Source: Hyperoplus lanceolatus
Taxonomy: Eukaryota > Chordata > Actinopteri > Uranoscopiformes > Ammodytidae
DNA: 64,000 nucleotides
Direction of reading: 5' to 3'
NCBI GenBank assembly: GCA_026929865.2
Contig: CM049402.1
Coordinates: 10,567,001 to 10,631,000, forward strand
Position numbers and translations under genes: made by a program. This document shows positions 1 through 64,000 of the stretch, piece after piece (the first letter of the stretch is position 1; every line of letters starts with the position of its first letter). The notes beneath the pieces were generated by a model, which was given only the letters and a program-made list of their open reading frames with translations, did no database searches and was not told the DNA's origin.

Positions 1-809
1 GCATATCCTCACACAGCAGTGTTTGTGCCACGAGCGGGGGACACTGAGACCCCCCATGAGATACAGATTCGGAGAATTCATCCCGGTGCAGTGACGGGCG
101 GCGGAGGGTTAATAATAAACTTCACAGTCCCTTTCAAAACACAGTTACAACGTGCTTAAACACAAAGAAAAACGCATAGATAAAACGGACTAAAAGCCGC
201 GAAAAATTAGCACAGTATATGTACAGTAGGCTTATGATTAGTGGAACTGTGCACTCCTGTCTGCCTGACTGAGGCAGAGAACAGCGTCAGTGTAAAAGTA
301 ATAGGCTGTATTACACCTCAATATTATCAGAATGAATCCAATAACATGCAGATAGGTTATTCTTTAATAGCCTAACTGCAGAGCTTATTCAAACGTTTTT
401 TTTTTTGCACTCATATATCTCCGTTTGTAGGCTATTTAAGATCCTAATTCGTTTAGTTTTCGTTGGTATCACTCCATGGAAAAATCCTTGGAGGCATTTT
501 TTTTTATTAGTTGTAAGAATGGCTTAATCTGTTTTGCAAAGGAACTCCATATATGATAGACCTACATGGCTTATAATAGGCCTATATCTGGATTAATTTT
601 ACACAAACACATTCGTTCTCGCACTTCATACATGTGCCGACGGAGTCGCCATTTCTCCTTTCTCCACTTTCTGTGCGTACGCATGGGTCAGAGTTTGCGT
701 GGAGGACCGCACATCTTCCCGTCAAGTTTGCTTTTTATAAATCCCAATGTTTGCGTAGAAATTGGCGTGCGCCCTCTTCTGGGCGTACGCCACGTTTATA
801 AATGAGGCC
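1..809. mobile_element. 3' part of non-autonomous TIR transposon (GGCCTCATTTAT family, member 1)
   Basis: The segment matches the right-hand two thirds of the complete element at 49,439-50,720 almost base for base, starting at that copy's position 49,908. It ends at 809 with the inverted terminus TTTATAAATGAGGCC followed by CCTGG. The complete sister copy is flanked by CCAGG, so CCTGG is probably this copy's target duplication. The left end lies outside the window. No intact coding frame is present; short frames are broken. Confidence 0.8.
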
Positions 810-3460
810 CCTGGACTGGCTGTGACAATGTGGCACTGCCTGGCTGAGATTTGTAATCCTCCCTTTTAGACTGGGGCTCTCTGGATAATGCATAGCAATC
901 ACAATTTCACAAATCTGCTGGGCATGCCCATATGCAAAGAACCAGAGAATGAAATAGTCAAAGTGCTAATTCTAACATTGGTCTTGTGTGACATTAAAAC
1001 CGCAATCCGCAGCCAAGGACTCTTTCTCCCTGCTCTTGTCTCTCTCCGTCACTCTGCTAAAGGCTTAACAGAATTTTTCAGGGCAACTCTCCAACCAATA
1101 CAGATGGGACCATGCAGATGCAGAAAGCCAGTAGTAAATAACATTGAGGATTTGAGGCTGGAAGAAGGCTGAGCTGATCTGGAGGATACATAGCGTACAA
1201 AGTGAAGTGTGTTTACATGGCTAGAGACGCATCCTGTTATAATGGTGTCACGGCTCAGTGGGAAAAGTCTTCATGTAAATGCCAGTGTGAATATAGTGTT
1301 TTGTCAACCATAGACTCAAGCTTGTGTGAGCGGTATTGTTTGACAGCAGGTATTTCTGCCTCTGAGTGAATGGTAAATGTCAAAGTGTGAAAGGAAAACT
1401 AACGTGGGTGGACAAAAAAATGCAAGATGTAGAATTTTTTGCCTCAACAATGAAATCAATAAATAAATAAGCAGTTTAATAAAATGTTAATACATGAGGA
1501 GAAATGATTTTCTCTCTCTCTATCTCTTTCTCTCTCTCTCTCCGTCTCTCACTCTCTATCTTGCCTAAAGTACTTTTGAGCTGTCAACTACATGTCACAG
1601 ATATTTGTCAGTTCAGTTGGTGTTTCAAAGTTGGGAAACGGAAAGGAAACTGAGCGACTGACAATAGAGCAAACTCCCACTGCTGATAATTACGATGCGA
1701 TGCGTATCAAAGGTCAAGCCGAAACCAATTAAGTGAACCGTGTATCCTCCTTAGTTATAGCAACATCAAATCCTTCAAAAATCGCATTGACATTTGAGTG
1801 GCCTTAACACACCCTTTTCAAAAAGCCCTACAGACCACCATGGTTTAAACATCACAGATCAATACAAAAGGTGAGTCCTTGGGTGGGTCTAGGGATGAGC
1901 GTTAGTCCAGACATGTCTGTAATAAAGCAGCAGAGATTATAGCTTAACTTTTTAAAACATTTGTTTTTTTGTTATGGACGAAACCAAGTTTTGGTTACCC
2001 AAATGCCGCTTGTAAATTCATACTGTGGTTCTCTGTATGTTCATGTCAATTTGTCTTATAGAGTATAGAAAGCAGAAGCCCCACTGACATTGGGGACTTT
2101 GACTCTCTCTGGAGACACGTTTACCCTTTTTCCACATCACATATTGTCTCACTAATTGGTCCTGGGTCGGCTGTAGGCAGTGTGTGTATACCATGATCAT
2201 ATGAATCAGTGTGCAGCAGATGTCTATTTAATCCTCCCACAGGGAGAGAGTGCTGGGCTGTCAGGGACACAGGGCCAGTGTCACCCACACACACTCATAC
2301 ACCCTTACAGAGCAATACTATTCAGCATTAAGCAAAGTGTGGAGGCAGGTTAACCATTCATGACCCGCAAAGTAGAGATAGGTCAATGAGCGGTCACCAT
2401 GGAAATAGGTTCATGTCGCATTGTGAAGGATTCTGTATTGCAGTCCTCATTGTGTCATTAAAGTGCAACGTGTAAATACAATAACTCTGTTTAATTTAAT
2501 CTCTGTTTTTTTTCTATATTCTAATATCACACACTGTGCAATTTCAACAAAGGAGCAACATTTGGATAACATATCAATATTTGCATTTCTCATCTCACTT
2601 GAGAGAATAATGAACAGCCAAACTGAAGCGTGGGCAAATACTGCATTTCTCTCTAACTCATATATAGTTTATATAAGTCATTAATTTGTTCTTAATTAGA
2701 GTAAAGCAGAACAATCCCGCCTCCCTCATATTTTCCTAAACCTGAAAAGTAAAAAAATAAATAACTCAAAGTAAAGTCAAACACAAAGATAATCAGCTTA
2801 GAATTTTGTATCAAACAAGTAACGATTTCAACAGGGAACATGTGAAAAAAACAACCCCTAATGAGTTACACGTCTCTGTCAAAATAAAGAGTGTGTGAGT
2901 GGAGCTGGGAGGGATTATATGCTAGTGAGTCTTTCTCTACAAAAGAGTAAAGAGGCTGATGAAAGAAAAAGAGATAAGAGACAAGAGACTACCATTCCAC
3001 AGCGGGGATGTGATAATAATAACCAAACATCTTCAACTATTAATCAAACATGTATGAAAAGGACTCACAACTCATTTTCACAATGTTTGTGTGTGTGTCT
3101 CTGTAGTGTGTGTGTGTGTACGTGTGTGTGAGTGTGTGTGTGTGTGTTTGTGTTTGTTTATGTCGCTGTGGTATGTTGATTCACAGTCTCCCATTGTTTG
3201 TTATTATGTAATTTCCTTCTGATGAACTCAATACGTCAGAAACGATAGCAAACTCTGGATAAACAGCAAACAGAAACACAGGCCTGTGAAGTGTAGGCTT
3301 GGGAGATATAGACGGCCGAAGATGAACAAGTGAAACGGATGAGGGGAATACACAGGAAGTGAGGTTAAAGGTGGAGATTCTGGTTGTCAAAATCACTTTT
3401 TGTTAAAATCTGCTACCTGTCCGAACTGTGTGTGATCGCTTAAACAAAAGTGTTTATACA
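810..3460. other. No gene recognised; probable SPOCK3 intron or flank
   Basis: Only short, unrelated frames occur here. A CT-rich stretch lies at about 1,508-1,552 and a (GT)n tract at about 3,087-3,167. I saw no exon with plausible splice sites and no clear transposon ends. Confidence 0.5.
3087..3167. repeat. Interrupted (GT)n microsatellite
   Basis: The tract consists of GT dinucleotides interrupted by CT, TA and TT steps. Its interruptions suggest an old array. Confidence 0.9.
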
Positions 3461-3461
3461 C

Positions 3462-4190
3462 AGCCTTGGCTCTGCAAACGGGCATGTTGCTAGCTATGGT
3501 GGACTCCCATTCTTTACATACCCGTTTACAGAGCCTAGATGTATTAACACTCGATATCTTTTTTTAAGATTTTTTTTGGGCATTTTCAAGCTTTATTTTA
3601 TATGGAGAGCAACAGAGTTGAAATGGGGAGACAGAGACAGGGGGGATGAAATGCAGTAAAGTTCCACGCGCCGGATTTGAACCAGCGGCCACTTCGACAA
3701 GGACTGAGTCCACATGGTACGCGCTCTACCCAATACACCACCGGAGCGCCTCCAAAAGTGGATTTTTTTTTAAGCGCATTCACAGTATAGACAGGGAGTG
3801 GATCCTTTGATGTATAGAAAGAAAGGCAGAAGAGAGATAGAAGTGACTGCAGTAAGGGGCACACATAAAGCTGGGTTGCAGGGTGTACTTTCTGCATGAA
3901 TATATTTTGTGTAAAGCAGAATTTTATGTTTCTTTCGATTGGTTTAGGGGGTCTACTTGCACCATTAAGCAGACGAATAAGATAATCATGTCACAGAACT
4001 ATGGGTCAGCTTGGCTGTTATACTTTCAGTTGGAGCGGAATAAAAATATATGCAAAATTCATGACATTGGCGAAGACGAAAAAGCAGTGCCCTTGCCCAC
4101 CTCAAAGAATGTCCACATGGAGAAAAGGCCACGCTATTTCGGAGATACGTACTAGCTAGCAACATACCCATTTACAGAGCCTAGGCAAAG
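3462..4190. mobile_element. Palindromic TIR (MITE-like) element interrupted by a SINE
   Basis: The left end (GGCTCTGCAAACGGGCATG, from about 3,468) is the imperfect inverted complement of the right end near 4,150-4,186 (CATACCCATTTACAGAGCC), and both ends include GCTAGCTA/TAGCTAGC. A second copy of the right-end motif, followed by TATTAACA, occurs at about 3,521-3,550. That suggests a nested or rearranged insertion. Target duplications could not be fixed. Between the ends lies the SINE at about 3,561-3,750. Confidence 0.5.
3561..3750 (-). mobile_element. tRNA-derived SINE
   Basis: Read on the minus strand from 3,750, the sequence begins GGCGCTCCGGTGGTGTATTG, has an A-box-like GGTAGAGCGC and the B box GGTTCAAATCC. 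It then has a body with CCCCATTTCAACTCTGTTGC and ends near AATAAAGC. The same tRNA-like head plus body occurs on the plus strand at 27,822-28,006, so the two copies define one family. It is a retroposed relic rather than a tRNA gene: the head does not fold into a full cloverleaf and is fused to a non-tRNA tail. Confidence 0.8.
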
Positions 4191-4205
4191 TATTAACATT
4201 GGATT

Positions 4206-7200
4206 TTTTTTGCGCACACACAGCACGTACAGATCGTGAGGAGATATTTTTGACGTTTTTGACAACAAGCATTCTCCAGAATCGCTGACTAGACCTTTAA
4301 CATAGAGACTATTCTCCTATAGATCAATGCATTACATTAACACACACAGACTACATACTGTGATCAATCAAACATGTTTCTCATCAGGCTCTGTGCGTGC
4401 TCCAATAAGCACATGGCACATTAGCAGCACAATCCTGACATGTTGATAATATCAGTATACTGAGGAGCTTGAACATATGTAATCTGGTGATGCAAAGCAG
4501 CCAACTGCCCTTATACTACAGACTTGGCTGAATCTACAGTTTTCTCTGATTCAGTTGGATTAGTCTGGATCTAAACACGTTTTTACAATGAGCTGCAAAT
4601 CCACCGCTGGACCGCTTTAAGTCCACAAGAAGTCTGGGAATCAGATTTACCACTGGTGGGTTTAATGGCTCGACGTTCAGTATCACCAACAAGTCATTTG
4701 TGATCCGACTGATTTAATTCATTAGACACTATGGAGGGAAGCCATTAATCGCAAAGTGATTCATCAGGGGAACGGATTTCTCCCATCAACCTCCTTTCTG
4801 TTGATTGGTTTCCAAGGGCGACCAGTCATTCATTAGTCAAACCGAGATCAGCAGGAGGTGACTGAAGCCACTTCACTCTCTCTCGAGTGTATCGACCCAC
4901 AATCAAGTGCTGTGGTCGGAGTTCTCAATGTGATTTTTTTTTGTAATCTTACCACACACACATTAGATTTGATTCTATTGAAAATTCATGTGTTTCTTTT
5001 CAATACCGTCCACATTGACCCGAGATATATATCGTATTTCACCATTCAGCCTAAAAATATTGGGATATGATAGTTTGTCCATGTAGTGTAGCCCTAACGT
5101 GTTTGCACTTGCTAAAGTCAAAAGGTCAAGTTGATAATGATGAGAGCGATGCCTGTATAACCAGCTGGGTAGAAAATGGGACCCACTATAGAAGCAATTC
5201 AGATGCACAAAAACAGCAAATGTTCCCAAAGCAGACACAGAATTACTGATTGATTCTCATTATTTATTTGCGGTGTAATTGTTTTGCCTTCCATTCCTCC
5301 CAGGTGTGGTGTTTGTGGAGGAGTAAACCACATTGTGCATCGTGATGTTAGCAGCTCCGCAGCAGGGGAGCCGTCATAATGCAGCTCAAGTGCTCTGGTG
5401 CAGGAGAACAGGCAAAACAGAAAAAAGAAAAGCGAGAAACAGGTTCTTATGTGCTTTCATAAAGAGCCTAATTGGCACAAAGCACCCTATACTTCAACTA
5501 GGTGGAATGTCTCTCCAGAGAAGACCACAGATGTCACTTTCTCAAGAGGACAAAGTCACCTCATTATGTCATGTCAAAACTGTTGCAGTGACTCATAGGC
5601 ACTGAGTGTACCGTGGGATGTGGGCAGTGTCAAAGCCCGGGGACATTTTGAAAGATGGAAAAGAACGTTATGGAAAAATGTGAAACATTTCATACAGTAT
5701 ATCCTACCTATATGAAATGGTTTCTAGACCGGGCTATGAGGAAAACAATGGTTTATTGCATCCTGTCTTTTATTGCTGTAGCTCCAGCCATCAGTTCTGT
5801 TGGTTGCAGTAATATTGTAGCAATGTAATTACTGAAATTTTAAAAACAGGTCCAATGAGGCAACAAACTGGAGTTGACAGATGAGCATGGAGGTGGAAAA
5901 CAAGCCTTCAGGTTGGTAAAACATCAACAACCTCCGAAATAAACAACTAAATATGTTGTACATATCAATGCCCTCAAGAATCACACAAGAAACAATGATT
6001 TGATACCTCCATCATTTGCCTCCTCCTCTCACAACTGTTACACGTCACGTCACTGTTGAATAAATCATTTGTGTGATGTGATAAGGCTATGGCTGAGGTC
6101 ATTAGATGTAGGCACAATTTAAACTTTAATAGCCACATAAGTAAGGTTATGGAACAACAATTCAATATCAAACTAAAACCATGGCAATAATATGCAATAT
6201 AAAATTATTTATTAGGTGACTGCGCTTTATAAACAAGCCCAAAGTCACTTGTAAATATCTGTCAGTTAAATTTCAAGTTATATACCATGTCATTAGTTCA
6301 GCATACCTAGTAAACTGGAGCAAAGTATTGTTTTTTGACAGACCAAGATGCTAACAAAACATTACAACCTGTGATTCACAAAAACTATTGCTCAACTGTT
6401 TTAACAGTATTCAATATTGTTGGCCAGTGACCTCAGCAGTAATTATACAACTAAGGCAACTGGCTTGTAGGTTTTTTGATTGATTGAGCAGCTTCGGGAA
6501 CAACCTCCCCTCACAAATTTCCGACTGCTAAAACAAGGGGGCTGTGTCCGTCAACTCATGTGACATTCCGAAACCGACAATTCGACATTTACGCTCTCTT
6601 CACACAGAATGGTTCAGCTGTAAACAATTTTGCAGTGACCTTTATTTTGGTGGGTACTATTTTATAGTATCCCAAAGCACTATGGCAAGAGTCATGAACT
6701 GAGGTTTTATAAGATCGAGGCATCACCACTGAAGAACATAAAGATGGAATATGAATAGTGACTTCCTGCTTTAGTGTGAGTGTGTTTAACCAAAAGTGAG
6801 TCTCGTTCCCACTTTTTTGCTGTATATAACTGTATAAAACAAATCAAATTTTTACAGTGACAGCTTGTATGTGTGTATGAAACCTCTGCTAAGCTGTATT
6901 TCCTTCATATTTTGACTCGGAATGACACCTGAAGATGATCATTTAACCTTAGAGACCTACTTCACCAGTGGAAATATGAAGGTGAATTGAACTCTGAGAC
7001 CCTATGTAGTATAAATGTACAAATATTTTAGGAATACGTTCGTCCTAGCCTGAGAAAAGGCAAAATGAGTGTGTTATGGCCTCACTGTCACACATGGGAA
7101 AATGTAGGGTTAGGATTAACAGGACAGCTGGGCCAAGGGAAGACTGAGGGAAGAAAAACCTCATTCATTATATTATAATAGCGATTTTATAATGATAGAA

Positions 7201-8011
7201 CGCTGGTTCAATATTGGTGAAGTATTCCTTTAAGGATTCCACTTCTCTGTGGCATCCAATAAAGTATAACCAGAATAACATCAACAATGAAGCAATCTCT
7301 GTTTGGTCTCTGGCCTAATTGAATTGAGACTTACTAAAAGTATTATCATTATAGTTGAAATGCACAGTAAAACCAGCCACTACGAAAGGTTGGACCTTAG
7401 GGGAAAACAAAGCAGAGCCTCCATGTTTGGAGAACAGTGTGTCATTCTTAAAGTGGCTATGAGAAACTTTCAGTTTGTATTAATCCTAGCGGCCCCTTTG
7501 GACAAAACAGTAGACACCAGCTGATGTTCATAGTTGAGCATACCGGGAAAACGGTATTATGAAAAACTATATAAAAATAGCAATCAAAAGTTCCTTGTAG
7601 CTACTTTAACTTATGTGTTAGTTCATCAATGTTTTAATATCTATATCAGGCATCTGTGCATGTGCTACTCCTGTATGTTGGTATAGTAGATTCCTCCATA
7701 ACATCTGATATTTATTATTTAGTCCCTGGTCAAGAGGATGGAGCTCTGTTTACGTGTTGTCTTTAGTCATCTCTGTAAAACTCTAGAAGAGGCAGTGAGA
7801 CGAGACTGCTCATTAGGTTCAGTATCCACGATGGAGCTGGCCCAGATATAAACCTACTCAGCAACTCTCTCCCTGAAGAGTTACAGTTACTGTGCTACAG
7901 ATATGCAAAAGCAAAAGCGAAGCCAGCACGCAACAGAACAGGATCGCTGGTGGAGAGATTTTAAGTGTGTTGGGCTGTTCAGAGAGTTGCAATCAAATCA
8001 ACCCCCCCACC

Positions 8012-8015
<4 letters not shown>
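4206..8015. other. No gene recognised; intronic or intergenic
   Basis: The stretch holds scattered short frames only. Near 4,980-5,094, read on the minus strand, is the start TTAGGGCTACACTACATGG followed by repeated ATATCG-type motifs. This resembles the terminus of a common vertebrate hAT-type repeat. No exon or transposase frame was found. Confidence 0.45.
4980..5094 (-). mobile_element. Fragment of hAT-like repeat end
   Basis: The minus strand starts with AGGGCTACACTACATGG and continues with ATATCATATCCC and CGATATATATC. This resembles the AGGGCTGCACGATATGG ends of widespread vertebrate hAT-type repeats. Only one end is seen and there is no target duplication. Confidence 0.4.

Positions 8016-8094
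<79 letters not shown>
8016..8094. repeat. (TG)n microsatellite followed by (GA)n
   Basis: An almost uninterrupted TG array of about 78 bp, followed by a GA-rich tract at about 8,105-8,135. Confidence 0.95.
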
Positions 8095-8096
<2 letters not shown>

Positions 8097-8103
8097 CGCG
8101 TGT

Positions 8104-8135
<32 letters not shown>

Positions 8136-8320
8136 CACCATGCGACTGAGAGTGTGAGTGAGTTTTAAGAAAGTGTTTTTAATAATTGAGTTTAGTCAAG
8201 AGTTACTAGTGGTACAAGAGAATTACATAGTTAAGTGTGATTGATTAACGAGGGCATTATTGCCATAGAAAGTACATCAGCAGAAGTTAACTGTGAACAA
8301 GTTACGGCACCTGGCCATGG

Positions 8321-8329
8321 ACACACACA

Positions 8330-8422
<93 letters not shown>
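8321..8422. repeat. (CACG)n then (CA)n microsatellite
   Basis: The array has GCAC tetranucleotide repeats at about 8,326-8,362, then a pure CA array to 8,422. It is opposite in sense to the TG array about 230 bp upstream. Confidence 0.95.
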
Positions 8423-8425
<3 letters not shown>

Positions 8426-8549
8426 TAAAAGGACTATTTATTTTTTTGCAACAGCTGGCTTTATTTGGGGCCCTGATCATCTACGTGCTGTTACATTGCA
8501 CCATTAAAAGTCTGAGAGTGAAGGATGATTCATGTGAGGTAAACAGCAA

Positions 8550-8605
8550 ATAAGAACACAAAGCCGAAGGCGCTAACCACTGCACTAACTGTGCCGCCCT
8601 CTACA
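8550..8605 (-). mobile_element. Short SINE-like fragment (GGCGGCAC head)
   Basis: On the minus strand the sequence reads GGGCGGCACAGTTAGTGCAG and then TGGTTAGCGC. This resembles the GGCGGCACGGTGG...GTGGTTAGC head of a tRNA-like repeat common in fish. Only about 50 bp are recognisable. Confidence 0.45.
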
Positions 8606-9412
8606 TTAACTGACTGTTTTAAATCACTGTTTAGCTCAGTGTTCATGTTTTTGTTTGGTTTGTGTGTTGTCTTAGATGGTTTCTGATAAGACACAGGTCC
8701 CAACATTCCTGCTGCTTCATCATTCTCTCACATATTTATAAAAAGTCAATGATTGAATTTTAGAAATTAAATCAATGAGAGCCAGATATCACAACTTTAC
8801 AATGTATGATACACAGAGGCGACATATTGCAAATGTACCGTATAACCTTAAGACACGTTTAAAGTGTTCAAAGTCCTTTTAAGTTCTGTTTGAAGTTAAT
8901 TGGAAGTAAAAGAGTCTTGTGTTCTCCAGAACTAATACAAAGATATGTTGAGAGTTGTGGTGCATACTTTCTTTCAAATTCAATTGACGTGAAGGGAACA
9001 GAACATGATAAAAAAAAAACAATCCTTTACAGTCTTTGTCCTGTGGTAATGATGGCAACATAATCCATTTTTCTATTAAAAAAAATTGTTCTTGTGATTG
9101 AATGGAAAAGTGAACTACAGGATAATTCAAAAATCATACAGGAATAAGTGAACAATACCTGAATTTCGGCACCAAAAATAGCTTCTCCAGAGTAAAATAT
9201 AAGCCATTTTCTCTGATTACCTGACTTAGAAAAGGCCATAGTGTATCTGATAACATAAAAACAAGACATTGTATATGGAAAAACATTCAATGCCAGTTAT
9301 CAGTAACTGACATGTTTCCAAACTTGATGCTATTGACACGTTATGGTCCTAGCATTCAAAAAGTATTGAGGTTTCATGAACATTGTAATCCCATCCAAAC
9401 AGCAGGACTCAC

Positions 9413-9458
9413 CTTGGTCTAGAGACTTGGCAGGAGCCCAGCTTTTGAAGTAGTCATC
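9413..9458 (-). CDS. spock3: Testican-3-like (SPOCK3) exon, DDYF exon
   Basis: Testicans are secreted, calcium-binding chondroitin/heparan-sulfate proteoglycans of the extracellular matrix. On the minus strand a 46-bp exon is bounded by an acceptor (TTTCCACTCAG) and a donor (GTGAGTCC). It translates to DDYFKSWAPAKSLDQ plus one leftover base G. Testicans have a conserved segment of the form DDYFRxWxPxKPFDQ followed by Ala, and the leftover G suits an Ala codon in the next exon, so sequence and phase both agree. The 9-bp exon 2.07 kb upstream (11,527-11,535) supplies E-A-E, equivalent to the EVE that precedes DDYF in testican-3 as I recall it. Neither the following cysteine-rich exon (DPAKDPC region) nor the signal-peptide exons were found. 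Family assignment is likely; the paralogue rests mainly on the microexon. Confidence 0.7.
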
Positions 9459-10660
9459 CTGAGTGGAAACACAACATAAGAAACTGGGTTAAGAAAAAAC
9501 AATACTCCATGCTGATTATATATTTGAATTATTTTTTAGACCACAGAGAGAACCGCCCATATACTAAGACACTCTACTGAGGAAATATGAGCTAATTTTT
9601 ATTTCCTTTTGTTCTTTCATATTTGTGTTTGGTAGAAGCGAATGATTACAATAGAAAAAGGACACAGAGAGGTAACAACTTCAAAATATAGGACATACAT
9701 TTACAAAGAGAAACATGCAGGAGACACCCTGGAGAGTTTAGAAAGTTACAGGCTCTAGTAAAAGAAGAAGAAGAAGAATATGTTTAACTTGAACAAAAAC
9801 ATTTCACGTCAAGGTTTAAAAACAATTACTACAGCTCTAGAATGAAAAGGAAAGAAAAGGGACTTTGTAGTGTTTATTTCTCGGTTTCCAAAAATCTTAA
9901 TTGAGGAAGCGTACATTCTTTTCAATTTTTTTTAATCAAATACAACATAGTATAAAGTCATGTACGGAGTAAGAGGATTGTTCTTTAGCATCACAAGCAT
10001 ATCAATGTCACAGATACAAGTGAAAGGATTAGTTAAAATAGTCTATGCAGTTTATAGAACTAAAATATGCATGAAGGCAGGAGTGGTATAGATGTTGTGT
10101 TTGCATATTGCAGTGTAGTAGCAGCTGCAACAGAGCACTCTCAGGATAATCTGCTGATGAGCCTTTAAAGGCACTACAATGGTTTATTACACACTATAAT
10201 GTAGTTGTAAGCAGATTTTAAGTGTTTAATGATGTTCAGTATTAGTCAATAAGTTTTGCTATTTTAGTTTATTACAACACTTTGTAGTACATATATCTAT
10301 ACACCCCCCCATAGTATTCCCCCTAGATTTAGTTGTTGGTTGGGATGTACACACAAGCAACTGAATATACTGGACCTCACTACACAGCCTATTGCTCAGA
10401 TAGTAGCACTATTTTTCAAAGTGTGAGGAGATCTATCAATCTATCCATCCATCTATCCATCCATCCATCAAGCTTTTCTACACCGGCATTTACTAACGAG
10501 TGCCCCTGGGAGGAGCTATGGTGTTAAAAAATACATTAATAAACACTTATATCTGCTAACAACCACAGTGGATTCTAAATCATTTATGTAATGCTTATAA
10601 ATTCCTTACTACTCTCAAGGGTTTTCTCCACATCGCAAGCTATATACCGTGCATGCACAG

Positions 10661-10714
10661 ACACACACAAACACAAACACAAACACAAACACAAACACAA
10701 ACACACACACACAC
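10661..10714. repeat. (CA)n/(CAAACA)n microsatellite
   Basis: A mixed ACAC and AAACAC array. In the duplicated copy (about 55,760-55,830) the same place has CA followed by CT-rich repeats, so it has diverged since duplication. Confidence 0.9.
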
Positions 10715-10863
10715 ACTGAAGTGGTGCCTGGAGCGAGCCATTTGTGTGTCAGCTGGAAGTGAGCCTGTGTCAGTGACACTATGTGAACTTGGCAGAGAAA
10801 ACCTGCTGGGTTTAAAAGCAGGATCTCTACATCCTTTATTATTAAATAAAAGAGGTAGAGAAG

Positions 10864-10867
<4 letters not shown>

Positions 10868-10914
<47 letters not shown>
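10868..10914. repeat. (GA)n microsatellite
   Basis: A pure GA array of about 46 bp; the duplicate at about 55,978-56,025 is shorter and interrupted. Confidence 0.9.
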
Positions 10915-10917
<3 letters not shown>

Positions 10918-11526
10918 AGGAGAGCGGAAGCTAAATGAACCAGTCACAGAAAACAGTCCACATAAAATGGACAGCTGACCCGCTCATCCAGTCCTTGTTC
11001 TATAAATGACAACTGTCGACCACTGAGCCAACAGAAAAGTTTGAAATGGGACGATGAAACCTAATTAGCTTCTCCCTTAGGTCTTCCCTTTACGCATGTC
11101 CTCACTTTTTTATTTCTTATTTTATGTCAGTCGCTCCTGCTCTGTCTCTACTATAAAATGATCCTTTATGGCGGTGAAAGTGCAAAGTAGGATAATAATG
11201 GTTTGAAGCTATAGAAGCAATCAGGCCATCCCTTAAGGTGTACAGTATATAACGCCCCTAATCGGTCGTTAAGGTAAGGTATGCATACCCAAACCGCTAT
11301 ACCTGTAAGACTATAGCAACATTTTGATATGCAATACTACACCACATTATGTCCAACCAGCCACCCAACCTGCTGTGCATTTTAATAAGCAACACCTTTC
11401 CAGCTCTGCAAAAATGCATTGAAGCAAGTGCTAGACAAATAATTCAATGTCTGGGGCTTCCAGTAAAGTACCGCAGTATGTAACAGAGTAGTATAATCAA
11501 AGAAATTACACAATGAATGTACTCAC

Positions 11527-11535
11527 CTCCGCTTC
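11527..11535 (-). CDS. spock3: 9-nt SPOCK3 microexon, copy 1 (E-A-E)
   Basis: On the minus strand the nine bases GAAGCGGAG lie between an acceptor (CGCTTACTTAAAG, preceded by a long CT-rich tract) and a perfect donor (GTGAGTAC). They encode E-A-E in phase 0 at both ends, so inclusion or skipping keeps the frame. As I recall, human testican-3 has EVE immediately before DDYF. The next exon on this strand (9,413-9,458) begins with the codons for DDYF. The order, phase and sequence fit a testican-3 microexon. An identical copy lies at 56,679-56,687. Nine bases alone cannot prove homology; the neighbouring DDYF exon is the main support. Confidence 0.65.
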
Positions 11536-11853
11536 CTTTAAGTAAGCGTAGAAGGAGACAGAGAGAGAAATAGAGGGAAGAGAGAAGAGAGAGAGAAAGA
11601 AAGGTTAGTGATTATGGCACAGTATGCTCTGTCTATCAGATCTATGACAACCATAATGTGTTACCCCTCCTGAATACTGAGCTCCACTCTTGAGATTCAT
11701 TTATTAGGAATCTGATTCCGAAGATGGAAGAATACCAAAGGACTCACACATACACACACTCGCGCTCGCAGACTTATTTGATGTGACATGTAATTTGAAA
11801 CACATTTAGGGGCAAATTGTACAGGCTTAGATTGGAGACATAGCATAAAGGGA

Positions 11854-11861
<8 letters not shown>

Positions 11862-11894
<33 letters not shown>
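11862..11894. repeat. (GA)n microsatellite
   Basis: A pure GA array of about 33 bp, shorter in the duplicate near 57,009-57,026. Confidence 0.9.
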
Positions 11895-11897
<3 letters not shown>

Positions 11898-13819
11898 GAG
11901 AAAAAGGGTGAGTGTGCAAAAGTAGAGGCAAGAGGAAAAAAAGATATATAAATTTGAAATTGTGTTATCATTGTGGTTGGAAGGAGAGGGTTATAGGGAT
12001 GTTCCGTGTTTACTCATCTGAATGAGGGTCTAAGGATTGATGGAGTTGTATATTCTGCGCTCCTTATAAAGGCAAAATACAGTACTATACGTAATACAAA
12101 ACTGAGTTATGACAGGAAGGATTTACTGGAGTACCACATTACTGTGAAAACAGCATTTTAAACTGTCTGGAGAGACAGACAACTAGATCAGAAAGAAGAA
12201 CAGAAAGCTAGCTGATGAGATAGCCATGGCTAGCCTTAGATAGTGCTACATGTGCCAACTATCCCTTTTCTATATTTCAAAAATATCCCTTTGAAAGAAC
12301 AACCATCTTTGTATTCCACTAAGGGCTGGATTATGAAGAGCATATTATTTTCTCAGTTTTGCGTAGAGTATGTTATGAAAGGTCTTTCATTTAAGCTATA
12401 CACACCTATTTCACTTGAATTGACTTGCTGCTAGCTAATATAAAGAGCTTCCGATCCTAACCCACACACCAGTTCACCTTTTCTGTATCTGTACACAGCA
12501 CCCCCAGTAGCTTTGGGTATAACCACCTGACAGTGATGGATTACAGCCCATTGGAGGCTCACAGTGAAAAAAACTGTGTGTGTGGCTGAATCTCAAACAG
12601 ATCCTGCTGAACAAATATACTTGGTGTTGTCCTGTTGATTTCTGTGCCATCTGGATAAATTGCGACATGTTGGTGTTTTCTGCTGAGTTCAATCTAACCT
12701 GCAGCTAGAAACATGTTGTGGGTACCAGAGAGAGTGTTTCATCTGTTCTAGTCAGCAAACAGCATTTACAGTGTTCAGCAGAAGGACTGAGGGGCTGTGG
12801 CCTGAAATGCACTTGAACTGTTTTTCTTATAAGCTGGTGTGACTTAAGGTTAACAGCGGCTGCCGCTGGCCGCTCTTATTATTCAATACCAAGTCCCAGG
12901 CATGACCTTTAGTGCACTCATCTCGAAAGCATAAAGTATCTGTTAAACTCGCTGCAACACGGCCCCAATGTCAGTCAAACTCTGGCAAGTGATTGCAAGA
13001 ACATAAGTGTCGTTATTAACTAGTTTTCAGAAGTGATTTTCCCAGTGAAGGATGTATTTCCACTTCGCTCATTTAAAGCTACAGTCATGCTGCATGGACT
13101 TTTTTAGCAAGACAAAATCAGAACAGTTTAGTTTAGTCTTCTTTAGGGTTGAATTCAAATCTGTTTAAAATGTAGCACAGCAGCTGTCAGTGAAAATGGA
13201 ATTCCTAATAATAAAAAATGTAGTTAAAGAGAGATAACAACTTCAATGTAAACTATAAATAAGCATAGATGGTAACGCGATGTTCAGTCCTGTGGTAAGC
13301 AATGCAACTGCCTACTTTCTGTATTGTTACCCAATATGAACATGTGTTGTATTATAAGGAAATTATTAAAGCTGTTGGACAGTCACTGAATGTTGTGTTA
13401 GAACATGTACATACAGTACATCATATGATTGCTGGAATACTTTAACAGGAACTAAAATTTGTAATAGTTCCAAAACAGTCCCTGGCCTCTGTTGACCGTA
13501 TATCAAAAGTAATTCCATGCAGTGAGTTCACAGATTTTAAGAAGAGAGCATTTAGAGAGAGAATGGTAATGGATCTGTACTCCATATTGGTAGGTGGCCC
13601 AGGAACTTGGATCGGTAATGATAAAAGAGAAAGTTGGCTCGGAGCATCCTTGGTGTTAAAGCAGATAGCTTTATTATGGCTTTGTACCAGGTGTGGGGCA
13701 GCTAGGGATTCAGACTACTTGACAACCTTTAGGATTGCTATGAATATAAAAAAGATATGAAAACATTTAAAAAATTTTTTTTTAATAAATCTGTTTTTCG
13801 ACTTACGGTTATGGCACGG

Positions 13820-14804
13820 TAGCCTGGTGCGACCAGACCATCGGTACTTCATTTCATTTGAACAAGAAGGTTTTGGAACTTCTTCTATTTGTGGCAATTC
13901 ACTCACTTGGAGGCGGGTGTCTGTTGAAGTTTAAAACTATTGGATCTGCCCAGTGCCACTCTGGATCAACCAACCAATCGCTTAAGGCTGTTACATACTC
14001 CGCAGAAGAGAAAGAACAAAGTTCTGGGTGACAGAGCTGCGAAGCTCTTTCTGGTCTGACATTACATACTTCACGAGAACTCAACAACCCGAACCTCTCT
14101 TGCTTGAGCGCATTGTTACCATGGTAATTGACTCTAGTAAACGCCAGCTGATTTCCTCCCGCTTTCCTCATTGACTTCAGGCTGACCAATCACACAATAG
14201 TTCTCGGACAAGCTGCGAGAAGAAAGTTCGGCCCAGGTGATGTGTCGGGAACAAGCTGCGGAACAGCTAGGCAGAGCTGAGAAAGAAAATGGCCGTCATT
14301 TTCTTCATAGCTCTGTCTGGCATTTGTTCTTTCTTCTCGCGGAGTATGTAACAACCTTTAACGTTTGGTCGTGAGCGTATGTCATGAGCCGGCTTCTGAC
14401 GGTGTGTTCCAGTTGTAATGGAAACTGGGGCCTCGACTTCACTACATATTCTAGTCTATGGATCTACCGGTACTGTAGCGGTAACTTGCTAGAGCCTAAC
14501 GTTTAGTTATTTGGATGAGAAAGGTTGTAGGCGTCCATACTTTCCCGAGCAGATGCATTGGAAAACAGACAGGTCGGAACTACCAAGTCGGACATTTCCG
14601 AGTTCCGAGTATAAAGGAACGCAGCATTCAACTGAAACTGGAGCGCAACTTCGACGTCATCGTTTTCAGCCACTCGCTCTGTTCGCTGAGTGGACATCCA
14701 AAGCTCTGGACAAGCAGGATCTCACTAATACACCCCAGCCCGACTGACTACTGAAGGGAAAATTAAATTTGGGCAGAAGTAGGTAGGCGGGCGGAGCCAG
14801 GCTA
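13820..14804. mobile_element. TIR transposon with 9-bp target duplication (Mutator-like), copy 1
   Basis: The element begins TAGCCTGGTGCGACCAGACC and ends GGCGGAGCCAGGCTA, so the outermost TAGCCTGG is inverted at the other end. It is flanked by a perfect 9-bp duplication ATGGCACGG (13,811-13,819 and 14,805-14,813). A 374-bp relative lies in opposite orientation at 58,441-58,814, also with a 9-bp duplication. Nine-bp duplications are typical of Mutator-like elements; the class is inferred from that alone. Nearly 40% of its length is a nested TTAA-flanked element at 13,986-14,357. No transposase frame is present. Confidence 0.85.
13986..14357. mobile_element. Nested TTAA-flanked TIR element (piggyBac/Kolobok-like MITE)
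   Basis: Both ends share the inverted motif TGTTACATACTCCGC, and both are flanked by TTAA (13,982-13,985 and 14,358-14,361). The related element at 58,441-58,814 lacks the insertion: its corresponding sequence (minus strand) runs straight from CAACCAATCGCA into TAACGTTTGG. The interior holds further inverted CTTTCTT/AAGAAAG segments. TTAA duplications are typical of piggyBac and Kolobok elements. It is non-autonomous. Confidence 0.8.
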
Positions 14805-14813
14805 ATGGCACGG

Positions 14814-16591
14814 TGCTGAGTGCAAATCACCAACTACAAACCAAAACCCCCTCAGACCACAGGTAACATTCTCCTTGCTAACGAATTGAATAAGTTTTAC
14901 TGCCGATTTGAGCAACAGTCTGCCCCCTCTGCTCCTGCCCCCCCTCCCCCTCCCTCTTCCTTTCCTTTCCCCATCCTTCCCCTCTGTGCCCTACCCCTTC
15001 TGCCCGCCCACACCTCTCTCAGTGAGAGAGGTGAATCGCCTGTTCAAGAGGCAGAACCCCCGGAAGGCGGCCAGACCAGACGCTGTCTCACCCTCTATCT
15101 TGAAGTTTTGTGCTGACCAGCTGTCCCCGGTGTTCTGTGACATCACAACTCCTCCCTGGAGCACTGCCAGGTCCCAGCCTGCTTCAAGGCCTCCATCATC
15201 ATTCCTGTCCCCAAAAAGCCGAGGATCACAGGCCTAAATGATTACAGACCCGTTGCCCTGACCAATGTGGTCATGAAGGTCTTTGAACGCCTCATCCTTG
15301 TCCACCTGAAGTCCATCACAGACCCTCTCCTAGACCCCCTGCAGTTTGCGTATAGGGCCAACAGGTCCGTGGAAGACGCGGTCAACATGGCTCTACACTA
15401 CGTCCTGGAACATCTGGACACTGCAGGGACCTACGCCAGAATTCTGTTCCTGGACTTCAGCTCGGCGTTTAACACCATCTTGCCACCTATACTGGAGAGT
15501 GGGCTCTCTGCGCTGCAGGTGCCTGACTACACCTGCAGGTGGATTACTGATTTCCTGTCCAACAGGACCCAGCGGGGTGAGCTCGGGAAGTACATCTCCG
15601 AGCCGAGGTCGATCAGCACCGGTTCCCCGCAGGGCTGCGTCCTGTCTCCCCTTCTGTTTTCCCTATACACCAACTGTTGCACCTCCAGCCACCAGTCGGT
15701 CAAGCTCCTTAAATTCGCGGACGATACCACACTGGTAGGGCTTATCTCCAGGGGGGATGAAGCTGCCTACAGGAGCCAGATCGACTTGGTGGTTTCTTGG
15801 AGCAACCAAAACAACTTAGAGTTAAATGCTCTTAAATCAGTGGAATTAATAGTGGACTTCAGGAGAAACCCCGCCTCCCCTCCAATCATACTGGGAGGCA
15901 CCCCAGTCGCCACAGTGGAGTCTTGCAGATTCCTCGGGGTGACGCTGTCTCGGGACCTGAAGTGGGGGCCAAACATCGATGCCCTCACAAAAAAGGCCCA
16001 AAAACGTTTGTTTTTCCTGAGGCAGCTCAGGAAATTCAAACTGCCAAAATCCATGCTGGTGAATTCTTACACGACCATCATAGAGTCCATCATCACCTCC
16101 GCCATCATCACCTGGTTCCCCGCTGCAGCGGCCAAGGACAAGGCAAAGCTGCAGCGGGTGATACGCTCGGCGGAGAGGGTGATTGGCTGCCCCCTGTTTA
16201 ACAGCAGGGCTCTGGGGAGGGCCAGGAAGATCATGGCTGACCCCGCACACCCAGGCCACGGTCTCTTCGCCCCGCTCCCTTCAGGCAGGAGGTTGCGGTC
16301 ACTAAAGGCTCTAAAAGCTAGACATTCAAACAGCTTTTTCCCCACGGCCATCCGACTCCTAAATGCAACTGCCCCCCTGACCTGTCTCCCCACTCAGTGA
16401 CCTAATGGTCTGTCGTACCCAATCACTGATCTCTTGGCATTTTGGCACTTCTTTATTATTTACTCATTTTGCACTATTTTGTTGGTTTTGTCTTGTCCTG
16501 TCATGCACCTGTCCTGTTGCAAACTCCTGTGCGAAACAAATTCCAAACATGTTTACATGTCTTGGCAAATAAAGACTTCTGATTCTGATTC
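14814..16591 (+). mobile_element. Rex1/Babar-like (L2/CR1 group) LINE, 5'-truncated
   Basis: The element carries the linker typical of these LINEs (ITNYKPKPP at about 14,823, in a frame with a shift near 15,000-15,240) and most of a reverse transcriptase (15,267-16,400). It ends with an AATAAAGAC motif and a terminal TCTGAT/GATTC repeat at 16,566-16,591. The 5' region is interrupted at 14,813 by the 9-bp-TSD transposon. The same 3' end and flank recur at 34,289-34,801 in duplication pair 2. Confidence 0.85.
15267..16400 (+). pseudogene. Reverse transcriptase fragment of the LINE
   Basis: This 377-codon frame holds reverse-transcriptase motifs in order: [10 protein letters not shown] (residues 61-70, first catalytic Asp), [10 protein letters not shown] (119-128) and FADDTTLVG (150-158, catalytic Asp pair). 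A thumb and C-terminal region follow with [16 protein letters not shown] and a typical LINE C-terminus ([20 protein letters not shown]). The N-terminal finger motifs and endonuclease are in other frames or absent, so it is an inactive remnant. It reverse-transcribed LINE RNA at genomic nicks when alive. Confidence 0.85.
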
Positions 16592-17686
16592 GGAGCCCCT
16601 CCAGTGAATTTGTTTACAGTGGTCAACTAAGCAATCTTAACTTGTGCATTAACCTCATTTTACGAATACTCAATGAAACCAAAAAACCACCCAAACTGAA
16701 ATATAAACACTTTTGCATTGCTAAGCGAGCTAAAATGATTTATCCATGAATTGTACACATTTCCCATTAATTCAGGATGTTTCCTAGCAATGGACATTAT
16801 CAGAATTTATTCAGGACGAAGGGCAGTGAAAATATGATTATTTTAACCCTCCTGTTATCCTCAAATATTACTAACACATTTCACCCTTGGGGTCAATCTG
16901 ACCCCAGGGATATTTGCCTCCAGAAAATGATTTACAGAAAATTGTTGACCAAGTTTTTGTGTTTATTTGTTGAATACATAAATAACCCCTTGATAATGAA
17001 ACCTATCAGTGAATTGACCTGTTCTGTAGCGTCACCATCGCCATACAAAATATTGTACTTTAGATGATCATTTTAGAGGGGTGCAAGTGAACTTGGGAAG
17101 ACTTGGAAATGACCAACTCGCAAGCCTATGGCTTCCTCATTTTGGCGGGAATTCACCAAAATATGAAAACCAAATATTCCAAAATTAATGTCGGACTAGT
17201 AACAGAATCATGGGGTTTGGTCAAGTAAGCAACACATTTTTCTAAACACTTGAAAGTAACTCTGATCAAATACAACATATAATTCATATTCAATAATAAC
17301 TTTCAAATGACAGATAGAACCAGTTAGATTAAAACACAGTCTGGGGGTCAGAACACAGGACCCTTAGGGCCAGCGGGTTAGGTGCGTTGGGCGCTTTGAA
17401 CCATTTTTGACACAAAATGATGAAGCGCTAGATTAGGATCAACATGAACGCGCATAGCTGTCGTTCGAAGGGAGGAGCTGCAGCAGGTAGCGTTGAGAAA
17501 CTCTCAACTGCAGCTTTAACCGAGGAACAAGATATGGCTGCCCACTCTCTCTCCTACTCTTCGTTTTGGCTATTGAGCCACTTGCCATGGCAAGTCGCAA
17601 GCATGCTGACATTACTGATTGCATAAGTATTCTCTAAATAAAATCAAAACCTTCCTGATTTAGTCTACTCCTGCTTCTTAACCCAC
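16592..17686. other. No gene recognised; duplicated flank of the ALDH3B exon
   Basis: The sequence is shared with about 34,802-35,835. It contains CCCTCCTGTTATCCTCAAAT with nearby GGGTCAATCTGACCCC, a motif from a dispersed fish repeat. I saw no splice-bounded exon. Confidence 0.5.
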
Positions 17687-18076
17687 CTATGTACTTGTCC
17701 TCTTCATTGCTCTCTCCTCCAAGAACAACCCTGCCACTGGACCTCCGGAGCAGTTCCATCAGGCGTGTCCAGTGTCGGGGTGACACTATGCGACACAGGT
17801 CAGGGGAGCTTTGAGGTTCCGTGCCATAGAAATCCTCCAGGGCCTCACGCAGTGCAGGCAGCAAGGCGTCCCGAGTGGCCAACGAGCAGAGCACATAGTC
17901 CGGGGCTATGCAGCTCTGGCCCGCGTTAAAGAACTTTGCCCATGGCGGCGGGGCAGCAGCTGCGATGCTCACCTCACCATATATGATGCACGGACTCTTG
18001 CTGCCGAGCTCCAGAGTCACCGGGGTCAAGTGGACTGAGGCTGCCAGCAGGATGCTGCGGGCCACGCTCTGTGAAC
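17687..18076 (-). pseudogene. Orphan duplicate of the catalytic ALDH3B exon (copy A)
   Basis: On the minus strand this 390-bp segment has an intact acceptor (GTCTTCTAG) and donor (GTGGGTTAAG) and an open frame throughout. It encodes the nucleophile-bearing core of a class 3 aldehyde dehydrogenase: HLTPVTLELG with the general-base Glu, NAGQSCIAPDYVLCS with the catalytic Cys, and ESNEEDKYIG at the end. Compared with copy B (35,836-36,228) it is one codon shorter: RRLAW is replaced by PPPW just before AKFFNAGQ. ELGGK has become ELGSK. It keeps the consensus-like LLRRSSGRVVLGG where copy B is scrambled. It lies downstream of the gene's terminal exon, with no companion exons, so it is probably a duplicated relic, unless a second gene copy continues outside what I can recognise. 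Confidence 0.85.
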
Positions 18077-18718
18077 CTAGAAGACAGAGAGGAGAAGTGT
18101 CACCCCTAAAACCCACCAAAAGCGTTAAGGAGCGTTTTACGCACTGGAAAAGACATCAATCAATGCGTTTTATTCGAGGCTACAGCCCCGGATATTATTT
18201 AATTAGCCCCGAATATATATATTTTTTAAACTGTAATAAAAAAAAAATTCCGATAGGCCCCAGGCTTGAAAACGTGACCTGAATCGTTTTTTTTTAACGC
18301 ATTTTTCAACGACGCGTGCGTAAACGCCAGATTGATGGCCAAATAAAAAGGTTCTGAATATATATATTTATCTACATTCTGCAACATAGTATTCATTATT
18401 AAACCTCATGAGTTGTTTATTACCCACTGATGGCATGTTTTCTCCATTATTGCGGTTCATTGCATACTCACACAAGGAAAACTGCTCTCAGCACAGAAGT
18501 TTTACACTTTGAAACGCGATGAAAAAACGGGACCGGTAGAGCCAGTGGTGCGTTCATCCGTGCGTACATTTCGACGGACTCCCGAGACGCTTTTTAGGGG
18601 TCAGTGTCCAAAGTGTCATTGTCTGTCATTATATGAAGAAACCACTTTGCTCTTCACTTATCTGGCTGGAACATCAGCACCAACATGCAGCACTTCTTTG
18701 CGTAGAAAGATGCATATT

Positions 18719-19040
18719 ACCGTAATTTTTGGACTATAAGCTGCGCCTTTTTCCCCATTTTTCGAGCCTGCGGCTTATATATCGGTGCGGCTAATAATAT
18801 AATAATTACACAGCACATTATATGTTCTGTAGCTAGTACTATTGCACTAAATGGTAACACTTGAATACGTTATGCAAATATGCAACTCGTTTGTTGAAAT
18901 GTTAATAAATGGGAGCTTCCTCAAGCAGCCATCTCTTTCCCGACAATCCCCTCTGTGCACAAACTCTTACATATGGTAATTAAGCATTAAAACACCTGCG
19001 GCTTATAGTCCAGTGTGGCTTATAGTGCGGAAAATACGGT
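18719..19040. mobile_element. MITE with ACCGTA...TACGGT ends
   Basis: The left end reads ACCGTAATTTTTGGACTATA and the right end TTATAGTGCGGAAAATACGG, which are inverted complements with few mismatches. Interior motifs CTGCGGCTTATA and GCGGCTTATAGTCC repeat the theme. This is a widespread short TIR family in vertebrates. A copy occurs at about 36,903-38,337, where a 1.1-kb element is inserted in it and the right end is degraded. Confidence 0.75.
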
Positions 19041-19159
19041 GCTTTATTTTCAGGTCGCTATTTAGACATTGTGGTGGTAAAATTCTTTCTTCGCGTTTCA
19101 TTACCTTACCCTCTCTTACTTTGAGAATGTTTCCCATTTGTTTGCCTTGTGACACACTG

Positions 19160-19549
19160 GGCTTCATTCATCAAACGTGCGTAGACCAGAATATTGGGTG
19201 TACTGTACGCACATTTCCACGCAAACCTCGGCATTTATCAATTTGGATACGAGCGTAGGGTACGATCAAATCTCACACCAGCTCTCACTTCGTGTACGCA
19301 AGTTTGTTAACAGCATGGACTTGCAGAGCCGGCTGTGCCGCGAAGCCTATGACTTTGTCAGACAATTGTTAGTAGATCATACTAATGCATGGTTTGTTCA
19401 GACCAGGATAAACATATTCATTACTTATAAATGTGAAGCTTATGGTGTTCAACTGAGTAGGAGCGCAGATTCAGTTGGGCCACTTTGGAGCGCTGCATTG
19501 GACTGCGTAAGGGCAGTTGGCTCCATCTTGCAGCTGGGGGTGGGGCTGT
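19160..19549. mobile_element. Truncated TIR element (GGCTTCATT, member of GGCCTCATTTAT family 2)
   Basis: It starts GGCTTCATTCATCAAACGTG and matches the left part of the complete element at 20,571-22,074 and its counterpart at 38,458 in duplication copy B. It is cut off at about 19,549 by Tc1 sequence. Confidence 0.7.
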
Positions 19550-20215
19550 CACCCAATATTTCATGGTACATGGCCCCATCGGCCCATCCATAATTCCCTC
19601 GATGCAGTGAAGTCGACCTGTCCCCTTAGAAGAGAAATCCCCCCAAAGCATAATGTTTCAACCTCCCTGCGTGACTGTGGGGATGGTGTTCTTGGGGTCA
19701 TAGTCAGAAATTCTGACTCAGAATTCCTCTTCTTCCAAGCATGGTGAGTCACTATGATACTAAAGAACTTGATTTTGTTCTAATTTGACCACATCACATT
19801 CTCCCAAGCATTCTCTGAGTCGTTCAGGTGTTCATTGGCAAACTTCATACGGTTCTGTACATGTCCCTTCTTGAGCAGGAGGACCTTACGGGCACTACAG
19901 GATTTCAATCCATTGCGGCATAGTGTGTTACCAATGGTTTTCCTGGTGACTGTGGTCCCAGCTGCCTTGGGATCATAAACAAACTCCTCCCTGGGCCTGA
20001 TCCCTCTACCCTTTCTCATGATCATGATACCCCAAGGTGAGGTCTTGCATGGAACCCCCAGACCAAGGAGATTGATGGTCATTTTGTGTTTCTTTAATTT
20101 CCGAATAATCGCACCAACAGTTGTCTCCTTCTCACCCAGCTTCTCGCCAATGGTCTTGAAGTCTATTCCAGCCTTGTTCAGGTCTACAATTTCCTCCACT
20201 GTATGTACAGTATAT
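19550..20215 (-). mobile_element. Tc1-like transposase relic
   Basis: Read on the minus strand, 20,200-19,782 encodes the N-terminal half of a Tc1 transposase: paired-like helix-turn-helix segments ([20 protein letters not shown], then [14 protein letters not shown]) and [20 protein letters not shown], ending at ENVMWSN. After a frameshift and stop, 19,651 onward gives [20 protein letters not shown] from the catalytic domain. The usual DD-E residues are not all present. The element is cut at about 19,550 inside a TIR element and runs into an AT repeat at 20,232, so it is dead. Confidence 0.85.
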
Positions 20216-20231
20216 ATGAAGTTGTATTGTG

Positions 20232-20239
20232 TATATGTG

Positions 20240-20307
<68 letters not shown>
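20232..20307. repeat. (TA)n microsatellite
   Basis: A pure TA array of about 65-70 bp. Confidence 0.95.
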
Positions 20308-20311
<4 letters not shown>

Positions 20312-20570
20312 CACACATATATTATATTGCCATAGATTGTGAAACTTCAGTGATCTAATTGTCAAGAAGTTCTGACCTGAGTTTGTGTAAGACAAAGCAA
20401 GGTTGTTATGATTGAGATAGTAGGTACTGGAGACTAAGATTGCGTCAAAATATGTATGTTATGACTTACTATGTCTAGACCTTGTAACTTATGCAAATGT
20501 TTGTGTGTTAATCCTGAATACTGATTAAGAGAAACTGTCTCAACTCAAATTCATATCTGCGGTCACATTG

Positions 20571-22074
20571 GGCCTCATTTATCAACCGTGCGTAGACCAG
20601 AAAAGTGGGTGTACGCACATTTCAACGCAAACCTCCGCATTTATCAATTTGAACGTGAGCGTAGGGTACGCTCAAATCCCACGCCAGCTCTCAGCTCGTG
20701 TACGCAAGTTTGTAAACGGCATGGACTCGAAGGCTGTGCCGGGTAGCCGATGACTTTGTTGGACAATTGTTAGTAGATAATACTAATGCAGTGTTTGCTT
20801 GACCCAGATAAACATCTTAATCACTTAAAAATGTGCAGCTTATGGTGTGAAACTGAGTAGGAGCGCTGATTCAAGCTAGTCTTTTGGTCCACTGGAGCGC
20901 TGCATAGGGGCTCGTAAAGGCAGTTGGCTCCGACTTGGAGGAGATGGGGGGACTCTGCAGCACGGGGGCTGCAATTATTCATCGTTTCCAAAATGTTAGC
21001 CTAAGTATTAAATATTTAGGCTATGCAAGTAGTACGCTGCTCTTTATGATACAAATACAGTGCACAACATTCAGCTTAACAATTTATTTCTTTGTTGCAC
21101 TTTTGAGATTTGAGTTTCTCTTTTAATGTTTCATGTATCGCTAAAGCAAGCGATTTATTTCCACCATTAACCGTCACGTTTCGGCTTGTTTTTCCGATCA
21201 TGGACCTCGGCAGTAAGGGTCCAGGGTCGCGCTGGTGGAGCAGGACAGTGGGTGCTCACAGCTGGTGGTTGCCGGTCCGGCTTGTGCAGCTGAGGGCTGA
21301 CCTGTCTTGCCAAGCGCATCTGTCAACCCTTTAGAGTAGTGCTATCTGAAAGGGCCAATACATTCTAGTCATTCAAATCTCTGCAGACGTTCATGGAGGA
21401 AAGATACAATAAGTTAAAGGTTTAATATACCTAACGGACAGTTGGTGCGTCTTTTTCTCCCCCGCCACTTATATTATGCCCGCACAACCAGTTGGTGTTG
21501 CATTTCAGAGCAGCAACACACTTTTTTTAGTGGCGATTTTTAAGTCAGACCACTTTTTCTTCACCTAGGCTATGTTAAGAAATTGCCACATAAAACTGTA
21601 AATGCTATTTTATATCATTTGAGCGACAACACTGATGTACACCTAAAATTCACAATCCTCAGCTGGAGATCGTTTGTCAACACCAACGCTGTTGACCGCA
21701 GCAGTTACTTCCTTCCTAACTGCTGCCTTCTGGCGTTCTTTGATGCCGCTTTTAATGCTCCGAAATGAAACTTTATTTTTTATACTTTCGCTGTTATGCT
21801 GTCAATTTCTACTTCAGAGAAGTTCCTCTTCTTTGCCGTAATGCGCTTATATATGTCGTAAAACCTATAGGCGAGGCCTCTAAACTGAGAAAATATAGGG
21901 GCGTGATATTCAAATTACGATTGTCTTCAGCCGCCGTATATATCAATAATGGTCTAGCGTACGCTGATATTGGTGAGATACGACTGTTTGATAAATCCCA
22001 CGTGATACCTGGCATAGGGCTATATTTGCGCCAGGATCTGCACCAGTTTCCACGCAAGTTTGATATATGAGACC
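20571..22074. mobile_element. Complete non-autonomous TIR transposon (GGCCTCATTTAT family 2)
   Basis: The left end is GGCCTCATTTATCAACCGTG and the right end CAAGTTTGATATATGAGACC. The flanks carry a 5-bp direct repeat CATTG (20,566-20,570 and 22,075-22,079). The terminus matches that of the 49,439-50,720 element, which also has a 5-bp duplication, though the interiors differ. The 1,504-bp interior has no intact frame. Confidence 0.8.
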
Positions 22075-22399
22075 CATTGAGAATGTAGTTGGATGACTCT
22101 GCTTGCAAGCAATCAAATATCTTACTTACTAAAACTTGAATATTGTGTCAACTGGTATTTAATTGCCAACTCTCATCTTAACTGGACAATCTGATATTTT
22201 CAGTTTCCACGACATGTCCCACTAGTTGCCAATCATGTTTTTCCTCTTCCTTTTTTCTAGGCAGTCAAACCTTAGTTTTAATACTATTAAGGACTTGTAT
22301 ATTGATAATGTTTTTGTATCCATTCAGCAACTTATTATTTCATTTAACTTAATTGGCAACACATTTTCATTTATTTACAGGGACGTTCCCCATGTACTA

Positions 22400-22492
22400 G
22401 GGTTGCCGCGGTGTGGACATTTTCATACCGAGTAATACACGTGCAACAACACTGGTGTTACCGGTAACACCACCAGACAGGCTCTTAAAAAA

Positions 22493-22495
<3 letters not shown>
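22400..22495 (+). mobile_element. hAT-like repeat end fragment
   Basis: The fragment starts TAGGGTTGCCGCGGTG and contains TGTTACCGGTAACACC. An inverted counterpart ending GGCGGCAACCCTA lies at about 41,753. Only one end is present at each place. Confidence 0.4.
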
Positions 22496-22523
<28 letters not shown>

Positions 22524-22530
22524 TATATGT
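22492..22530. repeat. AT-rich microsatellite
   Basis: ATAT repeats with two TG interruptions. Confidence 0.85.
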
Positions 22531-23885
22531 ATGATTAGGCTTCACCGCAGATTTCAAGAGAAGACACAGTCTGTCGGTTCTGTAGGGCGCTTACTCTGTT
22601 CTTAAACGTTAGAATGCGCAAATTATTTTTGAACAAAACAAATGCTTAGTATATTTGTAGTGTTTGTAGATCATTTATTATGCAGTTTGTTCAATATGAG
22701 CCACCGGACCCACCGTACTGTGTTGCCTCATCGAATCAGAATGTCCGGTGTGCTACTTCACTTTTACCTGTCTGTATTGGAGCGCAGTTTATTGAATGCT
22801 TGGATTAAATGCAGTCAGTGGCGTAACTTTGATGTTCATATTGGTGGGGACACATTTTGGCGAAACGTCACACAATTTGGCGAAACGCCCTCGCCCCAGA
22901 ATCCAACCGCTCCCTAGTTTATTAACCAAACCAGTGTTATCATGTATCTATGTACAGTTTAGTCAAGAGTTGAACGGCTATCAATCGTTTTGCACTAAAA
23001 AACTTATTATATTCATACATCCTTGGCTGCTTATGTTTCACAGTAGGGCTGTCCTCGACTCTGAATTTCAGTTTACGAGTGAACCAGTGTTGCACCGAAA
23101 GCTGTGACCTGTCAGAATGTGTGACCCTAGAGGGCGCTGTTCTGAAGCGCGAGCGTGCCCGAGCCTCGGCGAGCCGGTGAGAGAGAAACAACACAAGCCG
23201 AGACGGCTGCAGAGAATGATGATTCGTGCGAGTAAAGACAAGACTCGCGGTCACAGGGGGGCTTAATTGTTTCAAGAGCGACCTATCTTTACTACAGCAC
23301 ATAGCAGGCAGAATCAATAGGCATATATGGTGCGCAATATACATCTGCTTTGGTTTTTTCTTTTGCCATTTCCTCTTTAGTTTTGACCACTCTTCTTCTA
23401 TGGCGTTTGACGTGACGTGACACATTACCGCCACCTATTGCCCTGGCATGATAACGTCAGTGTTTTGCTCTTAATACTCTCCACCATACTTCTTCTTCTT
23501 GTTCTTGTTCTTACTTCTGCCGCAAATTTCGAGCTGCTACTCCTCCCACACTGTTTCACTTAGAAACGCAAACATTTCACAGAACGTCCGTCCCTACCCC
23601 GAATGGTGTGCTATTATACAGTTTTTTGAATTTCCGCTAGGCGACCAAATAAGTCCGCCAGGGAATATTTCCAGCTAATTAGCATAAACTAAAAAACAGG
23701 GTGTTATCCACAACTTTCTGAAATTTTACTGTAACAACACCAAATTTCTCGTGAAGCCCCGGGGGACTATAATAAACATACCCGTAAAAGATCAGTAGGA
23801 CAACTTGAAAAACATGGCCGCCATTGACCAAAAAGTGTACGAAGGGGCGGGGCATATCGACAAATTGGCCATAACTAGACATTAG
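22531..23885. other. No gene recognised
   Basis: Short frames only. The region near 23,100-23,240 is richer in GC, and 23,340-23,480 resembles dispersed repeat material (ACCGCCACCTATTG). No exon boundaries or transposon ends were fixed. Confidence 0.4.
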
Positions 23886-24790
23886 GCTCCTCCCCTTTAC
23901 CACAGTAAGCTCCTCCCCTTTATCACAGTAGACTCCTCCCCTTTACCACGTTAGGCTACTCCCCTTTACCACATTAGGCTCCTCCCCTTTGCCACATTAG
24001 GCTCCTCCCCTTTACCACATTAGGCTCCTCCTCTTTACCACGTTAGACTCCTCCCCTTTACCACATTAGGCTCATCCCCTTGACAGTGTTAGGCTCCTCC
24101 CATTTACCATGTTAGGCTCCTCCCCTTACCACATTAGACTCCTCCCCAGTGTTAGACTCCTCCCCTTTACCGCATTAGGCTCCTCCCCTTTACAGTGTCA
24201 GACTCCTCCCATTTACCACATTAGGCTCCTCCCATTTACAGTGTTAGACTCCTCCTCCTTACAGTGTTAGGCTCCTCCCCTTTACCACATTAGACTCCTC
24301 CCCTTTACCACATTAGACCCCTCCCCTTTACCATGTTAGGCTCCTCCCCTTTATCCAGTGAGGCTCCTCCCCTTTACCACATTAGGCTCCTCCTTACCGT
24401 GTTAGGCTCCTCCCCTTTACCACATTAGGCTCCTCCCATTTACAGTGTTAGGCTCCTCCTCCTTAGCGTGTTAGGCTCCTCCCCTTTACCACATTAGGCT
24501 ACTATCCAGTGTTAGGCTCCTCTCCTTTACCACATTAGGCTCCTCCCCTTTACAGTGTCAGACTCCTCCCCTTTACCACATTAGGCCCCTCCCCAGTGTT
24601 AGGCTCCTCCCCTTTACAGTGTCAGACTCCTCCCCTTTACCACATTAGGCCCCTCCCCAGTGTTAGGCTCCTCCCCTTTACCACATTAGGCTCCTCCCCT
24701 TTACAGTGTCAGACTCCTCCCCTTTATCACATTAGACTCCTCCCATTTACAGTGTTAGGCTCCTCCCCTTTATCCCGTTAGGCTCCTCCC
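23886..24790. repeat. 23-bp minisatellite, array 1
   Basis: About 39 degenerate copies of a unit close to TTAGGCTCCTCCCC + TTTACCACA (23 bp). Common variants are TTAGACTCC, ATTTACAGTG and TTTACCATG, and units are sometimes shortened to CCCCAGTG. One strand is C/T-rich, the other G/A-rich. A second array of the same unit lies at about 39,060-40,074; each array follows a copy of duplication pair 2. Confidence 0.95.
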
Positions 24791-24815
24791 AGTTTTAACA
24801 CCCAGTGTTTTCTGC

Positions 24816-25384
24816 CTTTGCGTCCAATGTCCAGCAGGGTGAAAATAGCATCCAGCCGAGGTCCTGACCCTCCTAGAGGGGTCCGGGGGTATGCTCCCCT
24901 GGGAGATTTTTCAAAGTTTTTAAAGTGAAATGCATGAATCTGGTGCACTTTGAGAGGAAAATTAAGAGGCTAAATCTGAAGAATTTTGTATGAAAAAAAT
25001 GGAGACACTGTGTCAGATGAATTAGAAGCTATTGGAGAAGGACACAGATTTTCCATAATAATATTAATTTAAAATAAAATATTATGCAGGGTCCTCTGGG
25101 ATGGGCTTGTTGCTCATTTTCACCCCATGGGACATTTCTCTGTAATATAATGAGTGCATTTAAATTATTTAAAAATTAAAAGCGCCATATTACATTATAT
25201 TTTTAAAATGTGCCACGGGCCAATCAATCAGTGTTTGACACCCCTGCACTAGTGGGTTAACTAAGAAATGCAAAAAAATAAAAAAAATTCAAAGGGCCAT
25301 ATTACATTATATTTTTAAAATCGGCCGCGGGCCAATAAAAAGCGGGCCCACGCGGCCCGCGGGCCGTAGTTTGGAGACCCCTGC
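24816..25384 (-). mobile_element. hAT-related non-autonomous elements (two tandem ends)
   Basis: On the minus strand one terminus starts at 25,384 as CAGGGGTCTCCAAACTACGG with GGCCCGCGGGCC. A second starts near 25,246 as CAGGGGTGTCAAACACTG. Both run into the same AAAATATAATGTAATATGGC block. The CAGGGGT start followed by CCAAAC and GGCCCGCGG is typical of hAT non-autonomous elements. The opposite ends were not found. Confidence 0.7.
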
Positions 25385-26932
25385 TTTAGTCTCTCCACAA
25401 AAAATACACCAAAATGGCTTCTATTACATGTTCAAATCACAAAAAAATCTTCTGAAGGAGATACCCCCAGGCCACCCTACAGGAGTTTAGTTTAGGTCAT
25501 GTCACCTTTTTCATGGCTTATGACTTTGCAAAATGTGTTTGTATCAAGGGATATTTGTTCAAATGGTTTTAATGTAATGTAATGGGCATGAACTGAACTA
25601 AGAGTTTTACTGAAATAAAAGAGTTTTATAACCCAACACCCGTCAAGTTTATCCCCAACACCCGTCCCAGCCCACCCCCCCCAAACAACTGCCTAGGCCT
25701 ACACCCACATCTCACTAAGTCTGGCATTTTGGTATTGTAATCAATTGTACTTTCATCATAACATTACTACAATAGGCTATATTTTAACTAAAAAAAGAAA
25801 TTATACTGAACAAACTTATATTAAAAAACCATTTATTATGCTTTAAATTAATAAATAAACACAAAAATGTGCGCGCTTGCATGGGAAATCCGCTTCTGTC
25901 TCACTCTAAACAATTTCCAAAAGTTGAGAACCCTGATTAAAAAGTTCCCCTCTCAAAATCTTCGCTGTTTCCACCTCCCCTATCCTCTCCTTTAGCTCCC
26001 TGGAAAACGTTATCGGGCTTAGACTTAGATGCTCATCTTCCTTTCTGAATTTCTAGATCTAGATCTAGACACTGGAGTCCAGTCAGCAAACTTCATTTCA
26101 TCCTGCTCCTCCTCGTCCTATACTCCTACCTAGGTTGCCATTTAAACCAGTCACAAACCAGTTTATGCCAAACGCCAATCCAAAATCACTGCCAAATTCT
26201 ACTCCCAAAAAAAAACTACTTAAAGTGAAACGAAGAATTGCTAGCGTGTCCTCTCAACCAGAAGTCCAGCGTCCCCTTTGAACAAATCAAGACTCAAGAA
26301 CAGGATTTTTTTTACCATAGCATTATATAACCAACCAATTGAAGCAATTGCAGTGTGAATGCAGATAATGAGAAGCTGACCATAGATTGAATAGTTGAAT
26401 TATTATGAATATGAAACAAATAATGCTTTTAGTTGAAAAGATTGTTGGTAATAAAAGCAAAATGTCAAATTTATTTACAATATTCATGAAAAAAAGAAAG
26501 TAAAATAGACATCTGAATCTCCACAGACACCAATATTAAAATACACCAAATAATACAAAAAATGTACACTCACAATCAAATTAGGTTAATAAAAACAATA
26601 CTTTGACATTGTTTTCACCCCCTTAAACATACAAGTGCAGCAGGAAAGTTAAGCATGTGCCCAAGAAGAAATTGCTGAGAAAAAAGAAAAACCTTACAGC
26701 TTAATACAAGGGAAGCTACAAATTACAATTACAGTGAATTACAGAGTGTTATTAAACAGTGACGGAGACCTGCATGAGAGATCAACTGCAAGGAGGGACC
26801 AAAAAGAGAGCAGTATGTTGATATACAAAAACCACAACCTACACAACAGATAATAAAGCAAACGATTAACCCCATTCGGATTGAACTAACCCAACAATCA
26901 CATTCATGCTACATTATAAAACACACATTGCA
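25385..26932. other. No gene recognised; 3' flank of the ALDH3B terminal exon
   Basis: The stretch is AT-rich with short frames only. On the minus strand a candidate AATAAA poly(A) signal lies at 26,470-26,475, about 460 bases after the ALDH3B stop codon. I saw no other features. Confidence 0.4.
26470..26475 (-). terminator. Candidate poly(A) signal AATAAA for ALDH3B
   Basis: It is the first canonical AATAAA I noticed downstream of the terminal exon on the minus strand, in AT-rich sequence. The hexamer is common by chance in such sequence, so support is weak. Confidence 0.3.
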
Positions 26933-27120
26933 TCACATAAGTGAGCAGCTGCTCTTAGACGAGGTGGTCCAGCGCAGCCAGCTCAGTTTATCTTCTGTGT
27001 AAGGTGGGTAGCGCAGGCTATTGAGTCTCTCCAAAGCCCAGCCACGCAGCATGCAGGCCCGCTGGTGACTGAACGTCTCAAAGCTCCAGCGTCCATGGTA
27101 ACTGCCCATACCACTGGCCC
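26933..27120 (-). CDS. aldh3b1: ALDH3B terminal exon with CAAX box
   Basis: The acceptor is ACTACTTCCAG before 27,120. The exon encodes ASGMGSYHGRWSFETFSHQR, then ALERLNSLRYPPYTEDKLSW, and ends SSCSLM-stop (TGA at 26,935-26,933). The SFETFSHQR and LNSLRYPP segments are hallmarks of ALDH3 C-termini. CSLM fits a CAAX box whose last residue, Met, favours farnesylation, as in lipid-anchored ALDH3B proteins. The first two bases complete a Gly codon begun in the preceding exon. Confidence 0.9.
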
Positions 27121-30100
27121 CTGGAAGTAGTGTTAAAAACCACACCTCCAGTCAAAAAAAAGAACGCATACAAGGGCTAAGTGAAAAAAGTGTCTCATCA
27201 TATTCCTGGCTTAAAGACAATCTTTTCAAAGCTGCTCTGAAGAGTTCTCTGACATGACTTTAGGTTTGAGGATTTTTCCTTACCACCCCAGCAGTAAAAC
27301 AAGTGTTTCACTCAAAAATAAATAACAACTCAATACCGTTTTGTAGTTTAATACACTGGCATGGTTTTAAATAATTTTACATGAAAGCACCATTTACATC
27401 CTAAAATAAAGTTACCCTCTTTTCATCGGTATGCAAATTCCTTGAAATGGTCGGACTCAACGTGCAAGCATGTTTCTTTCTAATGGAATAACCAGAACTG
27501 AGACATACGAAACCTGATTTTGTTATAGAACCCTACAACGCTCCTAAATGCCAAAATGTAAACTGATCAGCTGGGAGTGGAAGTAGTCTGTTATGTAGGT
27601 CTTCATATGCAAACGACCACTTAGGCCTGTCGCGATAAGCAATAAATCAATTAATTGCACGATAAATTAAAATGAGCGATAATTCTTTGCCAGAGGCAAT
27701 ACATTAAATTTGCAGCTTGTTTGTTTTCCTCGTGTCTCTCTCTGTCAAAAAGACTGGATGACAAGAGATTCACTCCGGTGTATCGGCCCTCTCGCTTTGT
27801 GTGTGAGAAAGAGAGCGAGACTGGGGGCACCCTTAGCTCAGTTGGTAGGGCGTCCCCCCCATGGGCCTCGGCCGGCAGCGGGCCCGGGTTCGATTCCAGC
27901 CACTGCATGTCACTCCCCTCTCTGCCCCATTTCAACTCTGTCTCTACACTGTCAATAAAGCATAAAAATGCCAAAAAAAACTTATTTAAAAAAAATAAAA
28001 AATAACAGAGCGAGACAGAGGAGAGAGAGAAGGGAGAGTCCGCGAGTGTTTAGTCAAATGATCAACTGCGCGGATAATGTCAGCTAGGCTACTTTCATCG
28101 CAGTGTCTCGCTGTAGTCACGTCTTTAACATGTTGGCGCTTTGCCGCTATATTTTATAGCGTTTAGCCACTCAACCAATAAGGCTGTTAAAGACCAGCGA
28201 CACATCTAGCAACTTTTTCTTAACCGCGCTCATGTGAGCAGAGTAGCAACGGCTGGCGTATCCTCCTCATTGCTGGGCAGCTCAAACGGGCAGCCCCAAG
28301 CAACCTGCAGCAGCCAGCAGCCAGCAGATAGACAGCACCGTGGCGACAAGAGCTGCCAGTTGACATTTGTACACGCAAATAGTTTTATAGGTCCACATTC
28401 AATAGGCCACTGCATATCTATAATAAAGCTAACCTTATAGTTGTATGGCAACAAAGAACATGTGTAAAGTGAGCTTGTAAATATGTGAATAGGCCTAGTC
28501 AATTTTAGTTAACATTTTGAGTGCAACTAGTAAAACAAGTTTGTCTGGTGCCCTGGCATTGATCTTTGAAAGGTGTACTTGTATTATTATGCCAGTATCA
28601 TTATATAAGTTGAAAATGGTCTCAAAACGGCAATATTATCGCAATAATGTTTGGGGCAATTAACCTTCAGTGCATCCTTAAAAAAAATCACACTCTGCCT
28701 CCTTCGGCGCTTAAGATGTCACTTTGAATTGATATGTAGATAAAAATAACATGAATGTATTTTTCCACCAATTTTTATAACTTTCTTTTTCAACTGTTGT
28801 CCTCACCATACAAACCATATTGATCTTTATTTTAAGGATTTTAGCCCTTTAAATTCCAGTTGTTTTAGAAAAAGTCACTCGTTTTTGGTAAAAGAAAAAA
28901 ACACAAAAAATCAATTAAAAAAGCTAAATAATTATTCTGAATTGGATTTTTTGAGGGGGGATTATAAGAGTGTGATAGATGTAAAATGTGCAAATGAAAT
29001 TAGTTTTGAATGCATTTTTATATTTTTATATCTAAGATTTAAAAAAAAACTCACACTCTGCCTCCTTGGTGACAGATGTCACTTTGAATTGATATGTAGA
29101 TAAAAATAACATGAATGTATTTTTTCCACCAATTTTTATAACTTTCTTTTCAACTCGGTCTAACCATACAAACCATATTCATCTTTATTTTAAGGATTTT
29201 AACCCTTTAAATTCCAGTTGTTTTAGAAAATGTCACTCATTTTTTTAATGAACACCAAAAATCAATTAAAGCTAAATAATTAGTCTAAGTTGGATTTTTT
29301 TTGAGAGGGGATTATAAGAGTGTGATAGATGTCACGAATTAACAATAATATTGAATTGAATGCATTTCTATTCTTTTGCTATTAAGATTTAAAATGTGCC
29401 CTCCATTGGGGCCATTTAATGCATTTTACACAATTCTATTAAAACTACACTTTTTGACCCTGCTGCCAAAAGATGAGAGAAACTGATTTTTTTTATTATT
29501 CTTTTGAGTTCACCATACTAATGTCTTGACATTTTCCATTTTATGTTTTTGTTGTTGTTAATTTTACATATGCACCAGTGTTTCATCTATGACTAATGTA
29601 AGTGCACTACCTTGCTGTGTACTGCAGGCCACATGAATAAAATATTTGAGAAATGTGCTCTGTCTGGGTTCTTCATAATGGCATGATAGTGTATATGTGT
29701 ATTTCAACAAATATGTATTTGTGAATGTATGTGCCTATTGTCAATAACAGGTATGGTAGAAATTAACAAATACAGCTCAATGTAAATCCATGAAAACAGC
29801 ATGTTTCGATCCCATGGTTAATTGAGGATATATTTGTGAATATGGTAATATTACACATTCATCCTGCTCTTATAACTTGAAATTTAAGATTTTTCTGATT
29901 GTTTTATGAATTAAGTCCTGCCTGTAGCCTTTACAACTAATAACAATACAAAATTAATCACAGTTCCCTCGTTTCCACTAGGGGTATCTTTGCTCTTCAG
30001 GCCTATAAGGATGAAATTCACGCATCAGCTGTAAAATAGTAAAAATTTAAAATTTCAAGGTATAAGAACAGGATGAATGTCTAATATTACCAAATTCATG

Positions 30101-33100
30101 TATTTAACCTCAATTGACCATGGGATCAAAACATGCAGTTTTTATAGATTTACACTGAACTGTGAATTTGAGTGTCCGTGTTGGGATACACACACAGACA
30201 CGTTCACACACTTATTTGTCGAAAAACACATCTATACTATACTAAGCCATCACTAAGAATACAGAGAGAGCATTTTAGCTGAAACAATTTATTCATGTGG
30301 CCTGCAGTGGCTAGTAGCGGGAGGGAGGCAATATTGTCTCATTGTAATTAAAACCAATGGTATGAGAGAAAACCGATGCAATTAAAAAAACACAAAAAAT
30401 GTAAATTTTCAAGACATTAGTACAAAATAAAACAAAACAAAAAAATCAGGTTTCTATCAGCTATTGGCCTTGGGTCAAAAAATGTCGTTTGAATGGGAGT
30501 CAATGAGGGGCTTTTTTGGCCAAGGAGGCTGAGTGTGGGGAAAATTAATATACAGTGCATTATAGTGCAAATCCAATGAATTGAGGATAAAATTCATAAG
30601 TGGTCAGAAAACATTAGCCTTGACCAAATATGAAGCCATTTGCATGAACACAGCCTCAGCAGTTGTGAAATGAAAAAGCAAAATGTACCAAAAAAGGCCT
30701 AAGATGCACTGAAGGTTAATCGACCAGCAAAATTTGTTATCGTGACAGGCCTACGACCACTACATTTGCACTAGTCACTTTTCCACTTGCATACACTGAC
30801 GTTTGTATTTTATTCCATCAAAATTTTAAAAATGGCAAAACGTATTTATCAATTTTCTGCATATGTAAGCATGGAGGGGGCCTCAAACAGGCTTTCACTG
30901 GGCTGGGCTGTACTGTATAATGACAGTTCACCTACCTACACCTCCAAAGGGCAGGCTTGGCAGGGTCATGTGGATGATCCCATCATTAGAGCAGAATCCT
31001 CCACTGTATGTATTTTCCAGTACAGTATTTACCACCTTCAGAAAGAGAGGAGAAAAAAAAAAGTAAAAAAAAAAGTAAAAAAAAAGACAGAGTCTACGAA
31101 GCATGTGGTTGCACAGCTCTATGTTCTTACAGAGGATTCCTCAGAGAAAACATAGAGGGCCAGTGGTTTCTCTTTACAGTTGATAAAGTCAATGCCTTTC
31201 TGCAGAGAATCAACTGTGAGGATGGGCAGGATGGGGCCGAAAATCTCCTGCTCCATTAGGGCATCGTCTTCAGCCAAATCCACCACCACTGTGGGAGCTA
31301 AAGAGAACACAATGACAGATTCACTTAGTAGTACTACAGTTGTTCCTATATTATGAAATGATTTACATCAAAACGACTGATACAAAAAAATCTCTTCAGA
31401 TAGGTCTAACTGAAACTGCATCATATGAACCCAAAATTTAGGAGAAAAATCATTGTTAGCATTTATGGTGCCTTAGGACTGCAATGAATATAAAAATAAT
31501 ATGAAGATATTTTCTAAAACATTTTTTAATACATTTATTTTTCAGTCCCTCATATAAAAAAAAATCCTCTTAATTTGAATGATTTTATCCATTTAAAAAG
31601 AACGCAGACGACATTAACAACGGCCGACGTCACCGAACACACCAAACAGACTCATGTCCCCGCTCCTCAAGACTCTCCGGCGATGTCCGACGCCTGATTT
31701 TTGGCCTAGTGTGTCTGTACCTTGTTTAGATCCCGGAGTTTTAGATAGTATTTACCCCTGTACAGGAGGTTCCGGTACCAGCTCTCCGTTTAAAGGGTCC
31801 GATTCCTATCAACCTGAGGAGTATTACCCGTTCAGAATAACTAGGAATAATTAAGCTGGTGGCGGAGACACGCCTAGCTTTTTCTAACTGCCTTCGTCTA
31901 AGGGTCTACCCTGCTTACACTGGCCCAGCAGCGGGACCGAATAGCCTCACAGGTCCTACTACCACACCAGTCGCCTCAGTTAACGGCCGCTCTCCTCTAA
32001 ATGATCCAGGCTCTTGGTATGGTCGCTAGGATAGGGTTTTAGCTGGCCAGGACAGCAGGCCATAAGAGGGTATGTTTAGTTTTAAGGGCTAGAAGTAACC
32101 TATAAGAACCATTTGTAGATGTAAGAACACACTTTACCTAATATATTATAACCTCTGAAAAGGTAAATGATCAAATGTCCACAATGAAATCTTAAATGTA
32201 AGATTAAATGATGCTTTGTGCTATTAAAGGCAGGCTGACTCACTTCAGATTCAAAAATGATTACTTACATTGATTGTGGTTATTCTCATAAAACATCCTA
32301 CTCTATCGTCTAATCTCTATCCTTCAATGTATTAAGAGCTGTAGCAGGGAATAATGAATGTCCGTTTTGATGTGGAGAGGCAGAGGGGAAGTCACTTGGC
32401 CGAGCAACCTCGCCTTCACCGTTGTCAGGGAACTGCGCGGAGATCCTCCCGAACTTTGTACAAAGTCTCAGAAAGTTCTCCTGAGAGGAGAGGAGAGGAG
32501 AGGAGAGGGTGAGTCTCGCCAGTCTCAGCATTCCGATCCTTCCAGATGTCCGACCTTGGAGAGGGGGAGTTTCGCCAGACTCAGCATTCCGATCCTTCCA
32601 GCTGTCCGACCAGGCCCGGTTCCAGAACAGAATGCCTTAGGGTGCATCTGAGATTACAGGGGGTGCACCAGTACTACACTAAAACCAGCTACCCAGCTTC
32701 AGTTCAGACTTCGCTTTTTACACAGGCCTTTCTACCAGTAGATAGTCAAGCACTTCTGGGCAGTGGCGGAGCCAGAATATTTTCATTGGGGTGGCCAGGA
32801 TGGGGCCAGTGATCATTTTTGGGTGGAAAGCACAAGGGCTTAGGTTTCGCTTCAGAAAACTCCCCCAGAAAAAAATGTGCTTCGAACACACCATTTTGTG
32901 CATTCGGGTGAATTTTTATGTACTTATTTATGCCTTCTGTATTTAATTATTTATGCAGGCGGACATGTCTAAATGTTCTGTTGGAAAAGACAACAGGCTC
33001 CCAGTGACGTTAATATAATGTTATAAAAAGCTTATTAAGGCTCTCAGGCATTCTGTGTACTTTCAAATATTTTATATACTGTATTGTTCAAACAATTTTT

Positions 33101-36100
33101 TTTAGCACTCACTATTCATGACACAGCAGCAGTGTGAACTATTATGACACTTTAAATGTTTAAATCATAGGGGAATATGTAGCCTATTAACAATTAGGAG
33201 ATATATCAATGTTTCATCCTGAATTGTTATTTTTACCTCTTTAGGAGAATAAGGTTTCTTATATTTTGAGAAAAAATGTAGGCTCTCTTCTGATTATTGG
33301 GGGGGACACGTCCCCGGTGCCCCCACCCCCCCCCACCCTCCCACCAAAAAAACGCCAATGGGCAAGCAAGAGTCTGTGAGTTTCTGAAAAAACTGCCTGC
33401 AACTGCCAACGAAATGTTCAATTTGCATCAAAGCCTAATGATCCATATAAAACTCCAGAGGCTTTATTACTTGATATCCATGTTTAAGTGGTGATTGTAT
33501 TTTTTCGAGCTGTAGACTGAGAAACTAACGGAGGGATGCGGCTCACTCTATTTTCTCTCGTCGCTCTGTCAGTTTGCCGACATGGTTCTGTGTTTTCATG
33601 CTCGTGAAATGCAATCCGATCGCGGAAGCCTCCCCTGATCAACGTTAGCGGACATGATATCATTTTAGCCATTAAGCCACAGAGCTTTTCTTCTCGGCAA
33701 GGTGATGACACCGTTACCTGTGGGTAACGGTGTCATCATGGGGTGAGACTGTGACTGTGGTCACAGTCTCACCCCATGTTTCACTGGGTGAATCACTGCT
33801 TTGCTCGCGCAAGGCTTTTGTGTTTCGGTTTAACATCAGTAGTCTTGGGCGAGACGGTGCTTTAACTTTATGCTGAATAACCATTGCACTGCAATACGCT
33901 GAAAGCGATATAGTTCAAGCGGGGGTGGACGGGGCAGAGCGGAGCGCACTAGTAGAGATGGGTTCGCTTAGCCACAGCTGCCAGTCGAATAATGATATAA
34001 CGTTCTTATCAGTTCAGTGAACAAAATAAATGCAGAAAACAGCGGTATTTAATGGAAATGGTCAAAGGTTAATTACAATTTGTTTTGTGAGCAAGTATTT
34101 TATTATTTTTATCATATTTATAAAAAAAAAATCACTCCCTCCTTTTTTCATTTGAGGGTGCAAACAATTTTTTTGAGGGTGCAATGCATGCTCATGCACC
34201 CCCGTAGAACCGGGCCTGTGTCCGACCTTGATTCACCAGTCAACAGTGTGAGCGTTGAAACAAAGAGTTCTCTCGAATGTCCTTTCCGCCATCATCACCT
34301 GGTTCCCCGCTGCAGCGGCCAAGGACAAGGCAAAGCTGCAGCGGGTGATACGCTCGGCGGAGAGGGTGATTGGCTGCCCCTTGCCCCCCCTTGGGGCCCT
34401 GTTCAACAGCAGGGCTCTGGGGAGGGCCAGGAAGATCATGGCTGACCCCACACACCCAGGCCACGGTCTCTTCGCCCCGCTCCCTTCAGGCAGGAGGTTA
34501 CGGTCACTAAAGGCTCTAAAAGCTAGACACTCAAACAGCTTTTTCCCCACGGCCATCCGACTCCTAAATGCAACTGCCCCCCTCCCCTGACCTGTCTCCC
34601 CACTCAGTGACCTAATGATCTGTCGTACCCAATCACTGACTTGGCATTTTGGCACTTCTTTATTATTTACTAATTTTGCACTATTTTGTTGGTTTTGTCT
34701 TGTCCTGTCTTGCACCTGTCCTGTTGCAAACTCCACTGTACCGAAACAAATTCCAAACATGTTTACATGTTTTGGCAAATAAAGACTTCTGATTCTGATT
34801 CGGAGCCCCTCCGGTGAATTTGTTTACAGTGGTCAACTAAGCAATCTTAACTTGTGCATTAACCTCATCTTACACGACTACTCCAATGAAACCAAAACCA
34901 CCCAAGCAGACGCAAACACTTTTTTGCATTTGCTAAGCGAGCTAAAATGATTTATCCATGAATTGTACACATTTCCCATTAATTCAGGATGTTTCCTAGC
35001 AATGGACATTATCAGAATTTATTCAGGACGAAGGGCAGTGAAAATATGATTATTTTAACCCTCCTGTTATCCTGATTGATTTACAGAAAATTGTTGACCA
35101 AGTTTTTGTGTTTATTTGTTGAATACATAAATAACCCCTTGATAATGAAACCTATCAGTGAATTGACCTGTTCTGTAGCGTCACCATCACCATACAAAAT
35201 ATTGTACTTTAGATGATCATTTTAGAGGGGTGCAAGTGAACTTGGGAAGACTTGGAAATGACCAACTCGCAAGCCTACATTGGCTTCCTCATTTTGGCGG
35301 GAATTCACCAAAATATGAAAACCAAATATTCCAAAATGAATGTCGGACTAGTAACAGAAACATGGGGTTTGGTCATGTAAGCAACACATTTTTCTAAACA
35401 CTTGAAAGTAACTCTGATCAAATACAACATATAATTCATATTCAATAATAACTTTCCAAATGATAGATAGAACCCAGTTAGATTAAAACACAGTCTGGGG
35501 GTCAGAACACAGGACCCTTAGGGCCAGCGGGTTAGGTGCGTTGGGCGCTTTGAACCATTTTTGACACAAAATGATGACGCTAGATTGGATCAACATGACG
35601 GAACATAGCTGTCGTTCGAAGGAGGAGCTGCAGCAGATGACGTTGGAAACTCTCAACTGCAGCTTTAACCGAGGAACAAGATATGGCTGCCCACTCTCTC
35701 CCCTACTCTTCGTTTTTGGCTATTGAGCCAATTGCCATGGCAAGTGTAAAGCATGCTGACATTACTGATTGCATAAGTATTCTCTGATAAAATCAAAACC
35801 TTCCTGATTTAGTCTCTCCTGCTTCTTAACCCCACCTATGTACTTGTCCTCTTCATTGCTCTCACTCAAGAACAACCCTGCCACTGGACCTCCCGGAGCA
35901 GTTTCCATCAGGCGTGTCCAGTGTCGGGGTGACACTATGCGACACACGGATGGGGAGCTTTGAGGTTCCGTGCCATAGAAATCCTCCAGGGCCTCACGCA
36001 GTGCAGGCAGCAAGGCGTCCCGAGTGGCCAACGAGCAGAGCACATAGTCCGGGGCTATGCAGCTCTGGCCCGCGTTAAAGAACTTTGCCCACGCCAAGCG

Positions 36101-39100
36101 GCGGGCAGCAGCTGCGATGCTCACCTCACCATATATGATGCACGGACTCTTGCCGCCGAGCTCCAGAGTCACCGGGGTCAAGTGGACTGAGGCTGCCAGC
36201 AGGATGCTGCGGGCCACGCTCTGTGAACCTAGAAGACAGAGAGGAGAAGTGTCACCCCTAAAACCCACCAAAAGCGTTAAGGAGGCGTTTTTACGCACTG
36301 GAAAAGACATCAATCAATGCGTTTTATTCGAGGCTATAGCCCCGGATATTATTTAATTAGCCCCGAATATATATATTTTTTAAACTGTAATAAAAAAAAA
36401 ATTCCGATAGGCCCCAGGCTTGAAAACGTGACCTGAATCGTTTTTTTTTAACGCATTTTTCAACGACGCGTGCGTAAACGCCAGATTGATGGCCAAATAA
36501 AAAGGTTCTGAATATATATATTTATCTACATTCTGCAACATAGTATTCATTATTAAACCTCATGAGTTTATTTTATAACCCACTGATGGCATGTATTCTC
36601 CTTTATTGCGTTTCATTGCAGCAGTGTTGATGGATAAATTGATAAGGAATACTCACACAAGGAAAACTGCTCTCAGCAGAAGTTTTACACTTAGAAACGC
36701 GATGAAAAAACGGGACCGGTAGAGCCAGTGGTGCGTTCATCCGTGCGTACATTTCGACGGACTCCCGAGACGCTTTTTAGGGGTCAGTGTCCAAAGTGTC
36801 ATTGTCTGTCATTATATGAAGAAACCACTTTGCTCTTCACTAATCTGGCTGGAACATCAGCACCAACATGCAGCACTTCTTTGCGTAGAAAGATGCATAT
36901 TACCGTAATTTTCGGACTATAAGCTGCGCCTTTTTCCCCATTTTTCGAGCCTGCGGCTTATATATCGGTGCGGCTAATAATATAATAATTACACAGCACA
37001 GTAGGGGAAGGTGGGGTGATTTGTGCATTTTGGAAGTTGCAAAACCCCTTGTTTCTAGAAAACCGTGGAAGAAATTGGAAATGTGACCACATATTTAAGA
37101 AGAGCCATCCATTTGACTCATCCTGTAAAGAAGGAGACACAAGGAATAAGATATAAGCACATTTAAGCTCAACAAACTGTGTTTTGCCTTTCAAAGTAAA
37201 ATTTCCAGCAGTCAAGGTTTTTGATTATTGTGTCTGAACAATTATAGACACGTTTGAAAACATTTGACACATGTTTTAGTGCTTTGGTATGCTACACTTT
37301 GAGTCTATATAGTTAGCACAATGTCAACCCTAAATTGCTGCATATTACCTGTATCCAGAATTCTGGGGATGGGGTGATTTGTGCGCAAGAGGTGGCCTAG
37401 GTGAGTTATAAGTAAGTAAGTAAGTAAAATTATATTTATAAAAGCACATTTATGACAGTTTGCACTGTCAAGTGCTGTACATAGTGCATTCAGTAGGTAA
37501 ACAATGAAGGTAAAATAACAATAACCAAAATAAAAGACGTAAAGCCCATACATCTATAAACATAGATAGTAGTGCAGAGGTAAGTAAGTAGTGCAGAGGT
37601 TAATGGGGAGGAAACACCAGGGTGTACATATGGGTTTGAGCCTTGATTTAAAGGCAGAAATGTAGGGGGAGATCACATTTGTCCAGGTGGCAGTTGGTTC
37701 CACAAGCACGGAGCAACTAGTGCAAAGTACATTCTGGGAGTTTGTGCCAGTGGCATGGCTGTATCGCTGGTCACCAAAAAGAAAGTGATAGTCTACAGTA
37801 AGCTCAGGAGAGAGTGACATCTCAATTCCCTTACTTGACACACCACTGATGAGTTCAGATGGCCAGAAAGATGATGATGGTGACTTTGTCATTGTGACAC
37901 AATGACGCACAAATCACCCCACGTAGTGGGAGTGATTTGTCGACAAGACTATTTTTTCCGGCTATATTTCTTAAACAGTTTATTCCAGATCCAAAGTTTT
38001 TATTGCCAGGGATGCAACATCCTGAAATATGTACATATTTGAGTTGGAGACATAACTGTCAAGGCCTCACTTTAAAATCACTTTGAGTAAAAAGTTGCAC
38101 AAATCACCCCACCTTCCCCTATATGTTCTGTAGCTAGTACTATTGCACTAAATAGTAACACTTGAATACGTTATGCAAATATGCAACTCGTTTGTTGAAA
38201 TGTTAATAAATGGGAGCTTCCTCAAGCAGCCATCTCTTTCCCGACAATCCCCTCTGTGCACAAACTCTTACATATGAGTAATTAAGCATTAAAACACCTC
38301 GGCTTATAGTCCAGTGTGGCTTATAGTCCAGATACAGTGCTTTATTTTCAGGTCGCTATTTAGACATTGTTGTGGTAAAATTCTTTCTTCGCGTTTCATT
38401 ACCTTACCCTCTCTTACTTTGAGAATGTTTCCCATTTGTTTGCCTTGTGACACACTGGGCTTCATTCATCAAACGTGCGTAGACCAGAATATTGGGTGTA
38501 CTGTACGCACATTTCCACGCAAACCTCGGCATTTATCAATTTGGATACGAGCGTAGGGTACAATCAAGTCTCACACCAGCTCTCACTTCGTGTACGCAAG
38601 TTTGTTAACAGCATGGACTTGCAGAGCCGGCCGTGCCGCGAAGCCTATGACTTTGTCAGACAATTGTTAGTAGATCATACAATGCATGTTTGTTCGGACC
38701 AGGATAAACATATTCATTACTTATAAATGTGAAGCTTATGGTGTTCAACTGAGTAGGAGCGCAGATTCAGTTGGGCCACTTTGGAGCGCTGCATTGGACT
38801 GCGTAAGGGCAGTTGGCTCCATCTTGCAGCTGGGGGGGGGACTGCAGTACGGGGCTGAATTCATTCATCGTCTCAAAAATGTTTAGTATTAAATATGTGC
38901 GCTATGCAAGTAGTACGCTGCTCTTTATATTAAAAAGACACTGCACAACATTCAGCTTTACATTCCATTTTTTTCGCGCAGTTATGACCACGCACAAACA
39001 CACATCACGCTTGCTACTACATTAATTGTGCAAAAATATATATATATATATTTTTTCTTATCACATTAGACTCCCCCCTTTACCACATTAGACCCCTCCC

Positions 39101-42070
39101 CTTTCCCATGTTAGGCTCCTCCCCCTCATCCCGTTAGGCTCCTCCCCTTTACCACATTAGGCTCCTCCCCTTTACAATGTTAGGCTCCTCCCATTTACCA
39201 CATTAGGCTCCTCCCCTATCACATTAGACTCCTCCCCTTTACCATGTTAGGTTCCTCCCCTTTATCCCGTTAGGCTCCTCCCATTTACCACAATAGGCTC
39301 CTCCCCTTTACCACAATAGGCTCCCCCCTTTACCACATTAGGCTCCTCCCCTTTACAGTGTTAGACTCCTCCCCTATCACATTAGGCTCCTCCCCTTTAC
39401 CACATTAGGCTCCTCCCCTTTACCGCATTAGACTCCTCCCCCTATCACATTAGACTCCTCCCCTTTACCACATTAGACCCCTCCCCTTGTCCCCATGTTA
39501 GGCTCCTCCCATTTATCCCGTTAGGCTCCTCCCCTTTACCACATTAGGCTCCTCCCCTTTACAATGTGAGGCTCCTCCCCTTTACCACAATAGGCTCCTC
39601 CCCTTTACCACATTAGGCTCCTCCCCTTTACAGTGTTAGACTCCTCCTTACCGTGTTAGGCTCCTCCCCTATCACATTAGGCTCCTCCTCTTTACAGTGT
39701 TAGGCTCCTCCCCTTTACCGCATTAGACTCCTCCCCTTTACCACATTAGACCCCTCCCCTTTACCATGTTAGGCCCCTCCCCTTACCGTGTTAGGCTCCT
39801 CCCCTTTACCACATTAGACCCCTCCCCTTTACCACATTAGGCTCCTCCTCCTTACCGTGTTAGGCTCCTCCTCCTTACCGTGTTAGGCTCCTCCCCTTAT
39901 CACATTAAACTCCTCCCCTTTACCACATTAGACCCCTCCCCTTTACCATGTTAGGCCCCTCCCCTTTGCCCCGTTAGGCTCCTCCCCTTTACCATGTGAG
40001 GCTCCTCCCCGTTACCACATTAGGCTCCTCCCCTTTACAATGTGAGGCTCCTCCCCTTTACCACATTAGGCCACATCCCTCGCTCCCTGACTCTGAATGA
40101 CTTGACAATTCTTACACATGTACAGCTCATGGTGCTCTACAATAAAGCCTCTTGGACCATAGGGGTCAGCCATTATTTTCTTTCTTCCCTAACTTACATG
40201 ACCTGAAATACAGTGAAGTCACATTCACTCTGTGGATTTGCAACCTATCATCACCAGCATCAGGGGACAGCCACAACTCGGGACTGGAGCTCGGAAAGCC
40301 CGCGGAAGCGGGGATTGGCGGCCTGCGCAGGGCTGCCCGTACTTTCAAAATCTCCGCAGGATTTTCTAGTTTTCTCTTTTATTATCATCTAGCCTGTCGG
40401 CAAATGAAAGAGCAAAGACTTCGCTTTGCATGGCCGGTGGTCCAGACAGACATGTCCTGTCAGATCTTATTTTCCAATGACGCTTGATTAGACTAGGCAT
40501 ACATACAGTATGTCATTGTCAGTGTTACAATGAGATGTTTGATTACTAACTTAAATTACCATTGTTTGGCGAAAATAGTTCCGAATGTCTTCTCCTTTCC
40601 TTTTCTTCCCCGACATTCTTCCTTCAGCCGCATTCACAGCGCAGCAGCTGAGCTGATTGATTCCGTCCCGAAATGACAGCAGAAGCTAGCCTGGCATTCC
40701 CAGACCTGCCACTAGGCGCTGGCAAATTAAATTAGCTGCGCCTGTTGGTCTGGCCACACTCCGTTGAAACTTTATCAAGAAGATCAGAAATCTGGGTCTC
40801 ACGTTTCAATTGGTTCTATGTAATATGGGCGCGCCAAAGCCCTTTATATGGTACTTTGGGGAGGACGTAACCGTATGACGACAGTGACGTGCATGCGACG
40901 TCGAAGCTGTGATAGTAAACATTAAAGATGGCTGCGGATATGTTGTGTGAGTTTGAGACTGCTTTGGCCTCGACCCTTTACGATTTGGAAGACGGCACTC
41001 GACCGACAACAGCAAACGTTTAATTTAACATTTTAACAGCTGTTCGCTAAACGAACGGGGCTTACGTCACCTTGTGCATCGCTCTGATTGGTTGTAGTGC
41101 TATCCAACTGCGTGCAGTGGCATTTGAAATGCACGAGTAGGAGCCGCCCCTTGAGTTGGAAATTACTATTGATCGTGACCAGACCCTCTATCGTTCAAGA
41201 TATCGGGGTATGGATTTCCGGCAGAAGCTGTTTTACCGCTCTCAAATTAAGCAACCAATCACCACTAACCGAAACACAACCCACGACAACCAACAGGAGG
41301 CAAAGCCAATCACAAAATACATAAGGCAGGACTATAAAGAGGCAATGCATTAACCCTTTCTCGTCGTTATCTCGTTCTCATATTGGTGTGGACAATTTTA
41401 GCACATTTGAATATTGGTATGGACACGCCCATGAATGCAGTCTTTTAAACTCGGTGTAATCCTTGACTCATAGCAACCCATATTCTACAGTGTTGTCAGT
41501 AACTGTTGTCGCGCACTTTGAGGTTTGTCGGTGTCGCGATGTCATTTTACCGGGGCTTCAGCTCCGAATGTTTCGAGTGAAGCTACCATGGATATATTTG
41601 CGGCGTAATTTCCACTGGGGACGTAACATTAAAAAAAAAAAAATAAGCATATGCCTAGGCTACCCGGTGTTGCCGGTGGGCAAGGGATGTAACCGGTGTG
41701 AGCCTCAACACCGAGTAACACCGGTAACACTTATTACGGCGGCAACCCTACTGTACCCAATGATTTGATTAAGATGGTGTCCTCTAACAATAATCCCATC
41801 TCTGAAATGCTCAATTTAACATATCTACAACCAAATTCATCTTCACGTCTACAGTCAGTTACCTCAGTGAGATAAGTTTGGGCGGAAATCTTTGAATGTC
41901 TTGTGACTAGTGTAAATTGCATAATATAAACACAACTGACATACTGCAACACACAGGTCTGGATCTGATCCATCCTGTAAGCTTTTACCTGTAAAGAAGA
42001 TGTGGTCAAAGCGATTCTGCAGAAGTGCCTTCGTATCCTCTGCTCCACCACGAACAACTGCATAACAGTC
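26933..42070 (-). CDS. aldh3b1: ALDH3B-type aldehyde dehydrogenase, 3' two thirds of the gene (5 exons)
   Basis: The five minus-strand exons are 42,070-41,989 (82 bp), 36,228-35,836 (393), 31,297-31,131 (167), 31,035-30,936 (100) and 27,120-26,933 (188). Together they make 930 bp, exactly 309 codons plus TGA, with GT-AG junctions and matching phases throughout. Class 3B dehydrogenases oxidise medium- and long-chain fatty aldehydes to acids on membranes using NAD(P)+. Present are the Rossmann-end FDHIFFTG, the general-base Glu in TLELGGK, the catalytic Cys in NAGQSCIAPDY, EIFGPILPI, LPFGGVGASGMG, and a C-terminal CSLM prenylation box. The N-terminal third (including the PWNYP-type motif) is missing: no such exons were seen between 42,071 and 64,000. 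Introns are packed with transposons. It could be a truncated relic, or a gene whose 5' exons lie beyond the window. The orthologue symbol is a best guess. Confidence 0.8.
27121..27621. other. ALDH3B intron segment, nothing further recognised
   Basis: Intron sequence upstream (in gene direction) of the terminal exon; no repeat end was identified before the hAT element at 27,622. Confidence 0.5.
27822..28006 (+). mobile_element. tRNA-derived SINE with target duplication
   Basis: The head has an A box in TAGCTCAGTTGGTAGGGCG and a B box GGGTTCGATTCC. The body (CCCCATTTCAACTCTGTC) is shared with the SINE at 3,561-3,750, and the tail is AATAAAGCATAAAAATGCC plus A-rich sequence. A 10-bp direct repeat AGAGCGAGAC flanks it (27,812-27,821 and 28,007-28,016). 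It is a relatively young retroposed copy, not a tRNA gene. Confidence 0.9.
28664..30715. mobile_element. Palindromic piggyBac-like element nested in the hAT
   Basis: The termini are CCTTCAGTGCATC and GATGCACTGAAGG, perfect inverted repeats flanked by TTAA (28,660-28,663 and 30,716-30,719). CCYT-type ends with TTAA duplications are typical of piggyBac. The inverted homology runs deep: the block around 29,780-29,890 (CAGCATGTTTCGATCCCATG) pairs with 30,040-30,160 (CATGGGATCAAAACATGCAG), and CTCTGCCTCC near 28,692 pairs with GGAGGCTGAG near 30,525. The left arm also has a direct duplication of about 360 bp (28,684 and 29,045 onward). No transposase frame remains. Confidence 0.85.
28684..29400. 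repeat. Direct tandem duplication of about 360 bp
   Basis: Two successive copies each contain TCACACTCTGCCTCCTT, GATGTCACTTTGAATTGATA, CTTTATTTTAAGGATTTTA and GGGGATTATAAGAGTGTGAT. They differ by small indels. The duplication lies wholly in the left arm of the palindromic element. Confidence 0.85.
30936..31035 (-). CDS. aldh3b1: ALDH3B penultimate exon
   Basis: A 100-bp exon bounded by TTTCTGAAG and GTAGGTGAAC. It encodes VVNTVLENTYSGGFCSNDGI then IHMTLPSLPFGGV plus one base. The SGGFCxNDG and LPFGGVG motifs are typical of the ALDH3 substrate/oligomerisation region. Phase 0 at its start and phase 1 at its end match the neighbouring exons. Confidence 0.9.
31131..31297 (-). CDS. aldh3b1: ALDH3B exon with EIFGPILPI motif
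   Basis: A 167-bp exon bounded by GTTCTCTTTAG and GTAAGAAC. It encodes APTVVVDLAEDDALMEQEIF, then GPILPILTVDSLQKGIDFIN and KEKPLALYVFSEESS. EIFGPILP is the cofactor-binding motif conserved across the superfamily. It is separated from the next exon by only 95 bp. Confidence 0.92.
31298..32480. other. ALDH3B intron with unexplained GC-richer block
   Basis: At about 31,474-31,549 a stretch resembles 13,728-13,806 (TATGAATATAAAAA, then T-rich), so it is a dispersed repeat. The block 31,600-32,060 is GC-richer than its surroundings. On the plus strand it holds a 66-codon frame (31,654-31,854, ending EEYYPFRITRNN). An adjacent frame continues stop-free to about 32,028 (with PAYTGPAAGPNS). I do not recognise either; it may be a decayed mobile-element coding relic. 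Confidence 0.4.
32490..32610. repeat. Short tandem repeat (about 58-bp unit) plus GAGAG tract
   Basis: Two successive units share TCAGCATTCCGATCCTTCCAG and TGTCCGACC, preceded by GGAGA pentamers at 32,484-32,508. The hAT element at 32,611 inserted in the second unit; the interrupted unit resumes with CTTGATTCACC after 34,226. Confidence 0.75.
33703..33738. repeat. Perfect hairpin 1 (16-bp stem, TGTG loop)
   Basis: TGATGACACCGTTACC, loop TGTG, then the exact inverted complement. The last two bases of the right arm are the start of the second hairpin. Confidence 0.95.
33737..33778. repeat. Perfect hairpin 2 (19-bp stem, TGTG loop)
   Basis: CATGGGGTGAGACTGTGAC, loop TGTG, then the exact inverted complement. 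It abuts hairpin 1, sharing two bases, and has the same loop sequence although the stems are unrelated. Confidence 0.95.
34289..34801 (+). mobile_element. 3' fragment of the Rex1-like LINE (duplicate)
   Basis: It matches 16,102-16,591, starting CGCCATCATCACCTGG in the thumb region. A 111-codon frame (34,255-34,590) covers the C-terminus with a small insertion (PLPPLGALFNS versus PLFNS). It ends in the same TCTGATTCTGATTC tail, and the 3' flank equals that of copy A, so both derive from one insertion and the duplication boundary lies within the LINE. Confidence 0.9.
35836..36228 (-). CDS. aldh3b1: ALDH3B catalytic exon (copy B, in gene order)
   Basis: A 393-bp exon bounded by GTCTTCTAG and GTGGGGTTAAG. 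It encodes SVHLTPVTLELGGKSPCIIY (general-base Glu), AARRLAWAKFFNAGQSCIAP (catalytic Cys) and DYVLCSLATRDALLPALREA, ending ESNEEDKYIG. Compared with copy A, two single-base insertions and a two-base deletion replace LLRRSSGRVVLGG with TAPGGPVAGLFLS, a compensated frameshift of 13 residues; the family consensus agrees with copy A here. It could be real decay or base-calling error. It splices in phase with 41,989-42,070 and 31,131-31,297. Confidence 0.88.
37004..38119. mobile_element. TA-flanked TIR element (Tc1/mariner-like, non-autonomous)
   Basis: The ends GGGGAAGGTGGGGTGATTTG and CAAATCACCCCACCTTCCCC are perfect inverted repeats, flanked by TA (37,002-37,003 and 38,120-38,121). Copy A of the duplication keeps the empty site (CAGCACATTATATGTTC near 18,805-18,825), which proves insertion at TA after duplication or on one haplotype. 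GTGATTTGT motifs recur inside near both ends. A 118-codon minus-strand frame (37,910-37,554) starts in the right half; I do not recognise it and it may be chance or captured sequence. Confidence 0.88.
38458..38990. mobile_element. TIR element of GGCCTCATTTAT family 2, right end missing
   Basis: It starts GGCTTCATTCATCAAACGTG like 19,160. It then continues past the Tc1 junction of copy A into sequence homologous to about 20,940-21,100 (CTATGCAAGTAGTACGCTGC). It fades near 38,990 just before an AT repeat and the minisatellite. Confidence 0.7.
39060..40074. repeat. 23-bp minisatellite, array 2
   Basis: About 44 units of the same C/T-rich repeat as 23,886-24,790 (consensus near TTAGGCTCCTCCCCTTTACC + ACA). 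Higher-order groups recur, such as alternating TTTACCACA, TTTACAATG and CCTATCACA units. It lies in the ALDH3B intron between the exons at 36,228 and 41,989. Confidence 0.95.
40075..41988. other. ALDH3B intron, no gene recognised
   Basis: Short frames only. A TAGCCTGGCATTCCCAGACC motif at about 40,688 resembles the TAGCCTGG transposon terminus, but no matching right end was seen. At about 41,640-41,753 lies the inverted end of a hAT-like repeat (ACACCGGTAACACTTATTAC then GGCGGCAACCCTA), matching 22,400. Confidence 0.45.
41989..42070 (-). CDS. aldh3b1: ALDH3B exon (most 5' exon recognised)
   Basis: An 82-bp exon bounded by CATTGTGGCAG and GTAAAAGC. It encodes DCYAVVRGGAEDTKALLQNR and FDHIFFTG, starting in phase 0. 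FDxIFFTG is the conserved end of the nucleotide-binding fold in ALDH3 proteins. Upstream on this strand I found no further ALDH exon to the window's end. Confidence 0.9.
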
Positions 42071-42299
42071 CTGCCACAATGAGAGAGCAAATGCCAGCTT
42101 TGCTATGCTCTGCCTTTTGGTACATCAGTAGCACAATATAGCACGTGACATTAGAGTGCAGTATTGCCAAAGATATTGTAGGACATTTACAAAACATATT
42201 CATCATTCTGTAGTTTTTTCCACCAGCCCCGACCTTAATTTAAAATAAATTAGTTCCACAAATCCACATAAGGTCATTGGTCTTGTTATGGCAACGAGT

Positions 42300-45200
42300 G
42301 AACGCTGGCAACTTGATGCCGCTGCTCGCCGGTAACTTTGTAACTTCTTTAAACTTTTGAACTCTCCATACTTTCAACATTTATTTTATGATTCTGTGAC
42401 CTAATTGGACATTGGGATTGGCATAATTTGAATTATTTCTACGATCTTCTCGCACTACCGTTTCTGTGAAAATTACAATTCACTGGCGGCTAGTTTACCT
42501 GCTTTGCTCCGGTTTGAGACTCAACTGGCGTCTCCACTGGCCGTTGGCTGGCCGTTGATGCTGCCAAAGTCTACAATATGGGCCACTAGGACATACATCT
42601 GGTTTGTCTGTGTCTGGATCGTATTAACGCCTGCTCATCTACCAGTGACGGGTTTGCTCCAGTACTCAGCCATTGACCTGCTCCGGCTCCGCTGTCACCT
42701 GCCCGGACCTCCCGCGGAGGCTTTCCACCTTCACCGGACATTGCCTTCCAGCCCCCGCCGGAGATACATCCACCGAGGTCCGCAGGAATTTCCACCACAA
42801 CAGCTCTACAGGAATTAAGTCCATCTGTCCAGCTCTCCTCCCCCTCCCTAAGCTCCAACCGACGGGCTGCTTGTCGACCCGCAGTGTGTTAGCCCGCCTA
42901 AGCTCGGTCGGCTAGCTCCGTCAGCTGTGACAACACCGCACTCAACTTCGCTCTCTGCTCTTAATATCCACGCTCACTGACAGGCAAAGGACATCTCATC
43001 CAGGATATCATCACTGATGTAATAGACTTTCTATGTTTAACTGAGACATAGCAACAGCAAACAACTTCTCTCAGCTGATTGAATCCACTCCTAGCGGGTT
43101 TGTTTACATCTGTCAACCCCGTGGCTCTGGCCGGGGAGGAGGTCTCGTGATGATTTACCGCGATAAGTTGAAGGTCTCGCTGGTGTCAGTGGCCGTGTCC
43201 GAACTGCCATACTAACGTCCTACTCATACTCATTTTGACTTCAATTTCAGTATGTGACGGTTGGGTATGCGAGTTTGGGTATGTGAGAAATTCCCGGATG
43301 AGTACTAACTCCGGGAAGATTTTGGGTATGAATCGATTGTATACTTTTCCCTCTCAACTAGCCCCTGTGCACTGGGTCAATTCTACCCGCCCAGGAAAAT
43401 GAAATATTTTCGAACCACAAACCCAACAGCCTTAACATTGTTTGGGGTTCCCGCGAATACTGACAGACGTACTTTAGTCATTCATAAACTCTTACAATAG
43501 ATAAGAGATGAAGATAAATACCTAACAACATTAGAGTCACTAAATTGAAATGAGTGAAGTGAGTCTGATAGTGGAGAAGAGATTGAACAGATCGCTGTTC
43601 CACACGCGGCTGCAGTCAGCTCAACTCACAGACAGCTGAGTGCTGATGAGCCGGACGAAGGCATCGGAGGATCCTCCCCGCCTCAAAATATAATTATTAT
43701 AAAACAAGAGGTTTAAAACACAGATGATGATGAACACAGGACTGTAAAAATCTAGTTCAATATCTAACCTGTAGAGGGCAGTTATAAGCTTAACAGTGTC
43801 TAAACTGCATGAATCTTATAAGAAGAAGAAGAAATTCTTCATTGCTTGAGTATACTTCAACTGAGAGCATTTCGACGCAGCTCGCATACACAATCGATCT
43901 TTGAGTAGAGAGTATGCAGTATATAGATGGTGAGTATGTAGGATGTAGGACGCTAGTATGGCAGTTCGGACACGGCCAGTGCCTGTCTGCAGCTCCTTTG
44001 AATCTGTTGTCTGCGAGTTGTCTGGTCCCACTCCAACCATCATTGCTACCGTCTAACGCCCCCCTAAACCGAATAGTGAATTTTTAAATGACTTTGCTGC
44101 CTTTCTCACCCATTTATCCTCTCTCTCACCAAACATAATTCTACTGGGTGATTTTAACATTCACATGGACAATATCAATCTGCCTCTCACCAAGACTTTA
44201 CTTCCTGTTTAGATGGTGTTGGATGTCAACAACATACACTTTCCCCACACACTCAAAGGACATTCTGGACTTAATCTGCTGCTCTGGTGTCACCTTTTGA
44301 TCTCACAGCTAGATGAACTCCCATAACTGACCATTTTCTCCTCATTTACATTTAAACTCGCTCTCTCCATCTCAAAAAACCCCGCCATATTTCATTTTAA
44401 GTAATATAAAGAATATTGACCCTGCCACTCTCACTTCAGAATCCCTCCTCCTGCCTCCCTGACATTCGCAATCTATCCCACCCCTGATGAACTGTCTCTC
44501 ATTACAACACTGGACTCAATAATATCCTTAAACCTTGCCCCATTAAAACCAGATCTGTTTCCTTTTCCATCTCTGCCCCTTGGTTCACTCCCAATCTCCG
44601 TTTAATGAAAGCCAAAGGTCGGCAACTTGAACGTCTTCAGAGGAAAACTGGTCTCAGTTTTCACAAAGAGATGTACAAGAACCACATCTTGCATTATAAA
44701 GACTCTATTGCCAGCACTAAAACCCACTACTACTCCAATATGATCACTGCCAACAAAGGAAACTCTAAGTCACTCTTTTCCCTACTTAACAAAATTACCC
44801 AACTGAAGTTCTCTCCCCCCCTCACACCTGTACACAACCTCCTTCTGCAACTCCATGATGTCCTTTTTCATCGATAAAATCAAAAACATTCACCAGCACC
44901 TTGGATAACCCCTCATCTCAATATATCAACCGACTTTCACTGCCCTTCCACCTCATTCTCCTCCTTCCAGCTCCCTACTATCTCCAGAAATCACTGAACT
45001 CATTCGGAAATCTTAAGCCATCCACCATCAAACTTGACCCCCTACCCATATCTAGTTGGAGGCACCCTCCCCTCCTAGTTCCTCTCATTTCTGCAATCAT
45101 CCACTCCTCTCTTACTACTGGAACTGTCCCTACATCCTTCAAAACTGCTGCCATCACCCCAATTCTGAAAAAACCTGGTGCAGACCCCTCCAACTTCAAC

Positions 45201-46711
45201 AACTGCCGTCCCATATCCAATCTTCCCTTCATCTCCAAAATCCTGGAAAAGACAGTGGCCTCCCAACTCCATTTTCACCTATCTGACAATAACCTTTATG
45301 AATAGTTCCAGTCAGTTCACTTCACTCCATAGCACTGAAACTGCACTCATCAAAATCACCAATGACCTCCTTATGGCAGCTGATTCTGGACTACTCACCA
45401 TCCTCATCCTCCTGGACCTGAGTGCAGCCTTTGACACCATCTGTCACACTACCCTGCTCAACAGACTATCCTCCATTGGCATCACCAACACTCCATTAGA
45501 TTGGTTCACATCTTATCTTTCTGGCCGTACTCAATTTGTTCAAGTAAAGTCTTTTAAATCCATCCCCTCCCCCGTCACCTCAGGTGTTCCCCAGGGCTCG
45601 GTCCTGGGGCCCCTACTCTTCATCATTTACCTCCTTCCCCTCGGCAATATCTTCCCATAGAGGTGACATTAATTTCCACTGTTATGCTGATGACACCCAG
45701 CTCTACCTCGCTACAAAGCCCTCTCACTCTCCCGCCCACTTCCCCTTACTGATTGCATCTCCAGAAATAAAACCTGGTTCACTCAAGAAACCTGAAATTA
45801 AACAGCAGCAAAACCGAGGTTCTCCTCATTGGCACCAAATCTACATCCCAAAACCGACAGCTTTTTCTCTCACCATTGATAACTCCACTGTTCCCCCTCC
45901 CCCCAGGTTAAGAGCCTGGGTGTCATCCCTACGACCCCACACTATCATTTCAACCCCACATCAATAACATTACCCCGGATGCCTACTTCCACCTTCGAAA
46001 CATCAACGCACGCCCCCTCCTTACCCCCACACTGCCACCATCCTTGTCCACAGTCCCAGTCTTCCGCTTCGACTATTGTAACTCCCTCCTCTTCGGTCAC
46101 CCCTCAAGTCCATCCGTAAACTCCAACTGGTCCAGAACTCTGCTGCTCGCATCATCACCAGAACCCCCTCCATTAATCACATCACCCCTGTCCTTCAGCA
46201 GCTTCACTGGCTCCCGGTCAAAACCCGCATCAACTTTAAGATTCTGCTCCTCACCTTCAAGGCCCTCCACAACCTCGCCCCTCCATACATATGTGACCTC
46301 CTGCACACCAACACACACACCCGCACTCTCCGGTCCTCCTCTTCCATTCAATTCACTGTTCCACCCCACCGCCTGGTTACCATGAGGTCCAGGGCATACA
46401 ACCGATCTGCCTGCCCCCACCTCTGGAACACCCTCCCCACCTGACATCCGTAATTCTGACACTCTTTCCACTTTTAAGTCCCGTCTCAAAAAACACATCT
46501 TTTTAATCTGACATATTCCATTTAACCCCTTTCACACCCCACTTATATGGGAATTGTTCAATGTATCTTGTTCTTGTGTTTTTCACTGATTGCCTTGCTG
46601 ATTTTGTTTGTTTTGTTTTTAAACTGCCCTGTAAGGTGACCTTGGGTGCTAAGAAAGGCGCCCTCTAAATGGAAATGAATTATGTGTGTGTGTGTGTGTG
46701 TATTATTATTA
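42300..46711 (+). mobile_element. L2-type LINE, near full length but decayed
   Basis: It holds a 5' region, then endonuclease segments (DVIDFLCLTET at about 43,016; RGSGRGGGLVMIYRDKLKVS at about 43,122; NIILLGDFNIHMDN at about 44,130). Reverse-transcriptase parts follow: TSFKTAAITPILKKPG at about 45,133, LLDLSAAFDTICH at about 45,411, SGVPQGSVLGPLLFIIYL at about 45,578, and a YADDTQLYLA equivalent at about 45,685. The C-terminal LP-FNSLFHPT region and a 3' end (GCGCCCTCTAAATGGAAATG, then TG and ATT repeats) complete it. Multiple frameshifts and stops show it is inactive. A Harbinger-like element is inserted in the endonuclease region at 43,191-43,977. Confidence 0.85.
43191..43977. mobile_element. 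Harbinger-like TIR element with AGT target duplication
   Basis: The ends GGCCGTGTCCGAACTGCCAT and ATGGCAGTTCGGACACGGCC are perfect inverted repeats extending, with few mismatches, to CGTCCTAC. A 3-bp repeat AGT flanks it (43,188-43,190 and 43,978-43,980). Removing one AGT and the element restores the host L2 frame (VSVPVCSS), which confirms the boundaries. Inside, at about 43,560-43,713 on the plus strand, an acidic stop-free stretch contains SDSGEEIEQIAV, DEPDEGIGGSSPPQ and IIIIKQEV-stop, resembling the tail of a captured DNA-binding protein gene. Harbinger-type is inferred from the 3-bp duplication and GG start. Confidence 0.8.
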
Positions 46712-46789
46712 AGAGCTTAAGTAAAATGTCAACAAAACACACATCACAATAAAAAATAAAAAAATTGCTTATTTTGTTTTTGTTTTAAC

Positions 46790-48440
46790 ATTTTATTAAA
46801 GAAAATGAGGCAATTATGATGTACATACACAAACAGGTACAGTATAAGGCATTTTCAGTTTTTCTAAATTATTATTAACCCCATAGACCAACAAAACAAA
46901 AACATTAAGAGCAAACAGACAAGGACAGGGTAGAACAGAATATACACAAACAATGAATTGATAATTAAACCAAATAAATGACAAGGAAATGAAACAAAAT
47001 AAATACAAATAAAACATAAGCTTATGTTAACATGTATAAATATATATATATATAAAAAAGAAACATGGAAAAAAATATATATATAAAATGTTGCAGTATT
47101 TCACATCTGGATTTAACAACTATAAAAATGCGAAGACAGTCAAACAGTGCTTTAAAAACCAGTCACATGTTTGTCACTCCTACAGGAGAGGGAGAGAGAG
47201 CAGGGTGGTGGACAGGCAGCAGCGGACAGATACTAATTTAATGCCAAGCATGTTTTGGGTTTTACTGTGAAATTTCACTCGCAGGCAAATGGTCAAAATA
47301 GCCAATCAACGGTTGCCAGTGACAATATAATTTATCGGAGCAGCCTCTCAAAGCAAATTCAATTTTTTCCAATTTTAGAAAGGACAGGATGTCACAACGC
47401 CAAGATTTAAGTGATGGGGGGAAGGCGGGATTTCCATAAGAGCAAAATGCACCTTGACTGATAAGAGAGGAGAAAGCAATTACATTGGATTGATTGTTTG
47501 TTGCAACATTACCATCTGGAAGTCTTCCAAAAATGGCTACATGAGGGAGATGGTTGAATTATCTTTAAGAGATAACCTTAAAGAATGAATCCAAGAAGGT
47601 AAATAACTTTAGGCATGTCCAAAACATATGGGTTAGGTCACATGGCGAGCTGAGCATCTATTACATTTGTCTTCAACCGTATCTGGGTAGATTTTAGAGA
47701 GCTTGGACTTGCTATAATGAATCCTGTGGAGCACTTTAAATTGAATGAGGCTAAGCCGCATACATGAAGAGGAAAGTTTGATATTTGTAAGGGCTTTACT
47801 CCAAAACTGATCAGAAAGGGTCACTTGTAGTTCGTTCTCCCAGTTTGATTACATTTTTTCAATAGTTACTTAATTTGCCGGCAACAGTAGCCCTCATAGA
47901 TAGGAGACAAGCCCTTTAGGGGTGTTGTTAGCTAAGAGAACGTGGTCCATACCAGTTACGGTTGGGATAAGGGGGAATGCAGGCGAATGAGTTCTTGCAA
48001 AATCCTGTAGTTGAAAATATCTAAAGAAATCCGAACTGGCTAATCCAAACATGAATCGTAGCTGGTTGGAAACTTGCAAATTACTCTTCCACCCTTCTTT
48101 TAATGAACGCAGACCCCCTCTGCCCAGGAACGTAAAGCGCGGATCAATTCTGGCTGGTGCAAAGAGATGGTTTTTGCAGATGGGTGTTGATTGAGGAAGG
48201 GAAGACCACTTAAAATGTCCCCTTATTTGAGCCAAGACTTTCAGTGAGGCAACAACAATGGGGTTAGATGTGTACTGTGAGTAAGGTAAGGGCAGGGTCA
48301 GCCAAGTCCACCTGAAGGTCTGCTCCACTGCATAGAAGCTTTGCAGATTCGAGGTTTTTTACCAACAGAGCCGATAAATTTAAAAAAACGATCTAGGTAA
48401 AAAGGGAAGGCATTGGAAGAGGACATTGTGCATCTTTTAC
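46790..48440 (-). mobile_element. L1/Tx1-like LINE, 3' fragment
   Basis: The minus strand encodes the late reverse-transcriptase/C-terminal region: CLPFFLPRSFF near 48,400 (broken frame), then RWTWLTLPLPYSQYTSNPIV and FTFLGRGGLRSLKEGW at 48,328-47,894. It continues with LSLIQFKVLHRIHYSKSKLS at about 47,730. The order, KVLHRxHYSKxKL signature and cysteine pair (CNRCSA) match the C-termini of vertebrate L1/Tx1 elements. Stops and shifts make it inactive. The remainder of the same element appears to lie at 52,155-52,740, separated by an L2 insertion. Confidence 0.8.
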
Positions 48441-51400
48441 TTCTGAAGGATCTTACCTCTAACTACTTGAATCTTGTTGAGTACTACTTTAAATTCTCTT
48501 TTCTGCTGGTTGTTACCGTTTCTGCTGTATTGGTTAAGATGTATTGACTGCATCTGTTGGTTTCCATTTAATTTGACTGTTTTGACTGCTTTGAATACTT
48601 TGTTTATCTGTCTGGATTAAGCAAGGACTTTACTGTTGCATTGCTTACACTTATAGTTAACTCTGTCAAATTAGGGTTTTGCATAGAATTACTACAAGGG
48701 GTGCTGTTCTGCTATTTTGCTAAATTCCGTCAGGTTTTTGGCTAAAGTTTTTGGCCTTTGTTGCTGGGCATTTGGATTGGTTTATATAGCTGGCCAATCA
48801 AACAGGGGCGTGGTCTCCACAGCTGTAGCAAACCACAATCAAATTTGATTATTTAAAAACAAGCAGCTGTGTGAAGAGCTTAAGCGGCAGGAAGACTAGA
48901 CAAAGGAGTCTACGCAGGAGTCTTTGTGGGAGGCTTAGCAGGCTAAGTATCATTTATTTGGTTCTTTGGTCTGTAACTATGTGTGTTCTTAACATCCCTA
49001 TCGGGTGTCCTCTCATAGATATTATAGGCCTCACGCATACTCACAGCACAACATACATAACCTCATTTATCCCACTCGCTCCACACACACCCAACACCTA
49101 GTCACAGGAGGCCTGTGGAACTGCCAGTCTGTTACCTGTAATACTGAATTCATTTCGGGCTTTGCTACCCAGCAATCCCTTGACTTCCTTGCTCTCACTG
49201 AGACTTGGATTACACCCACTAACACATCCACACCTGACGCTCTCTCCTCTGCCTACTCTTTCACCGACACACCCAGACCCACTGGTAAAGGTGGGGTACC
49301 AGGGCTACTTATCACCCCCAGGTGGGAGTTTTCCCTCTTCCAGATGCCATACTTTACTCCACTTTCTTATGAATTCCATGCTGTGACTGTAACTGATCCG
49401 GTTAAATTAAACATTGTTGTAATCTACCGCCAACCAGGGGCCTCATTTATAAAGCTTTGCGTGGGATTCACGTGGAAGCTGGCGTACGGAAGAAATGTAG
49501 GATGTACGTGCGAACAAAAATATTCGGATTTATAAAACAGTGCGCACTCACGTCCTACGCCTGTTTCCCTTTATAAATCACAATCAACTGTAAATGTGGC
49601 GCAGACTTTGCGGAAGCTGCGTACCGCCCATATTTACCCATACATAGTCATACGACACGCCCAAGTGTATAATTTACTGAGTGCATGAAGGCGGTAGTGG
49701 CAATCGCCGACTGAAAGGAAATGGAAAAATAGACTCCACGGTGTGGATCCTGCGGTCACCCCGAAGTACCCACGTTGGAGAAGTGGCGACCAGGAAAATA
49801 GTTTGGTGGCAGTGTGAGCGTAAAGCGTCAGAGTGCAGCCTGTGGCGATCTCTGTGAACGCTGGCGAAGAAAAGAAGCGATCCGACGCAAAGTGGACGCA
49901 AACAAGTGCATATCCTCACACAACAGTGTTTGTGCCACGAGCGGGGGACACTGAGACCCCCCATGAGATACAGATTCGGAAAATTCATCCCGGGGCAGTG
50001 GCGGGCGGCGGAGGGTTAATAATAAACTTCACAGTCCCTTTCAAAACACAATTGCGACGTGCTTAAACCCAAGAAAACACATAGATAAACGGACTAAAAG
50101 CCGTGAAAAAAATCACAGTAGCCTATGTGATGTACAGTAGGCTTATCATTAGTGTATGAAAAGGTGCACTCCTGTCTGCCTGACTGAGGCATCGAGAACA
50201 GCGTCAGTGTAAAAGTAATAGGCTGTATTCCACCTCAATATTATCAGAATTAATTCCACAACATGCAGATAGGTTATTCTAACTGCAGAGCTTATTCGAA
50301 CCCTATTTTGTTTTTATTTGCACTCATATAGCCTATCTCCGTTTGTAGGCTATGTAAGATCCTAATTCGTTTTGTTTTTGTAGGTATCACTCCATGGAAT
50401 AATCCGTGGAGGCATTTGTTCATTAGTTGTAAGAATGGCTTCATCCGTTTTGCAAAGGAACTCCCAATATATGATAGACCTACATGGCTTATAATAGGCC
50501 TATCTGGATTAATTTTACACAAACACATTAGTTCGCACTTCATACATGTGCCGACGGGTATCGTTTCTCTTTTCTCCACTTTCTGTGCGTACGCATGGGT
50601 CCAGGTTTGCGTGGAGGACTGCACATCTCCCGTCAAGTTTGGTTTTTATAAATCCCAATATTTGCTTAGAAATTGGCGTGCGCCCTCTTCTGGGCGTACG
50701 CAACGTTTATAAATGAGGCCCCAGGTCCTTTGGGTGAGTTCTTGGAGGAATTAGATGTCCTCCTTTCAAACATCCCTGAAAACAGCCCTCCACTTGTTCT
50801 TCTCTGTGACTTCAACACCCAGAAAAATAATCTATCCAACTTACCTATTTTACTTCCTTCTTTCGCTCTCTCACTCACCACCTACTCACAAAGCTGGCAA
50901 CCAGCTTAACCTCATTTGTACCAGAAACTGCTCCCCCTCCAACCTCACCGTTACCCCACTCCATATCTCTGACCACTTCTTTATCTCCTACTGTCTCTCA
51001 CTCTCTAAATCTAACAACTCTATCTCATCTGGAGATACTGTACATGTCTCCAGTCTATCACTCCTGACCTTCTCCCCTACATCACCCATCTTATTAACAA
51101 CTCCTTGTCAACTGGCTGTTGCCCCGACTCTCTTGATGAGGCAAGAGTAACTCCTCTCTTTAAAAAAAACCACCCTCAACCCGTCTGAAGTGAACAACTA
51201 CAGACCAGTCTCTTTTCTTCCATTTCTCTCAAAAACACTTGAGCGTACTATATATTTAATCAAAGAGCACAACCTTCTTGATCCCCACCAGTCTGGTTCC
51301 AAGGCAGGCCACTCAACTTAGACTGCCCTCCTCTCCGTCTCTGAGCGACTTCACACCGCTAGAGCAGCCGGCCTCTCCTCTGTGGTCATTCTTCTGGACA

Positions 51401-52155
51401 TTTCTGCTGCTTTCGACACGGTAAACCACAAAATCCTCATTTCCTCACTTCATGGCCTGGGTGTCTCAGGCTCTGCACTTTCCCTGCTCACATCCTACCT
51501 CAATGGCCGCACCTACCGGGTAACGTGGCGAGGATCAGTGTCCGAACCTTGTCCACTCACAACTGGGTTCCCTCAAGGAACTTTCCTGGGACCCCTCCTC
51601 TTTTCTCTGTACACCAACTTTCTCGGTTCTGTTATTGACTCACAAGGCTTTTCCTACCACAGCTATGCAGATGACACTCAACTCATTCTCTCCTTTCCCA
51701 AGACTAAAACACAGGTAGTGGAACGAAACTCAGCCTGTCTGACTGACATCTCTCAGTGATGTCCACACACCACTTGAAACTCAACCTTGACAAGACCGAA
51801 CTGCTTTTCCTTCCAGGTAAGTCCGCTCCCACCCTTGACCTTACTATCACCATTGACAACTCTGTGGTAGTCCCTACCATGACTGCTAAGAGCCTGGGCG
51901 TGACACTCGATAACCAACTCTCCCTCACTGCTAATATTGCTGAAACAACCCGATCGTGCAAATACACACTGTACAACATCAGAAGGATCCGTCCCTTTCT
52001 AACCCAGAAGGCGGTGCAGGTTCTAGTCCAGGCACTTGTCATCTCATGCCTAGACTACTGCAACTCCCTTCTGGCTGGTCTGCCTGCATGTGCTATCCGT
52101 CCACTGCAGCTCATTCAAAATGCAGCAGCTCGCCTGGTCTGATCAGCTGACACGA
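48441..52155 (+). mobile_element. Second L2-type LINE, split by a TIR transposon
   Basis: A long 5' region precedes endonuclease sequence (GLWNCQSV at about 49,105; SLDFLALTETWITPTNTSTP at about 49,176; IVVIYRQPG up to 49,438). The frame resumes after the transposon with PLGEFLEELDVLLSNIPENS and LVLLCDFN (from about 50,726). Reverse-transcriptase motifs follow: VILLDISAAFDTVNH (51,385), [18 protein letters not shown] (51,568) and YADDTQLILS (51,664). Then come LKLNLDKTELLFLPG and SLGVTLDNQLSL, ending IQNAAARLV-stop at 52,142. The usual 3' end is missing, with L1 sequence directly after. It is inactive, with a stop at 51,757 and shifts. Confidence 0.85.
49439..50720. mobile_element. Complete non-autonomous TIR transposon (GGCCTCATTTAT family 1)
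   Basis: The ends GGCCTCATTTATAAAG and GTTTATAAATGAGGCC are inverted repeats, flanked by the perfect 5-bp repeat CCAGG (49,434-49,438 and 50,721-50,725). Joining the flanks restores the L2 reading frame across RQPG/PLGEF, which independently fixes the boundaries. Near 49,865-49,960 a broken plus-strand stretch with SSHNSVCATSGG resembles the end of a Myb/SANT-like domain (SVxATGGG), a hint of the parent element's DNA-binding protein. Part of a sister copy opens the window (1-809). Confidence 0.92.
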
Positions 52156-52740
52156 TCGAGGTCATCACAACCGATGTGAAAGGGCCTTCGCATGCATTTT
52201 AACATCAACAGACAGTAACAATATTGGATGGAAAGACGCACAATTTAAGGGATCTTTGTCCGTTTTTAATATTAGAGAAATTGAGGCCTGGGTGAGGGTG
52301 GGTGGCAAGCAGCCCTACTGGAGCGAGTGTGTAAACATCCTCAGTAGTAATGGAGCCAATTTTACAATACATTTTTAAAAGAATTCCAGCAGAAAACCAT
52401 CCGGTCCAGGCGATTTATTATTATTCATCAGTTTTATTGCTTCTTGTTAAATTGCAAAGGGCTGTCCAGCATCTGTCCGTTATCCTCTGAAATTGCAGGT
52501 ACGTCTAGTGCTGTGAAAAATTCAGACATATGAGCTTCATTATTGGAAGACTCCGACGTATAACGCTGAAAATAGAATGCTTTAAAAACATTATACATTT
52601 TGTACAGGGTCAGATGTAAGTGCACCGGTGTTAGTACTGATCTGGGTAATCTGGTTGGAAGCAGTCTTAGTTTTCAGCTGGTGGGCTAGTAACCGACTCG
52701 TCTTATCTCCAAATTCATACTGAGTGTCAGTCTGCCCCAG
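52155..52740 (-). mobile_element. L1/Tx1-like LINE, reverse-transcriptase start
   Basis: On the minus strand 52,433-52,380 reads MNNNKSPGPDGFLLEFF-stop, the NxKSPGPDG motif opening L1 reverse transcriptases. After stops, 52,310-52,160 reads LPPTLTQASISLILKTDKDP and LNCASFHPILLLSVDVKMHA, the next conserved block. The following palm region is missing, and the C-terminal part reappears at 48,440-46,790. The L2 between them therefore interrupted, or replaced part of, this element. Confidence 0.8.
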
Positions 52741-52888
52741 GGCAGCTGTGGCTACTATCGTAGTTTACCACCACCGGTATGACTGTGTGTGAATGAATGG
52801 AACCTGAAACCCTGTAAGCGCTTTGAGTCCTTAGGGAATAAAGCGCTATATAAATCCTATCCATTATTATTATTATTATTATTATTAG
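52741..52888 (+). mobile_element. L2-type LINE 3' tail
   Basis: GGCAGCTGTGGCTACTATCG, CACCACCGGTATGACTGTGT, GTAAGCGCTTTGAGTCC and AGCGCTATATAAATCCTATC followed by (ATT)n. This is the typical 3' end of fish L2 elements. It may be the missing tail of the L2 ending at 52,155, or a separate fragment. Confidence 0.8.
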
Positions 52889-54537
52889 ATTAAGCCAGGA
52901 GTAGGCCTTCATGTGGACTAGTTAAACTGGGACGTTTAAGTCACTTTCATAGATATGGCTTAAATTTGGCTTAGTTAGTCTGAGACTATGAAGTCCTGGA
53001 GTAAGGTAAGTAAGCCTGATTGTTAACACCTGTCCATGAGCACATGCTGCTGGTCCAACGGTGATCATAAAAACCCGGAGAGGAGCAGAAACACCATTGC
53101 TTGTGAGAAAAAAAAAATGGCAGAGGCTAAAAAAAACCCGTCAATAAACTTTAATGAATTTGAAAAAAATCTCTTAAAAAAATAGTTTGAAACCATCCGG
53201 TTATTGAATCTAAAAGCCATACTGCTGGGACTGAGCAAATAAATAGTTGGGCCGCAATTTGCAACAAATTCAATTAATGAAAATGTTACTAAGAGAACAA
53301 TACACCAACTTCAGGTTATCCTCATTATCGGTATTTCACATCTTTCTCATTTATAATTTTGACATTATATTTAATGATATCTGCACTGATAGGTAGAAAA
53401 ACCCGAATCTCGCTTTAAAGAAGAGCTTGCTAAAACCTTTCAACAAAGGACAAAAAAGATGACGTTGCATGAAAGTTAGCCCGAGAATTCCATGAACAGA
53501 AAATGCAATATCTGAAGGAAGTATGACATGAAAATGAAAATTCTACAGGTGGAATTGGACATTATTTAACCTTTATTTTACCAGGCAAAATTGATTGAGG
53601 TCTTATGACCTCTTTTCCGAGCAAGGCCTGGCCAAAATATAAGACAACCATAAGAAGAAAGCACAGTCATGAGAAAACGGAGACAAATACATTCCAGTGG
53701 GTGAAGAAGAACAACAATTTTGAGGCAATGATAAAATACTATTCAGTGAAACATTGACACACTCCAAAATTTGCCATTAAAAAACATGTGAGTCGAGTTT
53801 TAAAATCATTCATAGTGATGAGTTCCTGCAATGAGTGTTTTTTTAATAGTGCTCCAGGCGTAGTACATGAAAGCCCTCTTCCCAAACTCCATGAAGTTGG
53901 AAAAGAGAGCTATGATTCAAACAAGATACAGTACTGAGACAATTGTGATTACTAATCACAGTGAAGATATAAGTAGAAAATAAAAGGTGTTCATGTTGTG
54001 TTTTGTCATTTTGTTATTCATGTGTGTCAGTATTCTAAATCACAACAACCACATTTGAAAACAGAATTGTTTTAGACACTAATTTTATTATGCTGAATAC
54101 ATCTTCAATTTAAATGCATCCACCTAATAAACTCAAGCAAAGCTGTTATTTTCAGTGCATTTTCCATATTGAAAGCGGTCTCGAAATGTAGGTTCATCAA
54201 ATAAATGTTTTGGATAAGACCTATCCACAAGTACTCTTCTGGCTGGCCTCTGCAGTGGGAGTTGGTCTTCATTTAGATATTCCAAATAGCCCATGCTCTC
54301 TCACAAACACCACTAAAATGAAATTAAACCTGCCTCTTTGGAGGATTAATTTAAGATCAAATTTAGACCTAGAGTAGCTCTAATCGTCCGTTTTGCAATT
54401 GGCTTTGTTTAATCCAGAATATCTTTAATCTAGGACTATTTTAAACTGAGTCTGTTCAAGTAGCTTTGAATTGATCCAGCTCAAACAGTCATTTTAGTTT
54501 CGGACTAGACTTAAGCCTCGTCTGTGAAACCGGCCCA
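52889..54537 (+). mobile_element. TIR element relic with Myb/SANT-like coding remnant
   Basis: The right end is GACTAGACTTAAGCCTCGTC then TGTGAAACCGGCCCA, followed by TAA; this is a familiar Harbinger-type terminus. The left end, GATTAAGCCAGGAGTAGG, is a damaged counterpart without its outer bases. On the plus strand from 53,117 a broken frame reads MAEAKKNPSINFNEFEKNLL, a stop, and later NENVTKRTIHQLQ; at about 53,400-53,520 RFKEELAKTFQQR-like pieces follow. This resembles Myb/SANT-like proteins carried by Harbinger-type transposons. A dispersed repeat (TTAACCTTTATTTTACCAGG at 53,568 with GGCCTGGCC) is inserted further on. Confidence 0.55.
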
Positions 54538-55759
54538 ATAAGTTTTTAATTTGTTCTTTCATATTTGTGTTTTGAAGAAGCAAATGATTACAATAGAAAA
54601 AAGAGAGAGGTAACAACTTCAAAATATAGGACATACATTTACAAAGAGAAACCTGCAGGAGACACCCTGGAGAGTTTAGAAAGTTACAGGCTCTAGTAAA
54701 AAAAATGTGTTTAACTTGAATGAAAAACCTTAATGTCAAGGGAAAAAAACTTCAGCTCTAGAATGACAAAGCAAGAAAAGGGACTTTGTAGTGTTTTTTG
54801 TTTGGTAGTTTGCCAAAAATGTAGTTTGAGGAAGCGTACATTCTTCTCTATTCCTATTGATCAAATACAACATAGTGCAAAGTCATTGAGTAAGAGGTTT
54901 GGATTTGTCAAGCCTTTTTTTCTTATTCAATAGCATATCACGGATATAGTTACTATAAGTCTTTATTGTCAATTAACACATGCAGATTCACACATGGTAA
55001 GTCACACAAGGATATTGAAATTTAGTGAAAGGATTGGTTAAATAGTCTAAGCATCAGTTTATAGAACTAAAATATGCATGAAGGCAGGAGTGGTATAGAT
55101 GTTGTGTTTGCATATTGCAGTGTAGTAGCAACAGAGCACTCTGTTAGGTTAATGTTCAGGATAATCCGCTGATGAGCCTTTAAAGGCACTAAAATGGTTT
55201 ATTACACACTATAATGAAGTTGTAAGCAGAAGTGTTTCATGATTTTCAGTATTTTTCCACAAGTTTTGCTATGAAGCCATATTTCCGTGTATTACAACAC
55301 TTTGTACTATATATACTGTATATCTATATATTATTTTTTCCCCCAATAGTTTTACCCCTAGATTTGGTTGTTGGTTGGGATGTTGCACAAATAACTGAAT
55401 ATAATGGACCGCACTACATAGCATATTGGTTATTGGCAAAAACATTTTAAGTGTGAGGCAATCTATCAATATATCTATCCATCTATCCATCGAACCATCC
55501 ATCTATCCATCCATCCATCCATCCATAAATCATCCTTTTCTACATCAGCCTGTACTAACGAGTGCCCCTGGGAGGAGCTATGGTGTTAAAAAAATAAAAA
55601 AATAAACACTTATATCTGCTAACAACCACAGTGGATTCTAAATCATTTATGGAATGCTTCTAAATGCAAAAGAAAGGTTGTGTGTCACCAAACTTACAGG
55701 TCTCAAGTGTTTTCTCTACACTGCAAGCTACCCGTGCATTGCACAGACACTCTCTCACA

Positions 55760-55832
55760 CACACAACACACACACACACACACACACTCTCTCTCTCTCT
55801 CTCTATCTCTCTCTCGCTCTCTCTCTCTTTCT
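55760..55832. repeat. (CA)n/(CT)n microsatellite
   Basis: A CA array followed by CT repeats; the counterpart of the 10,661 array but with different composition. Confidence 0.9.
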
Positions 55833-56678
55833 TAAGTGGTGCCTGGAGCGAGCCATTTGTGTGTCAGCTGGAAGTGAGCCTGTGTCAGTGACACTATGTG
55901 AACTAGGCAGAGAAAACCTGCTGGGTTTAAAAGCAGGATCTCTACCTCCTTTATTATTAAATAAAAGAGGAAGAGAAAGAGAGAAAGAAAGAGAGAGAGA
56001 GAGAGAGAGAGGGAAGGAGAGAGAGCGGAAGCTAAATGAACCAGTCACAGAAAACAGTCCACATAAAATGGACAGCTGACCCGCTCATCCAGTCCTTGTT
56101 CTATAAATGACAACTGTCGACCACTGAGCCAACAGAAAAGTTTGAAATGGGACGATGAAACCTAATTAGCTTCTCCCTTAGGTCTTCACTTTACGCATGT
56201 CCTCACTTTTTTATTTCTTATTTTATGTCAGTCGCTCCTGCTCTGTCTCTACTATAAAATGATCCTTTATGGCGGTGAAAGTGCAAAGTAGGATAATAAT
56301 GGTTTGAAGCTATAGAAGCAATCAGGCCATCCCTTAAGGTGTACAGTATATAACGCCCCTAATAGATCGTTAAAATGAGAGTACAGCTCTGATCCGGGGT
56401 TGTTTGCCATGCTTTTAATTGCTTCAAGGTAAGGTATATGCATAACCGCTATACCCGTAAGACTATAGCAACATTTTGATATGCAATACTACACCACATT
56501 ATGTCCAACCAGCCACCCAACTTGCGGTGCATTTTAATAAGCAACACCTTTCCAGCTCTGCAAAAATGCATTGAAGCAAGTGCTAGACAAATAATTCAAT
56601 GTCTGGGGCTTCCAGTAAAGTACCGCAGTATGTAACAGAGTAGTATAATCAAAGAAATTACACAATGAATGTACTCAC

Positions 56679-56687
56679 CTCCGCTTC
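56679..56687 (-). CDS. spock3: 9-nt SPOCK3 microexon, copy 2 (E-A-E)
   Basis: GAAGCGGAG with the same acceptor (CGCTTACTTAAAG) and donor (GTGAGTAC) as 11,527-11,535 and the same CT-rich tract upstream. Immediate flanks are identical to copy 1 over more than 200 bp. In a minus-strand transcript it precedes copy 1; if both were spliced in, the product would gain E-A-E twice in frame. Whether it is used cannot be told from sequence. It may also be the other haplotype's copy. Confidence 0.6.
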
Positions 56688-57464
56688 CTTTAAGTAAGCG
56701 TAGAAGGAGACAGAGAGAGAAATAGAGGGAAGAGAGAAGAGAGAGAGAAAGAAAGGTTAGTGATTATGGCACAGTATGCTCTGTCTATCAGATCTATGAC
56801 AACCATAATGTGTTACCCCTCCTGAATACTGAGCTCCACTCTTGAGATTCATTTATTAGGAATCTGATTCCGAAGATGGAAGAATACCAAAGGACTCACA
56901 CATACACACACTCGCGCTCGCAGACTTATTTGATGTGACATGTAATTTGAAACACATTTAGGGGCAAATTGTACAGGCTTAGATTGGAGACATAGCATAA
57001 CGGGAAACGAGAGAGAGAGGAGAGAGAAAAAATAATGAGGCAGGGTGGGTGTGTAAAAGTAGAGCCAAGAGGAAAAAAAGGTATATTAATATAAAGGTGT
57101 GTTATTATTGTGGTTGGGAGGGGAGGGTTAAAGGATGTTCTGGAGAGGTTTCACTCATCTGAATAACATACGTATGTAATTCAAAACTGAGTTATCATGA
57201 GAATCTGACTTACTGGAGTCTGCTTACCACATTTCTGTGGAAACAGCATGTAAAACTGTCTGGAGAGACAGCCAACTAGATCAGAAAGATGAACATAAAG
57301 CTAGCTGGAGTAGACAGTGCTACATTTGCCAACTATCCATCTTCTATATTGTAAAAAATATCCTTTTTTTTAGAACCAACATCTTTGCATTCCACTAAGG
57401 GCTGGCTTATGAAAAGCATTTTCTTTTCTCAATTTCACCGCGTAGAGTAATGTTATAAAGGTTG

Positions 57465-58112
57465 ATAGAACGTAATATTTTGTCCAGAGTTGTAGAAGAA
57501 AAACAAGTACAAGATCTCTTTCAAATCTTAAAAGGTTTATTTTCTAAATTGAGTGAGCAGAAACATGCGCATGTACACTGGTTCTCAAAAAGCAAATCCT
57601 AGTAAGACTGACTTTAAAATGGCGGGACACAATGCTATATGGAAACATACAATATTTCTGATTGGTTGACTGTGTGTTGGAGGCTGGCCGTGGTTTGGAC
57701 TTGCCTTGATGTCTCTCCAAGCTGGTCATCTAATGGCAGAAGATACCCATAAAAGGAAGGGAGGAAACTACGCTACCTCACTATGGACATACTGTAGGTG
57801 CAGGTCTAACTGGAGAAGGACCTTTGCTATGCAGATGCTATGTAGTTACTAAGAGTGCAGGCGAGTTCTCAATGGTCGTAGCCTGACCTTGGTCGTAGCC
57901 TGACCTTGTAAACCAAGTGATAAAGAAGATCTAAAACAGACAGTCAATTATTTACTGAAACTGTCTTCTCCCTGTATGCCTATAGTGTTCTTAGTGTGCA
58001 CTTAGTATGGAGAGACTAGACAGCTCAATAACGTGTAGTGAAGGTTAACTTACAAAAGTGTGCAAAATAAAGTATAAGAAAGTGTAAAAAGCACAAGAGT
58101 ATAAAATTACCC
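57465..58112. mobile_element. Unclassified insertion present only in duplication copy 2
   Basis: Copy 1 (near 12,375-12,415) lacks these roughly 650 bp. The interior has a short direct repeat (TGACCTTG + GTCGTAGCC near 57,885-57,905) and, on the minus strand, an AATAAACC near 57,538. It could be a solo LTR or a DNA element; terminal motifs and target duplication were not resolved. Confidence 0.45.
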
Positions 58113-58440
58113 TTTAATCCACTTGAATTGACTTGCTACTAGCTCATATAAAGAGGTTCCAATTCCTAACCCACACACCAGTTCACCTTTTCTGTATCTG
58201 TACACAGCACCCCCAGTAGCTTTGGTATAACCACCTGACTGTGATGGATTACAGCCCATTGGAGGCTCACAGTGTGGCTGAATCTCAAACAGATCCTGCT
58301 GAACAAATATACTTGGTGTTGTCTTGTTGATTTCTGTGCCATCTGGATAAATTGCGACATGTTGGTGTTTTCTGCTGAGTTCAATCTAACCTGCAGCTAG
58401 AAACATGTTGTGGCATTTACAGTGTCCAGCAGAAGGACTG

Positions 58441-58814
58441 TAGCCTGGCTCCGCCCGCCCGCCTACTTCCGGCCAAATTTTATTTTCCCTTCAGTAGTCA
58501 GTCTGGGTGTACAGCCCATTTCCCAGTTTTGTTGGAGATTCGACAGCCGGTCCAATCAGCGAACAGAGCGAGTGGCTGAGAACGATGACGTCGAAGTCGC
58601 GCTCCAGTTTCAGTTGCCAGAAGCCGGCTCATGACACACGTGACGACCAAACGTTATGCGATTGGTTGGCTAATCCAGAGTGGCACTGGGCAGATCCAAT
58701 AGTTTTAAACTTTAACAGACACCCGCCTCCATGAGTTAACGTTTGCCAATTAAAGCACTGCCAGACCTTCTGTACAAATGAAATGAAGTACGATGGTCTG
58801 GTAGCACCAGGCTA
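58441..58814. mobile_element. TIR transposon with 9-bp target duplication (Mutator-like), copy 2
   Basis: It starts TAGCCTGGCTCCGCCCGCC and ends GGTAGCACCAGGCTA, flanked by a perfect 9-bp repeat GAAGGACTG (58,432-58,440 and 58,815-58,823). Duplication copy 1 has the empty site (CAGCAGAAGGACTGAGGGG, about 12,776-12,794). Relative to 13,820-14,804 it is in the opposite orientation and lacks the nested TTAA element. Confidence 0.92.
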
Positions 58815-60557
58815 GAAGGACTGAGGGGCTGTGGCCTGAAATGCACTTGAACTGTTTTTCTTATAAGCTGGTGTGATTTAAGGTTAACAGCGGCTGCCAC
58901 TGGCCCCTCTTATTATTCAATACCAAGTCCCAGGCATGACCTTTCCTCGTCTAGGACCCCTATTAATATTTTAGTGCGCTCATCTCGAAAGCATAAAGTA
59001 TCTGTTAAACTTGCTGCAACACGGACCCAATGTCAGTCAAACTCTTTCAAGTGATTGCAAGGACATAAGTGTTGTTATTATCAAATCTTTTTAGATGGTG
59101 GTGCTGGAGTTTTCAGAAGTGATTTTCCCAGTGAAGGAATTGTCTGTGGACTGCGCCCATTTAAAGCTGTTTAGTTGAGTCTTCTTTAGGGTTTGATTCA
59201 AATCTGTTTAAGCATGTAGCACAGCAGCTTTCCATTAAGAGTTGCTCTTAAGCACCTGCATGATCAAGTTAAATCAGGCTGTAGCGTTTAGGAGGTCTCC
59301 CTGGAGGACACGGGCGAGACGTCTCAATGAGGAGATAAAGTAGGAAAAGAGAGATAACAACTTTAATGAAAACTATAAATAAGCATAGATGGTAACGTGA
59401 CATTCAGTCCTGTGGTAAGCAATGCAACTGCCTACTTTCTGTCTTGTTACACAATATGAACATGTGTTGTATTATAGGAAAATTATGAAAGCTGCAGGAC
59501 AGTCAATTAATTATGTGTTAGCACATGTGTACATCATACACCAGTCCTAGAAACCTGCATATGCTGGCTGTAATACTTTAACAGAAGCTAGTAAACTGTC
59601 ATGTAAACACAGGGTGGTAGCTTTTTCAGTGCACTTTTTAGTTCCAAAACAGTCCCTGGCCTCTGTTGACCTTATATCAAAAGTAATTCCATGGAGTGAG
59701 TTCACAGATTTTAAGAAGAGAGCATTCAAAGAGAGAATGGTAATGGATCTGTACTCCATATTGGCAGGTGGCCCAGGAACTTGGATCGGTAATGATAAAA
59801 GAGAAAGTTGGCTCGGGGCATCCTTGGTGTTAAAGCAGAGGATCTATTTTATTGGTGCTCTCATTTTCCATTACTGATTATCAGATGGTGAAGCTAAACC
59901 CAGCAAAGTAGTAATATGCAGCGGGGAGGGACAAAGCAGCCAGGACTTGAACTGGCTTCATTCTTATCTGTTTGGTTAACTTATTGTTGATGCAGAAATA
60001 ACAACATTCGCTGGATATGAGAGAGTTAAAGCCAGTCTTACACTGATGCAGGCAATGAAAAAGCTGGTTAATTTAACAAGAGTGTATTTAAAGAAATTAA
60101 TGAGCAGATGTCTGTATTTTTAACAAAAACGACATTTCTAGAATATGATCAAAATCATGATGATGCTCAAAAGGGGGATATTAATTTGCATGTAAATACT
60201 CATTATTTCTATGCCAGCAAGAGTTGACTCTTAACACATAAGCAGTTTTTCAGTTCTTTCGTGTGGGAGTGTCTCAAAAAGACATTAATTTATGTCATGA
60301 CATCTTCACAGTCATTCTGTCTCCTGGGTCTCTAGCTGGTCGGCTATTTTTTTCTCTGAGTTTATAGTGATGGGCTTGAGATCTCATCTGATAGAAGATC
60401 CCCAAGGAAGTCTGGGACTGGAAAAGGTAGAGAGGAAGCGGAATTGATTCAGAGAAGAAGAGAAGTGGGAATGGCTTGGGCCAGAGTTGCTTCACTTAGC
60501 AGAAGTAACCTGCGCTGAGTGTGTGTGGGTGTGTGTGCGTGCCTGTGTGGGCGTACT

Positions 60558-60561
60558 TGCA

Positions 60562-60622
<61 letters not shown>
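60558..60622. repeat. (GT)n microsatellite
   Basis: A GT array of about 60 bp, preceded by interrupted GT units from about 60,519. Confidence 0.95.
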
Positions 60623-60624
<2 letters not shown>

Positions 60625-62312
60625 CTAAAAGTTGGTATTGGTTTTTGTACACAAGTACTTGCATTAACATTGAAATAGGCAAAGCCACGCCTGGAGTGCT
60701 GACGGAAGACGTCATAATCAGGGGATGAGGATGCAAATCTGGGCCCCTCGGTGGAAACTCAACAGAAAATGTACTGTGTACTTTATGCAATTTATTCATG
60801 GGTCTGGAACCTTGCCCAATTCCTTCGCTCCCTCCTCCTATTCCCCATAGTCTCTAACAGTAATTCATTCCCCCTCTCCTCCTCCTCCTCTAAATCCCTC
60901 TCCTCCTTACGCTACACTCTAGACAAGCGCTGGTCTGGGATCTGATAGGCATCCTATGAAGCTGATATACCAACTCTGTGAGCATAGCAGAACAGAGCAG
61001 AGTGGATTTTAGAAACACGCTGCATCAGATTATTTCACTGTTAGGCCTCTGCAGGAGTGAGGAATGCTGAGGGGAATGTTTATAGTGGAGACTAGTGGAG
61101 TTTTTTTTGCTTCAACCAATGGTATTGAAGGTGCACTATTACTCTTGCAAAGAAAATCACCAAACCGGAGAGGGAAATGGTACATTTCATTAGCATGTTC
61201 TCAATAGAAACCGTCCTAATGAGAAAATAAACATCTGATTCCTCCCCATGATGTAAATAAAATTTAAGAAAAAAACACCAGAAGGTAGCACCATCATGTT
61301 TCATTTATAACAAGATAAATTGCGCATTTTCAAAGGATGTGACATGACTGATAAAATATACTGATTGGGCTTATGCATAGGGTTATTGGCAATTTATATA
61401 GCAGCTTTGTATAGACAAATTACACGGATCACTTGTTTGCTCAGTGACTTTAAGGGCGTTACATGCTATTAACGTTATGACCAGCACTCAAACCCCCAAG
61501 GTCATGTGGGTTAGCCATAACTGGCCGAACAATATGATTATAAATCTGTCAGCGCTGCCATTACTGCAGTGACAGAGTCAACCTGTGTGAGTGAATATGG
61601 AGGTTATTCAGGCTGCAAACACTAGTGTTAAAGTGATTTAAAAAAATATGTGAATACCCCAACTGCCTGGTTCCAAACTGATAGTTGGTATTACTTGCGA
61701 GCTTATGATTGAATGTTGATAAATCAACAGACAGAATATTTTTTTTAGGAAACAAAAACATTTTTTTATTGCTTCACAGATTGGACAAAAAAAATCAAAC
61801 AATTACTTTTTTTGTAGGGGATACAATGTGCTATACCAGCCTGTAGCCATGGTGACAGTTTTAGGAATTAGGAATGACTGAAAATATGCAGCTCCCGCTT
61901 TAAGCGATTCAAAATGAATCAGGAAATCAAAAGAGGACTGTACGTTAGCGAGCTAAAGAGCTTTTTCAAGTCACTCTTGTGAAAATATTCAGGATAATTA
62001 CAATAATGGAGATTCACCACAAACAACATTTTGTATTATTGAACACAACTTGCGGCTGATGATTTCTATGTACTGTAGCCAGAACTGGCAGATTGTTATT
62101 TTGGTTATTAATGTCAAATTCAAAAGTGAGATACCCATCCTTCAACCCAAATCTATCTATCTATAGCCAAACCATGAAGAAGACTTGAGAGTGGACTGAG
62201 CAGGATAATGTAGTCAAACGATGTGAAGAGAAGCAGATTGAGGATTTTCATAAGCAAAAGGGAAGACAAAAGAATAGAGGAATTTGAAAGTGTCTGACTG
62301 AGACAGAGGAAG

Positions 62313-62317
<5 letters not shown>

Positions 62318-62391
<74 letters not shown>
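62318..62391. repeat. (GA)n microsatellite
   Basis: A pure GA array of about 74 bp. Confidence 0.95.
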
Positions 62392-62392
<1 letters not shown>

Positions 62393-62571
62393 AAAGCAGA
62401 AAATGAAGAACAGAAGTTGAGGTTTGCCTTCCTGTCGGGCAGCTCCACCGGACTCAATCCAGTATTCGTGTATAGAGCCTCAAGATTGACAGGCAGCATC
62501 TCATCTCATTCATATCAACAGCAACACTGAATATTACATGTGGCACTGGGAAGTTGAAGCAGCTTGCTACT

Positions 62572-62594
62572 GCACACACACACAGACACACACA

Positions 62595-62687
<93 letters not shown>
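62572..62687. repeat. (CA)n microsatellite
   Basis: A CA array of about 110 bp with CACAGA interruptions near its start. Confidence 0.95.
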
Positions 62688-62692
<5 letters not shown>

Positions 62693-62766
62693 CACCTGCT
62701 TCTGAAGATAGCTGTGCAAACAAATGAATTGTTTATTGGAGTGTACTTTCCCCGCATGCTCTCTCT

Positions 62767-62768
<2 letters not shown>

Positions 62769-62855
<87 letters not shown>

Positions 62856-62868
62856 GCACGCACACACA
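62769..62868. repeat. (CA)n microsatellite
   Basis: A CA array of about 80 bp followed by CGCA variants; it lies 80 bp after the preceding CA array. Confidence 0.95.
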
Positions 62869-63877
62869 ATTTGGATCAGAACAAACATAGCTCCATCATA
62901 TTACAACAGCGAAAATTCTACTGGTCTGTTACGCTATATGTAAGGATCAAGGTAACCAATGACAACATTTGTATTCACAGCCAATCCGGCTTCTCCAAAC
63001 TGAGACAAATGACTTCTCTTTCTTTCTGCTTACATCCCACTCGCTCTCCCCTTGGCTTTCTATTTTTATAGCCTCCCTCGTTCATCAATCCTATTCCTCT
63101 TCCCTCAACACCCCTTTTTTTCCAGTGCTGAAAAAAACATCCCTGAAGTAACACCATGGATCCAAGCCAAACATCCCAAATATTGTTTCTCTCTTTTCAG
63201 GTTAATGAAGGGGAAACACTGGGGAGTCTGTTATCCCCAATATCTTTCTATTTTCACACTTTTCAGGTGTCTTTCTTTTCTTTCTAGCACCTTCAGGACA
63301 TAGGGCATTGTGCAATCAGCACTTTATAAGCGACGTGCAACAAAACTAGCACTTTAAATACCTTAGCACTAAAGCACTGTTAGCACTTAACACCATATTT
63401 GTTTGGTCGCCCAAATCCTGGTTTGTCGTGAGCAACATTGCATCAGCGAGACTGTTTTTATATGTCTTATTTATTATACTCTTTCATTGTTATCATTATT
63501 TTTCTTATTGTATTGTTGCTTTTCTTTTTGATTGAGTGTGTTGTGATGAGTTACACTTATTTAGTTAACATCAACCTGCTTAAGGGACTAAAGACAGAAA
63601 TCAGTTACTAAATCTGGCATATTACATGTAAATGGTCATCAAGATGTTCCTGTTTCTTAACAAATAAGCCTAAAATCTATTACTGTCTTTTTCATTTCTT
63701 CTATTTTTTCTGTATTTTTCAGGATATGAACATGAAAAGAAAACACATTACCAGTGACTAGTACAGGAGGAGCAGTGGAAAGAGATAGAGTTAGTTAAGA
63801 ACAGGGGGAACTAGTAAGGAATAAAAAGAAAGAGGAGCGACGGAGCTCTGAGTAACACTGATCTTTGCACATTCCCG

Positions 63878-63879
<2 letters not shown>

Positions 63880-63905
<26 letters not shown>
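63880..63905. repeat. (GA)n microsatellite
   Basis: A short pure GA array of about 25 bp. Confidence 0.9.
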
Positions 63906-63908
<3 letters not shown>

Positions 63909-64000
63909 AAGGTTTCAAGCAGCGAATAGAGAACGTTGTGAGAAAACACCGACAGAGTATAATTGAAAGAAACAATGGGTGCAGAGGAGAGTCACTGTAG

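Follow-up and report, generated by a model that had tools for sequence, protein, structure and literature searches.

Twin 9-nt candidate microexons in one long intron of a spock1-type testican gene of Hyperoplus lanceolatus

The window, a 64,000-nt stretch of the genome of the fish Hyperoplus lanceolatus, contains a 46-nt coding exon that begins with DDYF (9413..9458, minus strand; DDYFKSWAPAKSLDQ). This exon starts in phase 0 and ends in phase 1, with the acceptor CACTCAG and the donor GTGAGT read directly, and its protein match at C8:10576408-10576461 was weak (E 0.47) owing to its shortness. The upstream exon, at 103157-103291, ends in WNRFRD and has a phase-0 donor (FRD/gtgagt). A motif scan of 264 kb on both strands returned one WNRFR-type exon and one DDYF exon, so the two 9-nt cassettes described below share a single intron of ~94 kb. 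A Pfam scan of the joined exons identified Kazal_2 (PF07648), SPARC_Ca_bdg (PF10591), and Thyroglobulin_1 (PF00086) above cut-offs, and the acidic C-terminal exon ends in GYVW. With Kazal, SPARC-type Ca-binding, and thyroglobulin-1 domains as well as an acidic tail, the host is a testican (SPOCK) gene. It had been labeled SPOCK3 in an earlier note on this DNA. That identity was rejected: in a pairwise comparison of one exon with the human sequences, the SPARC exon matched SPOCK1 at 67/74 positions, SPOCK2 at 43/67, and SPOCK3 at 55/71, and by this measure the host gene is of the SPOCK1 (testican-1) type. The SPOCK3-like gene of this fish is on contig C5 (44/65 in the SPARC-exon comparison), and no convincing cassette was found in the 3.2 kb upstream of its KPFDQ exon.

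The sequence GAAGCGGAG, encoding Glu-Ala-Glu, occurs twice in the window, both times on the minus strand. Seen from the DDYF exon, copy 1 (11527-11535) lies 2.1 kb upstream, and copy 2 (56679-56687) follows after another 45 kb of the same intron; the positions and the strand are those given in the earlier note. The context in each case is AAAG/GAAGCGGAG/GTGAGT with a CT-rich tract before the AAAG, and direct reading bears out the claim of shared splice signals, the acceptor CTTACTTAAAG, the CT-rich tract, and the donor GTGAGTACATTC being identical between the copies. GT-AG splice sites are present at both, with a consensus-like donor (GAG/GTGAGT). Each copy is a symmetric cassette of the microexon class (3-27 nt, a multiple of three, equal phases), being 9 nt long and phase 0 on both sides; the phase and the position upstream of the DDYF exon had also been read correctly. 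As far as frame goes, the proposal of 0, 3, or 6 variable residues stands as well, with both copies upstream of one DDYF exon. Human testican-3 has an EVE insert, and the suggested match to that insert holds as an analogy only; here the cassette reads EAE.

Against 0.14 occurrences of GAAGCGGAG expected by chance, the window has two, and none of 100 shuffles reached that number. The copies lie within a duplicated segment with a 474-bp identical core and are therefore not independent chance hits. The minus strand from 9458 to 103200 was also scanned for AG-N9-GTRAG sites, with pyrimidine content taken over the 40 bases upstream. At 0.82, the two microexon sites had the highest content of the 25 sites (15 listed), and the next value was 0.62. 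A second identical pair in this list, at 19105 and 38403 with a pyrimidine content of 0.40, sits in another duplicated stretch; being identical does not by itself set a pair apart in this intron.

UC repeats were found at -30 to -62 in both copies, with no UGC within 40 nt upstream of either microexon and the nearest TGC at -84. The cassettes thus lack the canonical SRRM3/4 layout of a UGC and a UC repeat directly upstream. According to PMC12626420, 42 of 95 microexons have both elements and 44 typically have only one, so the missing near UGC does not exclude SRRM3/4 regulation. Since spock3 has a neural microexon, the cassette is, by analogy, likely to be of neuron type. The acceptor is AAAG rather than CAG or TAG, which counts against splicing. 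This acceptor and the missing near UGC would fit a situation in which neither cassette is spliced and a cryptic look-alike was duplicated by chance, as would the poor donor in an inverted relative (see below) and the fact that the one paper found to name both SPOCK1 and 'microexon' has its microexon passage on SPOCK3. We nevertheless consider this distinctly unlikely, because size, phase, frame, donor, and a location flanked by the FRD and DDYF codons all fit, and because the cassettes are the top two of the 25 sites (15 listed) by pyrimidine content.

Self-comparison placed the microexon copies in a duplicated intronic block on the minus strand with approximate ends at 9602..13757 and 54544..59856, the second copy being longer through insertions. 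The duplication reaches ~9602, which leaves 144 bp to the DDYF exon, and a search of the second block for a relic of that exon found none. A single ~50-kb tandem duplication including the DDYF exon was rejected; the left match (-483..814 versus 49437..50725) has inverted ends, as a DNA transposon does. Substitutions amount to 11–14% in three flank stretches, and many insertions are private to one block. This divergence disfavors haplotype duplication by assembly, and the window is without N. Thus, although the assembly has 527 contigs and one 2.5-kb N run in 264 kb (62 kb left of the window), an assembly error, whether from haplotypes arranged as a tandem pair or from misjoined reads, is very improbable.

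In contrast to the flanks, ~1 kb around the cassette is nearly identical between the blocks, and within it a run of 474 bp is fully so (11375..11848 and 56527..57000, minus strand, each including one microexon copy). In 2000 simulations that treated sites as independent at 13% divergence, identical runs reached 91 bp at most. When a 601-bp query around copy 2 was compared with the genome, the two full-length or near full-length matches were the window's own copies; of the other 55 among the 57 matches listed, all short, 54 fell in the CT-rich part and one was the relic stretch described next. The limits of the 474-bp core are abrupt and fall within CT and GT repeats. The core is probably a gene-conversion tract, and its identity is most likely due to a recent event.

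An inverted spock1-like copy nearby carries an aligned cassette near C8:10812670, reading TTAAAG/GGAGCAGTG/GTTAAT, and appears to keep one cassette relic with a poor donor (GTTAAT). An inversion between head-to-head spock1 genes that brought both microexons into one was not supported, the inverted side keeping its own aligned relic. The 474-bp core region is the longest part of the duplicated block that still aligns with this relative, at ~62% with gaps over 620 columns; outside simple repeats, only one other stretch was listed (240 columns, 63%). That alignment could be taken to mean that strong constraint on a splicing-control region, instead of gene conversion, has kept the core identical, all the more as the intron flanks of symmetric alternative micro-exons are conserved according to PMC4317164. 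However, 474/474 identical positions far exceed the '> 75 bp' per flank reported there, and the core limits are abrupt. Moreover, a level of only ~62% in the relative indicates that the core sequence can change, though selection may no longer constrain the copy there. We therefore regard constraint as unlikely.

Twin microexons are not new in the testican family. As described in PMC5122892, human SPOCK3 has two identical 9-bp microexons, exons 8 and 9, its isoforms differ by 3 residues, and RT-PCR on human pancreatic stellate cells found a form without either microexon. The fish gene likewise has two identical 9-nt copies within one gene, and the two cases share protein family, exon size, and copy number. 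They differ in that the human microexons are in annotated transcripts, and in that the fish candidate pair sits in a duplication with diverged flanks. Taken by themselves, these flanks suggest that the fish pair is independent in origin from the human one. The fish host is also spock1-type, and its insert is EAE rather than the human EVE. In zebrafish, spock3 is among 21 conserved neural microexons chosen (PMC12626424). It too is a teleost testican microexon, in a set chosen as neural and srrm3/4-regulated, but it belongs to another paralogue, a single microexon is named there, and the cassettes here have UC repeats but no UGC in the 40 nt before the acceptor.

The explanation we favor, with a probability of about 0.62, is that a fish spock1 gene has an optional EAE cassette that was duplicated within its intron and homogenized by conversion, with either copy spliceable. 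On this view the window lies inside the long intron of this testican-1 gene, and splicing could insert the 9-nt, phase-0 cassette where ...WNRFRD meets DDYF..., in the N-terminal part of the protein ahead of the Kazal domain. The sequence shows a 4–5 kb intron piece with the cassette twice in that intron, at a spacing of 45 kb. The flanks have diverged, while conversion most likely kept the ~1 kb around the cassette nearly identical. Joining of either copy to the two flanking exons would yield the usual products, differing by 0 or 3 residues; use of both would give 6, which is possible in frame. Alternatively, just one of the two may be a working exon, perhaps copy 1 as the neighbor of the DDYF exon, and the other a passive passenger of duplication, identical through chance conversion. 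The short distance of copy 1 from the DDYF exon, the other duplicated stretches in the intron (one of which also contains an identical AG-N9-GTRAG pair), and decay of the cassette in the inverted relative all lend this possibility some weight, but the splice-site sets are identical, so local sequence cannot tell the copies apart, and we are doubtful of it.

Returning to duplication with homogenization, a far more tentative and rather improbable extension is that human SPOCK3 and fish spock1 each gained identical twin microexons on their own, at one shared optional three-residue position, and that conversion keeps the twins identical because two targets instead of one make it likelier that so small an exon is included from an intron as long as 94 kb. 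The open-licence literature searched has hardly any identical microexon pairs, with a single paper found, and spliced-RNA reads cannot separate identical copies. A pair with diverged flanks and a decayed relative offers a direct test of duplication and homogenization for inclusion dosage versus accident, and the human SPOCK3 parallel makes testican genes a good place for this question. Near the SPARC exon, the host and inverted genes are 83–88% alike in DNA (pieces of 131–1169 columns) versus ~62% at the cassette stretch; divergence is thus uneven, which argues against simple dating.

Direct reading of the minus strand placed two copies of the 9-nt unit GAAGCGGAG, which reads Glu-Ala-Glu (EAE), at 11527-11535 (copy 1) and 56679-56687 (copy 2). 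Each follows a CT-rich tract and stands in the context CTTACTTAAAG, GAAGCGGAG, GTGAGTACATTC, bearing out the earlier note's description of two same-strand copies with the same acceptor, tract and donor. No third GAAGCGGAG was found on either strand of the window (0.14 expected by chance). When the minus strand from 9458 to 103200 was scanned for AG-N9-GTRAG (coordinates above 64,000 or below 0 denote neighbouring sequence), the two cassettes ranked first among 25 sites for pyrimidine content over the preceding 40 bases (0.82 in both, against 0.62 for the runner-up). The identity of the pair is by itself little proof, because a second identical pair, at 19105 and 38403 (pyrimidine content 0.40) and found among the 15 of 25 sites listed, also lies within a duplicated stretch.

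The host is a minus-strand testican gene within a 264-kb stretch comprising the window and its neighbours. Its signal-peptide exon (103157-103291) ends in WNRFRD followed by gtgagt, its DDYF exon lies at 9413-9458, and the remaining exons, up to an acidic last exon, lie left of the window. The joined protein carries Kazal_2, SPARC_Ca_bdg and Thyroglobulin_1 domains, and 10 of the 59 matches listed from a whole-genome protein search fall on this gene. A motif scan of both strands of the 264 kb found one WNRFR-type exon and one DDYF exon; both cassettes therefore share a single intron of about 94 kb. They sit there at phase 0 ahead of the DDYF exon, as previously claimed, and thus FRD-EAE-DDYF and FRD-EAE-EAE-DDYF would both keep frame. 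The SPOCK3 label given to the gene was not supported: in an identity comparison with human sequences on one exon, made without a tree, its SPARC exon matched SPOCK1 at 67/74 positions versus 55/71 for SPOCK3 and 43/67 for SPOCK2. Among 14 SPARC-domain matches genome-wide, SPOCK2-like exons lie on contigs C15 and C17 and a SPOCK3-like exon on C5 (44/65 identical to human SPOCK3). The listed exons of the C5 gene (C5:21820857-21826290) span about 5.4 kb and include EPGTWTPSKPFDQ in place of DDYF; no convincing cassette was found in the 3.2 kb upstream of its KPFDQ exon.

The cassette, supplied by either copy, would most likely give testican-1 an optional acidic insert of three residues in its N-terminal region. 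Splicing of either candidate would add EAE between FRD and DDYF, and use of both would yield a six-residue form; we infer such splicing, its tissue and the longer form from the DNA. UC repeats are present upstream, and the nearest UGC is at -84. In PMC12626420, 42 of 95 microexons have both UGC and UC signals and 44 typically one, so Srrm4 may or may not regulate the cassettes. As in the fish pair, human SPOCK3 exons 8 and 9 are reported as identical 9-bp microexons (PMC5122892). Four transcripts there share a coding sequence from which two others differ by 3 residues, so that the described difference is 3 residues, not 6. The same paper cites earlier identification of microexons in murine SPOCKs and reports, by RT-PCR in pancreatic stellate cells, a SPOCK3 form without microexons. 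A zebrafish spock3 neural microexon was included in another study, in which its deletion introduced cryptic sequence and it was left out of phenotype tests (PMC12626424). Searches of open-licence literature for SPOCK1 together with a microexon, and for duplicated, tandem or identical microexons, each returned PMC5122892 alone, and SPOCK1 was missing from the 20 papers listed, of 141, in a further literature search; such absence is weak evidence in spelling-bound searches that may miss variants. Twin identical microexons are a known, apparently rare kind, of which the fish pair is a further case that probably arose independently of the human one.

Both cassettes lie in a duplicated intron block, at 9602-13757 and, in direct orientation, about 54544-59856. 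Three stretches of the flanks show 58/404, 74/650 and 226/1659 substitutions, with many gaps, and a short stretch closer to the core shows 3/97. Around each cassette runs an identical 474-bp core (11375-11848 and 56527-57000); in 2000 simulations assuming independent sites and 13% divergence, the longest identical run was 91. Over the wider zone 10920-11842 the copies differ at 11 of 920 sites. Of these, 3 fall in 10920-11275 and the other 8 beside a 54-base gap between there and 11375-11842, which has none. The alike zone begins and ends within CT and GT repeats. The duplication is best read as the older event, followed by recent homogenisation of its centre. Constraint is a real rival, as intron flanks are conserved around symmetric alternative micro-exons, but an unchanged 474 bp exceeds the flank conservation given in that report (PMC4317164). 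A genome search with 601 bp around copy 2, which skips repeats and so gives lower bounds, returned at least 57 matches. Two are the window's own copies, which cover 601 and 575 of the 601 query bases; 54 are short and fall in the CT-rich part of the query, and one lies elsewhere on the window's contig, C8.

This last match (C8:10811001-10815000, local positions 1303-1888) aligns with the core at 62% over 620 columns and contains TTAAAG-GGAGCAGTG-GTTAAT, probably a single decayed microexon with a poor donor. It lies about 128 kb before the first listed exon of a second, inverted spock1-like copy (C8:10941051-10948039), itself about 420 kb from the host gene; order and orientation suggest that both are parts of one copy. 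Its five listed exon places are all 3' exons (66-97% protein identity), and its DNA similarity to the first gene near the SPARC exon is 83-88%. Its listed protein matches include none to exon 1, the DDYF exon or the Kazal exons, so the copy is truncated, diverged or incompletely assembled; the missing DDYF match says little because the true DDYF exon itself scored just E 0.47. The 8 kb beyond the relic held no DDYF motif, and weak matches there to window 4158-4425 and 803-959 are perhaps repeats. An inversion as the origin of the cassette pair is disfavoured because the relic sits on the inverted side.

The shared intron also holds repeat arrays at 23879-24790 and 39058-40071, which show numerous offset matches, both to one another and within themselves. 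Aldehyde dehydrogenase fragments (PF00171; 17634-18155 and 35762-36313, minus strand) sit in another local duplication, which pairs 16098-19548 with 34285-38844 (93-98% alike) and starts at the 3' end of an ORF for reverse transcriptase; 3' transduction would fit as its source. A 1.3-kb element with inverted ends, probably a DNA transposon, occurs at -483..814 and 49437..50725 (89% alike).
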